A DNA stretch of 64,000 nucleotides from Mesorhizobium sp. 65-26 (GTDB lineage: Bacteria; Pseudomonadota; Alphaproteobacteria; Rhizobiales; Rhizobiaceae): assembly GCA_001899205.1 (NCBI GenBank), contig MKVL01000039.1, forward strand, positions 111,602 through 175,601, in the 5' to 3' direction. Positions within the stretch are counted from its first letter, which is position 1. Each line of letters begins with the position of its first letter. Both the position numbers and the translations under genes were made by a program. Of this stretch, positions 1-64,000 are shown in pieces. The notes under the pieces were generated by a model. It made no database searches and was not told where the DNA came from. It saw nothing but the letters and a program-made list of their open reading frames with translations.

Positions 1-1
1 T

Positions 2-1114
2 TCGGCCGGGGCAGCCGACGCGGCCGCCGGGGCGAGCAGCCCCGCGGTCGAGTTCCGCAGCATTGAAATCGCCTATGGCAAGTTCGTCGCGGTGCGCGAC
101 TTCTCGCTGTCGATCCGAAAGGGCAGCTTCGTCACGCTGCTCGGACCTTCCGGCTGCGGCAAGACGACGATCCTGCGCTCCATCGCCGGGCTCGTCGACA
201 TCTCCGGTGGCCAGATCATGATCGGCGGGCAGCGTGTCGACGACGTGCCCATCTACAAGCGCAACATCGGCCTGGTCTTCCAGAGCTATGCGCTGTTCCC
301 GCACAAGACGGTCTTCGACAATGTCGCCTTCGGGCTGAAATACCGCAACGTGCCGAAGCCCGAGATCGCCCGCAAGGTCAGCCAGGCGCTTGCCATGGTG
401 CGGCTGCCCGGCAGCGAGAAGAAACTGCCCTCGCAGCTTTCCGGCGGCCAGCAGCAGCGCATCGCGCTGGCCCGCGCCATCGTCTTCGAGCCGCAAGTGC
501 TTTTGCTCGACGAGCCGCTGTCGGCGCTTGACGCCAACATGCGCGAGGAGATGCGCGTCGAGATCAAGAAGATCCAGAAGGAAACCGGCATCACCGCCAT
601 CTTCGTCACCCACGACCAGGAGGAAGCGCTCTCCATGTCGGACCGCATCGTGGTGATGAACGCAGGCTCCGCCGAGCAGGTCGGCACGCCGGAGGAGGTC
701 TACGAGACGCCCGCCACGGCCTTCGTCGCCGATTTCCTCGGCAAGGCCAACATGCTGGCCGGCACGGTCGGCAAGCCCGGTGCCGCGGCCGCCATCACGC
801 TTGCCGCCGGCCAGGCCGTCAATGTTGCCTCGGCGGCACGGCTCGCGCCGGGAAGCAAGGTCACCGTCGTGGTGCGGCCGCAGAAACTGTCCACGGGTGC
901 GGCTGCGAGCGGCAACAAGCTGTCAGGGCGCGTCGTCTCGACGTCTTATCTCGGCGGCAGCGCCATCTACGAGATCGACATTGGCGGAGGCGTCACCATC
1001 CGCGCCAACATGCCGATCAGCGGCCGCGTCTTTCGCGAGGGCGAGGCCATCGAGGTCGGCTTCGATCCCAGCGACAGCATTCTGCTCGATGAAGGCGGGC
1101 GCAGGATCTCCTGA
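2..1114 (+). CDS. ABC transporter ATP-binding protein, POPT (polyamine/2-aminoethylphosphonate/iron) type, 5' end outside window
   Basis: ATPase subunit of an ABC importer, working at the inner face of the cytoplasmic membrane. The reading frame is open to the left edge, so the true start lies outside; a GTG at 92 is internal to the fold because the beta strand before Walker A begins earlier (EFRSIEIAYGKFVAVRDFSL). Visible motifs in order are Walker A GPSGCGKTT, Q-loop VFQSYALFP, signature LSGGQQQR, Walker B VLLLDEP and H-loop VTHD. A C-terminal TOBE-like beta domain follows, as in PotA/FbpC/PhnT relatives. The Ala/Gly-rich N-terminal leader is unusual. Partner permease and binding-protein genes must lie upstream of the window. 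The substrate cannot be read from the ATPase. Confidence 0.9.
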   Translation, partial: SAGAADAAAGASSPAVEFRSIEIAYGKFVAVRDFSLSIRKGSFVTLLGPSGCGKTTILRSIAGLVDISGGQIMIGGQRVDDVPIYKRNIGLVFQSYALFPHKTVFDNVAFGLKYRNVPKPEIARKVSQALAMVRLPGSEKKLPSQLSGGQQQRIALARAIVFEPQVLLLDEPLSALDANMREEMRVEIKKIQKETGITAIFVTHDQEEALSMSDRIVVMNAGSAEQVGTPEEVYETPATAFVADFLGKANMLAGTVGKPGAAAAITLAAGQAVNVASAARLAPGSKVTVVVRPQKLSTGAAASGNKLSGRVVSTSYLGGSAIYEIDIGGGVTIRANMPISGRVFREGEAIEVGFDPSDSILLDEGGRRIS

Positions 1115-1134
1115 GGCGGCCGCCTGATCCGGCG

Positions 1135-2028
1135 TCAGTCGAAGTCGTAAACCGTCTCGGCGGCGACGAATCCGCGGCAGCAATAGGCGACCGGACCCGA
1201 CATGAGGGCCATGGTGCCCCGGATTTCGATCCGCAACGGGCCGGCCGGCAGATGCACCGTGAAGCGCGTGCTGTCGGTCAGGCCTTTCAGGCGCGCGGCG
1301 AAGGCGGCGACGCAGGCGCCCGTGCCGCAGGCTTGCGTGGCGATACCCGGCCTCTCCCAGACGGCGAGCCGGATCGTCGAGGGGTCAACCAGTTCCGCGA
1401 CGCCGACATTCACGCCTTGCGGAAACAGCGGGTCATCGTGGATTGGCGCGGCATCCCGCGCCAGGTCGACGGCGGCGAGATCGTCAACGAAGAAGACTGC
1501 ATGCGGGTTGCCGATCCACAGGCCCATGCCATGTCGCAGCGCTCCGCTCGCCACCGGCAGGTCGAGCATGTCGACCTCATGCGAGAGCGGAAAGTCACGC
1601 CAGTTCGAACCGATCGGACCAAGTTCCACGCTGACATCCATGGCGCCGGTGCGACGGCATTTGAGCATCCCGCCCTTGGTCTCGAGCACGAGCGCGTCCA
1701 CGCCGGCCTCCTCCATCAGAAGGTGGGCGACGCAACGTGTGGCATTGCCGCAGGCCGAGACTTCGCGGCCGTCGATGTTGAAGATGCGCATGGCCCCCGT
1801 GGCGCCCGCGGCGACGCCCTCGGGTGAAGGCGGCTCGATGGTCAGAACCTGATCGCCTCCGACGCCGACCTGCGGATCACAGATCCTGACGATATCGGCG
1901 CGCCGGAAGGCACGGCGATCCCGGCGCCGGTCGAAGATGACGAAGTGATTGCGCAGGCCATGCATCTTGACGAAGGACCGCTCGGTGGAAGCAGGCGTTT
2001 CGCCAAAGGCATGGTTCAAAATGGTCAT
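1135..2028 (-). CDS. dapF: Diaminopimelate epimerase family protein
   Basis: Predicted cytosolic LL- to meso-diaminopimelate epimerase (lysine and peptidoglycan synthesis), 297 residues, slightly longer than usual. Both halves of the two-domain fold show the catalytic cysteines: Cys93 in SACGNATRC and Cys234 in QACGTGAC. The substrate-binding N-terminal signature, usually KMHGLGNDF, reads KMHGLRNHF, with the Asn kept but Gly and Asp replaced. The roughly 20 residues before it are more than most DapF proteins have, so a start nearer 1965 is possible. It converges with the ABC ATPase gene 20 bp away. The altered signature and a catabolic neighbourhood leave room for a paralogue acting on another amino acid, such as a proline or hydroxyproline racemase-like role, although the Cys motifs are those of DapF. 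Confidence 0.85.
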   Translation of the reverse strand: MTILNHAFGETPASTERSFVKMHGLRNHFVIFDRRRDRRAFRRADIVRICDPQVGVGGDQVLTIEPPSPEGVAAGATGAMRIFNIDGREVSACGNATRCVAHLLMEEAGVDALVLETKGGMLKCRRTGAMDVSVELGPIGSNWRDFPLSHEVDMLDLPVASGALRHGMGLWIGNPHAVFFVDDLAAVDLARDAAPIHDDPLFPQGVNVGVAELVDPSTIRLAVWERPGIATQACGTGACVAAFAARLKGLTDSTRFTVHLPAGPLRIEIRGTMALMSGPVAYCCRGFVAAETVYDFD

Positions 2029-2358
2029 GGACGAACGCCCCGCATCATAATCCCGCGTCCGGACCTTCGACCGGACGGACGATCAATTCAACCGGAATGA
2101 CTGCCTCGCGGTCGAGAATTCGATCGAACAGGACTACGTCACCGGGAAGACATGCGACTGCCTCGGACCGGCACCGTTCCGATCTATCTCGGCGCGCCGA
2201 ATGTCGACGGGTTCGTGCCGCCCTTGCGCAAATAGAAGGGCGAGCTTCCGGACTGGGCTGCCAATCTTCGTATCTTGACGAAAATCGGCGCGCCTGTTTG
2301 AGACAGATGCAATCGGGACATTTGCTCCCGGGGGAAACGAGCAAGCCATGGCCAAGCT
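2029..2358. other. 330-bp interval; possible LacI-family C-terminal remnant on minus strand
   Basis: No intact gene is visible. On the minus strand, codons ending at 2045 read LFDRILDREAVIPVELIVRP, which resembles the conserved tail of LacI/GalR regulators (LLxRIxG...PVELVVRxS). The frame upstream of it loses all family resemblance within about 40 codons, so if real it is a decayed fragment directly upstream of dapF. The plus strand holds the leader of the aminopeptidase-like gene, including ATG GCC AAG CTG TGA (2348-2362), a four-codon minicistron overlapping that gene's GTG start. Evidence is by eye only. Confidence 0.3.
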
Positions 2359-3420
2359 GTGAGGCGCATTTTTCGATTGCTCGCTGTGATGATCATGGCG
2401 TCCGGCGGGGCGACCGGCTGCACGAGCATTTCCTATTATGCGCAGTCGCTGGAAGGCCATGCGCGAATCATGGCGGCGCGCCAGGATGTCGGAAAACTGA
2501 TCCACGATCCTTCGACGCCGGCCGCATTGCGGGGCAAGTTGACGTCGGCAAGCGCCATACGACGGTTCGCGACGGATGAACTGGCGCTGCCCGAAAACAG
2601 CAGCTACCGCAGCTATGTCGACATCCATCGGGACGCTGTGACGTGGGCCGTTTTTGCAGCGCCGCAATTCTCGCTCGCGCCACGAACCTGGTGCTTTCCG
2701 GTTTTCGGCTGCGTTCCGTACCGGGGTTATTTCGATCGCAAATCCGCGACTGAAACCGCCGTCGAACTCCATGGACAGGGGCTGGACGTCTACGTCACGG
2801 GCATCACGGCATATTCCACCCTGGGCTGGTTCAGCGACCCGCTGCTGAGCACGATGCTCACCCAGGACGACTCCTATCTCGCAAGCCTCATTTTTCATGA
2901 ACTTGCGCATCAGCGCCTTTATGTAAACGGCGACTCCGCGTTCAACGAAGCCTTCGCCGTGGCAGTCGAAACCAGCGGTGTGAGGAAATGGCTCCGCGCC
3001 AACGGCGATCGCGCCGGATTGCGCCGCTACGAGGCCGACCGCAAGCGCAGGATCGATTTTCTCGGGCTGGTGTCGAAGACCAGGGACGAACTGGGGCAGA
3101 TCTATCTGAGTCCCCGAGCTCCGGAGCAGATGGCTGCCGCCAAGGCAGAAGCCATCGACCGGCTGCGCATGCGCTACCGGCAGCTTCGCGACAAGCGCTG
3201 GGGTGGGTATCGAGGATACGACGCCTGGTTCGATTCCCCGATCAACAACGCAAAGCTCGCCGCGACCGCTGTCTACGGCGAGCAGGTTCCGGCGTTTCTT
3301 CACTTGTTCGACTTGTGCTCGGGCGACTATCCCAGGTTCTACGCCTCAGTCCGACGGATCGCGAATTTGCACCAGCCATCCCGATCCGAGGCACTGAAGG
3401 CCGCGGATACATGTGATTGA
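2359..3420 (+). CDS. Putative zinc aminopeptidase (COG4324/PF10023-like) lipoprotein
   Basis: Probable membrane-anchored zinc peptidase facing the periplasm, 353 residues. The N-terminus has a short basic/hydrophobic signal ending in GGATGC (Cys21), a weak lipobox. The metal site is HELAH at 180-184, followed 13 residues later by NEAFA with Glu197 as the likely third ligand. Cys112 and Cys118 flank a WCFPVFGC segment typical of this predicted aminopeptidase family. The C-terminal half is rich in Arg/Lys helices, as in relatives. The GTG start at 2359 precedes the signal sequence directly. It converges with the autotransporter gene across 132 bp. Family members are assigned by sequence only; the peptide substrate is unknown. 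Confidence 0.75.
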   Translation: MRRIFRLLAVMIMASGGATGCTSISYYAQSLEGHARIMAARQDVGKLIHDPSTPAALRGKLTSASAIRRFATDELALPENSSYRSYVDIHRDAVTWAVFAAPQFSLAPRTWCFPVFGCVPYRGYFDRKSATETAVELHGQGLDVYVTGITAYSTLGWFSDPLLSTMLTQDDSYLASLIFHELAHQRLYVNGDSAFNEAFAVAVETSGVRKWLRANGDRAGLRRYEADRKRRIDFLGLVSKTRDELGQIYLSPRAPEQMAAAKAEAIDRLRMRYRQLRDKRWGGYRGYDAWFDSPINNAKLAATAVYGEQVPAFLHLFDLCSGDYPRFYASVRRIANLHQPSRSEALKAADTCD

Positions 3421-3552
3421 CTTGAACAGGCCGGCAAGGTGCCCCAGGTCGACATTTTGATCCGTGCGGAGCGCGCCCTTGCGACTGGCTCGATGGGTCG
3501 GCTTTTCACGGAGGTCGTGCGACATCCGTGTTCGTACAATAGGCCTCGCTCC

Positions 3553-6500
3553 TCAGAACTTCACGTTGAAGTTTGCCCTCACACCCTGGTCGGCGGCGTC
3601 TGATCCGAGCTGGGCGTTATAGGCGACGCCGAGGACAGCATCGCGCGTGATGGCATAGTCGAGCCCAGCTTCGAGGGTGGCAGCGTCGCGCGCTATCGGC
3701 ACGCCCCAGATCGAGAAGGAATCGCCGCCGGCGGCGAAGCGCTGTATCGCCAATGGCGTGGTATCGCCGAAGGCATGGCGCCAGCCGATCACGCCTTTGG
3801 CTGTGAAGCGAGCGCCGCCCAGTTCGAAGCCGGTCGATGCGCGCAGGCCGATCGTGCCGAAGGTCGCATCGGTACTGGTCGACGCGCTGGTCAGCGCCGC
3901 CGCGCCGCCCTGTTCAGTGAACCTGTCCGTGCTGAGATTGACATATGCCAGATTGGCGAAGGGCTCGAAACGCGCGGGACCTGCGTCGTAGCCATAGGCG
4001 AGTTCACCGAACACCTGCGCCGTCGCGGCGCTATAGTCGCCCTTCAGACTGTCGGCGAAGCCCGGGAAGGCTACGCTGCGGCTGGTGGCGATTTCGTGCC
4101 AGGTGTAGGCTGCGCCTGTGCGCAAGGCGAGACCACCCCAAGTCGTGCCGCCATAAAGACCGACATGATAGTTGTCGCTCGACCCGGACGAGCGGCGGTC
4201 GTTAGCTTCAAAGGATGTGTGACTGTAGCCGGCCATAACGCCAAGGCGCCAGCCGTCGAACACGGGGGCATCCAGACCGGTGAGGAAGCCACCGGTGGAG
4301 TGCGTAAGCCGCGCGGCATTGCCGTCGCTGCCAGTCTGGCTCCAGGAGCCAAAACCCTGGCCCCAGAGCGCGGCGCGATCCGTGGTCGCGGCAACGGGCA
4401 CCGGCTTGCCATCCACATAGGTCGTCACCACGCCATTCCCGCTCCCGACACCGTCGAAGGCGGCGCGGATGCGGTCGTTGACCGCGTTGCGGGCGAACTG
4501 GCTGTCTTCGATCAGCGCGGTCCTGGCCGAAGCATGCACCTCACCCGATGCCTGGTCGAAGGCATTGCGGGCAGCCGCGTCCGATTGCAGTTGCAGGATG
4601 GCGTCATAGAGCGGACTGCCCGCGTAGAACGGATCTCCACCCGACAGGCTCTGGACGCCGGCCGCCGCCGACTTCTGGTTGCGGGTCACCCCGGCATCGG
4701 CGAAGTCGCGCACTCTCAGCACATCGAGATACGCATTGTTGGCGTCGTAGCTATCGGTCATGCCGACGAAGGCCGAGATCGGGCCGATCCCGGTGACGGA
4801 GCCGAACGTTCCCGTAAGGCCGCCAGTGGTGGTCACGATCGCATAGTGCCCTATCTTCGCGCCCTGCCCGGAAACATCGAGCACCGAGCCGGAGATGTCA
4901 CCTGTGCCGGACACGGCGACACGATCGGATGCACCAGGGGTGCTGATCTCTGCGACGAGATGCGAACCGGCCGCCATGGCAAGGTCGCCGTTGACGGTAA
5001 GCGTGCCGATGGAGTTGCCGGGCGACAGGGTAGCCCCGGAAGCGATGGTTACCAGCGAGCCGGCGCCCGAGCCGACCGTGCCATGGCCGGCAAGTGCGCC
5101 GCCGCGCGCGACATTGAGCGATCCGCCCAGCACTGCATCGCCATGGCCGGCCGTCGAGCCGACGACCAGCACGCCGGCACCAACCTCGGTGTTACCGGCA
5201 AAGCCGGCGCCGTTGCCATCATAGATAAGTGCCCCCGTGCCGCTCTTGACGAGATTGCCAGACCCCGAAACCACGCCGCCGAGCCCCAGGACGGTGCCGC
5301 CGGCCACATCGAACGTGCCCGCCTGCCGCAGCAGAACGTCGCGCGCCGTCGTGAAGCTCGCTGTCGTCGCCAGGGTTCCGCCACTGAAAATCAGATCCCC
5401 TGACGCAGCACCCAGATTGGCGTCGGCCGACACCGACAGAACGCCGCCATTCAGCTCGGTGCCGCCCGAATAGGTGTTCGCACCGGTGAGCGTCAGCGTT
5501 CCGCTCCCGGTCTTGACGAGGCTGCCGCCAGCGCCCCCTCTGAGGCCGCCATCCGCGATCACGCCGCTGACAGTCGTGGAATCGCCATTGCCGCCGACGG
5601 TGAGCTGGTTGCCACCGAGAAAGAACGTGCCACCGCCAGCGATCGATCCGGCGCTGATCCTGCCGTCGCCGGCCGCCCCGGTCGTGCCGGAGAAGTCGAA
5701 CCGCCGATTCCCCTCGCCGTTGATCAGGCGCGCATTCCCGGCCGTGCTGCTACCCTGGAACAGCACCAGTTCTCCGTTGTTGATGATGGTCGCATTGCCG
5801 GCGGTGCTGTTGGCGTGGAAGCCTGCATCAGCCCCACTGCTAAGGTCGATTGTGGCGTTGTCGGCCGTACTGCCCTCAAAAAATTGCACCGACCCGCTAT
5901 TGGTGATGTTGATGGCCGCGCTTCCGGCCTTGGCCGTACCGGCGAAACTGATTGTGCTCCGATCGCTGTTGATCGTGGCGGTGGCAGCTGTGCTGTTGCC
6001 ATCGAAAGCCGCGATGGCGCCATTGCTGACACTGATCCCGGCCGCTCCAGCCGTGCTGGTGCCCTGGAAAAAGACCCCGGTCTTGTTGTTGAAGACGCCC
6101 TCGCCGTCGGCATTGATGATGGCGACGCCAGCCGAACTGCGGTCGGAGAACGTCGTCGATCCGTTGCCGAAGTTCGCGATTGTGGCGCTTCCGGCCGTGC
6201 TGTCACCTTTGAAGGAGGTCTGCCCATTGACGTTGGTGATCGTCGCAAGGTTGGCGGAACTGGCGTCGCCGAATTCCGTCGACCCGCCATTGCGATTGCT
6301 GATGGTGGACTGCCCGGCTCCGCTTGTGCCGGAGAATGTCGTCGTGCCTCGATCATTGACAATAAGTGCACCATCGGCCGTGCTTTGGTCAGTGAAATGC
6401 GTCGCCCCATCCTGCTCGTTGGTGATGACGGAAAAGCGGGCCGTACTGCCATCGAAAAATGACGTCGACCCGCCGCCGCGGTTCGTAATGGTGGCGCCGC

Positions 6501-7005
6501 CGACCGGGCCGGGGCCAGTGTCGCCGGCCGTGGCGCCGCCCCTGAAAATCGTGCGGGCTCCTGAACCGAGGTTGCTGATGGCCGCATTTCCGGCAGTGCT
6601 CCGGTCAACGAACACCGTCCCGCCGTCCGGACCATTGTTGATGGTGGCACGACCGGCCGTGGCGTCATTCTCGAAAAACGTCACCCCATCACTGCTGTTG
6701 TTGATGGTGGCCTCGTTCGCGGTGCTGTCGTCCAGGAAATGCGTTACGCCGGCATCGTGGTTGTCGATCGTCGCGTCACCGGCGTTGCCGGTCGTGTTGG
6801 AAGGCGGAGCCGCCCGGCGGAAAAACGCGGAGTCGCCGCTGCCATTGTCAATCGTCGTGCCCGCGGCGGGATTGGGATTGACGGTGCTGCCATCATAGGT
6901 CGCTGTTTGCGCCAGGCTTGGCGTCAGCATGAGAAGCCCAAGGGCCGAGCTCGCGCTCAGGATCGACAGCATCCCGCGCACGTTGAATGAGCATTTTTTC
7001 GACAA
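3553..7005 (-). CDS. Autotransporter (type V secretion) with tandem-repeat passenger
   Basis: Large surface or secreted protein exported by its own outer-membrane barrel, about 1150 residues. The start is taken as TTG at 7005 because GGGGAG lies 7 nt upstream and the following residues, SKKCSFNVRG then a hydrophobic stretch ending in SLAQT, make a signal peptide; the frame is open to 7077. The passenger begins with about 17 repeats of roughly 21 residues, then classical autotransporter-associated strand repeats (SLVKTGSGTLTLTGANTYSG). The last 270 residues form the beta-barrel domain, starting near ALWGQGFGSW and ending NFNVKF with a terminal Phe for BAM recognition. No protease triad or RGD motif was noticed. 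Likely an adhesin or structural surface protein. Confidence 0.92.
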   Translation of the reverse strand: MSKKCSFNVRGMLSILSASSALGLLMLTPSLAQTATYDGSTVNPNPAAGTTIDNGSGDSAFFRRAAPPSNTTGNAGDATIDNHDAGVTHFLDDSTANEATINNSSDGVTFFENDATAGRATINNGPDGGTVFVDRSTAGNAAISNLGSGARTIFRGGATAGDTGPGPVGGATITNRGGGSTSFFDGSTARFSVITNEQDGATHFTDQSTADGALIVNDRGTTTFSGTSGAGQSTISNRNGGSTEFGDASSANLATITNVNGQTSFKGDSTAGSATIANFGNGSTTFSDRSSAGVAIINADGEGVFNNKTGVFFQGTSTAGAAGISVSNGAIAAFDGNSTAATATINSDRSTISFAGTAKAGSAAINITNSGSVQFFEGSTADNATIDLSSGADAGFHANSTAGNATIINNGELVLFQGSSTAGNARLINGEGNRRFDFSGTTGAAGDGRISAGSIAGGGTFFLGGNQLTVGGNGDSTTVSGVIADGGLRGGAGGSLVKTGSGTLTLTGANTYSGGTELNGGVLSVSADANLGAASGDLIFSGGTLATTASFTTARDVLLRQAGTFDVAGGTVLGLGGVVSGSGNLVKSGTGALIYDGNGAGFAGNTEVGAGVLVVGSTAGHGDAVLGGSLNVARGGALAGHGTVGSGAGSLVTIASGATLSPGNSIGTLTVNGDLAMAAGSHLVAEISTPGASDRVAVSGTGDISGSVLDVSGQGAKIGHYAIVTTTGGLTGTFGSVTGIGPISAFVGMTDSYDANNAYLDVLRVRDFADAGVTRNQKSAAAGVQSLSGGDPFYAGSPLYDAILQLQSDAAARNAFDQASGEVHASARTALIEDSQFARNAVNDRIRAAFDGVGSGNGVVTTYVDGKPVPVAATTDRAALWGQGFGSWSQTGSDGNAARLTHSTGGFLTGLDAPVFDGWRLGVMAGYSHTSFEANDRRSSGSSDNYHVGLYGGTTWGGLALRTGAAYTWHEIATSRSVAFPGFADSLKGDYSAATAQVFGELAYGYDAGPARFEPFANLAYVNLSTDRFTEQGGAAALTSASTSTDATFGTIGLRASTGFELGGARFTAKGVIGWRHAFGDTTPLAIQRFAAGGDSFSIWGVPIARDAATLEAGLDYAITRDAVLGVAYNAQLGSDAADQGVRANFNVKF
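5668..6774 (-). repeat. About 17 degenerate 60-66 bp tandem repeats in the autotransporter passenger
   Basis: Each unit encodes approximately ATI-x-N-x-x-G-x-T-x-F-x-x-x-STAG-x, for example ATINNGPDGGTVFVDRSTAG and ATITNRGGGSTSFFDGSTAR. Most units are 20-22 residues; two are expanded to about 27-30. The regular I/F alternation and Asn ladder suggest rungs of a right-handed beta-helix. The units are diverged at DNA level, so this is an old expansion. Confidence 0.85.
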
Positions 7006-7492
7006 ACTGAGGCTCCCCGATTTCCAATGGCCGCGGCAAACGCTCAACGAAGCCGTTTCGCGCGCCTGTAACGACAAGCCCGCTCACACGAATCGAGGCT
7101 CTCTGGATGTTCTCCGTGATCAGCGTCCCCTGAGCGTCCCCTGAGCACCTCCGAACACCCGCGGTTCGAGGTCTCCGGCCATTGCGGCCACTCGACGTGC
7201 CGGAACTCCCGGTCAGTGAGCGGGTAGTTCGGGCCAGCGACGGGAGTGGGGGCATAGCGACCGCGGCCGGCGGCAGTGCAGGATCGGGACCTACGCCTCG
7301 ACCTGAAACCCGAGGCCCTGGCCGAAATATTGCTGGCTCGACCTGACCAACGGACCAGTGTCACGACGACAGGGCGCCCCCTCTCGACGACCCATTAGGT
7401 GTCGTACTGGCGATCATTTCCGTATCGGCGACGGCCTGCTTACCGTCGGCTGGGCGTCGATCGGCTGGAGTTCGACCTGAAAGATGTCAGGC
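7006..7492. other. 487-bp interval upstream of autotransporter, no gene recognised
   Basis: Holds the leader of the autotransporter gene (minus strand) and the 3' flank of metF. A perfect 11-bp tandem duplication, GCGTCCCCTGA, sits at 7123-7133 and 7134-7144. A minus-strand stretch reading YPLTDREFRHVEWP weakly recalls the N-terminus of IS5-type transposases (LTDxEW) but no catalytic region follows. Nothing else can be supported. Confidence 0.4.
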
Positions 7493-8359
7493 TCACACCC
7501 AGGAGCCTCGCGCGCGCAACCAGTCGATAGAGGCCTCTATGCCACCGAAGGGATAGACGTGGAGGTGCGAGATGCCGGTTTGCGCCTGAAGAATGTAGCG
7601 CTCGAGCGGCTCGGCGAACATCTCGGGCGACTGGCTTCGCGCCAGCGACATCAGTCCGCCGCCGCGCTTGCGCAGCATGTCCAGTGAATTCCCCACGCCG
7701 CAGGCCATCGCATATTTGACCAGCGTGGCGAACCGCGCTGGCCCCGCGACGCCGATATGGACGGGAACGTCGATCCCGTCCTCGCGCAGGGTCTTCGCCC
7801 ATTGTCCGAACGCGTCGCCGTCAAAGCCGAACTGGGTGACGATACGAAGCTCGCTGCCGGTTTGGCGCGCATAATCCAGCTTGCGGCGTAGCGCCAGCGC
7901 CTGGTCGTCGCGCGATATGTCGGGACTGCCCTCTGGATGACCTGCAACGCCCAGCCTGCGGATGCCATGATCGACGAGAAGCCCCGTATCGAGGACGTCG
8001 AAGGCGGACCCGAAAGGCCCTTGCGGCTCGCGTGGACTGCCGCCGATCACCAGGATGTCCTCGACGCCCGCTTCCGTGGCCAGCCGGCATATGCGCGTGA
8101 CGAGTTGCCCGTGGCTGGACAGCCGCCGCGCGGCGACGTGAGGGACGGCCGCGAAGCCGCGTTCGCGCACGATGCGTGCCGCGGCGACCAGCGCGTCATC
8201 GGTGTCGGTGCCGAGGTCGGGAATGTAGATGCGTGTGCCGGTCGGCACCCGGTGCGCCAAACTTGAGAGATCCGAAATATGGCGCGGCAGCATCTCGATC
8301 GATGCCGGCAGGCGCTGGTCCACTCGCCCGTCGGTACCGGACAGGACGGCGCGGTTCAC
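7493..8359 (-). CDS. metF: Methylenetetrahydrofolate reductase (MetF-like), short catabolic form
   Basis: Interconverts 5-methyl- and 5,10-methylene-tetrahydrofolate with FAD and NAD(P)H in the cytosol. The 288-residue protein is a single MetF barrel: VEDILVIGGSP, AGHPEGSP (the folate/FAD signature) and TQFGFD are all present, and the C-terminal YPFGG is recognisable. The start is GTG at 8359, which overlaps the purU stop codon as GTGA, so translation is coupled. The frame continues open upstream only because it runs antisense-free through purU. Pairing with a formyl-THF deformylase and two GcvT-like transferases suggests it runs in the oxidising direction, draining methyl-THF made by demethylation, as in LigM/MetF systems. 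A biosynthetic role in methionine supply is the alternative. Confidence 0.85.
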   Translation of the reverse strand: MNRAVLSGTDGRVDQRLPASIEMLPRHISDLSSLAHRVPTGTRIYIPDLGTDTDDALVAAARIVRERGFAAVPHVAARRLSSHGQLVTRICRLATEAGVEDILVIGGSPREPQGPFGSAFDVLDTGLLVDHGIRRLGVAGHPEGSPDISRDDQALALRRKLDYARQTGSELRIVTQFGFDGDAFGQWAKTLREDGIDVPVHIGVAGPARFATLVKYAMACGVGNSLDMLRKRGGGLMSLARSQSPEMFAEPLERYILQAQTGISHLHVYPFGGIEASIDWLRARGSWV

Positions 8360-9207
8360 GAGAAGACCACCGTCTTGCGGCCGTTCAGCAGAACGCGATC
8401 CTCGATGTGGAGTGCGACCGCGCTGGCGAGAACGCGCCGCTCGATATCGCGGCCCTTGCGGACCATGTCGTCCGGCGTGTCGGCATGGCTGACCTGCTCG
8501 ACATCCTGGGTGATGATCGGGCCTTCGTCGAGATCGGAGGTCACGTAGTGAGCCGTCGCCCCGATCATCTTCACGCCTCGCTCGAACGCCTGGTGATAGG
8601 GCTTCGCGCCCTTGAAGCCAGGCAGGAAGGAGTGATGGATGTTGATGCAACGGCCCGACAACCTGCTGGCGAACGAGTCCGACAGGATCTGCATGTATCG
8701 GGCAAGGACCACCAGTTGCGCGCCGCTCCGCTCGATGACCTCGCCGATGCGCGCCTCCTGGCTGTGCTTGGTCGCCGCGGTGATGGGCAGGTGATGAAAC
8801 GGGATCGACGGATCGGGCGCGATCGCCAGCGCGCCGACGGGATGGTTGGAGACGATACCCACGCAATCGACCGCCAGTTCGCCTATACGCGCGCGATAGA
8901 GAAGGTCCTGCAGGCAATGGTCGAATTTCGAGACCATCACCAGGACCTTGCAGCGCTCCAGCGCCGGCCGCAGCCGCCAGTCCGATCCGATCCATTCCGC
9001 GAGCGCGGAAACGTCCGCGCGCAAGGGGGCTGGATCGCCAGCCAGCCGAAACCGGATGCGCATGAAGAAGCGACCGGTCTGGGCGTCGTCGAACTGGGCA
9101 GCCTGCACGATATCGCCGCCATGCTTGGCGATTGCGGTCGACACCACGGAGACGATGCCCGGACGGTTCGCGCAGCTGAGGGTGAGGATGTACTCCGCGA
9201 TCGCCAT
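8356..9207 (-). CDS. purU: Formyltetrahydrofolate deformylase
   Basis: Hydrolyses 10-formyl-THF to formate and THF. 283 residues, normal for PurU: an N-terminal ACT domain (about 1-80, from EYILTLSCANRPGIVS) and a formyltransferase-fold hydrolase domain. The domain shows the Asn/His site INIHHSFLPGFKGAKPY and the Asp loop GATAHYVTSDLDEGPII. First gene of a two-gene operon with metF (4-nt overlap). A four-half-site IclR-type array begins 73 bp upstream of its ATG, shared with the divergent MBL gene. In C1-catabolic clusters PurU regenerates free THF from demethylation; that fits the neighbours better than the purine-balancing role known from E. coli. Confidence 0.93.
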   Translation of the reverse strand: MAIAEYILTLSCANRPGIVSVVSTAIAKHGGDIVQAAQFDDAQTGRFFMRIRFRLAGDPAPLRADVSALAEWIGSDWRLRPALERCKVLVMVSKFDHCLQDLLYRARIGELAVDCVGIVSNHPVGALAIAPDPSIPFHHLPITAATKHSQEARIGEVIERSGAQLVVLARYMQILSDSFASRLSGRCINIHHSFLPGFKGAKPYHQAFERGVKMIGATAHYVTSDLDEGPIITQDVEQVSHADTPDDMVRKGRDIERRVLASAVALHIEDRVLLNGRKTVVFS

Positions 9208-9279
9208 GTGGGCACCCCTGAACGTCGTTCCGCGAACGCCCGCATGGCAGGCGAAAATCGATGTAGCTCCTGCCTATCA

Positions 9280-9314
9280 TTGCATTAAATAGAAATCAAT
9301 TCTATTATACAGAA
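9280..9314. promoter_or_regulatory. Predicted IclR-type operator array 1 (purU / MBL divergent promoter)
   Basis: Half-sites TTGCA-N5-TAGAA-N5-TTCTA-N5-CAGAA, 10-bp period. Centre of the intergenic region; 73 bp from the purU start and 105 bp from the MBL start. Read by eye and aligned with eight other arrays in the window. Confidence 0.6.
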
Positions 9315-9418
9315 CTTTTGCAGAGCGCCGCAGACCGTACACTCCGTTCGCAGGGCGAAAGGCCCGGTGACGACGCGCGCACGAAATGAGCAGAATTGGA
9401 TTTTCGAAGGGAACAGCG

Positions 9419-10300
9419 ATGCAGCATCAGCCGGAAGTGACTGGCTTCCACGACCCGCGCACCGGGTCGGTCCAATTCGTCGTCGCCGATACGCAGGCCG
9501 GCAGATGCGCCATCATCGATCCCGTGCTCGACTACGACGAGAAGGCCGGAACCATCGCGACCCGAAACGCCGACGCGATCCTCGGCTTTGTCGCCAACAG
9601 AGGCTATGCGATCGACTGGATCCTCGATACGCATCCGCACGCGGACCACTTCTCGGCGGCCGACTACCTCAAGCGGCGGACCGGCGCGCCGATTGCCATC
9701 GGCGAGAACATCGTCGGCGTCCAGAAGCTGTGGAAGGACTTTTACCACCTGCCGGATTTCCGCGCCGACGGCTCGCAATGGGATCGGCTGTTCACCGCCG
9801 GCGATACGTTCAAGGTCGGCGACATCGATGCGCGCGTGATGTTCTCGCCCGGCCACACCATGGCCTCCATCACCTACGTCATCGGTGACGCGGCCTTCAT
9901 CCATGACACGCTTTTCATGCCGGACGGCGGCACGGCGCGCGCAGATTTTCCGGGCGGCAGCGCCGCCGCCCTGTGGTCATCGATCCAGGCAATCCTCGCC
10001 CTGCCGGACGAAACGCGCCTGTTCACCGGCCACGACTACCAGCCCGGCGGGCGCGAGCCACGGTGGCAATCCACGGTCGCCCAACAGAAGGCTGGAAACA
10101 TCCATCTCGGCGGTGGCCGCGACGCGGCGGGTTTCATCGCCATGCGCGAGGCGCGCGATGCGACCCTGCCCATGCCGAAGCTCATTCTTCACGCCATGCA
10201 GATCAACATCAACGCCGGCCGGTTGCCGGAGCGCGAACCCAACGGGCAGCGCTACATGAAGATCCCGCTCGGACTGTTCGATGCAGCCCCCTGGGGCTGA
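9419..10300 (+). CDS. MBL-fold hydrolase, persulfide dioxygenase-like (ETHE1/Blh family)
   Basis: Metallo-beta-lactamase-fold enzyme of the mononuclear-iron persulfide dioxygenase group, which oxidise glutathione persulfide to sulfite. The 293-residue protein has the ligand motif THPHADHF, then FSPGHTMAS, DTLFMPDGGTARADFPGG and TGHDYQPGG, the four landmarks of this group. The C-terminal extension with ARDATLPMPKL matches Blh-type members. The start at 9419 is chosen over an in-frame ATG at 9386 because GAAGGGA lies 6 nt upstream. It is transcribed away from purU-metF with a shared operator. With the methionine gamma-lyase-like enzyme and the sulfurtransferase elsewhere in the island it suggests handling of a released thiol or sulfide. 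Glyoxalase II is a less likely reading. Confidence 0.83.
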   Translation: MQHQPEVTGFHDPRTGSVQFVVADTQAGRCAIIDPVLDYDEKAGTIATRNADAILGFVANRGYAIDWILDTHPHADHFSAADYLKRRTGAPIAIGENIVGVQKLWKDFYHLPDFRADGSQWDRLFTAGDTFKVGDIDARVMFSPGHTMASITYVIGDAAFIHDTLFMPDGGTARADFPGGSAAALWSSIQAILALPDETRLFTGHDYQPGGREPRWQSTVAQQKAGNIHLGGGRDAAGFIAMREARDATLPMPKLILHAMQININAGRLPEREPNGQRYMKIPLGLFDAAPWG

Positions 10301-10329
10301 GCCGGCACTAGCCCCTCGCCCGACTCACC

Positions 10330-11283
10330 TCAGGCCTCTTGCGATGCTCCATCCAGGGCAGCGACCTGTTCGGACGTGAGGGCCAGCGTTGCCGCGTCGA
10401 GCACGGCATCCATCTGCTCCGGCCGGCTGGCGCTGACGATGGCGGCGGCGACGGTTGGCCGGGCGATCAGCCAGGCGAGCGCGACCTGGGCCGGCGTGGC
10501 CGCTTGCGCTTCCGCCACCGCGTCGACCGCGGCCAGGATACGCAGGCCACGCTCGTTCAGGTAATTTATGGCGGTGCTGCCGCGCGGGCTCTGACCGCTG
10601 CTGGCCAGCGCGCGATATTTGCCGGTGAGAAAGCCCTGGGCCAGCGAACGGTAGGTCAGCACACCCAGGTCCTGGCTCTGGCAGACCGGGGCCAGTTCCT
10701 TTTCATACACGGCGCGGTCATAGAGATTGTAGAGCGTCTGGAAACTCTCGAAGCGCGGCAGGCCCTTGGCTGCGCTCGTCTCCAGTGCCGCCGCCAGCCG
10801 CGGCGCTTCGTAGTTCGAGGCGCCGATCACGCGGGCCTTTCCCGCCTCGATCAAGCGGTCGAACGCCTCCAGCGTTTCGTCGAGCGGCGTTTCCGGGTCG
10901 TCTATATGCGCCTGGTAGAGATCGATGTAGTCGGTCTGAAGCCGCTTCAGTGACGCCTCGACGCCCGCGATGATGTAGTCGCGCTTCAGCCCTTGCCGCT
11001 CGTCGCCGAAGCTTTCACCGACCTTGGTGGCGATCTTGACGCGATCGCGCCCGCCGCGCGACTTCAGCCAGTTGCCGATGATGGTTTCGGATTCGCCGCC
11101 GCTGTTGCCGTTGGCCCAGAGATAATAGACATCGGCCGTGTCGATGAGATCGAAGCCGCGCGCGACGAAGCGGTCCAGTATGTCGAAGGCTGTTCCTTCC
11201 GGGACCGTCCAGCCGAAAACACTGGAGCCGAGCGCAATGGGCGCGGTCGTCAGATCGGATCTACCGATGCGTCTGCTGTCCAT
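10330..11283 (-). CDS. Aldo/keto reductase
   Basis: NAD(P)H-dependent oxidoreductase with a TIM barrel, 317 residues. Visible landmarks are the N-terminal GRSDLTTAPIALGSSVFGW strand, DTADVY with the catalytic Tyr, KIATKVG with the active Lys, and DLYQAHIDDPETP with the His/Asp region. RVIGASNY and the C-terminal VAIVSASRPEQ cofactor loop follow. Related to the YajO/Tas-like branch used on small aldehydes and sugars. Divergent from a GMC oxidoreductase gene across 109 bp that holds operator array 2. The substrate is not evident; a carbonyl intermediate of the island's pathway is an inference from the shared control region. Confidence 0.9.
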   Translation of the reverse strand: MDSRRIGRSDLTTAPIALGSSVFGWTVPEGTAFDILDRFVARGFDLIDTADVYYLWANGNSGGESETIIGNWLKSRGGRDRVKIATKVGESFGDERQGLKRDYIIAGVEASLKRLQTDYIDLYQAHIDDPETPLDETLEAFDRLIEAGKARVIGASNYEAPRLAAALETSAAKGLPRFESFQTLYNLYDRAVYEKELAPVCQSQDLGVLTYRSLAQGFLTGKYRALASSGQSPRGSTAINYLNERGLRILAAVDAVAEAQAATPAQVALAWLIARPTVAAAIVSASRPEQMDAVLDAATLALTSEQVAALDGASQEA

Positions 11284-11323
11284 GGGCAGTCCCTCCGATC
11301 AAGTTTCGCCACCTGCGCGATTA

Positions 11324-11358
11324 TTCCAATATCAGGAACATTGACACAATATATGAAA
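11324..11358. promoter_or_regulatory. Predicted IclR-type operator array 2 (AKR / GMC divergent promoter)
   Basis: Half-sites TTCCA-N5-AGGAA-N5-ACACA-N5-TGAAA. Lies 41 bp from the AKR start and 35 bp from the GMC start. A TTGACA at 11341-11346 overlaps the third half-site and could be the -35 box of the GMC promoter, with only a poor -10 (CATCCT) 17 bp on. Confidence 0.65.
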
Positions 11359-11392
11359 CAACTCATCCTGCAAGCGCAGCAGGACAGAACCG

Positions 11393-13033
11393 GTGCTGAA
11401 CACCGCGCGCAAACGCGACCAATACGACTACATCATCGTGGGCGGCGGCTCGGCCGGCGCCGTGGTGGCATCGCGCCTGTCGGAGGACGCCGACGCCACT
11501 GTGCTGCTGATCGAGGCCGGGCCGGCCTGGCATGGTCCCACGGTCCGCATGCCGGCCGCCGCCTTCATCGCCATGTCGGGCCAGCGCTACGCCCAGAGCC
11601 TCGCGACGCTTCCGCAATCCGGCCTGGCGGGACGCAAGGACGCCATCACAGTCGGGCGGACGCTGGGCGGCGGCTCGGCGGTGAATTCGCTGTGCTATCT
11701 CCGGGGTCACGCCCTGGATTTCGACCTCTGGGAGACGATGGGGGCGACCGGCTGGTCCTATGCCTCCACCCTCCCCTATTTTCGCCGCGGCGAGACGCGC
11801 ATTCCCGCGGGAGATGCGCGATATCGCGGCGACGCGGGACCGCTTCAGGTCACGAAGGCACATCCGCACGGTCCGTTCCAGCACGCGTTCCTGGAAGCGG
11901 GCAGCGCGCATCCGTCGGGGGTTACCGACGATCCCAACGGCTTTCGCCAGGAAGGCTTCTTCACCTGTGACCAGACGATAGGCCACGGCCTGCGTGCCAG
12001 CACGGACCGCGCCTATCTACGACCGGCGATGAAGCGGCCGAACCTCACCGTGCTGACCGGGACGACCGCCACCGGCCTCATCGTGAAGGACGGCAAGGTC
12101 GAAGGCGTGCGCGCCCTGAGAAACGGCCGGCAAATGACCTTCAGGACGAGCAGGGAAGTCGTTCTCAGCGCGGGCGCGCTGCGCACGCCGCAGTTGCTGA
12201 TGCTGTCGGGCGTCGGACCGGCCGACCATTTGCGGAAAGTGGGCATCACCCCCGTACTCGACCTGCCAGGCGTCGGCGCCAACCTGCAGGACCACGTCGC
12301 GACACGCCTGTCATGGCAGGCAACCCAACCGCTCAGCCATTCGCTTTACGCAAGTGGGCACCGGCGGCTGACGGCAGGCGGACGCTGGCTGCTGCGGCGC
12401 GACGGCATTGCCGCGACCACCGGACTGGAAACATGCGCCATGCTGCGATCCTCGTATGCCGATGGCACGCCGGACCTGCAGATGTTTCTTTATCCAGCGT
12501 TGATCGAGAACAACCGGCCGGATCCGCGCACGCACGGCTTCGGCATAGGCATCAACCTGAACCGCAGCCGCAGCACGGGGCATCTGCGCCTTGCGTCGGC
12601 CGATCCGCTGGCTGCGCCATTGATCGACCCCCGCTATCTGTCCAACGCCATGGATCTCGCCATTCTCGCTGATGGCATCGACATCGCGCGCGATATCGTC
12701 GAGGACACGGCCTTCCGTGACCTGCGCGGCAGGCCCATGCAGGACCATCGGGCCATTGTCGCCGATCGCCAGGCCTGGCTGCGTCAGACCGTATCCGGCA
12801 ACTGGCATCCGGCCGGCACCTGCCGCATGGGCGAAGGCGACGGCTGTGTCGCCGCCCCGGACGGCAGGGTCCACGGCATCGGCGGCCTGCGCGTCATTGA
12901 TGCCTCGCTGATGCCCGCGATCACCAACGCCAATCTGAACGCTCCCGTCATCATGATGGCGGAGCGGATCTGCGACATGATCCGGGGACGCCCGCTGCTT
13001 GCGCCCGAAGCAGCGCCATTCCACTGGGCCTGA
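11393..13033 (+). CDS. GMC-family FAD-dependent oxidoreductase (choline dehydrogenase-like), copy 1
   Basis: Flavin alcohol dehydrogenase or oxidase, 546 residues, the usual GMC length. Rossmann motif VGGGSAGAVVASRL near residue 17, GMC signature 1 (GRTLGGGSAVNS), signature 2 (SAGALRTPQLLMLSGVGP), and the C-terminal active site NWHPAGTCRMG with the catalytic His, followed by NANLNAPVIMMAE where the second catalytic position is Asn. GTG start with AGGACAG upstream. It faces the AKR gene and converges with the ABC operon. Four GMC paralogues occur in this window; this one and copy 2 keep the HPAGT/HPGGT form, unlike copies 3 and 4. Likely oxidises an alcohol group of the island's substrate; choline itself is possible but not indicated. 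Confidence 0.92.
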   Translation: MLNTARKRDQYDYIIVGGGSAGAVVASRLSEDADATVLLIEAGPAWHGPTVRMPAAAFIAMSGQRYAQSLATLPQSGLAGRKDAITVGRTLGGGSAVNSLCYLRGHALDFDLWETMGATGWSYASTLPYFRRGETRIPAGDARYRGDAGPLQVTKAHPHGPFQHAFLEAGSAHPSGVTDDPNGFRQEGFFTCDQTIGHGLRASTDRAYLRPAMKRPNLTVLTGTTATGLIVKDGKVEGVRALRNGRQMTFRTSREVVLSAGALRTPQLLMLSGVGPADHLRKVGITPVLDLPGVGANLQDHVATRLSWQATQPLSHSLYASGHRRLTAGGRWLLRRDGIAATTGLETCAMLRSSYADGTPDLQMFLYPALIENNRPDPRTHGFGIGINLNRSRSTGHLRLASADPLAAPLIDPRYLSNAMDLAILADGIDIARDIVEDTAFRDLRGRPMQDHRAIVADRQAWLRQTVSGNWHPAGTCRMGEGDGCVAAPDGRVHGIGGLRVIDASLMPAITNANLNAPVIMMAERICDMIRGRPLLAPEAAPFHWA

Positions 13034-13048
13034 CGCCTAAGGGGCGTC
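13032..13048. terminator. Short hairpin between convergent genes
   Basis: GACGCC (13032-13037) pairs with GGCGTC (13043-13048) across a 5-nt loop, immediately between the GMC stop and the ABC ATPase stop. There is no strong T-run on either side, so terminator function is uncertain. Confidence 0.4.
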
Positions 13049-14701
13049 TCAGTTTGCCGCGGCGATAGCGCCGCCGCGCCGCTCGGCCAGCAGCCGCGTC
13101 AGCCAGTCGGGATCCATTTCCGGAACGGACGAGAGCAGCAGGTTGGTGTAGTCCTGCTGCGGGGTTTCCAGGACCTGCGCGCGCGAACCCTGTTCTACCA
13201 GCTTGCCGCCATTCATCACCACCACCTGGTCGGCGATGGCCCGCACGGTCGCGATATCATGGGTGATGAAGACGTAGGTGATGCCCAGTTCCTGCTGCAG
13301 CGTGTCGAGCAGCTTCAGGATTTCCGTCTGCACCAGTTGATCGAGGGCCGACGTGACCTCATCGCAGATGACCAGGCTGGGCTTGGCGGCCAGGGCCCGC
13401 GCGATGCAGACGCGCTGCTTCTGCCCGCCTGAAAGCTCCCCCGGCAGCCGGTCGAGGAATTGCGACCCCATTTCGATCATGTCGAGCAGTTCCACCACGC
13501 GGCGATCCCGCTCCTCGCCCCGCAGGCCAAGATAGAATTCCAGCGGACGACCGATGATCTCCTCGACCGTGTGGCGCGGATTGAGCGCCGTGTCGGGCGA
13601 CTGGTAGATCATCTGGATCTTGCGCAGCAGGTCTCGCGAGCGGCCGCGGAACCCGGAGGGCAGCACTTGTCCCTCGAACACCATCTTGCCTGACCAGACC
13701 GGAACCATGCCGGAGATCACCTGGGCGAGCGTCGACTTGCCCGAGCCCGACTCTCCGACAATGGCCAGCGTGCGGCCACGCTGCACCTTCAGCGAGACGT
13801 CATCCAGCACCTTGACGGATTTTGCGTAGCCGCTCGACAGGCCCTCGATGGAGAGGTGGGTATCCGTCTCCGGGCGCTCGGCCTGCGACATGGCCCGCAC
13901 CGACCATAGCGATCGGGTGTATTCGGTCTCGGGCTCCGCCAGCATCTTCCGCGTCGGCGCTTCCTCGACCGCGATACCGTGGCGCAGCACCATGATGCGA
14001 TCGGCCATCTGCGCGACGACGGCCAGGTCGTGCGAGATATAGATGGCGGCTGTGTTGAACTCGCGCACCACCTCGCGCATCGAGGCGAGCACCTCGACCT
14101 GGGTCGTTACGTCGAGCGCGGTTGTCGGCTCGTCGAAGATGATCAGGTCGGGGCGGCATTCCATCGCCATCGCCGTCATGGCGCGCTGCAACTGGCCGCC
14201 CGACACCTGATGCGGGAACCGGAAACCGATTTCGGCCGCGCGCGGCAGGCGCAGCTTGCCGAACATCTCCACCGCCCGCGCCGCCGCCAGCCGACGGCCG
14301 AGCAGCCCGTGGCGAACGGCAGTCTCGATGGTCTGGTCGAGCAGGCGATGGCTGGGGTTGAACGACGCGGCGGCGCTTTGCGCCACATAGGCGATGCGCG
14401 AGCCGCGCATGAGCCGGAGTTCCTCCTCCGGGAGGCTCAGCATGTCCTTGCCGTCGAAGGTGACGCTGCCGCCGGTGATGCGGCAACCGGGCTTGGCGTA
14501 TCCCATCGCCACAAGGCCCAGGGTTGACTTGCCGGCGCCGGATTCACCGATGAGACCGAGGATCTCGCCGCGTTCCAGCCGCAGGTCGACGCCCTTCACG
14601 ATCGGATGCCAGCGATCGTCGGAAAAGCCGTCGACCTTGAGGCCGGCTATCTGCAGGAGCGGCGCGCCCTTCTGGCGGGGCTCGGATTTGCTAGCGTTCA
14701 T
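13049..14701 (-). CDS. Peptide-type ABC transporter ATPase, fused DppD-DppF form
   Basis: Two complete ATPase halves in one 550-residue chain, energising an oligopeptide/nickel-family (PepT) importer. The first half has Walker A GESGAGKST, signature VSGGQLQR and Walker B LIIFDEP; the second has GESGSGKST, LSGGQKQR and LVICDE. The second Walker B lacks the usual Pro after DE (DEVTSALD), a common variant. Oligopeptide-type C-terminal extensions follow both halves. It overlaps the upstream permease gene by 11 bp and is the last gene of the operon SBP-permease-permease-ATPase. Fused ATPases of this type are usual in rhizobial opine, peptide and glycoside uptake systems. Confidence 0.93.
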   Translation of the reverse strand: MNASKSEPRQKGAPLLQIAGLKVDGFSDDRWHPIVKGVDLRLERGEILGLIGESGAGKSTLGLVAMGYAKPGCRITGGSVTFDGKDMLSLPEEELRLMRGSRIAYVAQSAAASFNPSHRLLDQTIETAVRHGLLGRRLAAARAVEMFGKLRLPRAAEIGFRFPHQVSGGQLQRAMTAMAMECRPDLIIFDEPTTALDVTTQVEVLASMREVVREFNTAAIYISHDLAVVAQMADRIMVLRHGIAVEEAPTRKMLAEPETEYTRSLWSVRAMSQAERPETDTHLSIEGLSSGYAKSVKVLDDVSLKVQRGRTLAIVGESGSGKSTLAQVISGMVPVWSGKMVFEGQVLPSGFRGRSRDLLRKIQMIYQSPDTALNPRHTVEEIIGRPLEFYLGLRGEERDRRVVELLDMIEMGSQFLDRLPGELSGGQKQRVCIARALAAKPSLVICDEVTSALDQLVQTEILKLLDTLQQELGITYVFITHDIATVRAIADQVVVMNGGKLVEQGSRAQVLETPQQDYTNLLLSSVPEMDPDWLTRLLAERRGGAIAAAN

Positions 14702-15575
14702 CCCGAAGCCCGCTCGTACGATAGAGATACCAGTCGATCACGAAGTTGATGGCGATCGTCAGCAACGCGATAGCCGCCGCCGGCAGCAGCGGCGTGATGT
14801 TGCCGTAGGAGATGAGAGCCGCGTTCTCGCGCACCATCGACCCCCAATCCGCTGTCGGCGGCTGGATGCCGACACCGAGGAAGGACAGCGCCGCGATGGA
14901 CAGAAACACGAAGCAGAACCGCAGGCCGAACTCGACGATCAGCGGCGCCATGATGTTGGGCAGTATCTCGCGACGGATCAGCCAGACGGCGCTCTCGCCA
15001 CGGACGCGGGCGATCTGGATGAAGTCCATCACCACGACATTGCCGGCCGCGGCCCGTGCCAGGCGGAACACCCGCGTGGCATCGAGAGCGGCGAGCGTCA
15101 CGATCAGGTTGGGGATCGAGGAACCGAAAGCCGACAGGAACAGCAAGGCGAAGATGACGCTGGGGATCGACATGAAGACGTCGACGATGCGCGAGCAGAG
15201 CTGGTCGAGCCAGCCGCCATAGAGCGCGGCGACAATGCCGAGCGTGCCACCGAGGAGGAAGGCCAGGCAAGTGGTGATCACGGCGATGCCCACCGTGTTG
15301 CGCGCGCCGTAGATCAGTCGCGACAGGACATCGCGGCCAAGCTGGTCGGTACCGAGCAGAAAATGCCCGCCCCAGGCCATATAGGGTTGCCCGGCGACCG
15401 TGGCCTCGTTGTACGGGGCGATCTGCGGCGCGAACAGCGCGAGGATGGCATAGGCAAGGATCACCAGCACGCCGAACCAGGCGGTGAAACGCGCATGGCG
15501 CATCTCTTTCAGCAGGCGGCTGAACCAGGAGCGTCGGCGGCGCGTGACCGCCGGAGTCATGTCTGGAGAACTCAT
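14691..15575 (-). CDS. Peptide-type ABC transporter permease (DppC-like)
   Basis: Inner-membrane permease, 294 residues. A short basic cytoplasmic N-terminus (TRRRRSWFSRLLKEMRHAR) leads into a first membrane helix, then a periplasmic loop with HFLLGTDQLGRDVLSRLIYGAR, the DppC hallmark, and further helices. The EAA loop for contact with the ATPase is visible around RAAAGNVVVMDFIQIARVRG. Overlaps both neighbours by 4 and 11 bp, so the three membrane-complex genes are translationally coupled. Confidence 0.93.
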   Translation of the reverse strand: MSSPDMTPAVTRRRRSWFSRLLKEMRHARFTAWFGVLVILAYAILALFAPQIAPYNEATVAGQPYMAWGGHFLLGTDQLGRDVLSRLIYGARNTVGIAVITTCLAFLLGGTLGIVAALYGGWLDQLCSRIVDVFMSIPSVIFALLFLSAFGSSIPNLIVTLAALDATRVFRLARAAAGNVVVMDFIQIARVRGESAVWLIRREILPNIMAPLIVEFGLRFCFVFLSIAALSFLGVGIQPPTADWGSMVRENAALISYGNITPLLPAAAIALLTIAINFVIDWYLYRTSGLRDER

Positions 15576-16672
15576 CGCGAATACATCAGTCGTGGATTGG
15601 TCACGATCGCGATGACATCGGCAACAAGGTTCAGCACGATGTAGGTCGCCGCGAAGATGAGCGCGCAGGCCTGCACGACAGGCATGTCGCGAGAGCGGAC
15701 CGCGTCGACCATGAGCTGGCCGATCCCCGGATAGACGAAGACGACCTCGACAACGACGACGCCGACGATCAGGTAGGCGAGATTAAAGGCGACGACGGTC
15801 GCGATCGGCGCCCAGGCATTGGGCAGCGCGTGCTTGAAGACGATCCACGCCGACGAAAGGCCCTTCAACCGGCCCATCTCGATATAGGGGCTGGCCAGCA
15901 CGTTGATCAGGACAGCTCGGGTCATCCGCATCATATGCGCGATGATGACCAGCGTCAGGGTGAGCGAGGGAAGCAGCAGCTTCCAGATACGCTCCCCGAT
16001 CGTGGTGCTCTCGTTGATGGCGGCGAGCGTGGGGAGCTTGGGCATCAGCGACAGGACCGAGCCTATGCCGGAACTGAGCCAGCTCGGCAGGAGCTGGCCG
16101 AGCTGCGTCATGGCGAACATGTCCTTTGAGATCACCAGATAGCAGAGGATGTAGGCGATGAAGAATTCAGGCACGGAGATCGTCATCAGCGTCAGCCCGT
16201 TTACGGCACGGTCGAAGAACGAGCCGCGATAGAGCGCCGTCAGGGCGCCGAGCAGGATCGCCAGCGGCACGGCGATGATAGCCGTCATCGCCGCCAGGAA
16301 GAAGGTGTTGTAGAGCCGTGGTCCGATGATGGCGCTGACGGCACGCACCGCGCCCGGACGACTGGTCAGCGAACTGCCGAAATCGCCATGGACGGCGCCC
16401 GCCATCCAGCTCAGGTAGCGCTCGATCGGCGGACGGTCGAAGCCGAGCATCTGGCGGTAGGCCTCCACCGTTTCCGGAGAAGCCGAACGCCCCAGGATCG
16501 ACTGTGCGAAATCGCCAGGCAGGGCTTCGATCGACAGATAGATGACGATCGACACCATGAACAGCGTCACCAGTCCAAGCCCGAGCCGTTGCAAAACAGT
16601 GCCTAGCAGGGGCACGATGGCCCGCTGCCTCCCCGGACCCGTCCGACCGGGAACTTCGGCGACATCAGTCAT
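15572..16672 (-). CDS. Peptide-type ABC transporter permease (DppB-like)
   Basis: Second inner-membrane permease, 366 residues, longer than many DppB proteins because of an N-terminal basic extension and a large periplasmic segment. Family marks are LGFDRPPIERYLSWM, GDFGSSL, the VPEFF element after a long helix and the EAA-type loop. The C-terminus AIVTNPRLMYSR is conventional. It overlaps the DppC-like gene by 4 bp. An 85-bp gap with a strong stem-loop separates it from the binding-protein gene upstream. Confidence 0.92.
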   Translation of the reverse strand: MTDVAEVPGRTGPGRQRAIVPLLGTVLQRLGLGLVTLFMVSIVIYLSIEALPGDFAQSILGRSASPETVEAYRQMLGFDRPPIERYLSWMAGAVHGDFGSSLTSRPGAVRAVSAIIGPRLYNTFFLAAMTAIIAVPLAILLGALTALYRGSFFDRAVNGLTLMTISVPEFFIAYILCYLVISKDMFAMTQLGQLLPSWLSSGIGSVLSLMPKLPTLAAINESTTIGERIWKLLLPSLTLTLVIIAHMMRMTRAVLINVLASPYIEMGRLKGLSSAWIVFKHALPNAWAPIATVVAFNLAYLIVGVVVVEVVFVYPGIGQLMVDAVRSRDMPVVQACALIFAATYIVLNLVADVIAIVTNPRLMYSR

Positions 16673-16704
16673 TATGTGATCCCGACCCTGGCCTCGATGG
16701 AAGG

Positions 16705-16740
16705 CCGCATCCTGAGCGGCATGATCGCCTCAGGATGCGG
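16705..16740. promoter_or_regulatory. 12-bp perfect inverted repeat between binding-protein and permease genes
   Basis: CCGCATCCTGAG at 16705-16716 and its exact complement at 16729-16740, with a 12-nt loop. No U-tract follows in the minus-strand transcript, so it is more likely an mRNA-stabilising or partial-attenuation element that lets the binding protein be made in excess of the permeases than a full terminator. Confidence 0.7.
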
Positions 16741-16757
16741 TTGACATGGCCGAGCCG

Positions 16758-18347
16758 TCAATCCTCGATCCACCAGCGGGAGATGAACTGCCAGCCGTCC
16801 AGCTCCCAGGCCTTTGAGATGCTCTCCGCGTGCTTGACGCGCGACCGGTAGGCCCAGATGTTGTTGGGCAGGATCGGCGCGATCAGGCCGCCTTCGTCAT
16901 GGACGATGCGCTGCATCTCGCCATACATCTCACGACGCTTGGCCTCGTCGAGTTCGGCGCGAGCCGACAGGAGCAGGCTTTCGAACCTCGGGTTGTTGAA
17001 GTGGGTGTCGTTCCACGCCGCGCCCGACTTGAACGCCACCGAGAACATCAGATCCTCGGTCGGCCGGCCGCCCCAGTCCGTGGCGATGAAAGGCTTCTTC
17101 AGCCACACATTCGACCAGTAGCTGTCCGCCGGTTCGTTGATGATGTTCAGGTTGATGCCGATCGGCTTGAGGTTCGACTGATAGAGAAGCGAGCAGTCCA
17201 CCGCCGACGCATAGGCGGCCGACGAAGCCGAGAGATCGACGTTCAACGAGGTCAGGCCCGCCTTCTTGAGGTGATGGGCTGCCCGGTCGGGATCGTATGT
17301 GATCTGCGGAATTTCCGGATCGTAGAAGCGATAGGCCGGCGTTATCGGATGGTCGTTGCCTATCTTTCCATGCCCGGCAAGCGCGACGTTCAAGGCGGCC
17401 TCGCGGTCGATGCCGTATTTGAGCGCCATCCTCACATCGTTGTTGTCGAAGGGCGGGGTGTCGCAGAACATCGTGAAACCGTGGAACCGGAAGCCCGCCA
17501 TCTCCTCGACCTTGACGCCGGGGGCGCCCTGCAGCATCGCCAGGGTGCGGATTTCCGGGCGATCGATGATGTCGACGTCGCCGGTGAGCAGCGCGTTCTG
17601 CCGCGCCGTGGCATCCGTGATGATCAGCACCTCGGCCGAAGCGAGGTGGCCGACATCCGGGTTCCAGTAGTTGTCGGCCTTCTTGAAAAGCGCGCGCACG
17701 CCGGGCTCGAACTCGGCCAGCTGGTAGGGACCCGCCCTGCTTCCATCGTTCTGCCAGTCGATCGTGCCGTCGTCCTTGGCCTTGCAGATCGCCAGCTGGT
17801 AGTCGGTCAGGATATAAGGGAAGTCGGCGTCGCCGGTCTCGAGGTCGAAGACCACGGTCTTGTCGCCGTCAGCAGTGATGTTCTTGACGTTCGCGACGAC
17901 CGACTTGGAGTTGGAGGTCGTCTTGTCGCCACGATGATGGTTGATCGAGGCGATGACATCCTTGGCGGTGACCGCCGAACCGTCGTGGAATTGCGCCGAA
18001 CGCAGCTTGAAGACCCACTTGCGGGCCTGGTCCGAACCCTCCCACGATTCCGCGATGTCGCCCTGCAGCTTGTTGTCGCTGCCGACGACAGTCAATTTTG
18101 CATGGCAGGTGTAGGACAGCATGATGGAGAAGCCGTGGGCATAGGTGCCCGGCTCGACCGAGTCCGTGGTCTGGCCGAACGAGCAGCCCACCTTCATATT
18201 GCCGCCCTTCACAGCGGCCTTGGCCTTGCCCGCCAGGGAGAAAGAACCCGCCGCCAGGGCCAGGCCGAAGGCACCGGCAGTCTTGATCAAACCGCGGCGA
18301 TTTATCGAGCCGATGATCCCGGCGTCCTTGTTGTCTGAAGCATGCAT
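16758..18347 (-). CDS. Peptide-type ABC transporter substrate-binding protein (SBP_bac_5), Tat-exported
   Basis: Periplasmic solute receptor of the importer, 529 residues. The N-terminus has a twin-arginine signal, NRRGLIKTAGAFGLALAAGS, ending around GKAKAA. The mature part shows family 5 features: AESWEGSDQARKWVFKLRS, FHDGSAVTAKDVIAS, LVIITDATARQNALLTGDVDI, DRPEIRTL and a C-terminal EMYGEMQRIVHDEGGLIAPI. Tat export suggests folding or cofactor needs before export, or simply lineage habit. First gene of the uptake operon; a clear operator array begins 74 bp upstream. The ligand may be any di-/oligopeptide-like or cationic compound; membership in the IclR-type regulon suggests the island's own growth substrate. 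Confidence 0.93.
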   Translation of the reverse strand: MHASDNKDAGIIGSINRRGLIKTAGAFGLALAAGSFSLAGKAKAAVKGGNMKVGCSFGQTTDSVEPGTYAHGFSIMLSYTCHAKLTVVGSDNKLQGDIAESWEGSDQARKWVFKLRSAQFHDGSAVTAKDVIASINHHRGDKTTSNSKSVVANVKNITADGDKTVVFDLETGDADFPYILTDYQLAICKAKDDGTIDWQNDGSRAGPYQLAEFEPGVRALFKKADNYWNPDVGHLASAEVLIITDATARQNALLTGDVDIIDRPEIRTLAMLQGAPGVKVEEMAGFRFHGFTMFCDTPPFDNNDVRMALKYGIDREAALNVALAGHGKIGNDHPITPAYRFYDPEIPQITYDPDRAAHHLKKAGLTSLNVDLSASSAAYASAVDCSLLYQSNLKPIGINLNIINEPADSYWSNVWLKKPFIATDWGGRPTEDLMFSVAFKSGAAWNDTHFNNPRFESLLLSARAELDEAKRREMYGEMQRIVHDEGGLIAPILPNNIWAYRSRVKHAESISKAWELDGWQFISRWWIED

Positions 18348-18420
18348 CGTAACTTCCCCTAACAGTTGTTTCTTTTTCTAGTACGGAGTCACTTCACGGA
18401 GTTTTTGACGGCGCTTTTGT

Positions 18421-18455
18421 TCCACTTGTTGAACCAATATCGCTACATATGGCAC
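18421..18455. promoter_or_regulatory. Predicted IclR-type operator array 3 (ABC importer promoter)
   Basis: Half-sites TTCCA-N5-TGAAC-N5-TCGCT-N5-TGGCA, 74 bp upstream of the binding-protein start. The first palindrome is near-perfect; the second is weaker. Confidence 0.6.
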
Positions 18456-18503
18456 AGCAGGCAAGGCAATTTTTTGTCAACCTGCTGACCAAATGGAGCA
18501 TTT

Positions 18504-20003
18504 TCAGCTCTTTTCCCTCGCGATCAGTTCGGCTGCCCGATGGCCGATCATCATGCAGGCGGCCGCCATGTTGACGCTGACCATGGTCGGCATGATCGAA
18601 GCGTCCGCGAGGCGCAAACCACCCATGCCGACGACCCGCAACTGCGGATCGACGACACTCAGTGGATCGTCGGCGGCCCCCATGCGACAGGTGCCGCCGG
18701 GGTGGTAACCGGTGGTGGCGGTTTCGCGGATATAGCTTGCGAGTTCGTCGTCGGAAGCGAGCCGCGAGCCCGGCGCCAGCTCGTCACCCAGCCAGCCGTT
18801 CAAGGCAGGCATCCCGAAAAGCCGCCGCGCGAAGCGAATGCCTTCCATCATGACCCGCATGTCGTATCCGTCGGGATCGGTAAAATAGGCCGCGTCGATG
18901 AGCGGAGCCTCATCGGGATCGGCGGAACGCAAGCGCACGGACCCTTCGCTGCGGGCCCGGTTGACCGTCATGTAGGCGGTGAACCCATCGGGAGCCGACG
19001 GAAAGCCGGCGGGCGCGGTCTGCTGCTCGAACAGTTCCGGCCCCAGCTGGATCTCGATATCGGGCCATGCCGCGCTTTCATTCTCGACCCGCGCGAAAAG
19101 CACGCCGGAGTAGTTCCAGAGTTCGTCCGGCGTAACAGCCCTGCGCGACGCTACGTTCACACAGGCCGCGGGATGATCCAGCAGATGCGCCCCGACCTGA
19201 GCGAGCGCATGACGCGGCTGGATGCCAAGTCGAGCCAGTTCGTCCGCCGGGCCGATGCCGGAAAGCATGAGGATGCGGGGAGTGTCGAGCGCGCCGCAGG
19301 ACAGAACGACTTCGCGCCGGGCGACGAAAGCGCCGCGCGGTGTCATCACGCCGGTCACATGACGATCAGCGCCGAAGATCAGGCTGCTGACGGGCGTATC
19401 GGTGAAGATCGCCAGATTGTCCGGCAGCGCCGAGCGCGGGCTGAGAAAGACCTGCGCCGTGGATTCGCGCGCCACGCCGCGCTTGCTCATCCGATAGGAG
19501 CCCCAGCCGGCGTCGAAACCGGTGGCGAAATCGATCGGCGGAAAACCCATTTCTTGCGCGGCTGTCGCCAGCGCATGATGCGCAGGACCTTCCGGCTGCA
19601 CGGTCTCGATGTTGATGCGTTGCTCGAGCGCCTCGAAATGCGGACGCACGGCGTCCACGCCCCAGCCGGCCGCGCCGGCATCGACCCAGTCCTGGTAGTC
19701 GCTTGCCGGCGGGCGAAACCATATGCAGGTATTCTGCGAGGTCGACCCGCCCAGCATGCGGGCGACCGGATAGAGGAAACGCCCATTCCCGACGGGCGGC
19801 TGGAGGATCGGCAGCAGCCGCGCGAGCCCGCTTTCCTTGACTTCCTTGAACCGACGGAAATCCCTCACCTCTTCGCGCGCGACCGCGTCGGGGCCTGCTT
19901 CCAGCAGCGCTACCCATCCGCTCGTGAGTTCCGCGAGCCGGCGCGCGGCGATCGCCCCGGCCGCGCCCCCGCCAACGACGATATGGTCGAACTCCATGTT
20001 CAT
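18504..20003 (-). CDS. GMC-family FAD-dependent oxidoreductase, copy 2
   Basis: Flavin alcohol dehydrogenase, 499 residues, at the short end for GMC proteins. The Rossmann motif HIVVGGGAAGAIAARRL starts at residue 7; signature 1 reads ARMLGGSTSQN (relatives usually have GGSSxxN); SCGALDTPRILMLSGIGP is signature 2; the active-site block is GYHPGGTCRMG. The second catalytic position lies in SVNMAAACMMIGHRAAEL, where Asn is followed by Met-Ala rather than the usual TN-AP. Third gene of a likely operon GcvT1-SDR1-GMC2 with gaps of 43 and 13 bp. The substrate is unknown; the demethylase and SDR partners suggest it oxidises an intermediate of the same route. Confidence 0.9.
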   Translation of the reverse strand: MNMEFDHIVVGGGAAGAIAARRLAELTSGWVALLEAGPDAVAREEVRDFRRFKEVKESGLARLLPILQPPVGNGRFLYPVARMLGGSTSQNTCIWFRPPASDYQDWVDAGAAGWGVDAVRPHFEALEQRINIETVQPEGPAHHALATAAQEMGFPPIDFATGFDAGWGSYRMSKRGVARESTAQVFLSPRSALPDNLAIFTDTPVSSLIFGADRHVTGVMTPRGAFVARREVVLSCGALDTPRILMLSGIGPADELARLGIQPRHALAQVGAHLLDHPAACVNVASRRAVTPDELWNYSGVLFARVENESAAWPDIEIQLGPELFEQQTAPAGFPSAPDGFTAYMTVNRARSEGSVRLRSADPDEAPLIDAAYFTDPDGYDMRVMMEGIRFARRLFGMPALNGWLGDELAPGSRLASDDELASYIRETATTGYHPGGTCRMGAADDPLSVVDPQLRVVGMGGLRLADASIMPTMVSVNMAAACMMIGHRAAELIAREKS

Positions 20004-20016
20004 TCCCGATACGTCC

Positions 20017-20838
20017 TCAGGACTTGCCGCGATGCTTGCCTTGCCGCCGCTCTTGATAGAAACGCGTCGGCTGGCTGGTGCGGGCGGTCAGGCCTCCATC
20101 GACCACAAGCGATGCGCCGGTAACGAAGGATGACTGGTCCGAGGCGAGGAACAGGATTGCCTCGGCGAGTTCGGACGCCTTGCCGATCCGGCCGAGCGCG
20201 CAGGATTCATTGTATTCGCGCTGCTCCTCCTCGGCGATCGTCGCCAGCATCCGTTCCGATGCGACCGGACCCGGGCAGATCGCATTGACGCGGATGCCGT
20301 AGCCGCCCTCTTCCCAGGCGAGCGACTGCGTCAGCGAGATGATCGCAGCCTTGGCGGCGTTGTACGGCGCCCATTCCGGATCGCCGCGCAGGCCCGATAT
20401 GGACGACATGGTGACGATGCTGCCGCCGCCATGCTCGCGCATTGCGGGAATGACGGCCTGGCAGGCGACCAGCGTGCTGCGCAGGTTGAGCGTATACAGG
20501 CGATCCCAGACGGCCAGGTCGATGTCGGCGGTCAAACCCGAGGCGCTGCCGCCGGCGATGTTGATCAGGCTGTCGACACGGCCTCCCGTGCGTTCCAGCA
20601 CCGTAGCGATGGCGCGGCGCAGTTCGCTCTCGTTCATCACGTCGGCACGAAGCGCCTCGACGGGCGCACCATCCTTCGACAGGTCCCGCGCGAGATCCTT
20701 CGCCGCATCCTCCTTCACGTCGAGGATGAAGACGCACGCGCCTTCCGACGCGAGCTGGATGGAACAGGCGCGGCCCATGCCATCGGCGCCGCCGGAGACG
20801 ATCACCACCTTATTCTTGAAACGCTGGCTTGCGGACAT
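20017..20838 (-). CDS. SDR-family oxidoreductase, copy 1
   Basis: Classical short-chain dehydrogenase/reductase, 273 residues. The cofactor motif is SGGADGMGRA in place of TGxxxGIG; a strongly conserved NIAGGSASG, catalytic Ser in SSISG, Tyr/Lys in YNAAKAA and C-terminal GASLVVDGGLTAR complete the fold. ATG at 20838 is preferred over GTG at 20841 because AGGAG sits 5 nt upstream of it. Close paralogue of the SDR at 27357-28178, which shares SGGADGMG, INVAGGS/INIAGGS and VDGGLTAR, so both may act on related intermediates. Second gene of the GcvT1-SDR1-GMC2 operon. Confidence 0.92.
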   Translation of the reverse strand: MSASQRFKNKVVIVSGGADGMGRACSIQLASEGACVFILDVKEDAAKDLARDLSKDGAPVEALRADVMNESELRRAIATVLERTGGRVDSLINIAGGSASGLTADIDLAVWDRLYTLNLRSTLVACQAVIPAMREHGGGSIVTMSSISGLRGDPEWAPYNAAKAAIISLTQSLAWEEGGYGIRVNAICPGPVASERMLATIAEEEQREYNESCALGRIGKASELAEAILFLASDQSSFVTGASLVVDGGLTARTSQPTRFYQERRQGKHRGKS

Positions 20839-20881
20839 CACGGCTCCTCATGAAATACGTCCGGACGAAAATAAGTCCGGC

Positions 20882-22069
20882 TCAAACCTTGGACAGCTTC
20901 CGCTCCGGATCAAGGAACGGCATGGCCACCACTTCGGCCGGGATCTTCTGTCCCTGCGAAGCGACCTCGACCTTCTGCCCGATGCCCGTGGCCTTGACCG
21001 CCAGCAGGGCGATCGCCAGGGGCACCTGCAGGGTCGGCGAGACGATACCGCTGGTAACCTCGCCGACGGACACTCCGTCAACCAGTACGGCGTCGCCCTT
21101 GAGAGGCGACTGCTGGCCGGCTAGGCGTAGCCCCTCCAGTTTGCTGGCCGGGTTCCGCGCCTCTTGCGTCGCAAGCGCGTCGCGGCCGTGGAAGAAGCCC
21201 TTGTTCATGTTCAGCATCCAGCCGAGGCCAACCTGGTGCGGCGTGTGATGCCAATCGAAATCCGTGCTGAAATCGATGAGTCCCGCCTCGACGCGGCGCA
21301 GGTCCATGACGCCGCTGCCGCACAGGGCGCCGCCGGCGGCGGCGCATTTCTCCCAGATGCCGCCGAAGACCCCCTCGCCCTTCTCTTGATCGACGATGAT
21401 CTCGAAGCCAAGCTCGGCGGTGTAGCCGGTCCGGGTGACCACGCAGGGCACGCCGCAGACATCCGTTTCGACGGAATGATAGAAAGGCAGGCCGGTAATG
21501 TCCGATCCGCAGACGCTCTGCAATATGTCGCGCGACCGCGGTCCCTGAATGCTGGCCAGCGCCTTTCGGTCCAGCAGGCTGCGCACGGTGACGTTGCGGC
21601 CCAGCGAATTCGCGTAAAGCCACTGCTCGGAGTAGCCGAGGCCGCCGACCCACCAGAAGCGCTCGGCGCTGAAGCGCACGATGACCGCGTCCTCGACGAT
21701 GCCGCCATAGTCGTAGCACATGATGCCATACAGGCACTGGCCATCAACCGCCTTGCGCAGGTCTCGGGTCACCATCTCGTTCATGAAGCCCAGGGCGTCG
21801 GGACCGGCGATCTCGATGATCTCCTCGCCGGTCACATCGAAGAGACCGGCGACCTTGCGCATCTGCCAGTATTCGCCGATGAGGTCCTCGATGAAGAAGG
21901 GTTTGAGGAATGTGTTGTGAACCTTAAGGAGGGCGCCCTTGGAGCCGATGACGCCGTGGAACGCCGTCTGCTTTATGCCTTTTCGAAACTTGAGCTCGCC
22001 CGCGGCATAGGGCGGCACGCCGACAGTCGTCTTGAAGGAATATTCCTTGATAGCCGCATTTCCCAGCAT
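20882..22069 (-). CDS. GcvT-like aminomethyltransferase / THF-dependent demethylase, copy 1
   Basis: Folate-binding transferase of the glycine-cleavage T-protein fold, 395 residues, too long for a plain GcvT and similar in size to DmdA or sarcosine-type transferases. Three-domain order is seen: LFDVTGEEIIEIAGPDAL early, then GGIVEDAVIVRF, TRTGYTAELGFEI and RRVEAGLIDFSTDFDWHHTP in the centre, and MPFLDPERKLSKV at the end. The folate site, usually GGxxDD, reads GGIVED. No lipoamide-H or glycine-decarboxylase gene is nearby, so glycine cleavage is unlikely; methyl or methylene transfer from an N- or S-methyl compound to THF is the better reading. It faces a paralogue (22254-23456) across a shared control region. 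Confidence 0.88.
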   Translation of the reverse strand: MLGNAAIKEYSFKTTVGVPPYAAGELKFRKGIKQTAFHGVIGSKGALLKVHNTFLKPFFIEDLIGEYWQMRKVAGLFDVTGEEIIEIAGPDALGFMNEMVTRDLRKAVDGQCLYGIMCYDYGGIVEDAVIVRFSAERFWWVGGLGYSEQWLYANSLGRNVTVRSLLDRKALASIQGPRSRDILQSVCGSDITGLPFYHSVETDVCGVPCVVTRTGYTAELGFEIIVDQEKGEGVFGGIWEKCAAAGGALCGSGVMDLRRVEAGLIDFSTDFDWHHTPHQVGLGWMLNMNKGFFHGRDALATQEARNPASKLEGLRLAGQQSPLKGDAVLVDGVSVGEVTSGIVSPTLQVPLAIALLAVKATGIGQKVEVASQGQKIPAEVVAMPFLDPERKLSKV

Positions 22070-22097
22070 TCATGACGCTCCGGTCAGTCGTACAAAT

Positions 22098-22132
22098 TTC
22101 CAAATAGCGAAACTGTATTGTAAATCTTGACA
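22098..22132. promoter_or_regulatory. Predicted IclR-type operator array 4 (divergent GcvT-like pair)
   Basis: Half-sites TTCCA-N5-CGAAA-N5-TTGTA-N5-TGACA. It is 29 bp from the minus-strand GcvT-like start and 122 bp from the plus-strand one. TTGACA at 22127-22132 coincides with the last half-site and may be a -35 box for the plus-strand gene. Confidence 0.6.
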
Positions 22133-22253
22133 CCAATTTCGTTCGGATGCAAGCCTTCGTTCGTTGGAAGTGCTGGCGTTCAGCGCGAAGAGCCAAGCGA
22201 AGCACGAGCCGCGGCAACCAGCCTGGCGGCACTGAGCGAATGGAGAACCGAAA

Positions 22254-23456
22254 GTGCAATCAATGAAGAGCCGGCAGGACGAACGCTTCGTCCGAACAGA
22301 GTTTGCGAGCGTCATCGGGACTCCGCCCTATGCCGCGACGCCGATCCGCTCGCGCAGCGGCCTGAAGCGCACCGCCTTTTTTCCGACGATCAGCGCCATC
22401 GCCACGGACTTCAAGCTGCACAACACCTATCTCAAGCCCGATTACTTCACCGATCCGGTTGAAGAATACTGGGCCATCCGGCGCACGGCTGGACTGCTCG
22501 ACGTGACCGGGGAGGAGATCGTCGAAGTGAAAGGCCCCGACGCCGAGGCCCTGCTCGACGACATCATGCCGCGCGACGTCCGCAAGATGAAGGACGGGCA
22601 TTGCTACTATTCGGTGCTCCTGCATGACCACGGCGGAATCGTCGAGGACGGCATCCTCGTGCGCTTCAACAAGGAACTGTTCTGGTGGATCGGCGGCCCC
22701 GGCAACTCCGAGGAATGCCTTTATGCGAACGGCGTCGCCCGCAACGTCTCGATCGAGAGCTTCAACGACCGTATCCACGTCGCCAGCCTGCAGGGCCCCA
22801 AGTCGCGCGAGATCCTGCAACAGGTCTGCGACGCCGACCTGACGCCGGTGCCGTTCTACGGCATGATCCAGGCCAAGGTCTGCGGCGTGCCTGTCACCAT
22901 TACCCGCACCGGCTACACCGCCGAACTGGGCTATGACATCTATGTCGATGTTGCTCATGGGGCCGCCTTCTTCGCCGATCTCTGGAGCACCGTGCAGAAA
23001 GCCGGAGGCGCGCTTTGCGGCAGCAAGTCGCTCGGTATCCGCCGCATCGAGGCTGCGATCCTGAACTTTGGCCAGGACTTCGACTGGCAGCACACCCCGG
23101 TCGAGATCGGCCTCGGCTGGATGGTCTCGGAGACCAAGGCACCGTTCAAGTCGCAGAAAGCCCTGATGGCCGCCGAGGCGCATCCCTACAAGCAGAAGCT
23201 CGCCGGTCTTCGCTTCGATGGCAGGGAGATTCCGCTGATCGGCGACAGGATCGTCGTCGACGGCAAGGAGCGCGGCGTGATCACCTCGGCTACCGGCTCG
23301 CCCGCGCTGGATTGCCCGCTGGCGATCGGTTGGCTGGATATCGAGGCGGCCACTCCCGGGACGTCCGTAACCGTGGCCTTCGGTGATCGATCGGCAACGG
23401 CGACCGTGGTCGAGATGCCGTTCCTCGATCCCGAACGAAAGCTCTCCAAGGGCTGA
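22254..23456 (+). CDS. GcvT-like aminomethyltransferase / THF-dependent demethylase, copy 2
   Basis: Paralogue of the divergent gene, 400 residues, sharing LLDVTGEEIVEVKGPDAE, the GGIVEDGILVRF folate-site variant, TRTGYTAELGYDI, RRIEAAILNFGQDFDWQHTP and the tail MPFLDPERKLSKG. Start taken at GTG 22254 with GGAG 8 nt upstream; ATG 22263 is the alternative. A strong terminator follows the stop. Two similar but clearly diverged transferases under one promoter region suggest two successive demethylation steps or two methyl donors. What is seen is only the fold and the pairing; the donors are inferred. Confidence 0.88.
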   Translation: MQSMKSRQDERFVRTEFASVIGTPPYAATPIRSRSGLKRTAFFPTISAIATDFKLHNTYLKPDYFTDPVEEYWAIRRTAGLLDVTGEEIVEVKGPDAEALLDDIMPRDVRKMKDGHCYYSVLLHDHGGIVEDGILVRFNKELFWWIGGPGNSEECLYANGVARNVSIESFNDRIHVASLQGPKSREILQQVCDADLTPVPFYGMIQAKVCGVPVTITRTGYTAELGYDIYVDVAHGAAFFADLWSTVQKAGGALCGSKSLGIRRIEAAILNFGQDFDWQHTPVEIGLGWMVSETKAPFKSQKALMAAEAHPYKQKLAGLRFDGREIPLIGDRIVVDGKERGVITSATGSPALDCPLAIGWLDIEAATPGTSVTVAFGDRSATATVVEMPFLDPERKLSKG

Positions 23457-23467
23457 TCCCAACGACG

Positions 23468-23491
23468 AAGGGGCCGCGCATGCGGCCCCTT
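23468..23491 (+). terminator. Intrinsic terminator after the second GcvT-like gene
   Basis: AAGGGGCCGC pairs perfectly with GCGGCCCCTT around a GCAT loop and ends in CCTTTCC. It lies between convergent genes, so it may serve both directions. Confidence 0.75.
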
Positions 23492-23514
23492 TCCATTCCG
23501 GAGTTGCCTTTTCC

Positions 23515-24705
23515 TCAGCCTTCGGCGGGATGGTCGCCGAAACCGTGGATCGCAAAGCCCTTGCCATCCGGCTGCAGGCCCGGCCGGTCGAACCGGAAGA
23601 GCGAGATGTCGTGCTCGGTCTTCCCCTTCAGCACCAGGTCGCTGAGGGTCCTGCCTATGATCGAGGCGAACTTGAACGCATGGGTCGCGCCAACGGCGCA
23701 GACGACCCCGGGATGCCCCGGCACCTTGTCCAGCACGAAGTCGACGTCGGGCGTGTGTGTCAGCAGGCATGTTTTTGTATAGAGCACCGGGCCATGTGCC
23801 CGAGGAATGTGGTTGGCGACGAAATCGCTCACTTCCTTCTCGTTACGAGCGTCTGGCTCGAAACTGCGGTTGTTGGGGTCGACCGGTGCGAACCGGTCCT
23901 TGGCAACCTTGACGCCCTCCGCTCCGTAGACGGGAAAGCCGTAGAAATTGTCGAGGATCATCCAGATCCAGACCGGGAAGCGATCTGGCCGGAACTCGTC
24001 CAGGTGCGGGCTGCTGAAATAGCTGACCTGCTCATGCGTGACCTGCAAGGGCAATTGGAAGCCGAAATGCTTCAGCGCCTCGTTGGTCCACGGCCCGGCG
24101 GCGATGACGAGCTTTTCGCCCTCGAATTCGCGCCCGCCGGCGACCACCCGGTAACCGCCATTCACCTGCCGGATCGACGTCACCGGCATGTTGTCGAGCA
24201 GCGTGGCGCCATTGCGCCGTGCCATGCGCCGATGCGCATCGTTCGCCTTGATGGCGCCGACCAGCCCGCCATCGGGCTGGTAGATGCCGTGGATGTCGTC
24301 GGGAAAGCGAAACTGCGGAAAGCGCTTCGCCATCTCGACGGCATCCAGCCGCTCGAAGGGGACGCCGCATGCCGCCATGCTGTTGTTGTAGTCGTCCTCG
24401 ACCAGCGTCGTCTTTTCGGGCCAGAAATTCAGTTCGCCTGTCTTGACGACGACCTGCTCACCGGCGTCGTCCTCCATTTCGGCCCATGTCCGGTAGGAGG
24501 CCTGGGCGAAACGGACATATTGTTCGTTATGATAGGTAAGCCGGATGATGCGCGAATGGTCCTGGGACTCACCCCTGACGTGGCCGAGCTCGAATTGCTC
24601 GAGCCCCAGCACCTCGTTTCCCGCCTGGCGTGACAGCCAGTAGGCGGCGGCGCTGCCGAGGCCGCCCAGGCCAATGACGATATGGGTGAAGCTGTTCTTG
24701 GACAA
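23515..24705 (-). CDS. Monomeric sarcosine oxidase / N-methyltryptophan oxidase-like flavoprotein
   Basis: FAD amine oxidase removing N-methyl groups or oxidising a secondary amine to imine with H2O2, 396 residues, the MSOX length. The dinucleotide motif IGLGGLGSAAAYWL is at residues 11-24, SRIIR at 51-55 as in MSOX/SolA, and the flavin-attachment block KTCLLTHTPD places Cys313 where MSOX has its covalent FAD Cys. The end GVVCAVGATHAFKFASIIG retains the conserved Lys region (usually GHGFKF), here THAFKF. It is transcribed alone; its promoter carries an operator array 21 bp upstream. Formaldehyde or methylene-THF from this step could feed the folate enzymes. Substrate specificity cannot be read from sequence alone. 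Confidence 0.9.
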   Translation of the reverse strand: MSKNSFTHIVIGLGGLGSAAAYWLSRQAGNEVLGLEQFELGHVRGESQDHSRIIRLTYHNEQYVRFAQASYRTWAEMEDDAGEQVVVKTGELNFWPEKTTLVEDDYNNSMAACGVPFERLDAVEMAKRFPQFRFPDDIHGIYQPDGGLVGAIKANDAHRRMARRNGATLLDNMPVTSIRQVNGGYRVVAGGREFEGEKLVIAAGPWTNEALKHFGFQLPLQVTHEQVSYFSSPHLDEFRPDRFPVWIWMILDNFYGFPVYGAEGVKVAKDRFAPVDPNNRSFEPDARNEKEVSDFVANHIPRAHGPVLYTKTCLLTHTPDVDFVLDKVPGHPGVVCAVGATHAFKFASIIGRTLSDLVLKGKTEHDISLFRFDRPGLQPDGKGFAIHGFGDHPAEG

Positions 24706-24725
24706 AACCAGTTACCGCCTTATAT

Positions 24726-24760
24726 TTCTGTATATCAATACTCTATCCTATTATTCGAAA
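24726..24760. promoter_or_regulatory. Predicted IclR-type operator array 5 (sarcosine-oxidase-like gene)
   Basis: Half-sites TTCTG-N5-CAATA-N5-TCCTA-N5-CGAAA, starting 21 bp upstream of the start codon, so it would overlap the promoter or leader. One of the more degenerate copies. Confidence 0.45.
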
Positions 24761-24784
24761 CATTCAATCCGCCACTCGACACAA

Positions 24785-24811
24785 AAAAGCCGCCGGAATC
24801 CGGCGGCTTTT
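24785..24811 (-). terminator. Intrinsic terminator of the iclR gene
   Basis: GCCGCCGG pairs with CCGGCGGC around AAT, and the stem is extended by flanking A and T runs (AAAAAAG...CTTTT). In the minus-strand transcript the hairpin is followed by six U residues. It insulates iclR from the next promoter and can act on the plus strand as well. Confidence 0.88.
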
Positions 24812-24829
24812 GTTTGCGGCTCGCGGCTT

Positions 24830-25648
24830 CTAGGCGCGAGCGAGCTTCGCCTTCGCCGGCGCCCGGGTCTTGCGCGGCGCCTTCACCTCCATGTCCACGG
24901 CCGGAGTGCCGAAGCCCAGCGCATCCTGGATGGAATCGGCCGTCCTGATGAGCGCGGAGATGAACTTGTTGACGTCGTTCTGGCGCACCCTTTCTTCCGG
25001 ACCGGCCACGCCGATCGCCGCCACGACGCGCCCGGACGGGGTCCTGATCGCCCTGCCGAACCCGAGAACGCCTTCGCGCCACTCGCCGCAGGTCTCCGAA
25101 TAACCCTGCTCCCGGATATCGGCGAGTTGCCGGCGCAGCGCATCGGTCGAGGCCACGGTCTGTGGCGTGAAGCGCTGGATGGTTTCGCCGACGGCCCGCA
25201 CCACCTCGTCGGGAGCATAGGCCAGCATGGCCTTGCCCGTGGCCGAGCAATAGGCGGGCGAACGGTCGCCGATATTCACATAGGTACGCACCGCATGGGT
25301 GCTGTCGACCTTGTCGATGTAGAGCGTCTGGTTGTTGTCCAGCACGGAAAGATGGACCGTTTCTCCGGTCTCGGCCGCAAGCGCGCGCAGATAGCTGATC
25401 GCCACGCTGCGTATGTCGACCTGCGAGAACACACGCTGCCCCATCTCCCAAAGCCGGAGAGTAAGCTCGTAGTTGCGCGAATCCTGCGACCGCTTCACGT
25501 AACCGCAGGCTTCGAGGGTGCCAAGAAGCCGATGCGCGTTGCTTTTGCTGATCCCGCATTGGATAGCTATATCGGTCAAGGATCGCGAGCCGTTTCCTTG
25601 AACCAGGTTCTCAAGAACCTTGAGGCCTTTGACGACAGTGGTTTCCAT
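24830..25648 (-). CDS. IclR-family transcriptional regulator
   Basis: DNA-binding regulator of 272 residues. The N-terminal winged helix-turn-helix spans about residues 5-65 (SLTDIAIQCGISKSNAHRLL as recognition region); the effector domain follows with PAYCSATGKAMLAYAP, EWREGVLGFGRAIRTPSGRV and a small-ligand pocket fold. The last 20 residues are a Lys/Ala/Pro-rich tail (APRKTRAPAKAKLARA), unusual in the family and reminiscent of nonspecific DNA-binding tails. Its own promoter holds five to six half-sites of the operator array seen across the island, so autoregulation is likely. I infer that it is the master regulator of the catabolic island; the effector is presumably the substrate or an early intermediate. 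Confidence 0.93.
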   Translation of the reverse strand: METTVVKGLKVLENLVQGNGSRSLTDIAIQCGISKSNAHRLLGTLEACGYVKRSQDSRNYELTLRLWEMGQRVFSQVDIRSVAISYLRALAAETGETVHLSVLDNNQTLYIDKVDSTHAVRTYVNIGDRSPAYCSATGKAMLAYAPDEVVRAVGETIQRFTPQTVASTDALRRQLADIREQGYSETCGEWREGVLGFGRAIRTPSGRVVAAIGVAGPEERVRQNDVNKFISALIRTADSIQDALGFGTPAVDMEVKAPRKTRAPAKAKLARA

Positions 25649-25663
25649 TTCTCACACTGATCA

Positions 25664-25719
25664 CTTCGACATATGGAATATTGCTTAGCTTACGCGAAGC
25701 ATTTTTCCAATATGTGAAA
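25664..25719. promoter_or_regulatory. Predicted IclR-type operator array 6 (iclR autoregulation), three palindromes
   Basis: Three palindromes centred at 25671, 25692 and 25712: CTTCG-N5-TGGAA, TTAGC-N5-CGAAG and TTCCA-N5-TGAAA. This is the best single copy of the motif and the longest array in the window, 16-71 bp upstream of the iclR start. Confidence 0.7.
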
Positions 25720-25750
25720 CGATATAGGTGTGAAGAACCAGCGATTGTCG

Positions 25751-27343
25751 TCAGAGGGACCTCTGCACGACGCGCGCGGCGTTGAAACCGGGTACGCCCG
25801 TCACCCCGCCGCCCGGATGCGCCGAGGCGCCGCACAGGAAGAGACCCTGAACCGGCGTCGTATAATCGGCATATCCCCGCACGGGTCGGCGAAAGAACAA
25901 CTGATCGAAGGTGAGGTCGCCGTGATGCGGGCTCCCGCCGGGGAGACGGAATATCTCCTCATAGTCGCTTGGCAGCATGATCTGGCGATGGAGCCAGTGG
26001 CGATCGAAGTCCGGCGCATGCAAGGCGATCGTGTCCATGACCCGCTCGAACAGCTGTTCGCGGGCCGCGGCGGTCTGGTCGCTGCCGGCGCCGGCGGGAA
26101 AATGGCCGCCATAGATGCTGATGATATGCTTGCCCTCCGGCGCCAGCGTCCTGTCGGCAAGCGTCGGGGTCTGCACCGTCATATAGGGACGCTCCGAGAT
26201 CCGGCCGCTGCGCATGTCGGCATAGGCCTTCTCGACATAGGAGAGGCTGGGGGCGAGCGTCACCTGGACAGGATATCTGTCGCCATAGCCGGCCTCCTTC
26301 AGGCCCGCGAACGGTATCGGCTTCTCGACCGCCAGATGGATCTTGAAGTTGGTGACCGTGCCGTGGATTCCCGTCACGGCACGCCGGAAATCCTCCGGCG
26401 CCGCGGACTTCGGCACGAGATCGGCAAAGAGGTGCTGTGACGAGGCGTTGGAGATCACCGCGCGGGCACGGATCACCTCGCCGCCGACCATTCGCACGCC
26501 AACGGCGCGGCCGTTTTCGACAATGACTTCCTCGACCTCGGCGCCGGTCCGTGTCTCCAGGCCGAACCGGGCGCCTGAGGCCGCGATGGCCGTCGGGATG
26601 GTACCCATGCCGCCGCGCGACAGGCCTGTGCCCCCGGCGGGATTGCTGCCGTCGCGCATATGGTTGCGCAAGAGCAGATAGGCGGTGCCGGGCGTGTGGA
26701 TCGAGGTCGACTGGCCCGCCGCTCCGGCGGGGTAGTAGCCGACGATGATCCGGACCTCCTCGCTGTCGAACCAGCGCGCCACATAATCGTGCACGCTCAT
26801 GGAGACGAGATCCATCAGGTCGTGGAAAACGGGCAACGCATCCCTGTTGCGCCAGCCGAGACCGGCCAGGCGCAGGAGGTTGCGCGGGCTCATGTCGCTC
26901 GGATCGATCGGGACCTGCCAGAGCAAGCGCCGGAAGATCGGCGCCATCCGGGCCAGATGCGCCTGGAACTTCGGATAGGCCTCCGCGTCCCGCTTGGAGA
27001 AGCGGGCAAACTCGGCACAAAGCCGCTCTTGCTCCTTCCACAGGACGACGGGACCGACTCCTTCGACAAGATGCACGCCCGGCGGCACCGGGACAGCCTC
27101 GTAGCCGAACTTCTGCAGCTCCAGATCAAGGACGATCTTCGGCTGCATCAGGCTCAGCATATGGGCCGCGGTGTTGACCTTGTAGCCCGGCCAGATCTCC
27201 TCCGTGGCCGATGCGCCACCGAGTATGTCCCGGCGCTCGAGCACCAGCACCTTCTTGCCGGCCTTGGCCAGATAGGCGCCGCAGACAAGGCCGTTGTGAC
27301 CGCCGCCGATGATGACGGCATCGTAATTTGCTGTAGCGACCAT
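25751..27343 (-). CDS. Phytoene-desaturase/PYROXD2-like NAD(P)/FAD-dependent oxidoreductase
   Basis: Flavoprotein of the CrtI/PYROXD2 type, 530 residues. N-terminal FAD motif IIGGGHNGLVCGAYLAKAGK with ERRDILGG, a central GGTGLSRGGMGTIPTAI, and the C-terminal FAD-contacting block LFLCGASAHPGGGVTGVPG. ATG 27343 is chosen over GTG 27364 because GGCAGGAC precedes it and the FAD strand starts soon after. It is 13 bp downstream of the SDR copy 2 gene, so the two form an operon. Bacterial members are found in varied catabolic clusters and their reaction is usually unknown; here a C-C or C-N desaturation is a guess. It lies 102 bp from iclR and on the same strand. Confidence 0.85.
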   Translation of the reverse strand: MVATANYDAVIIGGGHNGLVCGAYLAKAGKKVLVLERRDILGGASATEEIWPGYKVNTAAHMLSLMQPKIVLDLELQKFGYEAVPVPPGVHLVEGVGPVVLWKEQERLCAEFARFSKRDAEAYPKFQAHLARMAPIFRRLLWQVPIDPSDMSPRNLLRLAGLGWRNRDALPVFHDLMDLVSMSVHDYVARWFDSEEVRIIVGYYPAGAAGQSTSIHTPGTAYLLLRNHMRDGSNPAGGTGLSRGGMGTIPTAIAASGARFGLETRTGAEVEEVIVENGRAVGVRMVGGEVIRARAVISNASSQHLFADLVPKSAAPEDFRRAVTGIHGTVTNFKIHLAVEKPIPFAGLKEAGYGDRYPVQVTLAPSLSYVEKAYADMRSGRISERPYMTVQTPTLADRTLAPEGKHIISIYGGHFPAGAGSDQTAAAREQLFERVMDTIALHAPDFDRHWLHRQIMLPSDYEEIFRLPGGSPHHGDLTFDQLFFRRPVRGYADYTTPVQGLFLCGASAHPGGGVTGVPGFNAARVVQRSL

Positions 27344-27356
27344 CGTCCTGCCCTGC

Positions 27357-28178
27357 TCAGCCACCCCGGACCAGTCCGTGATTGCGATCGAAGTCCGTGG
27401 GTTGCCAGCCGCGCGCGGTCAGTCCGCCGTCCACCACCAATGTCGCCCCCGTAATGAATGATGCATCGTCCGATGCCAGGAAAAGGATGGCCGCCGCCTG
27501 TTCGTCGGGCGTACCGACCCGATCCAATGCAATCGCCGATGCGAACTCCCGCATCCTTTCCGGCGTGAGGAAATTGCGAAGCCGCTCCGACGCGGTCGTA
27601 CCCGGGCAGATCGCATTGGCGCGGATGCCGTTGCGCCCCTCTTCCCAGGCGAGCGCTTTCGTCAGGGCAATGATGCCGGCCTTGGCGGAATTATAGGCCG
27701 ACCAGCCCGGATCGGAGGCAATGCCGGAAATCGAGGCCATGTTGACGATCGCGCCCCGCCCCGCCTGCCGCATGGCCGGCAGCACCTTCTGGCAGGCCTG
27801 GACCGTCGAGCGGACGTTGAGACGGTAGATCCGGTCGAACTGATCCAGCGCAATGTCGGCGATGTAGGCGTGATAGCTTCCGCCCGCGACATTGATCAGC
27901 ACATCGACCGAACCCAGATGGGCGATCGCCCTGTCGAGGGCATCGTCGAAGCCCGCCTCGTCCATGACGTCGCCAGGCAAGGCAAGCACGTCATGCCCTT
28001 CGCCGCGCAGGCGCGCCGCAAGTGCCTCTCCCATCTCCGCTTTGGCATCGGTGATGACGACCCGCGCGCCTTCCGCCGCAAGCCGGCGCACGCAGGCGGC
28101 GCCCATGCCGTCGGCACCGCCCGATACGATGGCGGATCGGCCCGAGAATCTTTCAGGGTGGGGAGCGCACGTCATCAT
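27357..28178 (-). CDS. SDR-family oxidoreductase, copy 2
   Basis: Short-chain dehydrogenase, 273 residues, paralogous to the SDR at 20017-20838. The cofactor loop is SGGADGMGAA, then NVAGGSYHAY, catalytic Ser in ASISG, YNSAKAG with Tyr and Lys, and the closing VVDGGLTARGWQP. First gene of an operon with the PYROXD2-like gene. An operator array begins 74 bp upstream, shared with the divergent flavoprotein gene. Both SDR copies have Ala-Asp-Gly-Met in the dinucleotide loop, which is uncommon and marks them as one subfamily. Confidence 0.92.
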   Translation of the reverse strand: MMTCAPHPERFSGRSAIVSGGADGMGAACVRRLAAEGARVVITDAKAEMGEALAARLRGEGHDVLALPGDVMDEAGFDDALDRAIAHLGSVDVLINVAGGSYHAYIADIALDQFDRIYRLNVRSTVQACQKVLPAMRQAGRGAIVNMASISGIASDPGWSAYNSAKAGIIALTKALAWEEGRNGIRANAICPGTTASERLRNFLTPERMREFASAIALDRVGTPDEQAAAILFLASDDASFITGATLVVDGGLTARGWQPTDFDRNHGLVRGG

Positions 28179-28251
28179 GCGTCACCCGTAGCCGCGACTC
28201 CGCAGAAACGAGGGACGCAAAGCGGGCCGATCTCGCGACGCAATTGATTTG

Positions 28252-28286
28252 TTCTGCATACTGAAATCATATCATGCATATTGACA
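28252..28286. promoter_or_regulatory. Predicted IclR-type operator array 7 (SDR2 / demethylase divergent promoter)
   Basis: Half-sites TTCTG-N5-TGAAA-N5-TCATG-N5-TGACA. It lies 74 bp from the SDR2 start and 72 bp from the flavoprotein start at 28358. TTGACA (28281-28286) overlaps the last half-site. Confidence 0.6.
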
Positions 28287-28357
28287 CTTTTTGGAGACGA
28301 GCGCTAGATGCTTTCTGGAAATCTTCCCCGGATCCGAGAGCCCGTCAGCAACACAGT

Positions 28358-30400
28358 ATGCAGAACGATCCGCTTCTCCGCCCTTACAGCATCAAGCATC
28401 TGGAACTGCGGAACCGGATTGTCTCCACTGCCCATGAGCCTGCCTACAGCGAGGATGGCATGCCCAAGGATCGCTACCGGCTCTATCATGTCGAACGCGC
28501 CAAGGGCGGCATCGGCCTGACCATGACGGCGGGATCGGGCGTCGTCTCCCGCGATTCGCCCGCGGCGTTCGGAAATCTGCTCCTGTGGCGTGACGACATC
28601 GTCGGCTGGATGCGACGCCTGGCCGACGAATGCCATGAGCACGGCGCGGCGGTCATGATCCAGATCACCCATCTCGGCCGCCGGACAGGCTGGGACCATT
28701 CCGACTGGCTTCCCATCCTGGCGCCGTCGCCGCGCCGCGAACCGGCGCATCGCGCGGCGCCCAAGATCATGGAGCTCTGGGACATCGAGCGGATCGTCGC
28801 CGACTATGCTTCCGCGGCGCAGCGGATGCAGGCGGCCGGTCTCGACGGTATCGAGATCGAGGCTTACGGCCATCTGATGGACAGCTTCTGGTCGCCAGCC
28901 ACCAACCAGCGTGAGGATGCGTTCGGCGGATCGCTGGACAACCGGCTGAGCTTCACCTGGGCGGTGTTGAAGGCCATTCGCGCCGCCGTTGGCGCCGACT
29001 TCATCGTCGGCATCCGCATGGTCTGCGACGAGGACTGGTCGAAGGGCATTTCGACCGAGGAAGGACTTGAGATAGCGCGGCGCATCGCGGCCTCGGGGCT
29101 GGTCGATTTCCTCAACGTCATCCGTGGCCATGTCGACACGCAGGCTGCCACGGTCAAGGTGATCCCGGTGCACGGGATGGCGACGGCTCCGCATCTCGAT
29201 TTCGCGGCCGGCATTCGCGCTGCAACCGGCATGCCCGTGCTGCATGCGGCGGGAATCCCTGATGTCGCCACCGCGCGCCACGCCATCGAGACCGGCAAGC
29301 TCGACCTCGTCGGCATGACCCGGGCGCATCTCGCCGATCCCCATATCGCCCGCAAGATCATGGAAGGCCGCGAAGACGACATCCGGCCCTGCGTGCGCGC
29401 GACCTATTGCATCGACCGTGGCTATGTCGGCGCCGAGGCGCTCTGCATCCACAATCCGGCCACCGGGCGCGAAGCCACCTTCAGGCATGAGATCGTCCGT
29501 GACGTCGAGAAGGCCCGCAAGGTGGTGGTGATCGGAGCCGGCCCTGCCGGTCTCGAAGCAGCGCGCGTCGCGGCCGAGCGCGGCCATAAGGTCACGCTTT
29601 TCGAGGCCCAGGACGCGGCGGGCGGACAGCTTCGGCTGGCCACGGCGCATGCGCGGCGGCGCGAGCTCATCGGCATCGTGGATTGGCGCATGGCGCGGCT
29701 TGAACGCCACGGCGTCCAGATTCTCTTCAACACCTATGCGGAAGTCGATGACGTCCTGAGGCTGGAACCAGACGACGTCATCGTCGCCACGGGCGGCGTG
29801 CCCAACTTTGATTGCATCGAAAGCGGCTCGGACCTAGCCCATTCCTCGTGGGATGTGCTGGGGCGCTCGGTCGCGCCGGCCGGCGATGTCCTGATCTTCG
29901 ACGACCATGGCGGCCACCAGGCGCTGCAAGCGGCGGAGATCATCGCCGAGTCCGGCGCGCGGGTGGAGATCATGACCCCGCAACGCGCGCTTGCGCCCGA
30001 TGTCGGCAGCCTCACCCACGTCCCCTATCTCAGGAGCTTCCAGCGCAACGGCGTGACGGTCACGACCTCTCGTCGCCTGCTGTCCATCGAGCGCGCGAAC
30101 AACCGCCTTCTGGCAACCATCGGATCGGACTATGGCGACGACATAGTCGGCGAGCGCGTTGTGGACGCGGTGATCATAGAGAACGGCACCGCCCCGGCGG
30201 ACGATCTCTACCACGCGCTTCGACCGCTTTCCGCCAATCTGGGGGAAGTCGACTATGAGGCGCTGGTCGAACAGCGCCCGCAGACAATCGTCCGCAATCC
30301 GGCCGGAACGTTCCGCCTCTTCCGCATCGGCGACGCGGTCTCTTCGCGCGACTGCCACGCCGCGATCTACGATGGGCTCCGTTTTGCCAACACCCTATAA
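28358..30400 (+). CDS. N-methylproline demethylase-like (StcD/DADH family) FMN/FeS/FAD flavoprotein
   Basis: Old-yellow-enzyme barrel fused to an FAD/NAD domain, 680 residues, as in dimethylamine/trimethylamine dehydrogenase, 2,4-dienoyl-CoA reductase and the stachydrine-pathway N-methylproline demethylase StcD, which it most resembles by recall (RNRIVSTAHEPAYSEDGMP). The barrel is residues 1-340; the FeS region 345-363 has Cys345, Cys351 and Cys363 but Ala at 348, where TMADH-type enzymes have a fourth Cys. The FAD domain begins at VVVIGAGPAGLEAARV. Start at 28358 is supported by the first barrel strand and by the fixed 72-bp distance to the operator array; the frame is open back to ATG 28274. 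Followed 51 bp later by the lyase gene. Probable role: oxidative removal of an N-methyl group. Confidence 0.88.
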   Translation: MQNDPLLRPYSIKHLELRNRIVSTAHEPAYSEDGMPKDRYRLYHVERAKGGIGLTMTAGSGVVSRDSPAAFGNLLLWRDDIVGWMRRLADECHEHGAAVMIQITHLGRRTGWDHSDWLPILAPSPRREPAHRAAPKIMELWDIERIVADYASAAQRMQAAGLDGIEIEAYGHLMDSFWSPATNQREDAFGGSLDNRLSFTWAVLKAIRAAVGADFIVGIRMVCDEDWSKGISTEEGLEIARRIAASGLVDFLNVIRGHVDTQAATVKVIPVHGMATAPHLDFAAGIRAATGMPVLHAAGIPDVATARHAIETGKLDLVGMTRAHLADPHIARKIMEGREDDIRPCVRATYCIDRGYVGAEALCIHNPATGREATFRHEIVRDVEKARKVVVIGAGPAGLEAARVAAERGHKVTLFEAQDAAGGQLRLATAHARRRELIGIVDWRMARLERHGVQILFNTYAEVDDVLRLEPDDVIVATGGVPNFDCIESGSDLAHSSWDVLGRSVAPAGDVLIFDDHGGHQALQAAEIIAESGARVEIMTPQRALAPDVGSLTHVPYLRSFQRNGVTVTTSRRLLSIERANNRLLATIGSDYGDDIVGERVVDAVIIENGTAPADDLYHALRPLSANLGEVDYEALVEQRPQTIVRNPAGTFRLFRIGDAVSSRDCHAAIYDGLRFANTL

Positions 30401-30451
30401 CCTTGACGGCCGCCGAGCGAAGCGCGGCCACGTAGCCTCCAGGAGTGCATG

Positions 30452-31654
30452 ATGACAAATATCTCAAAGACCAACCGGCATATGGGTTTCTCGACCCGGG
30501 CAATCCATCTCGGCTACGATCCGGCAAGTGAAAAGGGCGCCCTGAACCCGCCCATCTACATGACGTCGACCTACGCGTTCGAGACGGCGGAAGCCGGATC
30601 GGAAATGTTCCGCGGCGAGCGCGCGGGCTATATCTACGGCCGCACGCGCAATCCGACCCAGGCCATCCTGGAAGAGCGCATCGCCAACCTGGAAGGCGGC
30701 GAGACGGCAATCGCTCTCGGCTCCGGCATGGCTGCGACATCCAGCACCATGTTGTCCCTTCTCGATGCCGGCGACGAGATCGTCATCGACAGCACGCTCT
30801 ACGGCAACACCTTCGCCTATTTCACGCAGGCCCTGCCGCGTTGGGGCATCGTCGTTCGGCTGGCCGATTTCACCCGGCCTGAGACATTGGAGGCCCAGAT
30901 CAGCGAGCGCACCAAGCTGGTGTTCTTCGAAACGCCGGCCAACCCCAATCTCCGCGTCGTCGACATTGGCAGAATTGCCGAGATCGCTCACGGCTTCGGC
31001 GCCAAGGTCGTGGTCGACAACACCTTTGCCACGCCTGCCCTGCAGCGGCCCCTCTCGCTCGGCGCGGATATCGTCGTGCATTCGGCCACGAAATATATCG
31101 GCGGCCATGGCGACGTGCTGGCGGGCCTGGTGGTCGGCCCGGCGGAGATGCTGACCAAGATCCGTCAGATAGGACTGCGCTGGGTCACCGGCGCGACCCT
31201 CTCGCCGATGAACTGCTTCCTCCTGCTGCGCGGATTGAAGACGCTGGAACTGCGCATGGAGCGTCACTCCAGCTCGGCTCTCACGGTCGCCCGCATGCTG
31301 GAGACCCACGGGCGCGTCGCCACCATATCCTATCCTGGCCTGCAGAGCTTCGCCGGCCATGAACTGGCCAAGCGCCAGATGTCGGGTTTCGGCGGCCTCA
31401 TCTCATTCGAGCTGGACGGCGGAATGGAGCAGGGCATGGCGCTGATGAACAAGCTGTCGGTGATCACCCGCGCCGTCAGTCTCGGCGACTGCGAAACCCT
31501 GATCCAGCACCCGGCTTCCATGACCCACGCCGTCTACAGCCCGGAGGATCGGCAGAAGCACGGCATCTCGGACGGGTTGCTGCGCCTCTCCATCGGCCTG
31601 GAAACGGTCGACGACATCGTCGAGGACCTGCAGCAGGCGCTGGATCTGCTCTGA
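30452..31654 (+). CDS. PLP-dependent methionine gamma-lyase / cystathionine gamma-lyase-like enzyme
   Basis: Cys/Met-metabolism PLP enzyme, 400 residues. The substrate arm YGRTRNPTQ, PLP-phosphate loop ALGSGMAA, VVDNTFATPALQRPL and the Schiff-base Lys in HSATKYIGGHGD are all present. At the position of the MGL-specific Cys in LYGCTFA it has Asn (LYGNTFA), so strict L-methionine gamma-lyase activity is not assured. Second ATG chosen because AGGAG lies 6 nt upstream; the first is at 30449. It follows the demethylase gene by 51 bp on the same strand and probably shares its transcript. It could eliminate a thiol from a demethylated sulfur amino acid; O-acetylhomoserine sulfhydrylase or MetZ-like synthesis is the alternative. 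Confidence 0.85.
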   Translation: MTNISKTNRHMGFSTRAIHLGYDPASEKGALNPPIYMTSTYAFETAEAGSEMFRGERAGYIYGRTRNPTQAILEERIANLEGGETAIALGSGMAATSSTMLSLLDAGDEIVIDSTLYGNTFAYFTQALPRWGIVVRLADFTRPETLEAQISERTKLVFFETPANPNLRVVDIGRIAEIAHGFGAKVVVDNTFATPALQRPLSLGADIVVHSATKYIGGHGDVLAGLVVGPAEMLTKIRQIGLRWVTGATLSPMNCFLLLRGLKTLELRMERHSSSALTVARMLETHGRVATISYPGLQSFAGHELAKRQMSGFGGLISFELDGGMEQGMALMNKLSVITRAVSLGDCETLIQHPASMTHAVYSPEDRQKHGISDGLLRLSIGLETVDDIVEDLQQALDLL

Positions 31655-31674
31655 CCTTGCCGCGCTCGCGGTCT

Positions 31675-31695
31675 GATCGCGCCGCCGGCGCGGTC
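31675..31695. terminator. GC hairpin between convergent lyase and VOC genes
   Basis: GATCGCGCC (31675-31683) pairs with GGCGCGGTC (31687-31695) with one G-T wobble and a 3-nt loop, ending inside the VOC stop codon. No T-run, so a weak or Rho-assisted terminator at best. Confidence 0.35.
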
Positions 31696-32437
31696 AGGCC
31701 GGCTGTGTCAGCACGCTGAGCCCGAGAGCCCGCATTCCCGCCGATGCTTCGAGGCCTTCGGAGGCAGACAGCACGACGCACTCGATCCGCGCCGGCCCCT
31801 CGACCATGTCTATCCACTGGCCGGGCGCGAAGGCGTAGCGCAGTGCATTTCCCTTCTGGGCCGGCTCGCCGAACATCGGCCGGTAGTGACCGGCGGCATC
31901 AGCGATATCCGGTGTCGACACCACCACGCCCAGCGTTCCGGTGACGCCGTTTGGATGCTTCGTCCTTCCCGACGGGATGCGCAGGTCGCGCCCGACCTCG
32001 TCCTTCAGGACGAAGGGCAAGGCAACATGCCCCACACCCACCCCGGGCAGGCCGAGCGAAACCTTCCACGGACGCCCGTCGATCAGGCGCCGCTCATGCG
32101 TGAGCGGACCGTTGACGGGGAATCCGGCGGCGGAGTGGCGGCCGATCACCTCGTCCAGGCGATCGGTGACCAGCGTGAAATCCGCCCAGCCGGCTCTGCC
32201 GTCCATATGGCGGGCCAGGCGATGCCGGGCGCGGGCCTCTGCGTCGCGTATGGTCAGGATCTCGATATAGGAACCGTCGGCGAAACAGATCAGCCTTTGA
32301 CGCGCGGCGGCAGTCTCCCGATCCTCGTCGTGGCGATCCGTAATCAGGAAGCCCACATCCTCGAAGGCAGTGCAGGTTTCATCCAGCAAGGCCGGGTCCG
32401 GGACATAGAAGATCGTATGGTCATAGCCGAGGAACAT
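31694..32437 (-). CDS. VOC-superfamily (glyoxalase-like domain) protein
   Basis: Vicinal-oxygen-chelate fold protein, 247 residues, with two betaalphabetabetabeta modules: the first opens at GYDHTIFYVPDPALLDETC and the second around GTLGVVVSTPDIADAAGHY. Acidic and His residues (DHT, GSYIEIL, GQWIDMVEG) could bind a metal. Resembles the glyoxalase_3-like proteins often found beside amino-acid or betaine catabolism genes, whose reactions are mostly undefined. Last gene of the operon hyuA-hyuB-sseA-DAO-VOC, 17 bp after the DAO-type gene. The frame is open far upstream, but ATG 32437 matches the first strand of the fold. Confidence 0.82.
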   Translation of the reverse strand: MFLGYDHTIFYVPDPALLDETCTAFEDVGFLITDRHDEDRETAAARQRLICFADGSYIEILTIRDAEARARHRLARHMDGRAGWADFTLVTDRLDEVIGRHSAAGFPVNGPLTHERRLIDGRPWKVSLGLPGVGVGHVALPFVLKDEVGRDLRIPSGRTKHPNGVTGTLGVVVSTPDIADAAGHYRPMFGEPAQKGNALRYAFAPGQWIDMVEGPARIECVVLSASEGLEASAGMRALGLSVLTQPA

Positions 32438-32454
32438 GGGGTCGCTGCCGCCTG

Positions 32455-33780
32455 TCAGATGCCGAAACGGGAGGGCGCGAACGGTGTCGGGTCGACGACC
32501 GGCGCGGTACCGGCGGCGAAATCCGCCGCCAGCCTGCCGCCACCCGGGCCTATGCCGAAACCGTGGCCAGAAAACCCGGATGCGAGAACAAGCCCGGGGA
32601 CGGACCGCAACGGGCCGATAGCCGGGATGGCGTCCGGGGTGACATCGATGAAACCGCCCCACGATCTGGTGACCCTGCCCGTGGCAAAGAACGGGAACTC
32701 CGCATAGGCGGCTTCTCTCGCCAGGGACAGGACGCGCTCCACCGGCGCCGGGTCGGCAATGCGCACGGCCTCGAACGGGGATGCCCGATCCAGCTCCCAT
32801 TTTCGCGGCAGCATGGCTTCCGTCAGGAAGCGCCGTCCGACACGAAAGCGCAATTCGCGGATGCTTCGACGCAGCAGCGGCAGGTAGTTGCCGGCCAGGC
32901 GGAAACTGTCCGGCACGACGTCGACATAGGTCGCATTGGCCCGCGAAAGGACGTATCCGCCATCCAGCCGCCTGCGCCAGCCGAACCGCCGGGCGGCCAC
33001 CGAGACATCGGGGCCTTCGGGCAGCGCCGAGGTCACCGAGACCGAGCCGAGGACCTTGAGCTGCGGGAAATCCATGCCAAGGCTGCCAACGAGCAGCCGG
33101 GACCATATCCCGCCGGCAACGATGGCGACCGACGTGCGGATGGTGCCGCGCTCGGTCACCACGGCGCTCAGCCGGCCCGCCGACGTCTCGATGCCACGCG
33201 CCGCGCAGTTGGTGAAGATGCCGGCGCCAAGCCGGCGCGCATCCTCCGCGATTGCCGGCGCCGCGAGTTCGGGCTCTGCGCATCCGTCGCTCGCCGTATA
33301 AAGCGCGCCGGTGGCATCGCCCCTGTTGCCGGGCAGCAGCGCATCCATCTCGCGGCGCGACAGCATCCGGCTGTCCAGTCCCGCGCCGCTGACCTGCCGC
33401 AGCCATTTTGCCTGCTCGCCCTCGTTGTCGGGATAGGTGAAATAGGCAATACCCGTGGTGCGGAACCCGGTGGCAAGCGCACCGAAGACCTTCGGATCGC
33501 GCCAGTCGCGCATGGCCTCGATCATCAGCGGTATTTCGGCGGGGTCGCGGGTCGTGTTGCGGCACCAGCCCCAGTTGCGGCCGGATTGCTCGCCGCCGAT
33601 GATGCCTTTTTCGCACAGGACGACCTTCAAGCCGCGCCGCGCGAGGTGCCAGGCCGCGCAGACACCCACGAGGCCGCCGCCAATCACGACGGCATCGGCC
33701 TCGCCCGGCAGCACGCCGCCGTCCTCGACGGACCGCATGCGCAATGCCGGCGTGCCTGTGATCATGCCGGCAATGGTCAT
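32455..33780 (-). CDS. DAO-family FAD-dependent oxidoreductase (D-amino acid/glycine-oxidase-like)
   Basis: FAD amine oxidase or dehydrogenase, 441 residues. Rossmann motif VVIGGGLVGVCAAWHLARRG near residue 32, then IIGGEQSGRNWGWCRN, a DAO hallmark near the flavin, and the C-terminal GFSGHGFGIGPGGGRLAADF. ATG 33780 overlaps the stop of the sulfurtransferase gene as ATGA, which fixes the start over an upstream one at 33828. Related to gamma-glutamylputrescine oxidase and opine/hydroxyproline-betaine oxidases. The neighbouring hydantoinase and VOC genes suggest a role late in ring or amine breakdown. It is distinct from the MSOX-like protein: no Cys-flavin motif was seen. Confidence 0.88.
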   Translation of the reverse strand: MTIAGMITGTPALRMRSVEDGGVLPGEADAVVIGGGLVGVCAAWHLARRGLKVVLCEKGIIGGEQSGRNWGWCRNTTRDPAEIPLMIEAMRDWRDPKVFGALATGFRTTGIAYFTYPDNEGEQAKWLRQVSGAGLDSRMLSRREMDALLPGNRGDATGALYTASDGCAEPELAAPAIAEDARRLGAGIFTNCAARGIETSAGRLSAVVTERGTIRTSVAIVAGGIWSRLLVGSLGMDFPQLKVLGSVSVTSALPEGPDVSVAARRFGWRRRLDGGYVLSRANATYVDVVPDSFRLAGNYLPLLRRSIRELRFRVGRRFLTEAMLPRKWELDRASPFEAVRIADPAPVERVLSLAREAAYAEFPFFATGRVTRSWGGFIDVTPDAIPAIGPLRSVPGLVLASGFSGHGFGIGPGGGRLAADFAAGTAPVVDPTPFAPSRFGI

Positions 33781-34640
33781 TTCGGCGAAGCGTGCACCAG
33801 TTTGGGCGTATCCGGACGCTGGCCCCATTCGTGCCAGGACCCGTCATAGAGCAGCCAGTCCTTGTTGCCGAGCCGCTCGACCATGAAGCCCAGGATCGCC
33901 GCAGTGACACCGGATCCACAGGTCGTGATGATCGGACCGTTCACATCGACCTTCGCCTCGGCGAAGATCTCCGCCGCCCTCTCAGGCGAAACGAAGACGA
34001 AATTGTTGGCGGAATCGAAGAAACGCCCCCAGTGCAGATTGACGGCGCCGGGCATAGCCCCCGACGCGACCCCCGGATAACCGGAACCTTCAGCCCCCTG
34101 GAAGCGCGCGGGCGTTCGGGCATCGACGATGGCGGCGCCACCCTGCTCGACCACCGTGCGCACCTGCTCGAGCGAAGCGACACGACCGGGTACCGGACGG
34201 GCGACGAATTCGCGGGGCGTTGCGACCGACGCCTCTCCGGTCTCGATGGAGCGGCCCTCGGCCTTCCACTTCCGCCAGCCGCCGTTCAGGATGCGTATCC
34301 TGCCATGTCCGAACATGCGGAACATCCACCAGAGCCGGGCGGACACGTAGCCGGCGTCATAGACTACGACGTCGGTATCGTTGCCGATACCGAGCGCGCC
34401 GACCACACCGGCAAACAGCGCCGCATCCGGTAGCATGTTCACATAGGGTGAATCCGGATCAGAGATCTGCTCGAGGTCGGCGAAGCGCGCCCCCGGTATA
34501 TGACCGGCGCGAAAGTCGTCGATGGCATGCTTGCCGGCGTCGGGAAGATACCATGAGCAGTCCAGGACGACGCGGTCGGCGTCGCCCTCCGTTTTCAGGA
34601 GCCGCGCGAGTTCCTCGGTTTCGATCAGCCAATCGGCCAT
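33777..34640 (-). CDS. sseA: 3-mercaptopyruvate/thiosulfate sulfurtransferase
   Basis: Two-domain rhodanese, 287 residues, transferring sulfane sulfur from 3-mercaptopyruvate to an acceptor. The catalytic loop is CGSGVTA with Cys241; Gly-Ser-Gly-Val-Thr is the mercaptopyruvate-type version, versus CRKG in thiosulfate enzymes. Domain 1 has DCSWYLPDAGK and HIPGARF; domain 2 has DARTPARFQG. ATG 34640 is set by AAGGAGG 4 nt upstream. Co-transcribed with hyuAB and the DAO gene. Its presence, with the PLP lyase and the persulfide dioxygenase-like enzyme under the same operator type, argues that the island's substrate releases reduced sulfur. Confidence 0.92.
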   Translation of the reverse strand: MADWLIETEELARLLKTEGDADRVVLDCSWYLPDAGKHAIDDFRAGHIPGARFADLEQISDPDSPYVNMLPDAALFAGVVGALGIGNDTDVVVYDAGYVSARLWWMFRMFGHGRIRILNGGWRKWKAEGRSIETGEASVATPREFVARPVPGRVASLEQVRTVVEQGGAAIVDARTPARFQGAEGSGYPGVASGAMPGAVNLHWGRFFDSANNFVFVSPERAAEIFAEAKVDVNGPIITTCGSGVTAAILGFMVERLGNKDWLLYDGSWHEWGQRPDTPKLVHASPK

Positions 34641-34663
34641 GCGTCCTCCTTCACAATGCGGAG

Positions 34664-34685
34664 GGAGCCTCCCAGGGGAGGCTCC
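34664..34685. other. Strong hairpin between hyuB and sseA
   Basis: GGAGCCTCCC (34664-34673) and GGGAGGCTCC (34676-34685) are perfectly complementary with a 2-nt spacer, directly after the hyuB stop. No U-run follows, so it is likelier an mRNA-processing or attenuation element than a terminator. Confidence 0.6.
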
Positions 34686-34687
34686 GG

Positions 34688-36709
34688 TCAAAGCGGGCGT
34701 GCCAGCCGCCGCGATGTGAGCTTGTGCTCGCGCAATTCCTTGTAGATCGCGGCAACCTGCTCAGGGAGCACCTTCTCGCCGCTGTCGAGCCTGCGGCCGA
34801 TCTCGGCATAGAGCGCCTGATGCCCGGTCTGGCGCTGGACGCGGGAGAGATGACCGATCTGCGCGCTGATGGCGTCGTGCAGCTCCGTTGGCCACAGCGT
34901 GTTGTAGGCCTCGCGCACCGGGCCGTAGTCGATCGACTTGAGCGGCTGTCCCTGACGCGCGGCGATGATTTCGGCGCGACGCTCGCGCGTGGCCTCCGCA
35001 TCCAGGGAGCCATCCTCGCCGATGACCACGCCATAGGAGCCCCGCGCGCTTGCGCGCGAGACATAACCGTCCAGCACGTCCGAGAGGACCTGCTCGACGG
35101 GACGATCGAGCGGATCGCCATAGCCGCCGCCGCCCTGCGTGCCCATCTGGATGACGGCGCCCAGCCCTACCTGCAGGATGTCGATCTTCCCGATGTCCTT
35201 CTCTTCCGGCGTGCCGGGGTTGAGAAGCGTATAGCCGGTGGTACCTGGCTGACCGCCCTGGCGGCCTGCCGGCGGGAACACGTAGCGTTCGAGGTTGCGC
35301 GCGGTGACGGTCGAGAATGGCGAATGCGTCTCGAACTCGATGACCGCGCCCGTGCCGCCACGGTACTTGCCGGCGCCGCCGGAATCCTCGCGCAGGCCAT
35401 AGCGCCGGATCAGCACCTCCGGCATCTCGCGTTCCAGCAGCTCGGTCGGAACGTTCTTGAGGAAGTTGAGGATCACCATGGTGCCGTCCACGCCGTCGGC
35501 CATCGGCCGGCCGCCGGAACCGCCGACGACCGGCTGGATCACCGAGACTCGGGTTTCGGAGGTGTGCGGATCGGGCATGGCCACCATCAGGATGCCGCCC
35601 TGGCCGGAATCGGTCGCGGGCAACTGGTCCGGCACCGCTTGCGCGAGCGCGCCGATGATGACGTCGCAGACCTTGTGCGAGGTCGAGTAGCGCGCGCCGA
35701 CGGCCGCGCCCGGCTCCGGATTGATGATCGTGCCGCGCGGAATGGTGATCTTCAGCGGACGCACCATGCCGGCATTGTAAGCGATCGACGGTTCGCGCGT
35801 GCAGAGCCAGTTGACGACGCCGGTGGTCAGCATCCAGTGCCCGTCCTTCGAGAAGCTCGGCAGGTTGAGCGCGGCGCGGACCTCCGGCGCGGTGCCGGCG
35901 AAGTCCATGTTGAACTCGCCGTCCTTCACCGTCAGCTTCAGATTGATGCGCAGCAGGCCGAGGCCGACCATGTCGCCTTCGATGAAATCCGAGAAGTGGT
36001 AGGTGCCTTCGGGCACCGTGGATATCACCCGGCGCGACTGGGCTTCCGCGTAGTTCAGCACATCGTCGATCGAATGGCTGATCGTGTCGGCGCCAAACCG
36101 CTGGATGATCTCGCGCATGCGCCGCATCGCCGTGTTGAGGGCGGCGATGCAGGCCTTCATGTCACCCCAGTTCTGGTTGCTGCTGCGGGTGTTGACCAGG
36201 AACATCTTGAGGAAGGTCTCGTCGAGCACGCCCTCGCGGAACAGTCGCCGCGGCGGCACGCGGATGCCCTCCTGCATCAGTTCGTAGCTCGACGGGGCGA
36301 TGGATCCGGACACACGACCGCCGACGTCGGTCATATGGACGAAACTCCAGAGGTAGCAGACGATCTTGCCCTCATGGAAAACCGGCGTCCAAAGGTAGAC
36401 GTCGGACAGATGCGTCGCCATGCCTCGCGTCGCCTCAGGATCGTTGGTGATGAAGACGTCGCCCTCGCGAACGTCGTCGCCCATGGCGAGGATCGCGTCA
36501 TCCATGGGCTTGCCGACCATCATCAGCACGCCGTAGCGGCGGGAAGCGGCAAAGACCTCGCCCTTGGTGCTGACCAGGGCAGCGCCGTAATCCTGCGTTT
36601 CCTTGATGAACACCGTGTGCGCCGTGCGGAAAAGCGCCTGCGCCATCTCGTCCACAATCGCCTGGAAGCGATTGGACATGATCTCGAGTCCGATCTTGTC
36701 CTTGATCAT
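34688..36709 (-). CDS. hyuB: Hydantoinase B / oxoprolinase family subunit
   Basis: Partner subunit of an ATP-dependent amidohydrolase or carboxylase of the HyuA/HyuB (N-methylhydantoinase, 5-oxoprolinase, acetophenone carboxylase, caprolactamase) group; 673 residues. Recognisable are ALVSTKGEVFAASRRYGV, the metal-site region GDVFITNDPEATRGMATHLSDV, GTAPEVRAALNLP and GGGYGDPLDRP near the C-terminus. The ATG at 36709 overlaps the hyuA stop (ATGA). Hydantoin or lactam ring opening is the family's usual job; N-methylhydantoin from creatinine would yield carbamoyl-sarcosine, which would suit a nearby sarcosine-oxidase-like enzyme, but no carbamoylsarcosinase is visible. Confidence 0.92.
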   Translation of the reverse strand: MIKDKIGLEIMSNRFQAIVDEMAQALFRTAHTVFIKETQDYGAALVSTKGEVFAASRRYGVLMMVGKPMDDAILAMGDDVREGDVFITNDPEATRGMATHLSDVYLWTPVFHEGKIVCYLWSFVHMTDVGGRVSGSIAPSSYELMQEGIRVPPRRLFREGVLDETFLKMFLVNTRSSNQNWGDMKACIAALNTAMRRMREIIQRFGADTISHSIDDVLNYAEAQSRRVISTVPEGTYHFSDFIEGDMVGLGLLRINLKLTVKDGEFNMDFAGTAPEVRAALNLPSFSKDGHWMLTTGVVNWLCTREPSIAYNAGMVRPLKITIPRGTIINPEPGAAVGARYSTSHKVCDVIIGALAQAVPDQLPATDSGQGGILMVAMPDPHTSETRVSVIQPVVGGSGGRPMADGVDGTMVILNFLKNVPTELLEREMPEVLIRRYGLREDSGGAGKYRGGTGAVIEFETHSPFSTVTARNLERYVFPPAGRQGGQPGTTGYTLLNPGTPEEKDIGKIDILQVGLGAVIQMGTQGGGGYGDPLDRPVEQVLSDVLDGYVSRASARGSYGVVIGEDGSLDAEATRERRAEIIAARQGQPLKSIDYGPVREAYNTLWPTELHDAISAQIGHLSRVQRQTGHQALYAEIGRRLDSGEKVLPEQVAAIYKELREHKLTSRRLARPL

Positions 36710-38748
36710 TGCACGCGCTCCCCGATGAGATTGTACCACTGGTCTATCGTGGCCCTGAAGCCGGCCGGCAAATAGATCGTGGTGTCGTACTGCTCGATGA
36801 TGGCCGGGCCCTCGAAGCTGAAGCCCGGTTCGAGCAGGGCGCGCCGGTAGACCGTCGCCATGCCGTCCTTGCCGTTTTCGTAGAGCCGGCGCTCCGAGAT
36901 GGGTGCCTGCTCCGCATCGGCGAAGGGCCGCAGGTAGGAGAAATCGGGCTTCTTCGTCTTGCCGACGATCTGAAGCCGCGCCTCGAGGATACGCAGCGGG
37001 CTCGACCGGTCGGCGTAGCCATAGACCTGCTCATAGCGGTCGTGAAAAAGATTCTCGACCTGGGCGACCGTCAGCGGGCCATCGGGCAGGATCACGTTCA
37101 GCTCGAACGACTGGCCATGGTAGCAGATGTCGGCCGAACGGATGATCTGCTTCTCCTCGATCTCCACCTGCTGTGTGTCGAGCCAGCTCTCCGCCTCGAC
37201 CAGAAACTGCTGGTAGGTCGCGTTCACCTGCTCGTCGGTCATGTCGCGGGAATCATGCCAGAGGCTGCGCACGAAGTCGGCGCGAAGGTCGGCCACGAGG
37301 CAGCCTAGCGCGCAAAGCAGGCCGGGCATCGGCGGCACCACCACGCGGCGCAGGTTCAGCTCGCGCGCCAGCATGAAGGAATGCGTCGGGCCGGCGGCGC
37401 CATAGCACAGCAGCGAAAACTCCTGCGCGTCGACGCCGCGCCGCGCCAATTGCGGCACGGTCTCGGCATAGATGTTGGCGGTGGCGACCTGAAGGATGGC
37501 GTCCGCGGTCTGCTCGACCGACAGTCCGAGCTTGTCGCCGATCGTCGCGAGCGCCGCGCGCGCCTTGTCGACGTGAAGCTTCATTTCCCCGCCGAGAATG
37601 GAGGTCATGATGCCGAGGGCGGCATAGGCATCGGTAACCGTCGGCTCGGTGCCGCCGCGACCATAGCAGGCCGGCCCCGGGCGCGCGCCAGCGGAGCGCG
37701 GACCGACCTTGAGAACGCCCTCGGCGTCGAGCCAGGCGATGGAGCCGCCGCCGGCGCCGATTGCCGACACGTCCACCGCCGGCAACAGCACCGGGAAGTC
37801 GCCCACCGTGTTCTCGTTCGAATAGGGCACAGCCCCGTCGATCAGCGCCATGTCGACCGAAGTGCCGCCCATGTCGAGGGTCAACAGCTTCTGGTCCCCG
37901 ATCAGCCGCCCGATGAAGGCAGCGCCGATGACGCCCGACGCCGGCCCCGACAGCAAGGTCTCGACCGGACGCGCGCCGGCGGCTTCGAGCCCCATGACGC
38001 CGCCGTTCGACTTGGTGGAGAATATGCGCGTCTTGACGCCGCGCGCCGCCGTCTTTTTTTGCAGCGTTTCGAAATAGCGGCGCATGCGCGCGCCAATATA
38101 GCCGTTGATGACGCTGATCAGGGAGCGCTCGTACTCGCGCTGTTGCGGCCACAGCTCGGCCGAGGCGATCACATACGCGTCCGGGAATTCCTCCAGTATC
38201 CACTGCTTGGCCTGCATCTCGTGGCCGTCATGTCGGTAGGAATGCATGAAGCAGATGGCGATATTGTCGGCACCGGCCTCGATCAGCCTTCGGGCCTGCG
38301 CCACGACGTCGTCGCGCGAAATCGGCACGATGACATTGCCGTCGTGGCCGACACGCTCGCGGATCTCGGCAACGCGCCTGCGCGGCGCCAGCGCCTGCGG
38401 CCGCGGCGCGTAGAGGTTGTTGGCCTGCGGCAGGCGCAGGCGTCGCAACTCCAGTATGTCGCGGAAGCCCTGCGTGACCAGCACGCCGACCTCGGCGCCG
38501 TCGCGCTCCAGAAGCGTGTTCACGCCAAGCGTCGTTCCGTGGGAGAAGTAGGCGATGGCTTCCGGAGACACGCCGTGTTTGTCGCGCAGCGTCTCGAGGC
38601 CGATCACGATGGCCTCCTCGGGCTCCTGGCGGTTCGACGGCACCTTGAGCGACGTCAGCGCGCCCGTGGTTTCGTTGAAGAGGAGCACATCGGTAAACGT
38701 CCCGCCTATGTCCACGCCGAGGCGGTATCGCGCATTCGATTCAGTCAT
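36706..38748 (-). CDS. hyuA: Hydantoinase A / oxoprolinase family ATPase subunit
   Basis: ATP-binding subunit, 680 residues. The actin-like ATPase core opens with LGVDIGGTFTDVLLF, followed by SHGTTLGVNTLLER, RIFSTKSNGGVMG, LSGPASGVIGA, TLDMGGTSVDMALI and GAGGGSIAWLD; RSAGARPGPACYGRGG is the classical HyuA motif. First gene of the hyuA-hyuB-sseA-DAO-VOC operon. An operator array begins 72 bp upstream, the same distance as for three other operons of the island. Specificity within the family cannot be read by eye. Confidence 0.94.
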   Translation of the reverse strand: MTESNARYRLGVDIGGTFTDVLLFNETTGALTSLKVPSNRQEPEEAIVIGLETLRDKHGVSPEAIAYFSHGTTLGVNTLLERDGAEVGVLVTQGFRDILELRRLRLPQANNLYAPRPQALAPRRRVAEIRERVGHDGNVIVPISRDDVVAQARRLIEAGADNIAICFMHSYRHDGHEMQAKQWILEEFPDAYVIASAELWPQQREYERSLISVINGYIGARMRRYFETLQKKTAARGVKTRIFSTKSNGGVMGLEAAGARPVETLLSGPASGVIGAAFIGRLIGDQKLLTLDMGGTSVDMALIDGAVPYSNENTVGDFPVLLPAVDVSAIGAGGGSIAWLDAEGVLKVGPRSAGARPGPACYGRGGTEPTVTDAYAALGIMTSILGGEMKLHVDKARAALATIGDKLGLSVEQTADAILQVATANIYAETVPQLARRGVDAQEFSLLCYGAAGPTHSFMLARELNLRRVVVPPMPGLLCALGCLVADLRADFVRSLWHDSRDMTDEQVNATYQQFLVEAESWLDTQQVEIEEKQIIRSADICYHGQSFELNVILPDGPLTVAQVENLFHDRYEQVYGYADRSSPLRILEARLQIVGKTKKPDFSYLRPFADAEQAPISERRLYENGKDGMATVYRRALLEPGFSFEGPAIIEQYDTTIYLPAGFRATIDQWYNLIGERVQ

Positions 38749-38819
38749 CTGTCAGGCAAGCTCCTTGCAGGCGTGCCGATAGCGCCAATTCGGGGATGCA
38801 TACCGGCGTCACGGCGTTT

Positions 38820-38854
38820 TTCCAAATAATGCGACTTGTACTCAATATACGATA
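38820..38854. promoter_or_regulatory. Predicted IclR-type operator array 8 (hyuA operon)
   Basis: Half-sites TTCCA-N5-TGCGA-N5-ACTCA-N5-CGATA, 72 bp upstream of hyuA. The second palindrome is embedded in TTGTACTCAATATACGATAC, which is close to the second palindrome of array 2. Confidence 0.55.
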
Positions 38855-39013
38855 CAAACGACGACTTGAACAGAGGATTTATGCGCTTTGACCTGCGATT
38901 AGATGTGCGGGAGAAGCCGGTGTAACAGCCTGATTCCACGCGATAAAAGGCGCGTCAGCCATTGCTGGCGGACGTGCCTCCTCATCGTGCGAGGATCGAA
39001 TTTCGAGCGCGTT

Positions 39014-39466
39014 TCAGTTCCGTGCGGGCGCCTTCTGGATCGCTTCGAGTATCAGTCCGTCGTCCGGGTTGCGAAGATAGGCGATACGCGAGCCGGTGTT
39101 CGGTCCCTGGTCTATAACCACGACGTCGCCGACCAGCTTGAGTGACCACTTGGCGGCGCGGGCGATGATATCGTCGATGTCATCGACATTGAACGCAAGG
39201 TGCAGGGATCCGAGATCGCAGGGGCGCGGGCGAAAATCCTTCCTGTCATCCGGACCGGAATAGCAAAGAAGTTCGATCGCCTGGGCGCCGTTGCGCATAT
39301 AGACGATTTCGACCTTCGCGCCCGGCACGCCGGTAACCGCCGAAATGATGGCCGGATCCCGGGGAGCGCGGTCGAAACTCTCGAAGCCGAACAGCTCGCG
39401 AAACATCTCTTCCGAGCGATCGAGATCGTAAACGGTGATACCAGTGTGATTGACTGTGACGGGCAT
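39014..39466 (-). CDS. VOC-family protein (glyoxalase/lactoylglutathione-lyase-like)
   Basis: Single VOC domain pair, 150 residues. VNHTGITVYDLDRSEEMFRE carries the first metal His, QAIELLCYSGP the first Glu, LHLAFNVDD the second His and DDGLILEAIQ the last Glu, so a complete HEHE metal set is present. ATG 39466 is set by GAGG 7 nt upstream. Last gene of the GntR operon, 45 bp after the SDR. Could be an epimerase, a lyase or a sugar-lactone isomerase-type activity; the reaction is not predictable. Confidence 0.85.
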   Translation of the reverse strand: MPVTVNHTGITVYDLDRSEEMFRELFGFESFDRAPRDPAIISAVTGVPGAKVEIVYMRNGAQAIELLCYSGPDDRKDFRPRPCDLGSLHLAFNVDDIDDIIARAAKWSLKLVGDVVVIDQGPNTGSRIAYLRNPDDGLILEAIQKAPARN

Positions 39467-39511
39467 AGTTGACCTCATGCGTTCATGAAATGAAGTGACG
39501 CCGGCCGGAGG

Positions 39512-40267
39512 CTACCTGCCCCCGCTGACGGTGATGGTGGTTCCGGTGACGTAGCTCGCGGCGTCCGAGAGCAGCCAGACGATGGCCTCCGCCGTCTCCT
39601 CCGCTGTCCCGGACCGTCCGAGGGGCACGGTGGCGGCGAGCCGCTCGGCCCGCCCCGCATCCCCGGCGCTTCCGTGTATCTCGGTGTCGATAAGCCCCGG
39701 CCGCACGGCGTTGACGCGGATGCCTTCCGGTCCCAGTTCCCGCGCCAGACCGATGGTCAGCGATTCAATCGCGCCTTTCGTCGCCGCATAGTCGAGGAAC
39801 TCGTTCGGCGCCCCGTAGACCGCGGCCATGGAAGACAGGTTGACGATGGACCCGCCTTCCCCGCCATGGCGACGCGACATCATTCGCACCGCCTCGCGAC
39901 TGCACATGAAGGTGCCGGTGACATTGATCGCGAAGGTTTCGTTCCAGCGCGCCGGATCGATATCCTCAAAACGTCCCATTCGCGGCAGGATGCCGGCATT
40001 GTTGACCAGGCCATCGAGCCGGCCGTAGCGCGACCGGATATGCCCGTAGATCGCCGTCACGTCGGCCTCCCGCGCAATGTCGCCGCGCAGGGCCTCCGCC
40101 TCGCCGCCCCGGGCACGGATACCGGCCACCACGGCCTCGGCGGCGGCGCTGGCGGACCGGTAGTTGATCACCACCGTCCAGCCGTCGCGCGCAGCCAGCA
40201 GCGCCGTCGCCGCGCCGATACCCCGCGAGCCGCCGGTGACGAGAAGCACCTTGCCCATCCCCGCCAT
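39512..40267 (-). CDS. SDR-family NAD(P)-dependent oxidoreductase (sugar dehydrogenase-like), copy 3
   Basis: Classical SDR of 251 residues: VTGGSRGIGAATA cofactor loop, NNAGI, SSMAA with the catalytic Ser, YAATKGA with Tyr and Lys, and VNAVRPGLIDTEIHG. Its ATG overlaps the dehydratase stop as TGATG, giving translational coupling. Position beside an IlvD/Edd-type dehydratase and a 2-oxo-acid aldolase suggests it oxidises a sugar at C1 to the lactone, as the SDR of non-phosphorylating pentose and deoxyhexose pathways does. Not closely related to SDR copies 1 and 2, which have an AlaAspGlyMet loop. Confidence 0.93.
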   Translation of the reverse strand: MAGMGKVLLVTGGSRGIGAATALLAARDGWTVVINYRSASAAAEAVVAGIRARGGEAEALRGDIAREADVTAIYGHIRSRYGRLDGLVNNAGILPRMGRFEDIDPARWNETFAINVTGTFMCSREAVRMMSRRHGGEGGSIVNLSSMAAVYGAPNEFLDYAATKGAIESLTIGLARELGPEGIRVNAVRPGLIDTEIHGSAGDAGRAERLAATVPLGRSGTAEETAEAIVWLLSDAASYVTGTTITVSGGR

Positions 40268-41997
40268 CAATGGCTGACGCGCTGGAGGGAGAGCTCGCGC
40301 GACATGTTCGCGAAATCGAAATCGCAGCCCAGATCCGCCTGTTCGACATGCGTGCGGTAGATATGCTGATAGCCGCTGCTGATCGGCGGCACCTGCGGCG
40401 TGAAGCCGGCCGCGCGGCGGGCCAGTTCGTCCGCATTCACATCGAGATGCAGCCGCCGGGCATCGATGTCCACCTCGATCCAGTCTCCGGTCCTGACGAA
40501 GGCCAGCGGCCCTCCCTCGGCGGCTTCCGGCGCGACATGGAGGATGACCGTGCCGTAGGCCGTGCCGCTCATGCGCGCATCCGAGATGCGGATCATGTCG
40601 CGCACGCCTTTCTCCAGGAGCTTCTTGGGAAGCCCCATGTTGCCGACCTCGGCCATGCCCGGATATCCCTTCGGGCCGCAATTCTGCAGCACCAGGATCG
40701 AGCGTTCGTCGACGTCGAGATCAGGATCGTTGATGCGCGCGTGATAATCCTCGATGGACGAGAAGACGACCGCCCGGCCGCGATGCTTGAACAGCTCCGG
40801 CGAGGCAGCCGACGGCTTGAGCACGGCGCCGCGCGGGGCAAGGTTGCCGCGAAGCACGGCGATGCCACCCTCCGCCCGCAGCGGATTGGACCATTCGCGG
40901 ATGACCTCCCTGCTCCAGACCTCGGCGTCGGCCACCTGCTCCCCGACCGTGCGCCCGGCCACGCACAGCGCGTCGCGATGCAGCAGATCGTGCTCCGCCA
41001 GCGCCCTCATCACAGCCGGCAATCCGCCGGCATAGTAGAAATCCTCCATCAGGAAGCGGCCGGACGGCATCAGGTCCACGATGGTCGGCACGCCGCGACC
41101 GAGCCTGTCCCAGTCGTCGAGCGTCAGATCGACGCCGATGCGCCGCGCGATGGCGATCAGGTGCAGCACCGCATTGGTCGACCCACCGATCGCCGCGTTG
41201 ACCCGGATCGCGTTCTCGAAGGCTTCGCGCGTCAGGATCCGGCTCATCTTGACGTCTTCACGAACCAGATCGACGATGCGACGTCCCGCCAGCTGCGCCA
41301 GTTGGTTGCGTCGCGCATCGACGGCGGGAATGGCCGCGTTCTGGAACAGTCCAAGCCCCAGCGCCTCGACCATCGCCGCCATCGTCGAAGCGGTTCCCAT
41401 GGTCATGCATGATCCAGCCGAGCGGGAATGCCCGGCCTCGGCGGCCAGGAAATCGCTTTCGGTCATCGTGCCGGCCTTGAGCTCCTCGACCCAGCGGAAC
41501 ACCGCCGTGCCCGAGCCGACCCTTTCGCCCTTGACGACGCCATTCAGCATCGGCCCGCCCGAAACGAGGATCGTCGGGATGTCGCAGCTCGCGGCGCCCA
41601 TCACCAGCGCCGGCGTGGTCTTGTCGCAGCCGGCCATGAGCACGATGCCGTCGATGGGATAGCAGCGGATCGATTCCTCCACGTCCATGGCGGCGAGGTT
41701 GCGATAAAGCATCGCCGTGGGACGGGTCTGGCTTTCGCTGGGAGACAGGACCGGGAATTCGACTGGAAATCCGCCGGCTTCGTAGACGCCGAATTTCACC
41801 CGCTCGGCCAGTCCGCGCAGATGCGCGTTGCACGGCGTCATCTCGGACCAGGTGTTGCAGATGCCGATGATCGGACGGCCGTCGAACGCATCGTCGGGCA
41901 TGCCCTGGTTCTTCATCCAGGAGCGATGCATGAAGGCACTCTTGCTGTTGCCGCCATACCATTGGCGGGACCGCAGCGGGCGTTTCTCGTCAACCAT
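40267..41997 (-). CDS. IlvD/Edd-family sugar-acid dehydratase (pentonate/arabinonate type)
   Basis: [2Fe-2S] dehydratase, 576 residues, converting an aldonic acid to its 2-keto-3-deoxy form. [37 protein letters not shown] are typical of L-arabinonate/D-xylonate/L-fuconate dehydratases and not of dihydroxyacid dehydratase for branched-chain synthesis. Cluster ligands are Cys56, Cys124 (GCDKT) and Cys197 (GSCMTM), in the spacing of the pentonate enzymes. Overlaps mhpE upstream by 8 bp and the SDR downstream by 1 bp. With a 4-hydroxy-2-oxovalerate aldolase next door, the natural product may be 4-hydroxy-2-oxopentanoate, from a 5-deoxypentonate. Confidence 0.92.
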
Positions 41998-43003
41998 GGG
42001 CTTTCTCCGCCATATCGAGCGCGACGTCGACGATCATGTCTTCCTGGCCGCCGACCATGCCGCGACTGCCGAGCTCGACCAGGATGGAGCGGACGTCGAC
42101 ATCGTATTGCGCGGCAGCCCGTTCGGCATGGCGAAGGAAGCTCGAATAGACACCGGCATAGCCGAGGGACAGGGTTTCGCGGTCCACCTGAACCGGCCGA
42201 TCCATCAGCGGCCGCACAAGGGTCTCGCCGGCGTCCTGCAGGGCAAACAGATCCGCCCTGTGCACGAAGCCTTCCCGCTCCATCACGGCGACCAGGGGCT
42301 CGATCGGCGTGTTGCCAGCGCCGGCGCCCATGCCGCACAGGGAAGCATCCACACGCACCGCGCCTTCATGCAGGGCCGCGATGCTGTTTGCCACGGAGAC
42401 CGACAGGTTCTGGTGGGCGTGGATGCCTATCTGCGTGACGGGCTGCAGGGCATCGCGATAGGCCCTGATGCGCTCGACCACGCCCTTCATGGTCAAGGCG
42501 CCGCCGGAATCGGTCACATAGACACAATGGGCGCCGTAGCTCTCCATCAGCCTGGCCTGCGCCGCCAGTTCGCGCGGCTCGGCCCGATGCGACATCATCA
42601 GGAAGCCGGAGACATCCATGTCGAGCGCGCGCGCGGCCTCGATATGCTGGCGCGAGATGTCGGCTTCGGTGCAATGCGTCGCAATGCGCACCGACCGCAC
42701 GCCGAGCTTCGCCGCTTCGCGCAGATGCTCGATCGTGCCGATGCCGGGAAGCAGCAGCGTGGTCAGCCTGGCCTGCCGGCAGTTCTCGGCCGCGGCCTCG
42801 ATCCAGCTATGGTCGCTGTTGGAGCCGAACCCGTAGTTCAGCGACGAACCGGCCAGCCCGTCGCCATGGGCGACCTCGATCGCGTCCACGCCGGCGGCGT
42901 CCAGCGCCGCCACGATCTGGCCGAGGCGCTCCGGCGTCATGTGGTGGCGGATGGCATGCATGCCGTCCCTGAGCGTGACGTCCTGAATGTAGACCTGTGT
43001 CAT
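41990..43003 (-). CDS. mhpE: 4-hydroxy-2-oxovalerate aldolase family
   Basis: HMGL-like metal-dependent aldolase splitting 4-hydroxy-2-oxopentanoate into pyruvate and acetaldehyde, 337 residues. [19 protein letters not shown] is the DmpG/MhpE start, [16 protein letters not shown] and [13 protein letters not shown] follow, the metal pair is in [15 protein letters not shown], and [18 protein letters not shown] is complete. The C-terminal domain that contacts the dehydrogenase is present. The ATG overlaps the mhpF stop as ATGA. In known pathways this pair ends meta-cleavage of aromatics; no dioxygenase, hydrolase or hydratase of that kind is in the window. Confidence 0.94.
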
Positions 43004-43935
43004 CCCCGCCCTCCCGAAAGGCCGACAAGCCGCTCGGCGGTGCGCAGCGCCGCCGACGTCATGATGTCGAGATTGCCGGCATAGGACGGCAGGTAGTGCG
43101 CGGCGCCCTCGACCTCGAGGAACACCGACACCTTGAGCCCGGAGAAACGCATGTCATGGTCGGCGAGGATCAGCGGCGCATTGGCCGGCACCCTCTCGAC
43201 CTGCACCTCGTGCTTGAGCCGATAGCCCGGCACATAGCGGCGCACCTCCTCGACCATGGCGCGAACCGCGGCGCGTATGGCGGCCGGATCGGCATCTTCG
43301 CAAAGGCATAGCATGGTGTCGCGCATGGTCAGCGGCGGCTCGGCCGGATTGAGGACGATGATCGCCTTGCCGTGATCGGCGCCGCCGATCTTTTCGATGG
43401 CGCGCGACGTCGTCTCCGTGAACTCGTCGATGTTGGCGCGCGTACCTGGCCCGGCCGACCTGGATGCGATCGCCGCGACGATCTCGGCGTAGCGGACCGG
43501 CGCAACGCGCGAGATGGCGGCCACGATCGGGATCGTCGCCTGGCCGCCGCACGTCACCATGTTGACGTTCGGCGCTTCGAGATGATCCTCGATGTTGACG
43601 CTCGGCACCACGAAGGGACCGATCGCCGCGGGGGTGAGATCGACGCGCCGAATGCCGCGCGCGCCGAGCAGCGCGTCGTGGTGCCTGTGCGCTCCGGCGC
43701 TGGTCGCGTCGAAGGCCAGAACGACCTCATCGGCTTCGGGCATGGCGAGAAATCCCTCCACGCCGCCGTCGCTGACGGGAACCCCGAGCCGCCTGGCGCG
43801 CGCCAGTCCGTCCGACGCTGGGTCGATGCCCACCATCGCCCCCATTTCCAGCACCTCGGAAAGGCGCTTAACCTTGATCATCAGATCGGTGCCGATATTG
43901 CCCGATCCGATGATCGCAACCTTGCGGCGTGTCAT
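43000..43935 (-). CDS. mhpF: Acetaldehyde dehydrogenase (acetylating)
   Basis: Converts acetaldehyde, channelled from the aldolase, to acetyl-CoA with NAD and CoA; 311 residues. Rossmann opening [26 protein letters not shown], then catalytic Cys129 in [12 protein letters not shown], and [22 protein letters not shown], all standard for DmpF/MhpF. First enzyme gene after gntR (84-bp gap). Forms a complex with the aldolase in known systems, and the 4-bp overlap supports equal synthesis. Confidence 0.95.
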
Positions 43936-44019
43936 AATCCAACCTCCACACTCGGTCCCGCCGGCCTCAACCTGGCCTCGACGTCGGAATTCTTCGGCTC
44001 GGATGCCTCTCGTCCCCGC

Positions 44020-44814
44020 TCATGAGCGCGGCTCGCCGCCGGCGACGCGGCGTTCGAACTGGTCCTTGCGGCTTGGGCCGGAGCGGTCCTGCAGGGCGAG
44101 CCTGACCGCGGCCCGCACCAGCCGTGGCTCGAACACCGGCTCGATCTGGGCGATGATGGTAAGCGCGATGCGGGCGTAGTGCTCGGCCAGCAGGCAGGCG
44201 ACCAGGTCGCCGTCGCGCGCGGCGCAGGCGTCCATGATGGCCTGATGCTCGTCGCGCGACTGCTGGTAGGAACTGGCGTGCGTGAGATAGAGCCGGCGGT
44301 AGCGCTCGGCGTGCTCGTTGAGCTGCGCCGAATAGTCTGCGTGACGCGGGCCGGCCGCCCGGATCGCGATCATATGGAACGAGCGGTGCGCCCGGTCGAA
44401 ATCGCTGAATTGCGCGGGCGCCTCGTTTTCCCCCATGACGGCGAGGCAATTTCGCATCTCTTCGATATCGGCGTCGGTCAGATCCGGTACGGTGGAGCGC
44501 ACAGTGGTTGTGTCGAGCTTTATACGAAGTGCATACAGTTCATCGAGGTCAGCCATGGATGTCGGCGAGATGACGACCTGACGCCCGCGCTCGGAGGTGA
44601 CCAGACCCTCCTTCTCGATCAGCCGCAGCGCCTCGCGTACGGGGGTTCGGCTGAGCCCGAGTTCGGCGGAAATCTTGACCTGGGACAAACGGCTGCCGGG
44701 CCTGAACACACCGTCCAGTATGGCCATCCGGATCTTCTCATATGCATCCAGCATGCGAGCGCCCGTCGACTCCTCGTCGATGACAGCGCCGTCCCTTGCC
44801 AAATCGGGGGCCAT
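44020..44814 (-). CDS. GntR-family regulator, FCD (FadR) subfamily
   Basis: Transcriptional regulator, about 264 residues. Winged HTH (residues about 18-80: FRPGSRLSQVKISAELGLSR then TPVREALRLIEKEGLV) and an all-helical FCD effector domain with the metal-binding type residues, DRAHRSFHMIAIRA and DEHQAIMDAC. ATG 44814 is preferred; the frame is open to a TTG at 44835. First gene of the operon with mhpFE and the dehydratase, so it is the likely local regulator. A perfect 6-bp-armed palindrome about 90 bp upstream is a candidate operator. The ligand may be a sugar acid, as for many FCD proteins near dehydratases. Confidence 0.9.
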   Translation of the reverse strand: MAPDLARDGAVIDEESTGARMLDAYEKIRMAILDGVFRPGSRLSQVKISAELGLSRTPVREALRLIEKEGLVTSERGRQVVISPTSMADLDELYALRIKLDTTTVRSTVPDLTDADIEEMRNCLAVMGENEAPAQFSDFDRAHRSFHMIAIRAAGPRHADYSAQLNEHAERYRRLYLTHASSYQQSRDEHQAIMDACAARDGDLVACLLAEHYARIALTIIAQIEPVFEPRLVRAAVRLALQDRSGPSRKDQFERRVAGGEPRS

Positions 44815-45143
44815 TGGCTTCGACACCTCTCCCAACCCGGCGACACGGCACCAGCGATATTGCGATGTCGAAATCTGTATCGCGCGCCAATTGACCAGTC
44901 AACAAACTGTATGCAGTTTTTCAGATCCCAAGGCAGTCAGGGAAAATGCTGACTGCCTCACGGGTCGAGAGCGCGGTGTCATCGGCTGCCAGCGTTGGCA
45001 GCCTCAACCCCATAGGTATTGGTGCGGTACCGAGCCAGGAATCGTGGGAATTGCGATTCTCACGCCTCGACCGCCTGCTGTACCAGTCGTTTTTTCCTCA
45101 GCGAATGCGCTCTCGCCGGCGCGATACCAAGCCGGCGTTCCAC
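44815..45143. other. 329-bp interval between gntR and the ribose-type permease gene
   Basis: Contains the gntR promoter region and candidate operator, then the 3' flank of the permease gene. No binding-protein gene for the neighbouring ABC subunits is present here. The minus strand near 45004-45140 has an open stretch without recognisable fold. No terminator with a convincing T-run was found. Confidence 0.5.
44904..44919. promoter_or_regulatory. Candidate GntR/FCD operator
   Basis: AAACTG-TATG-CAGTTT, perfect 6-bp arms, 90 bp upstream of the gntR start; the inner CTGTATGCAG resembles FCD-type operators (TTGTATACAA class). An 11-nt match to part of it (AACTGTATGCA, minus strand) recurs inside the gntR gene near 44531-44541. 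Confidence 0.5.
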
Positions 45144-46184
45144 TCAATGCTGCTTTGAGGTGTCGGACAGGCGCCGCCGGCGCAGCAGCTGCCTTAGTCC
45201 GCCGAGCCAGACCGCCATGATCAGAATGAGGCCGCTGACCATGCCCTGCCAGAAGGAGGACACGCCGCTCAGCGTAAGCCCGTTCTGGATGACGCCCAGG
45301 AAAAGCACGCCGATCATGGTTCCGAACACGCCGCCCTCCCCGCCGGTGAAAGCCGTTCCGCCGATTAGGACCGCCGCCAGGACGGTGAGCAGGAGCGTCG
45401 GGTCGACCTCGGCCGAGGCGGATGTGAGGCGCCCGACCTGCACGACGCTCCCCAGACCCGCCATCAGGCCGGCGATAATGAAGACCGCAAGCATGACCTT
45501 CCGAACGTCGATGCCGTTCAGCCGCGCCGCTTCCGGATTGGCGCCGATGGCATAGAGCGCCCTGCCGAAGGCGGTGTAGCGCAAGATGCCCCCGGCGAGC
45601 AGCAGAAGAACCAGGTCGAAGACGAGGATCTTCGGGAACGGCCCGAGGCTGCCGTTGACGAAGGCGTTGATCGGCTTGAACCCTGCCGTCGAGAAGACGC
45701 TCACGCTCGCGCCATCGTTGACGATGAGCGCGAAGCTCTGGAACACGGAGAGAGTGCCCAGGGTTACGACGAAGAATGAGATCTTGAAGTATGAGACCAG
45801 CGTGCCGTTGATCGCGCCAAGAAGGGCGCCGAACAGGACCGCCACGACCACCGCGAGCGGCGCCGGCATACCGGCCAGCAACAGCAGCCCGAGCACCATC
45901 GCCGAGGCGGCGGTCGCGCTGGCGACCGAAAGGTCGACGGCGCCGGAGATGACCACATAGGTGGCGCCGAGCGCCAGGATGAACACCACGCTGTTCGACT
46001 TGACGATGTTCATCAGGTTGGGCCACGTCAGGAATACGGGCTGCGTCACCGCCAGGAATGCGCCGACAAGCACGAGGCTGATCAGCGCGCCCGCATATCT
46101 GTTCTGGAAGATCCGGCCGATGACCGATGATCGGGGCGAATGGCGGCCGACCGTATCCCGCTTTTCCAGATGTGTAACCGTCAT
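45144..46184 (-). CDS. Ribose/sugar-type ABC transporter permease (RbsC-like)
   Basis: Inner-membrane permease of the CUT2 class, 346 residues with eight to ten hydrophobic helices. FILALGATYVVISGAVDLSVAS is the family hallmark (GGIDLSVGS-like), and GRALYAIGANPEAARLNGIDV, the contact loop to the ATPase, is textbook. ATG 46184 overlaps the stop of the ATPase gene as ATGA. Last gene of its operon. No CUT2 binding protein is encoded anywhere in the window, so the partner is absent, elsewhere or shared. Confidence 0.92.
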   Translation of the reverse strand: MTVTHLEKRDTVGRHSPRSSVIGRIFQNRYAGALISLVLVGAFLAVTQPVFLTWPNLMNIVKSNSVVFILALGATYVVISGAVDLSVASATAASAMVLGLLLLAGMPAPLAVVVAVLFGALLGAINGTLVSYFKISFFVVTLGTLSVFQSFALIVNDGASVSVFSTAGFKPINAFVNGSLGPFPKILVFDLVLLLLAGGILRYTAFGRALYAIGANPEAARLNGIDVRKVMLAVFIIAGLMAGLGSVVQVGRLTSASAEVDPTLLLTVLAAVLIGGTAFTGGEGGVFGTMIGVLFLGVIQNGLTLSGVSSFWQGMVSGLILIMAVWLGGLRQLLRRRRLSDTSKQH

Positions 46185-47764
46185 TGGGGTTCTCCGGACA
46201 AATCCTTGGCTTGTGGCTGGCGGCGGCTTCCGGCGACGGCGACCTGCGCGATCGCCTCTTCCGTGGCTTCTCCGCGGTCGAACTCCGCCAGGACCGCGCC
46301 CTCGAAGAACACGAGGATGCGGTCGCATATGCCGAGGAGTTCCGGCAGCTCCGATGAAATGACGATCACAGCCGCGCCGTCCTGGGCCGCGTCCTGCAGC
46401 ATACGGTAGATCTCGCTCTTGGCGCCGACGTCGATCCCGCGTGTCGGCTCACTCAGCACAAGCACGTCCGGCTTGCGGCGAAACGTCCGTCCGAGGATCA
46501 CCTTCTGCTGGTTACCGCCAGACAGGGTGGCTATCGATGCGCCGGCGGATGCGGTTGCCACGCGATATCGCTTTATCGCGTCGCCGACCTCGGAACGCTC
46601 CAGCCGGGTGTTGAGGATACCGGCCCTCGACAGTCGATCCGCCCAGGCGAGCGAGAAGTTCTCAGCCACGCTGCGAACCAGGAGCAGGGCCGAGGCCTTG
46701 CGGTCGTCCGGAACATAGCCGATGCCCGCCCCGATCGTCCGGCGCGGATCGCCAAGTCGGACCGGGCGACCATCGACTTTCACCGACCCTGTCCCGGGGA
46801 TCGCGCCGCCGAGCACCATGCCGAACTCGGATTTGCCGGAGCCGACAAGCCCCGCCACGCCGACGATCTCGCCGCGGCGGACATCGAGCGATGTCGGCTT
46901 CAGAATGCCAAGCGGCGAGCAAAGATCGCGCACCTCCAGAACCTTCTCACCCGCCGGGATTTCCCGTTTTCCGTAGAAGTCGCTGATCTCACGGCCGACC
47001 ATCAGACGCACGAGATCCGCTTCTCCGGTTTCAGGCAAGGGCACGGTGGCGATCAGCCTGCCGTCGCGCAGCACGGTGGCAACGGAAGCGACCGCGTAGA
47101 TTTCCGGCATGCGATGAGTGATCATCAGGATCGCCATGCCGGCGTCGCGTTCCTGGCGAACAAGGTTGAGCAACCTCGCCGTGGCGGCTTCCGACAGCGA
47201 ACTCGTCGCCTCGTCCAGGATCAACAGCCGCGCATTGGAAGAAAGGGCCCTTGCGATCTCGACTTCCTGGCGCAGCTCGACGCTGAGTTCGGAAACGATG
47301 GCGTGCGGCGAGACGTGAACGCCGAGCCGGGAAAGCGCTTTCGTCGCATCGACCTCCAGGCGGGCCCAGTCGACCAGCCCAAGACGCGTTCTCGGCAGGC
47401 GGCCGAGGAAGATGTTCTCGGCAACGGTGAGCGTCGGCGCCAGGGTCAGCTCCTGGCTGATCATGACGAAGCCGAGATCGAGGGCGTGCGCAGGGCTCTC
47501 CACCACGCTTTCCCTGCCGTCGATGATGATCTTTCCGGTGTCGGGCTGGATGAGGCCGGCGATGACACGCGACAGCGTCGACTTTCCCGAGCCGTTTTCC
47601 CCCGTCAGCGCATGCACCTCGCCTGCCCGGATCGTCAGGTCGACATTGCCGAGGGCGCGCACCCCGGGAAAACTCTTGGATATTCCTTCGAGCTGGACGA
47701 TCACCGCCGACCGGTCACGCAGGGCTTCGGCCCGAGAGCCGGGATCGAGCATCACCACGGTCAC
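46181..47764 (-). CDS. Ribose/sugar-type ABC transporter ATPase (RbsA-like, two domains)
   Basis: Double ATPase of the CUT2 class, 527 residues. Domain 1: GENGSGKST, SVELRQEVEIARAL, LLILDEATSSL; domain 2: GLVGSGKSE, LSGGNQQKVILGR, VLVLSEPTRGID. The second Walker A is shortened as usual for the class, and the first signature lacks the standard LSGGQ (LSVELRQEV), which is within the normal range for RbsA. The GTG at 47764 overlaps the stop of the GMC gene as GTGA, with AAGGAGG 5 nt upstream. The coupling to a dehydrogenase gene suggests the imported compound is an alcohol or polyol, an inference from context. Confidence 0.92.
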   Translation of the reverse strand: MTVVMLDPGSRAEALRDRSAVIVQLEGISKSFPGVRALGNVDLTIRAGEVHALTGENGSGKSTLSRVIAGLIQPDTGKIIIDGRESVVESPAHALDLGFVMISQELTLAPTLTVAENIFLGRLPRTRLGLVDWARLEVDATKALSRLGVHVSPHAIVSELSVELRQEVEIARALSSNARLLILDEATSSLSEAATARLLNLVRQERDAGMAILMITHRMPEIYAVASVATVLRDGRLIATVPLPETGEADLVRLMVGREISDFYGKREIPAGEKVLEVRDLCSPLGILKPTSLDVRRGEIVGVAGLVGSGKSEFGMVLGGAIPGTGSVKVDGRPVRLGDPRRTIGAGIGYVPDDRKASALLLVRSVAENFSLAWADRLSRAGILNTRLERSEVGDAIKRYRVATASAGASIATLSGGNQQKVILGRTFRRKPDVLVLSEPTRGIDVGAKSEIYRMLQDAAQDGAAVIVISSELPELLGICDRILVFFEGAVLAEFDRGEATEEAIAQVAVAGSRRQPQAKDLSGEPQ

Positions 47765-49365
47765 GCCGCCTGCCTCCTTATGAGATCCGCCGCTTTTTCC
47801 CCGATCATGATGGTCGGGGCATTGGTGTTGCCGGAAATCAGCGTCGGCATGATCGACGCATCGGCCACGCGAAGTCCATCCACGCCGTGGACACGCAACT
47901 GCGGATCCACGACAGCCATTGCGTCGGTGCCCATCTTGCAGGTTCCAACCTGATGCGAAACGCAACCGCCATTCTGGACCAGATAGGCCTCGATCTCGGC
48001 ATCGCTGGCCGTCTTCGAGCCCGGCAGATGCTCATCGATCACGAAATCGGCCAAGGGTCTGCTCGCCGCCATGCGGCGGGCGAGCTTCAGCCCTTCCACG
48101 GCGATGCGCCGGTCCCGCTCATGCGAGAAGTAGTTCGGCCGCAGCAGCGGCGCCTCGTGCGGATCGGCGGACCGCAGCACGATCTCGCCACGGCTCTCCG
48201 GCCTGACGGGGCACAGGAAATTGGCAAAACCGGAGAACTTGAACAGGCCGTCCTCGTAATAGCCGCCGGAGAATGTCTGGAACAGGAATTGCAGGTCGGC
48301 CGAGCCTGACTCGGGCAACACCCTGGTAAACAGCCCGGCCTGGCCGGCGGGCACGGAGAGAGGCCCTTTTCGTGTGAGCAGCCATTTGATGCCGACCTGC
48401 AATTGGCGCAGGCGGCTTGCCATCACATCGTTCATGGTGATGGGGCGGTTGCACTTCCAGGTGATCTGGCCGCCATAATGGTCCTGCAGGTTCCCGCCGA
48501 CACCGGGCAGGTTATGCAGCGGGCTGATGCCATGCCCGGCAAGCGCCGTGGCGTCGCCGATGCCTGAAACCATCAGCAGTTGCGGCGACTTGACCGATCC
48601 GGCGGCGAGGATGACCTCGCGGCGCGCCCTGGCCTCGACCGGCATGCCGTCGTGGCGGTAGCGAACTCCGCTCGCCCGCCGGCCATCGAAGAGGATCCGC
48701 TCGGCATGGGCGCCGGTGACCACCGAAAGATTCGACCGGCGCATGGCCGGCCTCAGATAGGCGGTGGCGGCGGAGGCGCGGCGTCCGTTCCTGACCGTGG
48801 CCTGGAAATAGCCGGCCCCCTCCTGCGTCGCGCCGTTGAAGTCGTCGTTGCGGGCAATGCCTTGAGCGCCCGCGGAGCCGATGAAGGCGTCGCAAAGCGG
48901 ATTGCGCTCGCGCAGATTGGTCACCGACAGCGGCCCGCCGACCCCGTGGTACCGGTCGGCGCCGTTCTCCTGGTCCTCGGCCTTGCGGAAATAGGGCAGC
49001 ACGTCCTCGTGCGACCAGCCGACATTCCCCAGTTGCCGCCAGTGATCGTAATCCTCGGCCTGGCCGCGAATGTAGATCAGCCCGTTGATCGAGGACGAGC
49101 CGCCAAGCACCTTTCCGCGCGGCCAGTAGATCCGCCTGCCGTTCAGCGCCGGATTGGGTTCTGTCTCGAACTTCCAGTTGACGCTGGGATCGGTGATGGT
49201 CTTGCCGTAGCCGACGGGAATGTGGATCCAGAAGCTGGAATCGCGACCGCCTGCTTCCAGCAGCAGCACCGAATGCTTGCCGCCCTCGGTCAGCCGCGCG
49301 GCGAGCACGCAACCGGCCGAGCCGGCACCGACGACGATGTAGTCGAACTCTTTCGCGCCCAGCAC
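47761..49365 (-). CDS. GMC-family FAD-dependent oxidoreductase, copy 3
   Basis: 534 residues. Rossmann YIVVGAGSAGCVLAARL, GMC signatures GKVLGGSSSINGLIYIRGQ and AAGSVKSPQLLMVSGIGD, active-site block SHQVGTCKMG, and the end SGNTNAPTIMIGEKAADL. Very similar throughout to copy 4, 116 bp upstream; the two look like a tandem duplication (both have YWPRGKVLGGSSSINGL and DYDHWRQLGN). Subfamily with HQVGTCKMG in place of HPxGT; related to alcohol or polyethylene-glycol type dehydrogenases. GTG start with AGGAGGA upstream. Coupled to the RbsA-like ATPase gene. Confidence 0.92.
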   Translation of the reverse strand: MLGAKEFDYIVVGAGSAGCVLAARLTEGGKHSVLLLEAGGRDSSFWIHIPVGYGKTITDPSVNWKFETEPNPALNGRRIYWPRGKVLGGSSSINGLIYIRGQAEDYDHWRQLGNVGWSHEDVLPYFRKAEDQENGADRYHGVGGPLSVTNLRERNPLCDAFIGSAGAQGIARNDDFNGATQEGAGYFQATVRNGRRASAATAYLRPAMRRSNLSVVTGAHAERILFDGRRASGVRYRHDGMPVEARARREVILAAGSVKSPQLLMVSGIGDATALAGHGISPLHNLPGVGGNLQDHYGGQITWKCNRPITMNDVMASRLRQLQVGIKWLLTRKGPLSVPAGQAGLFTRVLPESGSADLQFLFQTFSGGYYEDGLFKFSGFANFLCPVRPESRGEIVLRSADPHEAPLLRPNYFSHERDRRIAVEGLKLARRMAASRPLADFVIDEHLPGSKTASDAEIEAYLVQNGGCVSHQVGTCKMGTDAMAVVDPQLRVHGVDGLRVADASIMPTLISGNTNAPTIMIGEKAADLIRRQAA

Positions 49366-49481
49366 AAATCTCCTCCTGGTGGGCCGGGCGCCTCCGCGCC
49401 CGCTGCCTTCCTGCCTGATCCCCTCGCGACGTTCCCGCTTGTTATTCGTGCTTCATGTCGATCAGGGACAAATGCGCACGC

Positions 49482-51095
49482 TTACGCCGCGCGCCTTCCA
49501 ATCATTTCCGCCGCCTTCTCGGCGATCATGATCGTCGGGGCGTTGGTATTGCCCGATATCAGCGTCGGCATGATCGAGGCGTCGACCACGCGCAACGCTT
49601 CCAGGCCATGCACTTTGAGGGACGGGTCCACCACCGCCATCGCGTCCTTGCCCATCTTGCAGGTGCCGACCTGATGCGCGATCGACAGGCCGGTCTCGCG
49701 GGCATAGTCGAGAATCTCGTCATCGCTGGCGACCTGCGGACCGGGCGCGTATTCCGCGACGATATGAGCCGCGATCGCGGCCTTTTCGGCAACCTTGCGG
49801 GTGAGCTTGATCGCATCGACGAGGACGCGACGGTCGTTCTCCGCCGAGAGGTAGTTGGGCTGCATCGAGGGCACATCCCGCGGGTCGGCGGAGCGCAGCC
49901 TGAGGGTGCCCCGGCTCTCCGGACGCACCGGGCAGACGGCATTGGCGAAGCCCGAGAATTTGTGCAGGCCGGCATCGTATTCGTCGTGACTGAAGGTCTG
50001 GAACAGAAACTGGATATCCGGCGTCTCCAATCGCGGGTCGGACTTTACGAAGGCGCCCACCTGAGCCGCAGAAATCGTCAGCGGCCCCTGGCGGAACAAC
50101 AGATACTGGAGCCCTGCCTGAACCTGGCGCAGCGGGCTGCGCATAATGTCGTTGACAGTCAGCGGAAGCTTGCTCTTGTAGGTGACCAGCGCGCCATAAT
50201 GGTCCTGGAGGTTTTCACCGACGCCGGGCAGGTCGTGGACCACTGGGATACCCAGCCCGGAGAGTTGCCCCGCCGGCCCGACGCCGGAAAGCAGCAGCAG
50301 CTTGGGTGAATTGATCGAGCCGGAACTGACTATGACCTCGCGGCGCGCCCTGACCGCCACCTTCCGGCCGCCGCGATCGAAGACGACGCCGATGGCGCGC
50401 TTGCCGTTGAACAGGATGCGCTCGCTGTGCGCACGGGTGATCACGCGCAGGTTCGGGCGCTTCATCGCCGGCTTGAGATAGGCGACCGCCGCCGAGCAGC
50501 GTCGCGCGTTGCGGGTCGTGATCTGGTAGAAGCCGACGCCCTCCTGGCTGACGCCGTTGAAATCGTCGTTGCGCGGAATACCCGCGTCCACGGCGCTCTC
50601 GATGAACGCCTGGCACAGCGGGTTCCGCTCGCGCAGGTTGGAAACGCGGAGCGGTCCGCCGTCGCCATGGAATTCGTCGGCGCCGTTCTCCTGGCTCTCG
50701 GCCTTGCGGAAATAGGGAAGGACGTCGTCGTAGGACCAGCCCTCGTTTCCGAGCTGGCGCCAATGGTCGTAGTCCCGCGCCTGGCCGCGAATGTAGAGAA
50801 GGCCATTGATCGAGGACGACCCGCCCAGCACCTTGCCGCGCGGCCAGTACATCGGCCTGTTGCCGATCTCGGCGCCCTTCTCGGTCTCATAACGCCAGTT
50901 GAGGTTCGGATCGACGATCGTCTTGCCGTAGCCGATCGGAATGTGGATCCAGGGATTCCAGTCCTTTCCGCCGGCCTCGAGCAGCGTGACCGAGGTGCGG
51001 CCGTCCTCGGAGAGCCGCCCCGCCAGCGTGCAGCCGGCCGAACCGGCCCCCACAATGACGATATCGGTCTCGATCGTTTCTGAAATGTCGGTCAT
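49482..51095 (-). CDS. GMC-family FAD-dependent oxidoreductase, copy 4
   Basis: 537 residues, tandem paralogue of copy 3. VIVGAGSAGCTLAGRL, GKVLGGSSSINGLLYIRGQ, SSGSINSPKLLLLSGVGP, AHQVGTCKMG and SGNTNAPTIMIAEKAAEM are the matching blocks. ATG 51095 follows a TTG at 51098 in frame. A weak IclR-type array lies 147 bp upstream. It probably acts on the same class of substrate as copy 3. Confidence 0.92.
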   Translation of the reverse strand: MTDISETIETDIVIVGAGSAGCTLAGRLSEDGRTSVTLLEAGGKDWNPWIHIPIGYGKTIVDPNLNWRYETEKGAEIGNRPMYWPRGKVLGGSSSINGLLYIRGQARDYDHWRQLGNEGWSYDDVLPYFRKAESQENGADEFHGDGGPLRVSNLRERNPLCQAFIESAVDAGIPRNDDFNGVSQEGVGFYQITTRNARRCSAAVAYLKPAMKRPNLRVITRAHSERILFNGKRAIGVVFDRGGRKVAVRARREVIVSSGSINSPKLLLLSGVGPAGQLSGLGIPVVHDLPGVGENLQDHYGALVTYKSKLPLTVNDIMRSPLRQVQAGLQYLLFRQGPLTISAAQVGAFVKSDPRLETPDIQFLFQTFSHDEYDAGLHKFSGFANAVCPVRPESRGTLRLRSADPRDVPSMQPNYLSAENDRRVLVDAIKLTRKVAEKAAIAAHIVAEYAPGPQVASDDEILDYARETGLSIAHQVGTCKMGKDAMAVVDPSLKVHGLEALRVVDASIMPTLISGNTNAPTIMIAEKAAEMIGRRAA

Positions 51096-51241
51096 CAATG
51101 TCGATATTCACACCCGGACGACGGCGCCCGGGTCGCCTAATCGTGCAATCGCAAACCGTTTCACAAGGCCCGCGCGGTCGGACCGTGGAGGGGGACGTGG
51201 AGCCGTCCCTCAACCCAAATGAACAGCAGGTTCCGATACAA

Positions 51242-51276
51242 TTCCAATATAAACACACATATTGACCAATACCGAA
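51242..51276. promoter_or_regulatory. Possible IclR-type operator array 9 (GMC copy 4), weak
   Basis: Half-sites TTCCA-N5-AACAC-N5-TTGAC-N5-CCGAA, with only the first clearly matching. It lies 147 bp from the start, twice the usual distance. Included as a borderline case. Confidence 0.3.
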
Positions 51277-51334
51277 ACGCTATCGGTCGCAGGCCTTTGA
51301 CGCGTCTTTCGGAAACAGACGAATCCAGCCCGGC

Positions 51335-52981
51335 CTATCGCCTCAACGTATAGCCGGCTGCATCGCGGTCCCAGGCCGTTTCGGTGATGCCGGCCTGTCG
51401 CAGCACCACCTTGCGGATCTTGCCGTTTTCCGTCAGCGGCAGCTCCGTCACGAAATCGACGAAGCGGGGAACCGCGAAATAGGCCAGGCGGGCACTGCAG
51501 AAATCCAGAAGCTCCGCCGGGTCGATCGCCTGCCCGGCCTCGGGCAGTATGGCCGCCATGACCTCATCCTCCCCCAGTTCGGAAGGAACGGCGTACACGG
51601 CGCAGGAGGCAACCGCCGGATGCGACAGGAGCACCTGCTCGACCTCCCAGGAGGAGATGTTTTCGCCGCGTCGCCTAATGGCGTCCTTCATGCGATCGAT
51701 GAAGCGGTAGTTGCCGTCGCTGTCTCGGCTTACCCTGTCGCCCGTGTGGAACCACAGATTGCGCCACGCCTCGACCGTCTTCTCCGCCATGCCGTGATAG
51801 CCGGTGGCGAAGGCGAAAGGCTCGCTGGCCCGCAGGATCAACTCGCCCGACTCCCCCGGCGCGACATCGGCGTCGTCCTCGTCGACGATCCGCGCCTCCG
51901 CCCCCGGGCAGAGATAACCCATCGTGCCGGGATGCCGCGACGGGATCTCGCCGGCGAAAACGAAATTCGTTTCCGTCGACCCGTAGGCATCGAGCAGAGG
52001 CACGCCGAACCGGTCGAGAAACGGCTGGTGGAAACGCTCGGGAACCCCGCCGCCCAGTGCTATGCGCATCGAATGGGCGCGGTCCGAGACATCCTCGGGC
52101 CGCGACAGCAGGATGGCCGCCATCGCGCCCAGGAAGTAGCCGACAGTCGCGTTGTGCCTTGCCACCGCCGCCCAATAGGCGGAGGCCGAGAACCTGGCCT
52201 CGAGGACATAGGTCGAGCCGGTCAGCAGCGCCTGCCAGAAACAGTTGAGGGCGTTGGTGTGGAACAGCGGCAGCGTCGTCAGCAGAACATCGCTCTCGCG
52301 AATTCCAAGACCGCGCGCGGTGTTGACGCCCCACCAGAAGAACTGCGCCTGCGGGCAGCACACGCCCTTGGCCGGTCCCGTGGTCCCGGATGTGTAGAGG
52401 ATAGCGAGCGTGTCGCCTGGCCTGACCCTGGCGGGAACGATCGGTTCGGCGGCCCGCGGCATCGGGGACGCGTCTCTCCCACCGATCGTGCTCCGGGTCT
52501 CGCCGCCGATCGTCCACAGGATCTCAACGCCGCTCAAGTGCTGGCCCAGATCGTCGAACGCGGCCGCGATCGAGGCTTCCACGATCAGGACGCGGGCACC
52601 GCTGTTCGCCAGCACATGGCGCAGTTGCGCGCCACGAGAGGCCGTGTTGATCGGCACCATGACCGCGCCGATCCAGGCACAGCCGAGGAACACCGCCAGG
52701 AACTCGCTGCGGTTCGAGCAGAAGATGGCAACCCTGTCGCCTTGGCCTACCCCCGCCGCGGCCAGCGTCGCGCCGGCCCGCGCCGCGATGCCGGGCGCTT
52801 CGCCATACGTCCAGCCGACGTCGCCGAACACCGCGAGTCGGCGCTCGCCATAGCGGCCGGCCTGCTCGACCAGTATCTCCGGCAGGGTCCGCCGTCCCGG
52901 AGCAAACCTCTCGGACAACGCGTCGATAAAGGCGCGATGATCGGCCTGAGGCGTCGTTTTTCTCGATACATCCATGACCAT
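51335..52981 (-). CDS. AMP-binding acyl-CoA synthetase (CaiC-like), copy 1
   Basis: Acyl-adenylate-forming ligase, 548 residues. P-loop LYTSGTTGPAKGVCCP, the Ala/Gly adenine block DAYGSTETN, WFHTGDRVSRDSDGNYRFIDRMKD and the C-terminal Lys region LTENGKIRKVVLRQAG. Similar in layout to the crotonobetaine/carnitine-CoA ligase CaiC. Starts 2 bp after the ALDH copy 1 stop, so an aldehyde dehydrogenase product (a carboxylic acid) may be activated next. The acid is unidentified. Confidence 0.9.
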   Translation of the reverse strand: MVMDVSRKTTPQADHRAFIDALSERFAPGRRTLPEILVEQAGRYGERRLAVFGDVGWTYGEAPGIAARAGATLAAAGVGQGDRVAIFCSNRSEFLAVFLGCAWIGAVMVPINTASRGAQLRHVLANSGARVLIVEASIAAAFDDLGQHLSGVEILWTIGGETRSTIGGRDASPMPRAAEPIVPARVRPGDTLAILYTSGTTGPAKGVCCPQAQFFWWGVNTARGLGIRESDVLLTTLPLFHTNALNCFWQALLTGSTYVLEARFSASAYWAAVARHNATVGYFLGAMAAILLSRPEDVSDRAHSMRIALGGGVPERFHQPFLDRFGVPLLDAYGSTETNFVFAGEIPSRHPGTMGYLCPGAEARIVDEDDADVAPGESGELILRASEPFAFATGYHGMAEKTVEAWRNLWFHTGDRVSRDSDGNYRFIDRMKDAIRRRGENISSWEVEQVLLSHPAVASCAVYAVPSELGEDEVMAAILPEAGQAIDPAELLDFCSARLAYFAVPRFVDFVTELPLTENGKIRKVVLRQAGITETAWDRDAAGYTLRR

Positions 52982-52983
52982 GC

Positions 52984-54492
52984 CTAGAGCGAAATCACCG
53001 CCGCCTTGATGCGCGTATGGTCGAGCACCGATTGCTCGCCGAGGTCATGGCCGACGCCCGAGCCCTTGGTGCCGCCGAAGGGCAGCGCGCTGTCCAGGAC
53101 ATTGTGCACGTTGACCCACACGTTCCCGGCCTTGAAACCCCTGATGAAGCGATGCACACGGCTGATGTTGCGCGTCCAGATGCTGGCGCCGAGGCCATAT
53201 TCGGACTCATTGGCCATTCGCAGCGCCTCCGCCTCGTCGGAGAAGCGCGACGCCACCAGCACCGGGCCGAATATCTCCTCCTGCACCACGCGCATGCGCT
53301 GCGTCGTGTTCACGAGCACGGTAGGCTCGACATAGCTTCCGGCATGGTCGAGCGCTCCGCCGCCCGTCAACACCGTCGCGCCCTCTCGCCTGCCCGCCTC
53401 GATATAGCCAAGCACGCGCTCCTGCTGCGCACGACTGACCAGCGGCCCCATCTGGCTAGCGGGGTCGAGCCCCGGCCCAAGGCGCAGCGAACGGGCGATA
53501 TCCGCCACGCCCTCCACCACCTTGTCGAAGATCGCCTCGTGAACGTAGAGGCGCGATCCGGCGCAGCAATTCTGCCCATGATTGCCGAAGATCGCCCAGG
53601 CCGCGCCGGGAACAGCCTTGTCGAGATCGGCGTCAGGCATGATGACCACGGGCGACTTGCCGCCGAGCTCGAGATTGTACTTCTTGAAACTCGCCGCCGC
53701 ATGGGTGGCGATCAGCCTGCCGGTGGCGGTCGAACCGGTGAACGATATCTTGTCAACGCCGGGATGCGACACCAGCGCGGCTCCGGTCACCAAGCCGGAC
53801 CCGGTCACCACATTGACCACGCCTGCCGGAATTCCGGCTTCCAGCGCGAGATCGGCCAGCCGAAGCGCCGTGAGCGGCGTCGGCTCGGCGGGCTTGAGGA
53901 CGACCGTACAGCCCGCGGCGAGCGCGGGGGCGAGCTTCCATACGGCCTGGCAGAGCGGCACGTTCCAGGGAACGATGCCTGCCACGACGCCGACCGGCTC
54001 CCGCCGCGTGAAGGAGAAGAACTCGCCGGCGGGCATGTAGGGAGCGGAGATATCGACCGTGCGGCCCTCAATCTTCGTCGCCCAGCCGGACATGTAGCGC
54101 AGCACATGCGCGGAAAACTCGACGTCGAACAGGCGTGTGTTGGCGATGAGCCGCCCACTGTTGATGGTCTCCAGCTCCGCGAGTTCGCGGCCGTTTTCCT
54201 CGATGAGGTCGGCGAGCCTGGACATGGTCAGCGCCCTTTCATGGGGACGCATCCGGGCCCAGGGGCCGTCCTCCAGCGCCTGCCTCGCCGCGCCGACGGC
54301 GGCGTCGACGTCCTGTGCCGTCGCCTCCGGCACATGGCCGACGACACTGCCGGAGCTCGGATCGACGAGCGCGACCCTGCGGTCGCCCGCCGACGGGACC
54401 CGCCTGCCGCCGATCCGCAGGCTGTGTTCCTGTTCCAGGAACGCGCGGCTTTCCGCGCCCAGGAGGTTGAAGTCATTGCTGAGCGCGTTCAT
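52984..54492 (-). CDS. NAD(P)-dependent aldehyde dehydrogenase, copy 1
   Basis: ALDH superfamily, 502 residues. NAD-site VPWNVPLCQAVWKLAPALAAG, FTGSTATGRLIA, general base in LELGGKSPVVIMPDADLD, catalytic Cys in NHGQNCCAGSRLYV and the late EIFGPVLVASRF. ATG 54492 with GAGG upstream is chosen. Resembles betaine-aldehyde and phenylacetaldehyde-type enzymes. Followed immediately by the CoA ligase gene; upstream lies the M20 hydrolase gene (128 bp). Confidence 0.93.
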   Translation of the reverse strand: MNALSNDFNLLGAESRAFLEQEHSLRIGGRRVPSAGDRRVALVDPSSGSVVGHVPEATAQDVDAAVGAARQALEDGPWARMRPHERALTMSRLADLIEENGRELAELETINSGRLIANTRLFDVEFSAHVLRYMSGWATKIEGRTVDISAPYMPAGEFFSFTRREPVGVVAGIVPWNVPLCQAVWKLAPALAAGCTVVLKPAEPTPLTALRLADLALEAGIPAGVVNVVTGSGLVTGAALVSHPGVDKISFTGSTATGRLIATHAAASFKKYNLELGGKSPVVIMPDADLDKAVPGAAWAIFGNHGQNCCAGSRLYVHEAIFDKVVEGVADIARSLRLGPGLDPASQMGPLVSRAQQERVLGYIEAGRREGATVLTGGGALDHAGSYVEPTVLVNTTQRMRVVQEEIFGPVLVASRFSDEAEALRMANESEYGLGASIWTRNISRVHRFIRGFKAGNVWVNVHNVLDSALPFGGTKGSGVGHDLGEQSVLDHTRIKAAVISL

Positions 54493-54620
54493 GGGTACCT
54501 CGATCGTTAGGGTCGCAGCCATTGCGCAGCCGGGCCATGCCTCGGATGCGTTCTGGTCCGCTGGACCTTGGTCTCGCCGAAGCGCGCCGGCTGCGTGCCG
54601 CCGCTTCGGCAGGGAAAATC

Positions 54621-55817
54621 TCAGGCGGCCTTTGCCGCGGATGTCCGTTCAAGAAGAGCGACGGCAGAATGCACGAACAACCGGACCCCGATCGCCAGCG
54701 CGTCCTCGTCAATGTCGAAATGCGCATCGTGATGGGGAGCAGTGATGCCCCTGGCCGCGTTGCCGGCGCCTACCAGCACGAAGCACGAGGGCGCCTCATG
54801 GCCAAAGGCGGAGAAATCCTCGCCTGGCATGATCGGCGCCAGCTCCGCCACCTTGTCCGTGCCGAACAGCTCGCCTGCCACGCCGGCAACGATGGCCGCC
54901 GTCCCGGGATCGTTGACGACGGCGTCGTAGATGCGCGTGTATTCGTATGTGCAGGTCGCGCCATGTGTTGCGCAGATGCTGGCGGCGATCTCACCGATGC
55001 GGCGCTCGACATGGTCGCGTACGCCGGCATCGAAGGTGTTGGCGCCGCCGATCAGCGTCGCTTCGGCGGGTATGACCCCGACCGACCGGCCGGCATGGAA
55101 TTCGGTGACACCGACCACCGCCGCCTGCACCGGGTTGACCTCGCGCGCTACGAGATGCTGGAGATTGGTGACGATCTGCGCGCCGATCGCGATCGGGTCG
55201 ACCGCCGTATGCGGCGTCCCGATGTGGCCGCCGCGGCCGTGGACCTCGATCCTGAAGATGTCGCAGGCCGCCATCACGTGCTTCGCATTGACCTGCAGCA
55301 GGCCGGTCTCGTAGGGCGCCCACAGATGCAGTCCGATCACCCGGTCGACGCCCTTCATGACGCCTGCCGCGACCATCCCGGCGGCGCCTCCGGGAGGCGC
55401 CTCCTCGCCATTTTCGAACAGGAAGCGGATCTCGCCGGCGATCCGGTCGCGAAGCTGCGACATCACCGTGGCGGCGCCGAGCAGGATCGCCGTATGGCCG
55501 TCATGTCCGCAGGCATGCATGACGCCCGGATTCCGCGAGGCAAAGGGCAGCCCGGTTTCCTCGTCGATCGGCAAGGCGTCGAAATCGGCGCGGATCGCGA
55601 TCGTCGGACCCGGCAGGGCGCCGCGCAGGCGGCCGACCACGCTGGTCCCCGAAGGTCGCGATATCTCGATGCCTTCAAGCGCCTGGAGCTGCTCGACGAT
55701 GAACTGCCCCGTCTTGTGCTCCTCGAACGAAAGCTCGGGGTTGGCGTGCAGATGGCGGCGCCAGGCAATGACCTTGTGACCCACGTCCCGTGCGAGTTGG
55801 TCCAGCCGTTCCTTCAT
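54621..55817 (-). CDS. M20 amidohydrolase (hippurate hydrolase/HipO type)
   Basis: Dinuclear metallo-amidohydrolase, 398 residues, releasing an acid from an N-acyl amino acid or related amide. Metal and catalytic motifs: HACGHDGHTAILL, FLFENGEEAPPGGA (usually PAEE) and the C-terminal APHHDAHFDIDE; the lid domain starts at DIFRIEVHGRGGHIGTPHTAVDP. Placed between two ALDH genes on the same strand. It could free an amine or acid intermediate; auxin-conjugate or hippurate-type hydrolysis are known family activities but not indicated here. Confidence 0.92.
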   Translation of the reverse strand: MKERLDQLARDVGHKVIAWRRHLHANPELSFEEHKTGQFIVEQLQALEGIEISRPSGTSVVGRLRGALPGPTIAIRADFDALPIDEETGLPFASRNPGVMHACGHDGHTAILLGAATVMSQLRDRIAGEIRFLFENGEEAPPGGAAGMVAAGVMKGVDRVIGLHLWAPYETGLLQVNAKHVMAACDIFRIEVHGRGGHIGTPHTAVDPIAIGAQIVTNLQHLVAREVNPVQAAVVGVTEFHAGRSVGVIPAEATLIGGANTFDAGVRDHVERRIGEIAASICATHGATCTYEYTRIYDAVVNDPGTAAIVAGVAGELFGTDKVAELAPIMPGEDFSAFGHEAPSCFVLVGAGNAARGITAPHHDAHFDIDEDALAIGVRLFVHSAVALLERTSAAKAA

Positions 55818-55862
55818 GCGGTTTCCTCCCTCAAGGCGTTGCAGGGCTGCTCGCGCGGCACC

Positions 55863-57374
55863 TCAACCGAGATCAGCCGCCTCCAGCCGCATGCAGACCG
55901 CCCTCGGCTCGGTATAGGCATGGATGACCTCGGAGCCGAACTCGCGCCCCAGGCCCGACAGCTTGGTGCCGCCGAAGGGCATGGCCGTATCGAGGATGTT
56001 GTGCGTGTTGATCCACACCGTGCCTGCATCGATCTGGTTGGCGAGGAGGTGCGCCTTGTTGATGTCCCGCGTCCAGATGCTCGCGCCAAGCCCGTAGACC
56101 GTGTCGTTGGCCAGGGACTTGACCTGCCGCAGGTCTTCGAACGGCATGGCGAGGACCACGGGTCCGAAGATTTCCTCGCGCGCGACCCGCATGCCGGCAT
56201 TGGCTCGCGTCAGGACCGTCGGTCGGTAGAAATAACCCTTCCGGTCATCGCGGGCGGCACCGCAAAGCGGCTCGGCGCCCTCGTCGACGCCGCTTGCGAC
56301 AAGCGCTGAGACGCGCTCGACCTGGCGAGCCGAGATCAAGGGGCCGAGTTCGGTATCGGCATCGAAGCCGCTGCCGAGCCGCAGCCCGCGCGCGATCTCG
56401 GCCACACCCTTGCTGACTTCGTCGAAGATCGAGGCTTCGACGAAGAGCCTCGAGCCGGCGGTGCAGACCTGGCCGGAATTGGGGAAGATGGCATTGGCGG
56501 CGCCCGGGATCGCCTTGTCCAGGTCGGCGTCCGCCAGGATTACTGTGGGAGACTTGCCGCCAAGCTCAAGCGTGACCCGCTTCATCTGCAACGCGGAAGA
56601 CTGCAGGATCTTCTGCCCGGTGGCGGTCGATCCCGTGAACGCGATCTTGCGCACCAGCGGATGGTCGACCAGCGCCTGCCCTGCCTCGTGACCGTAACCG
56701 GTGACAATATTGATCGCGCCCGCTGGTATCCCCGCCTCGAGGATCAACTCGCCGAGCCGCAACGTCGTCAGCGACGCCTCCTCGGACGGTTTCAGCACGA
56801 CGGTGCAGCCGAAGGCGATGGCCGGGGCAATCTTCTGGATGGCCTGGCCGAGCGGGAAGTTCCAGGGCGTGATGCCGCCAACGACACCGACCGGCCGCCG
56901 CTCAGTGTAGGCGCGATAGGTTCCGCCGTCGTCGAAGAATGGCGACAGGGCGATGTACTCGCCCGCCATCTTGGAGCTCCAGCCGGCGTAGTAACGTAGC
57001 GCGTCGACAGTGAACTTCAGGTCGATGTGACGGGAAACGAAATAGGGCTTGCCGTTATCGAGCGTTTCGAGCCGGGCGAACTCCTCGGCATCGCGCTCGA
57101 CCAGCAGCGCGAGCCTTTCCAGCAGCCGCCCGCGATCCAGCGGCCGCATCTTCTGCCAGGCCGGGCTTTCGAAGGTGCGATGGGCGGCCTGGACGGCGCG
57201 GTCCACGTCGGCCTGGGAGGCGGCGGCGATCTCGCCGATCTTCTCCTCCGTGGCGGGATCGTGGACGGCGATCGTGCGCCCGTCCCGGGCATCGTGCCAG
57301 GCGCCGTCGATCATCAAACGGCCGGCCGGAATGCGGACGGCGGGGCCCCCATTCCTTTCAATCAATGCAAGCAT
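55863..57374 (-). CDS. NAD(P)-dependent aldehyde dehydrogenase, copy 2
   Basis: 503 residues. TPWNFPLGQAIQKIAPAIAFG, FTGSTATGQKIL, LELGGKSPTVILADADLD, NSGQVCTAGSRLFV with the catalytic Cys, and EIFGPVVLAMPFED. Clear paralogue of copy 1 but not a recent duplicate (N-termini and lengths differ). First gene of the minus-strand series that ends with the RbsC-like permease; its promoter (57375-57577) shows no convincing operator. Acts presumably on the aldehyde made by one of the GMC dehydrogenases. Confidence 0.93.
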   Translation of the reverse strand: MLALIERNGGPAVRIPAGRLMIDGAWHDARDGRTIAVHDPATEEKIGEIAAASQADVDRAVQAAHRTFESPAWQKMRPLDRGRLLERLALLVERDAEEFARLETLDNGKPYFVSRHIDLKFTVDALRYYAGWSSKMAGEYIALSPFFDDGGTYRAYTERRPVGVVGGITPWNFPLGQAIQKIAPAIAFGCTVVLKPSEEASLTTLRLGELILEAGIPAGAINIVTGYGHEAGQALVDHPLVRKIAFTGSTATGQKILQSSALQMKRVTLELGGKSPTVILADADLDKAIPGAANAIFPNSGQVCTAGSRLFVEASIFDEVSKGVAEIARGLRLGSGFDADTELGPLISARQVERVSALVASGVDEGAEPLCGAARDDRKGYFYRPTVLTRANAGMRVAREEIFGPVVLAMPFEDLRQVKSLANDTVYGLGASIWTRDINKAHLLANQIDAGTVWINTHNILDTAMPFGGTKLSGLGREFGSEVIHAYTEPRAVCMRLEAADLG

Positions 57375-57577
57375 TCAATCCTCACTCCCGTGTCGGACGG
57401 CCCTCGGATACGCTCCGATGCCGCCGAACTGCCTCGATTTCCTCAGGATATCCGGCCCTGGAAAATGACCACCGGGAAACCCGGATGGTCCAATAGTTTC
57501 GACGGCTCCGACCGATAGCAGGACGATATGGCTCACCAGCCAAAATCGGCATGTTTGCTCTTGGATGGAGGGACGCG

Positions 57578-58453
57578 TCAGTGCCTGAGCAGGGACAGAA
57601 ACCGGCTCAGCGCGGGGACGGAATGGTTCGACCGATAGACCAGCGCCAGATTCAAGCCGACATCGAGGCCGCGCACCGGAATGAGCGCTATGCCATCCGG
57701 CATTCGCCATCTCTGGCATTCGTTGACCAGGGCGATCCCCAGCCCCGTCGTCACCAGGGCGAGCATTTCGGCTTCGTTCTCCGCCTCGTGGACGATGTTG
57801 ACCGCGACGCCGGCCTGGAACAGCCCTCTGTGCAACTCGTCATAGTAAGTCGGGCTCTCGCGCCGGTAGAAGGAAATCAGCGGCTTGCCGGCGAGCTCCG
57901 ATACGGCCACCGACTTCTTGGCGGCGAACTCCGAGCCTGCCTGGACCGCCAGCAACACGGCGTGGCGGGTGACGGGCTGCACGGTCAGGGCGGCGTCGAC
58001 CGGCGGATTGTAGAGAAAGCCGGCATCGATGCGCCCGTCATAAACGGCGTCGATCTGGTTGAGGCTGGTCATGGCGCTGAGCACCAGCCGCACGCCAGGG
58101 TTGGCGCGGCGGAACTCCATGATCGTCTCCGGGATGATGCCGTTCCACGCCGCTACCTCGATGAAGCCGAGCTTCAGCATGCCCGCCTCGCCACGGGCGA
58201 CGGCCTGGGTCTCGCTGACCGCATGGTTGAGGTTCAGCAGGATCTGGCTGCAATGCTCGCGGAAGGTCCGACCCGCCGCCGACAGCTTCACGCCGCGCGG
58301 CAGCCGGTCGAACAGCGTCACGCCGAGTTCGGCCTCGAGCAATTGTATCTGCCGGCTCAGCGCCGGCTGGGCGATGTGGATGCGCTCCGACGCGCGGCCG
58401 AAATGCTCGTCCTCGGCTACCGCGATGAAATATCGAATTTGTCTCAGATCCAT
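57578..58453 (-). CDS. LysR-family transcriptional regulator
   Basis: 291 residues. Winged HTH at residues 1-60 (DLRQIRYFIAVAEDEHFGRA then IHIAQPALSRQIQLLE) and a periplasmic-binding-protein-like effector domain. ATG 58453 is chosen because MDLRQIRYF is the canonical LysR start, though the frame is open to 58579. Divergent from the ligase-thiolase-DUF35/SDR-cyclase operon, which it most likely controls, as LysR genes usually control the gene they face. A 7-bp inverted repeat in the shared region is a candidate site. Confidence 0.92.
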   Translation of the reverse strand: MDLRQIRYFIAVAEDEHFGRASERIHIAQPALSRQIQLLEAELGVTLFDRLPRGVKLSAAGRTFREHCSQILLNLNHAVSETQAVARGEAGMLKLGFIEVAAWNGIIPETIMEFRRANPGVRLVLSAMTSLNQIDAVYDGRIDAGFLYNPPVDAALTVQPVTRHAVLLAVQAGSEFAAKKSVAVSELAGKPLISFYRRESPTYYDELHRGLFQAGVAVNIVHEAENEAEMLALVTTGLGIALVNECQRWRMPDGIALIPVRGLDVGLNLALVYRSNHSVPALSRFLSLLRH

Positions 58454-58477
58454 GTGGATTGATAACAAGCCGCTATG

Positions 58478-58510
58478 TTTTCCGACAAGCGATAATATTG
58501 GACCGGAAAA
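58478..58510. promoter_or_regulatory. Candidate LysR-type site: 7-bp inverted repeat
   Basis: TTTTCCG at 58478-58484 and CGGAAAA at 58504-58510, spacer 19 bp, lying 24-57 bp upstream of lysR and 80-113 bp upstream of the ligase gene. The spacer contains ATAATATT. Confidence 0.4.
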
Positions 58511-58590
58511 GCCCCGCCCCACTATCCCTTTGAAAAAACTTCGTCCTCGGCGGCGGCCAAGCAGCCTCGGGGGCGGCAAAGGGATACTCT

Positions 58591-60213
58591 ATGCATTCGC
58601 CCTTCACCGCATTCGAGGTCCAGGCGACCGCCCAGCCGAACGCACCGATGTTGATTGCGCCGGCAAGCGCGGAGCTCAGCTATGCACCGGACGGCTTCCG
58701 GATCAGCTATGGCGAGGTGTGGGACGAAGTCGGCCGCATCCGGTCCCGTTTCGGCGAGGCGGGCTATGGCGCCGGACACCGCATCGCGCTGCTTCTGGAG
58801 AACCGCCCGGAGTTCTTCAGCCACTGGCTGGCGTTGAACGCGCTCGGCATCTCGATCGTACCGCTCAACCCGGACCTGCGACCGGCCGAGCTCGACTATC
58901 AGCTCGACATGGCGGATGCCGACCTTGTCGTGACCTGCTCCCGCAATGCGCCGGCCATACACGGCTTCGTCAGGCCCGGCCTGCGGGTGATGGAGGTCGC
59001 GGACGCGGTCCCGCCAGCGACCGCGTCAGCCTCGCGGCAATTCGGCAACGCCGACGACGAATGCGCCCTGCTGTTCACCTCGGGCAGCACCGGCAAGCCC
59101 AAGGGTTGCATCCTGTCCAACACCTATTTCATGACGCTGGCGGACTGGTACGTCACGCAAGGCGGCATCGCCGAGACCCAACGTGACTGCGAAGTTGCCC
59201 TGACGCCGCTGCCCATGTTCCACATGAACGCGCTTGGCTGCACGGCGCTTGGCATGATCGTGGTCGGCGGCGCCATCGTTCCCCTCGATCGTTTCCATGC
59301 CGGACGCTGGTGGCGATGCGTCAGCGATTCCGGCGCCACCATCGTGCACTGCCTCGGCGTCATTCCGGCGATCCTGCTGCGCCTGCCCGAAACGACCCAT
59401 GACCGCGATCACAGGGTCAAGTATTCGCTCGGGCCCGGGGTCGACGCGCAACACAAGATCGAGTTCGAGCGGCGATACGGGATCCCCATCGTCGAGGCCT
59501 GGGCCATGACGGAAACCGGCGGGCGGGCGGCAACGACGACGGCCCGCGACGACTATACGCCGGGCCGGCGCTGCATCGGCCGTCCGCGCGCCGGCATGGA
59601 ATACCGGATCGTCGGCGACGGCGACCAGCCGGTCGAACGCGGCCAGCCCGGCGAACTCATCGTGCGGGCCAGCGGCAGCGATCCGCGACATGGCTTCTTC
59701 GGCGGTTATCTCAAGGACGAGCAGGCGACCGAGGAAGCCTGGGCCGGCGGCTGGTTCCACACCGGCGACGTGGTCTACGAGGACGACAGGGGCCTGCTCT
59801 ATTTCTTCGACCGCAAGAAGAGCATCGTGCGCAGGAGCGGCGAGAACATCGCCGTCCTCGAAGTGGAAGCGGCGCTGGCCGCAAACACGGCGATCAAGGC
59901 CGTGGCCGTGACCCCGGTACCCGACGAACTGCGCGGCGAGGAGGTCTTCGCCTTCCTGATCCGGGCGGACGGCACCGCATCGGGCGAAATGAGGGAACTC
60001 GCCGAGGACATCGTTCGCGACAGCGCCGAACGCCTCGCCTACCACAAGCTCCCCGGCTACGTCGCCTTCATCGACGATCTGCCGCTGAGCTCGACGCAGA
60101 AGCCGCAGCGCGGCGAGATCAAGGCGATGGCCGCCGATATGGTGCGGCGCGGCGTGGCGATCGACCTGCGCGAGATGAAGGCGGGCATCCGGCGCAAGAC
60201 GGGGCACGGCTGA
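58591..60213 (+). CDS. AMP-binding acyl-CoA synthetase (CaiC-like), copy 2
   Basis: 540-residue acyl-CoA ligase. P-loop LFTSGSTGKPKGC, the WAMTETGGRA block, WFHTGDVVYEDDRGLLYFFDRKKS and the C-terminal SSTQKPQRGEIKAM region with the catalytic Lys. Start ATG 58591. Only moderately similar to the copy at 51335; both recall crotonobetaine/carnitine-CoA ligase. First gene of a four-gene coupled operon, so it presumably activates the acid that the thiolase-like and DUF35/SDR proteins then process. Confidence 0.92.
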   Translation: MHSPFTAFEVQATAQPNAPMLIAPASAELSYAPDGFRISYGEVWDEVGRIRSRFGEAGYGAGHRIALLLENRPEFFSHWLALNALGISIVPLNPDLRPAELDYQLDMADADLVVTCSRNAPAIHGFVRPGLRVMEVADAVPPATASASRQFGNADDECALLFTSGSTGKPKGCILSNTYFMTLADWYVTQGGIAETQRDCEVALTPLPMFHMNALGCTALGMIVVGGAIVPLDRFHAGRWWRCVSDSGATIVHCLGVIPAILLRLPETTHDRDHRVKYSLGPGVDAQHKIEFERRYGIPIVEAWAMTETGGRAATTTARDDYTPGRRCIGRPRAGMEYRIVGDGDQPVERGQPGELIVRASGSDPRHGFFGGYLKDEQATEEAWAGGWFHTGDVVYEDDRGLLYFFDRKKSIVRRSGENIAVLEVEAALAANTAIKAVAVTPVPDELRGEEVFAFLIRADGTASGEMRELAEDIVRDSAERLAYHKLPGYVAFIDDLPLSSTQKPQRGEIKAMAADMVRRGVAIDLREMKAGIRRKTGHG

Positions 60214-61391
60214 TGGAACCGGCGAAGCGGACACCCTACCAGGGAATCGTGGCCGCGATGCCGGTGACCGTTCCCTACCAGCGTTTCTCGATCGAAAGCG
60301 CGCAGTGGTGGCTCGGCCGGGCGCTGCGCGCGCTGGCGCGGGGCGCGGGCATCAGCCATCGCGACTTCGACGGCTTCGCGCTGGCGAGCTTCACGACCGC
60401 GCCGGACACTGCGATCGGCCTCACCCAGCATTTCGGTCTGTCGCCGCGCTGGCTCGACCACGTGCCGATGGGCGGCGTGTCGGGCATCATCTCGCTGCGC
60501 CGGGCCGCGCGTGCCGTGCAGGCCGGCGATGCCAGCATTGTCGCCTGCGTGGCCGGCGATACGAACCATGTCGACACCTTTCGCCGGACGCTCGCCAACT
60601 TCTCCCGCTTCGCGCAGGATGCCGTCTATCCGCACGGCGCCGGCGGCGCCAATGCGAGCTTCGCGCTCATCGCGCGCAACTACATGAACCGGTTCGGAGC
60701 CCGCCGCGAGGACTTCGGCATGCTCTGCGTCGCCCAGCGCGCCAACGCGCTGCGCAACCCGAACGCGTTGATGAAGAAGCCACTGACGCTCGACCAGTAC
60801 ATGGCGGCGCGGCCAGTCGCCGACCCGATCCATTTGTTCGACTGCGTCATGCCCTGCGCCGGCGCCGAAGCTTTCCTGGTGATGCGCGAGGAAACTGCGC
60901 GTTCGCTCGGCCTTCCATTCGCGCGCATTCTGTCCACGATCGAGCGGCATCACGCCTTCGCCGAGGACGACGTGCAGTATCGCGGCGGCTGGGCGTATGA
61001 CGTCGGCGAACTTTACGCGATGGCCGGCATCGAAGCGGATGATATCGATGTCGTGCAGACCTATGACGACTATCCGGTGATCTCGATGATGCAGTTCGAG
61101 GATCTCGGCTTCTGCGGCAAGGGTGAAGGGCCCGACTTCGTGCGTAGCCACGGCTTCGAGATCGACGGCTCCTTCCCGCACAACACCAGCGGCGGCCAGC
61201 TCTCCGTCGGCCAGGCGGGCGCGGCTGGCGGACACCTCGGCATCGTCGAATGCATGCGGCAGGTCATGGGCATCGCCGGCCCGACACAGGTCGGCAACGC
61301 CCGGATCGGCCTGGCATCCGGCTTCGGCATGATCAACTACGACCGCGGCCTGTCCTCCGGCGCGGTCGTCCTGGCAGGAGAATCCCGGTGA
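60213..61391 (+). CDS. Thiolase-like (SCP-x/Ltp) protein lacking the nucleophilic Cys
   Basis: Thiolase-superfamily lipid-transfer-protein type, 392 residues. The fold is clear (GGVSGIISLRRAARAVQAGD; NTSGGQLSVGQAGAAGG) but Val89 stands where thiolases have the acyl-accepting Cys, and Gln replaces the His of the GHP motif. Loss of these residues is known in Ltp2-type retro-aldolases, which cleave beta-hydroxyacyl-CoA together with a DUF35 partner. The next gene encodes a DUF35 domain. The ATG overlaps the ligase stop (TGATG). I infer a retro-aldol or non-thiolytic cleavage, not a classical thiolase. Confidence 0.85.
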   Translation: MEPAKRTPYQGIVAAMPVTVPYQRFSIESAQWWLGRALRALARGAGISHRDFDGFALASFTTAPDTAIGLTQHFGLSPRWLDHVPMGGVSGIISLRRAARAVQAGDASIVACVAGDTNHVDTFRRTLANFSRFAQDAVYPHGAGGANASFALIARNYMNRFGARREDFGMLCVAQRANALRNPNALMKKPLTLDQYMAARPVADPIHLFDCVMPCAGAEAFLVMREETARSLGLPFARILSTIERHHAFAEDDVQYRGGWAYDVGELYAMAGIEADDIDVVQTYDDYPVISMMQFEDLGFCGKGEGPDFVRSHGFEIDGSFPHNTSGGQLSVGQAGAAGGHLGIVECMRQVMGIAGPTQVGNARIGLASGFGMINYDRGLSSGAVVLAGESR

Positions 61392-62629
61392 CCCGGCCCA
61401 TCGCTCCTCCCAAGCGCAAGAACCCTCTCGCCAGGACGCAACGCCCGCTGCTGCCGCCGTCGGCGCGCAGCAGGACGGCCCACGGTTTGACGCTTGCCGC
61501 CGCCGAGGGCCGCTTCGCCCTGCAACGCTGCGAGGACTGCCAGGCATTTCTCTATCCTCCGCGCGATACATGTCCCCATTGCCTGTCGCATGCCCTGCCC
61601 TTCATCGATGCACCGGTCGGCGGCACGCTGGTCTCCAGCACCACCATCCGCGTTACGAGCGACAGCTACTTTCGCGAGCGCATGCCGTGGCGGCAGGGCA
61701 TCGTCGCGGCGGATTGTGGCCCGCGCATCATCGCCAGCCTGCACGGCGAATGCGTGGAGGGCGTGCGCGTGACGCTATCGCTGCGGCTCGACAAGGCGGG
61801 CCAGGCCGTCGCCTTCGCCACCCCCGTCGAGGAGACGCCCAACATGCATGACGATCCGCAATGGCGGGAACTGACGGCGGACCCCAAGTACCGTCGCGTC
61901 CTCATCACCGACGGCCGCAATCCGGTTGTTCCGGCGCTCGCCAGGGCACTCCTGCAGGCAGGCGCCGCGCATGTCTTTGTCGGCGTTGCCGAAGGCTGGA
62001 AGCCCTTCGCGGGCGAAGCGGCGCTCCGCGCCGTCGAAGGCGCTCAGATCGTGCCGCTCGACCTGACGGACGAACAGTCGGTCGCGGATCTCGCCGCCGA
62101 TATCGGTGCCAAGGTCGACATCCTCGTCAACACCGCCGACCACACGCGACCGGTCCACGTCTTCGACAAGGGCGCGGCGCGCAGGCTGACCGAGACGCTG
62201 GATGCGACGCTCGCCGGCACGATGCGCCTGGCGCACGCTTTCGGCCCGGTTATGCTCGCCCGCGGCGCCGACGGCACGAACGCCGCCGTCGCCTGGGTAA
62301 ACCTCCTGTCCATCTACGCACTCGCGGCGCAGCCCGCCTTCGGCGCCCTGTCTGTCTCGCATGCCGCCTGCCTCTCCCTTTCCCATTGGCTGCGGGCGGA
62401 GCTTAGAGCCGGCGGCGTACGGCTGATGAATGTCTTCTCCGGACCGCTCGACACGGAGTGGTACCAGACCGCGCCGCCGCCGAAAGTCGCGCCCGGACAA
62501 CTGGCCGAAGCCGTCGTCGACGGGCTGCGGCGGGGCCTGGAGGAAATCTATGTGGGCGACGTCGCGAAGGATGTGCGCGAACGGCTGGCCGCCAATCCAA
62601 AGGCCCTGGAGCGGGAGGGTAGCCTATGA
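61388..62629 (+). CDS. Fusion of DUF35 (zinc-ribbon/OB-fold) domain and degenerate SDR domain
   Basis: 413 residues, starting with GTG 61388 that overlaps the thiolase stop. Residues about 35-145 form a DUF35 domain: Cys48/Cys51 and Cys62/Cys65 make the zinc ribbon (RCEDCQAF, DTCPHCL), then the OB fold. Residues about 168-400 resemble an SDR (VLITDGRN, VDILVNTADHTRP, SIYALAAQPAFGALSVSHAA), but the TGxxxGxG loop is lost and the YxxxK pair reads Leu321 and His325; only the Ser308 position is kept. So the second half probably does not oxidise or reduce, and may be structural or bind acyl-CoA. Such a fusion next to a Cys-less thiolase is uncommon. Confidence 0.85.
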   Translation: MTRPIAPPKRKNPLARTQRPLLPPSARSRTAHGLTLAAAEGRFALQRCEDCQAFLYPPRDTCPHCLSHALPFIDAPVGGTLVSSTTIRVTSDSYFRERMPWRQGIVAADCGPRIIASLHGECVEGVRVTLSLRLDKAGQAVAFATPVEETPNMHDDPQWRELTADPKYRRVLITDGRNPVVPALARALLQAGAAHVFVGVAEGWKPFAGEAALRAVEGAQIVPLDLTDEQSVADLAADIGAKVDILVNTADHTRPVHVFDKGAARRLTETLDATLAGTMRLAHAFGPVMLARGADGTNAAVAWVNLLSIYALAAQPAFGALSVSHAACLSLSHWLRAELRAGGVRLMNVFSGPLDTEWYQTAPPPKVAPGQLAEAVVDGLRRGLEEIYVGDVAKDVRERLAANPKALEREGSL

Positions 62630-63423
62630 GCCTGAACGACCGTGCGCCTGACGCCGTTCTCGCCCAACTGGCGGGGCTAGTCGCTGACGGTGGCCTCAAG
62701 CTCGTCGACCTCACCCATACGCTCGACCCGGATTTTCCGACCATCGTCATGCCGCCGGAGCTCGGCCAGTCGGCGCCGTTCCGCATGGAGCGCATCTCCT
62801 GCTACGACGGCGACGGGCCGGCCTGGTACTGGAACAACATTTCCTTCGGCGAGCATACCGGCACGCATTTCGACGCGCCGATCCACTGGTACACCGGCAA
62901 GGACCTGCCGCTGAACACGGTCGACACGTTGCCGACGCGTGACATGATGGCGGCGGCGAATGTCATCGATTGCTCCCGGCAATCGGCGGCGAATGCGGAT
63001 TTCCTGCTTGATGTCGAACACATTCTGGCATGGGAGCGCGAGCAAGGCCCGATCGCGCCGCGAAGCTGGGTGCTGATGCGGACGGACTGGTCGAAAAGAA
63101 CGGGGCGCGACTACGCCAATCTTCTCGACGACGGAGCCCATACGCCCGGGCCTGATGCGGATGTCATCCGCTGGCTCGTCGAGGAGCGCGACATCATCGG
63201 CTTCGGCACCGAGACCATCGGAACGGATGCGGGCCAGGCCGGCCATTTCAGCCCACCCTATCCGGCGCATCATTTCCTGCACGGCGCGGGCCGTTACGGG
63301 TTGCAGTGCCTTGCCAATCTCGATCAGCTACCGCCCAAGGGCGCGATCGTCATCGCGGCGCCGCTGAAGATCAAGCATGGTTCCGGCAGCCCGCTGCGCG
63401 TGCTGGCGCTGGTCGCCGCCTGA
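62626..63423 (+). CDS. Cyclase-family protein (kynurenine formamidase-like fold)
   Basis: 265 residues, ATG overlapping the previous stop as ATGA. The metal motif HTGTHFDAPIHWY (HxGTHxD) and VDLTHTLDPDFPT, GTETIGTD and ANLDQLPPKGA are the marks of the PF04199 cyclase/formamidase family, mostly Mn- or Zn-dependent hydrolases of formamides, lactones or cyclic acyls. Closing gene of the ligase operon. It may hydrolyse a ring or lactone made or released in the route. The exact substrate is unknown. Confidence 0.9.
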   Translation: MSLNDRAPDAVLAQLAGLVADGGLKLVDLTHTLDPDFPTIVMPPELGQSAPFRMERISCYDGDGPAWYWNNISFGEHTGTHFDAPIHWYTGKDLPLNTVDTLPTRDMMAAANVIDCSRQSAANADFLLDVEHILAWEREQGPIAPRSWVLMRTDWSKRTGRDYANLLDDGAHTPGPDADVIRWLVEERDIIGFGTETIGTDAGQAGHFSPPYPAHHFLHGAGRYGLQCLANLDQLPPKGAIVIAAPLKIKHGSGSPLRVLALVAA

Positions 63424-63440
63424 GGCTGGCTCAGCCGCCC

Positions 63441-64000
63441 TCAGCCGACGCAGAGCTGGGCGATCGACCCACCGGGCAGCAAGGCAAACATCACGCCCGT
63501 CGCGGCGAGCAGAAGGCCGAGCAGGCGCCTGCCGCCACGACCGTGGACATGACTGGTCCCGGCGAGCGTGGCTATGCCAAGGGCTGAGAAGATAACGCCT
63601 GGCAGGGCCGCGGCCGCGAAGCCCGCCATGTAGACGGCTCCTGGAACCGGGCCGCCGGTCAGCATGGCCGTGAGCAACGCATTGAAGACCATGGCGCAGG
63701 GCGCAAGCGCCAGGACCGCGCCAAGCCCGACGGTCGATCCGGGTTGCAGCCGCGCGATGACACGCCAAAGTGGTGCCATCTGCCTGAGGGGGTGATCAAG
63801 GCGGCCGATCGGCGGCAGGATGTTGGCGATCGACAGCCCGGTCGCGACGATCATCGCGGCGGCCGCGTAGCGCAGCATGTCCTGGAGGCCGGCGAGAAAG
63901 AGCAGGCTCTGGACATAGTATCCGATACTCCCAGCCATGCCACCGGCAAGGATGTAGACGGCCGCCCGCCCCAGTTGCAGTCGGCTGAGAAAAGAAAGGC
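63441..64000 (-). CDS. UreH/SafE-type (DsbD_2-like) membrane protein, 5' end outside window
   Basis: Polytopic inner-membrane protein, C-terminal 186 residues visible; the frame runs out of the window to the right (LSRLQLGRAAVYILAGGMAGSIGYYV), so an ATG at 63938 is internal. At least four hydrophobic segments; Gly/Pro-rich loops such as GLGAVLALAPCAMVFNALL with a Cys in the sixth-helix-type motif seen in sulfite-exporter/urease-accessory/cytochrome-biogenesis relatives. A His/Gly-rich loop TSHVHGRGGRR lies near the end. Converges with the cyclase gene across 17 bp. Metal or sulfur-compound export is possible. Confidence 0.75.
   Translation of the reverse strand, partial: LSFLSRLQLGRAAVYILAGGMAGSIGYYVQSLLFLAGLQDMLRYAAAAMIVATGLSIANILPPIGRLDHPLRQMAPLWRVIARLQPGSTVGLGAVLALAPCAMVFNALLTAMLTGGPVPGAVYMAGFAAAALPGVIFSALGIATLAGTSHVHGRGGRRLLGLLLAATGVMFALLPGGSIAQLCVG

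Follow-up and report, generated by a model that had tools for sequence, protein, structure and literature searches.

Operators of the IclR family of regulators have been surveyed by Suvorova and Gelfand (2021; PMC8222616). The main text of that report describes a WTT-11-AAW subgroup of motifs with the palindrome WTTYCRYW3RYGRAAW, and for 94 of 181 orthologous groups, both motif groups taken together, it predicts tandem sites whose centres are 18-22 nt from each other. It links such tandem sites to binding by tetramers and cites TtgV for this. The operator arrays described here, compared with the tandem sites of that subgroup, have the same type of palindrome, and their 20-nt spacing falls within the 18-22 nt range. 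They also share the alternating box direction that the same text gives for three-box motifs, and their inner unit, TGRAA-N5-TTYCA, resembles TGGAAATNATTTCCA of E. coli IclR. Unlike the E. coli IclR and PcaU-type sites, however, they contain four boxes rather than two or three, and they accompany different genes. TtgV of Pseudomonas putida (PDB 2xrn, 2xro) is an IclR-family protein that we liken to the regulator of this locus by protein only; among solved relatives it matches with E 2e-19, and 1mkm with 4.4e-30. Hydantoin, COG0145, COG0146 and COG0404 are absent from the main text of PMC8222616, whose supplements may contain the clade, and literature searches found no such regulon. We therefore regard the array architecture as one already published for IclR proteins, and the locus as a well-supported new example of a predicted regulon.

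The window, by which we mean the whole stretch of 64,000 nucleotides of Mesorhizobium sp. 65-26 that was analyzed, had been the subject of a preliminary description. In it, nine intergenic regions were aligned by eye to TTCCA-N5-TGAAA-N5-TTCCA-N5-TGAAA, and one IclR regulator was proposed to govern about 25 genes over 30 kb. Eight of these arrays stand when judged with independent matrices and background DNA, whereas the ninth, at 51242-51276, is unsecured. About 23 genes (7.5-38.7 kb) belong to transcription units that adjoin these eight arrays, so that the proposal of a single regulator is supported in the form of a predicted regulon of about this size. We conclude that the arrays are very probably bipartite operators of the IclR protein encoded at 24830-25648, which would control these genes via eight, possibly nine, arrays. 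What began as a pattern seen by eye is thus a regulon prediction with cross-species support, in which promoters and regulator are named.

The arrays were located by computation and are assigned no strand. The first (9280-9314) lies between, on the minus strand, a gene for a purU-like formyltetrahydrofolate deformylase (8356-9207; Formyl_trans_N and ACT domains) followed by a metF-like ORF (about 7493-8350; MTHFR 1.8e-6) and, on the plus strand, a gene for a metallo-beta-lactamase-fold hydrolase (9386-10300). The second (11324-11358) separates genes for an aldo/keto reductase (10330-11283, minus) and a GMC oxidoreductase (11393-13033, plus). The third, whose start is 18420 and not 18421 as first given, occupies 18420-18454 before the four-gene operon of a dipeptide-type ABC importer (13049-18347, minus). 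Next, an array at 22098-22132 lies between two GcvT-like genes, one of them read from 22069 together with an SDR and a GMC oxidoreductase gene (18504-22069, minus) and the other on the plus strand (22254-23456). The array at 24726-24760 precedes an N-methyltryptophan/sarcosine oxidase-like (solA-like) gene (23515-24705, minus; NF008425 above cut-off), and that at 25685-25719 precedes iclR itself. The array at 28252-28286 is positioned between the genes for an SDR and an amine-oxidase-like flavoprotein (25751-28178, minus) and those for an OYE-like flavoprotein and methionine gamma-lyase (megL; 28274-31654, plus), the listed start of which, 28274, falls inside the array. The eighth array (38820-38854) precedes an operon of hyuA, hyuB, a rhodanese-like gene and a DAO-type FAD oxidase gene (32455-38748, minus), and the weak candidate at 51242-51276 precedes a GMC oxidoreductase gene on the minus strand.

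These genes suggest a regulon for the uptake and degradation of a compound that is probably N-methylated, that possibly contains a lactam and sulfur, and whose methyl groups would pass to tetrahydrofolate. Bringing hyuAB, megL, the rhodanese-like gene, the GcvT-like demethylases, the flavin oxidases and the importer together as one probable pathway should help in finding the substrate. Just outside the island, positions 3553-7077 (minus strand) encode a large autotransporter (beta-domain, 6.4e-67; PATR repeat). On the other side, 39014-44835 holds a separate catabolic cluster with a glyoxalase-like gene, an SDR, an IlvD-type dehydratase, a DmpG-type aldolase, an acetaldehyde dehydrogenase and a GntR/FCD regulator, and no top-ranked place of the pAMI1-trained or relatives-only matrix scans described below falls inside it.

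The arrays recur at orthologous promoters of relatives that carry an orthologous IclR protein. Plasmid pAMI1 of Paracoccus aminophilus (locus L018) bears an orthologous island, in which the IclR protein is 55% identical to that of the window and arrays occur at hyuA, solA, gcvT, the importer, iclR and megL. Scored with the raw consensus, five intergenic places in pAMI1 reach 14 to 16 (20545, 16; 17941, 12607 and 9991, 15 each; 6256, 14), and 6431 scores 13, tied with three other places of which one is coding (32212). With a matrix made from the window sites, the top seven places all fall in intergenic DNA, which makes up 7.5% of the bases of that stretch, and for each of five pAMI1 regions 1000 second-order shuffles gave so high a score once at most. 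In a search of plasmid DNA that listed 8 of 17 records, pAMI1 was the sole one of these with a query coverage above 2%. According to PMC3925955, loss of pAMI1 left the growth rate of P. aminophilus unchanged, and 40% of the plasmid's genes relate to amino acids.

Further relatives of the regulator are sparse. No IclR protein was found at E<=1e-60 in 60 relatives, and 7 of 384 other genomes of the class have one at E<=1e-42, with at most 6 candidates scored per genome. A first scan of a contig collection, with the single IclR protein as query, found no relative; twelve further IclR loci came from this collection, the best being that of Paracoccus sp. IB05 (76%). Among 23 distinct other IclR loci (leaving out pAMI1 and counting L042 once with L022, as they share a contig), the window matrix reaches at least 20 in 15 and at least 14 in 20. 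The corresponding counts in own-genome background are 0 and 6 (379,241 positions, masked bases excluded), and 2 of 1,330,038 positions in shuffled relatives reach 14. L026 (just under 14), L043 (11.3) and L046 (8.7) have no site of 14 or more with this matrix.

Many of these sites stand at the same genes as in the window. Arrays are found on the megL side in L018, L035, L036, L037, L038 and L039; at hyuA in L018 (6256), L036 (20066) and L038 (60); at solA-like genes in L018 (6431), L035 (10967), L039 (6718) and L041 (1115); at the importer in L018, L035, L037, L038, L039 and L041; at gcvT in L018 (9991) and L035 (13600); and at iclR in L018, L022, L038, L040 and others. Each of these six promoters thus has an array-bearing counterpart in at least two other genomes. 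The arrays at 9280 and 11324 have no orthologous promoter among the fetched loci, in a comparison of island genes that left out metF and rbsA. In Xanthobacter tagetidis (L045, 3776-20660), six arrays occur near an IclR gene whose product is 41% identical and in a different gene setting, and multi-promoter regulons may be common in the clade.

The protein that we predict to read the arrays (24830-25648, minus strand) contains HTH_IclR (PF09339; 2.5e-13, 50.0 bits with a cut-off of 22) and IclR_C (PF01614; 6.5e-45, 153.2 bits with a cut-off of 24). Its putative recognition helix, [ST]KSN-x-HRLL, is present in 17 of 19 correctly framed rows of the clade, L014 and L045 being the exceptions, and in none of four correctly framed distant paralogues; these counts leave out eight misframed rows (L004, L006, L008, L010, L012, L015, L016 and L017). 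The helix is likewise found in L043 and L046, which show no array. The predicted assignment of the arrays to this protein is based, at the level of sequence, on linkage, on arrays upstream of iclR in several genomes, on the shared helix and on a motif of a published type. The array before iclR scores lower by matrix, yet its position is conserved; it lies 37 bp from the start codon, which fits autoregulation.

A different IclR-family protein of this genome could mainly or also read the arrays, and the linked iclR gene could have other targets. The genome yields 19 matches to the IclR query, iclR itself included, and at one of seven distant own-genome paralogue loci (L005, 29% identity) an array-like site at 1268 scores 21.1 despite a different helix. 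Moreover, in a congener, a hydantoinase locus (L078; G003:C1:254500-274400) carries four arrays scoring 19.6-33.8, at 5165, 5317, 9828 and 9990, around a cluster of hyuAB-like and ABC transporter genes. The sole IclR-like stretch at that locus is 24% identical, and the five ORFs scanned there include no regulator; at L078, operators of this type are probably recognized by a different regulator. Because L005 and L078 have similar arrays without a close orthologue, the code may be shared by further IclR proteins. Against this idea as an account of the window, arrays and island genes accompany the linked IclR clade across genera, and the recognition helix differs in all four correctly framed distant paralogues. 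We therefore consider it unlikely that the arrays are the business of another family member, and the linked IclR protein remains the preferred reader.

The unit of the array consists of two 15-bp palindromes (TTYCR-N5-YGRAA) at offsets 0 and 20 only, as judged over 24 loci, the window among them, with 57 array places; the 20-nt centre spacing is presupposed by the 35-bp search model. In the consensus of 28 chosen sites, TTYC-N7-GRAA palindromes are present, and all 28, which were picked by matrix score, have T at position 1 and A at position 35. Conservation extends about 4 bases beyond both ends, outside the matrix columns, which gives a full site of about 43 bp. Additional overlapping matches at 22078, 11304 and 25664 might suggest that arrays contain more than four half-sites, along which the protein would spread as a longer assembly. 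At only 1 of the 57 array places (L035, 7856) does a third copy of the palindrome, at -20 or +40, score as much as 5, so that six half-sites or longer arrays are rejected as a general rule and such an assembly appears very improbable.

The four-half-site unit suggests how an IclR tetramer would probably engage the DNA. With centres 20 bp apart, the two palindromes would place two IclR dimers on one face of the helix, and the four winged-helix domains of a tetramer could contact the four in-phase half-sites.

The ends of the arrays point to a further feature. The 64 arrays compared, from 25 loci, have 128 ends, and at 12 of these the outer half-site is TTGACA; background DNA shows this hexamer at a rate of 4.5e-5 per position, although the motif itself favours similar letters. 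At 9 of the 12, a -10-like hexamer with AG at places 3-4 (CTAG, CAAG or ATAG) follows 17 bp beyond, a spacer that was set after inspecting the sites and was the only one scored. Six of the nine are on the megL side, including OYE-megL in the window, and three are on the gcvT2 side. In the window, the arrays at 22098 and 28252 both have TTGACA as their right end, followed at 17 bp by CAAGCC and CTAGAT, respectively; arrays ending in TTGACA are likewise present on the megL side in L018, L035, L036, L037 and L038. The TTGACA end and -10-like hexamer at 28252 suggest that the OYE-like gene begins later than its listed start (28274); the following in-frame ATG is at 28358. One of the strongest arrays, in L036 at 11351, has TTGACA at its left end; the DNA around it (10738-13700) shows no match to island genes of the window.

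At several promoters, the outermost half-site appears to serve as the -35 box, where IclR would touch or cover the contact of RNA polymerase with this box. The protein would probably repress where it covers a promoter and perhaps activate where it abuts the -35 box. A more ambitious scheme, which is speculative and which we advance with some doubt, is that one array activates the genes on its TTGACA side, its outer half-site doubling as the -35 box, while the same IclR protein silences iclR from another array. The arrangement would hold clade-wide and would coordinate at least eight promoters, all of them serving an undescribed pathway whose substrate is methylated, sulfur-linked and lactam-like.

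The preliminary description had also drawn attention to distances of 72-74 bp between array and start codon at five promoters. Such distances (73, 72, 73, 74 and 72) were recovered for 5 of 13 array-gene pairs in the window, but the spacing varies in relatives. The remaining distances in the window are 21, 29, 35, 37, 41, 122 and 144 bp, and -12 for the OYE-like ORF with its listed start. In L018, L036 and L038, the distance between hyuA and its array is 68, 62 and 153 bp, respectively, gene starts in L035-L046 being tblastn ends rather than annotated starts, and a constant spacing is therefore rejected as a conserved rule.

The raw consensus matches eight of the nine sites at 12-16 of 20 positions and 51242 at 10-11. 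Because it was derived from the window sites themselves, independent matrices and DNA of other species were used for fairer tests. Against 300 first-order shuffles of each intergenic region, the raw consensus was equalled in 0-0.3% for 9280, 11324, 22098 and 25685, 2.3% for 18420, 7.3% for 38820, 17% for 24726 and 58% for 51242; the region tested for 28252 ended at 28273, with the array outside the tested stretch. With a matrix built from 20 sites of other species only, seven of the eight arrays (23.6-34.4), 9280 among them, score above all 379,354 positions of a 380-kb own-genome background that included masked bases (maximum 19.1). The arrays at 25685 (8.4) and 51242 (8.5) are each equalled or beaten by 14 background positions, and 56 kb adjoining the window have a maximum of 9.2. 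Leave-one-out scoring within the window likewise puts seven of eight above all background, with 25685 exceeded by 9 positions. Background scores thus lie below the eight sites, strictly so for seven.

Matrices trained on pAMI1 provide further evidence. With one made from five consensus-picked pAMI1 sites, the eight arrays outrank all non-overlapping places in the 64 kb, and 51243 comes next at 8.0. Gibbs sampling of five pAMI1 intergenic regions without the consensus recovered the same register at 21.0 bits, compared with 15.8 +- 0.45 (maximum 16.7) in ten shuffled sets. For 13 window regions it gave 16.2 bits versus 14.2 +- 0.34 in six shuffled sets; it placed six arrays in exact register and two others, 11324 and 51242, 20 bp away from it, and it did not recover 25685. 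Shuffled sets were run with half as many restarts. A matrix from the pAMI1 Gibbs sites, whose register is offset by 3 and which shifts some top places by one palindrome, ranks the window places in the order 11321, 9283, 22081, 38817, 28249, 11301, 18417, 22101, 24709 and 51239. Four of these places outscore the entire background, whereas between 1 and 15 background positions equal the remaining ones, and flanking DNA (L033) reaches 15.1.

A chance resemblance among AT-rich promoters of a G+C-rich genome, selected by eye, would fit the AT-richness of all arrays, the failure of 51242, 24726 and 38820 to pass a 5% shuffle level with the raw consensus, and the results just given for the pAMI1 Gibbs matrix, but the independent matrices, the background DNA and the promoters of other species rule it out for eight sites, 51242 excepted, and we give it next to no credence.

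A sequence model built from 28 sites (R1) was also searched against the 6.84-Mb genome, with 150 of 157 candidates scored. Its five matches at E<=10 are all in the island, at four places, with 11324 the best. Since eight of the training sites came from the window and five of the nine arrays were missed, this result supports specificity rather than completeness. In 20 congeners, the model finds matches at E<=10 in 6, and those in G003, which are located at the hydantoinase cluster of L078, equal the top island site in strength (E 0.186 versus 0.192).
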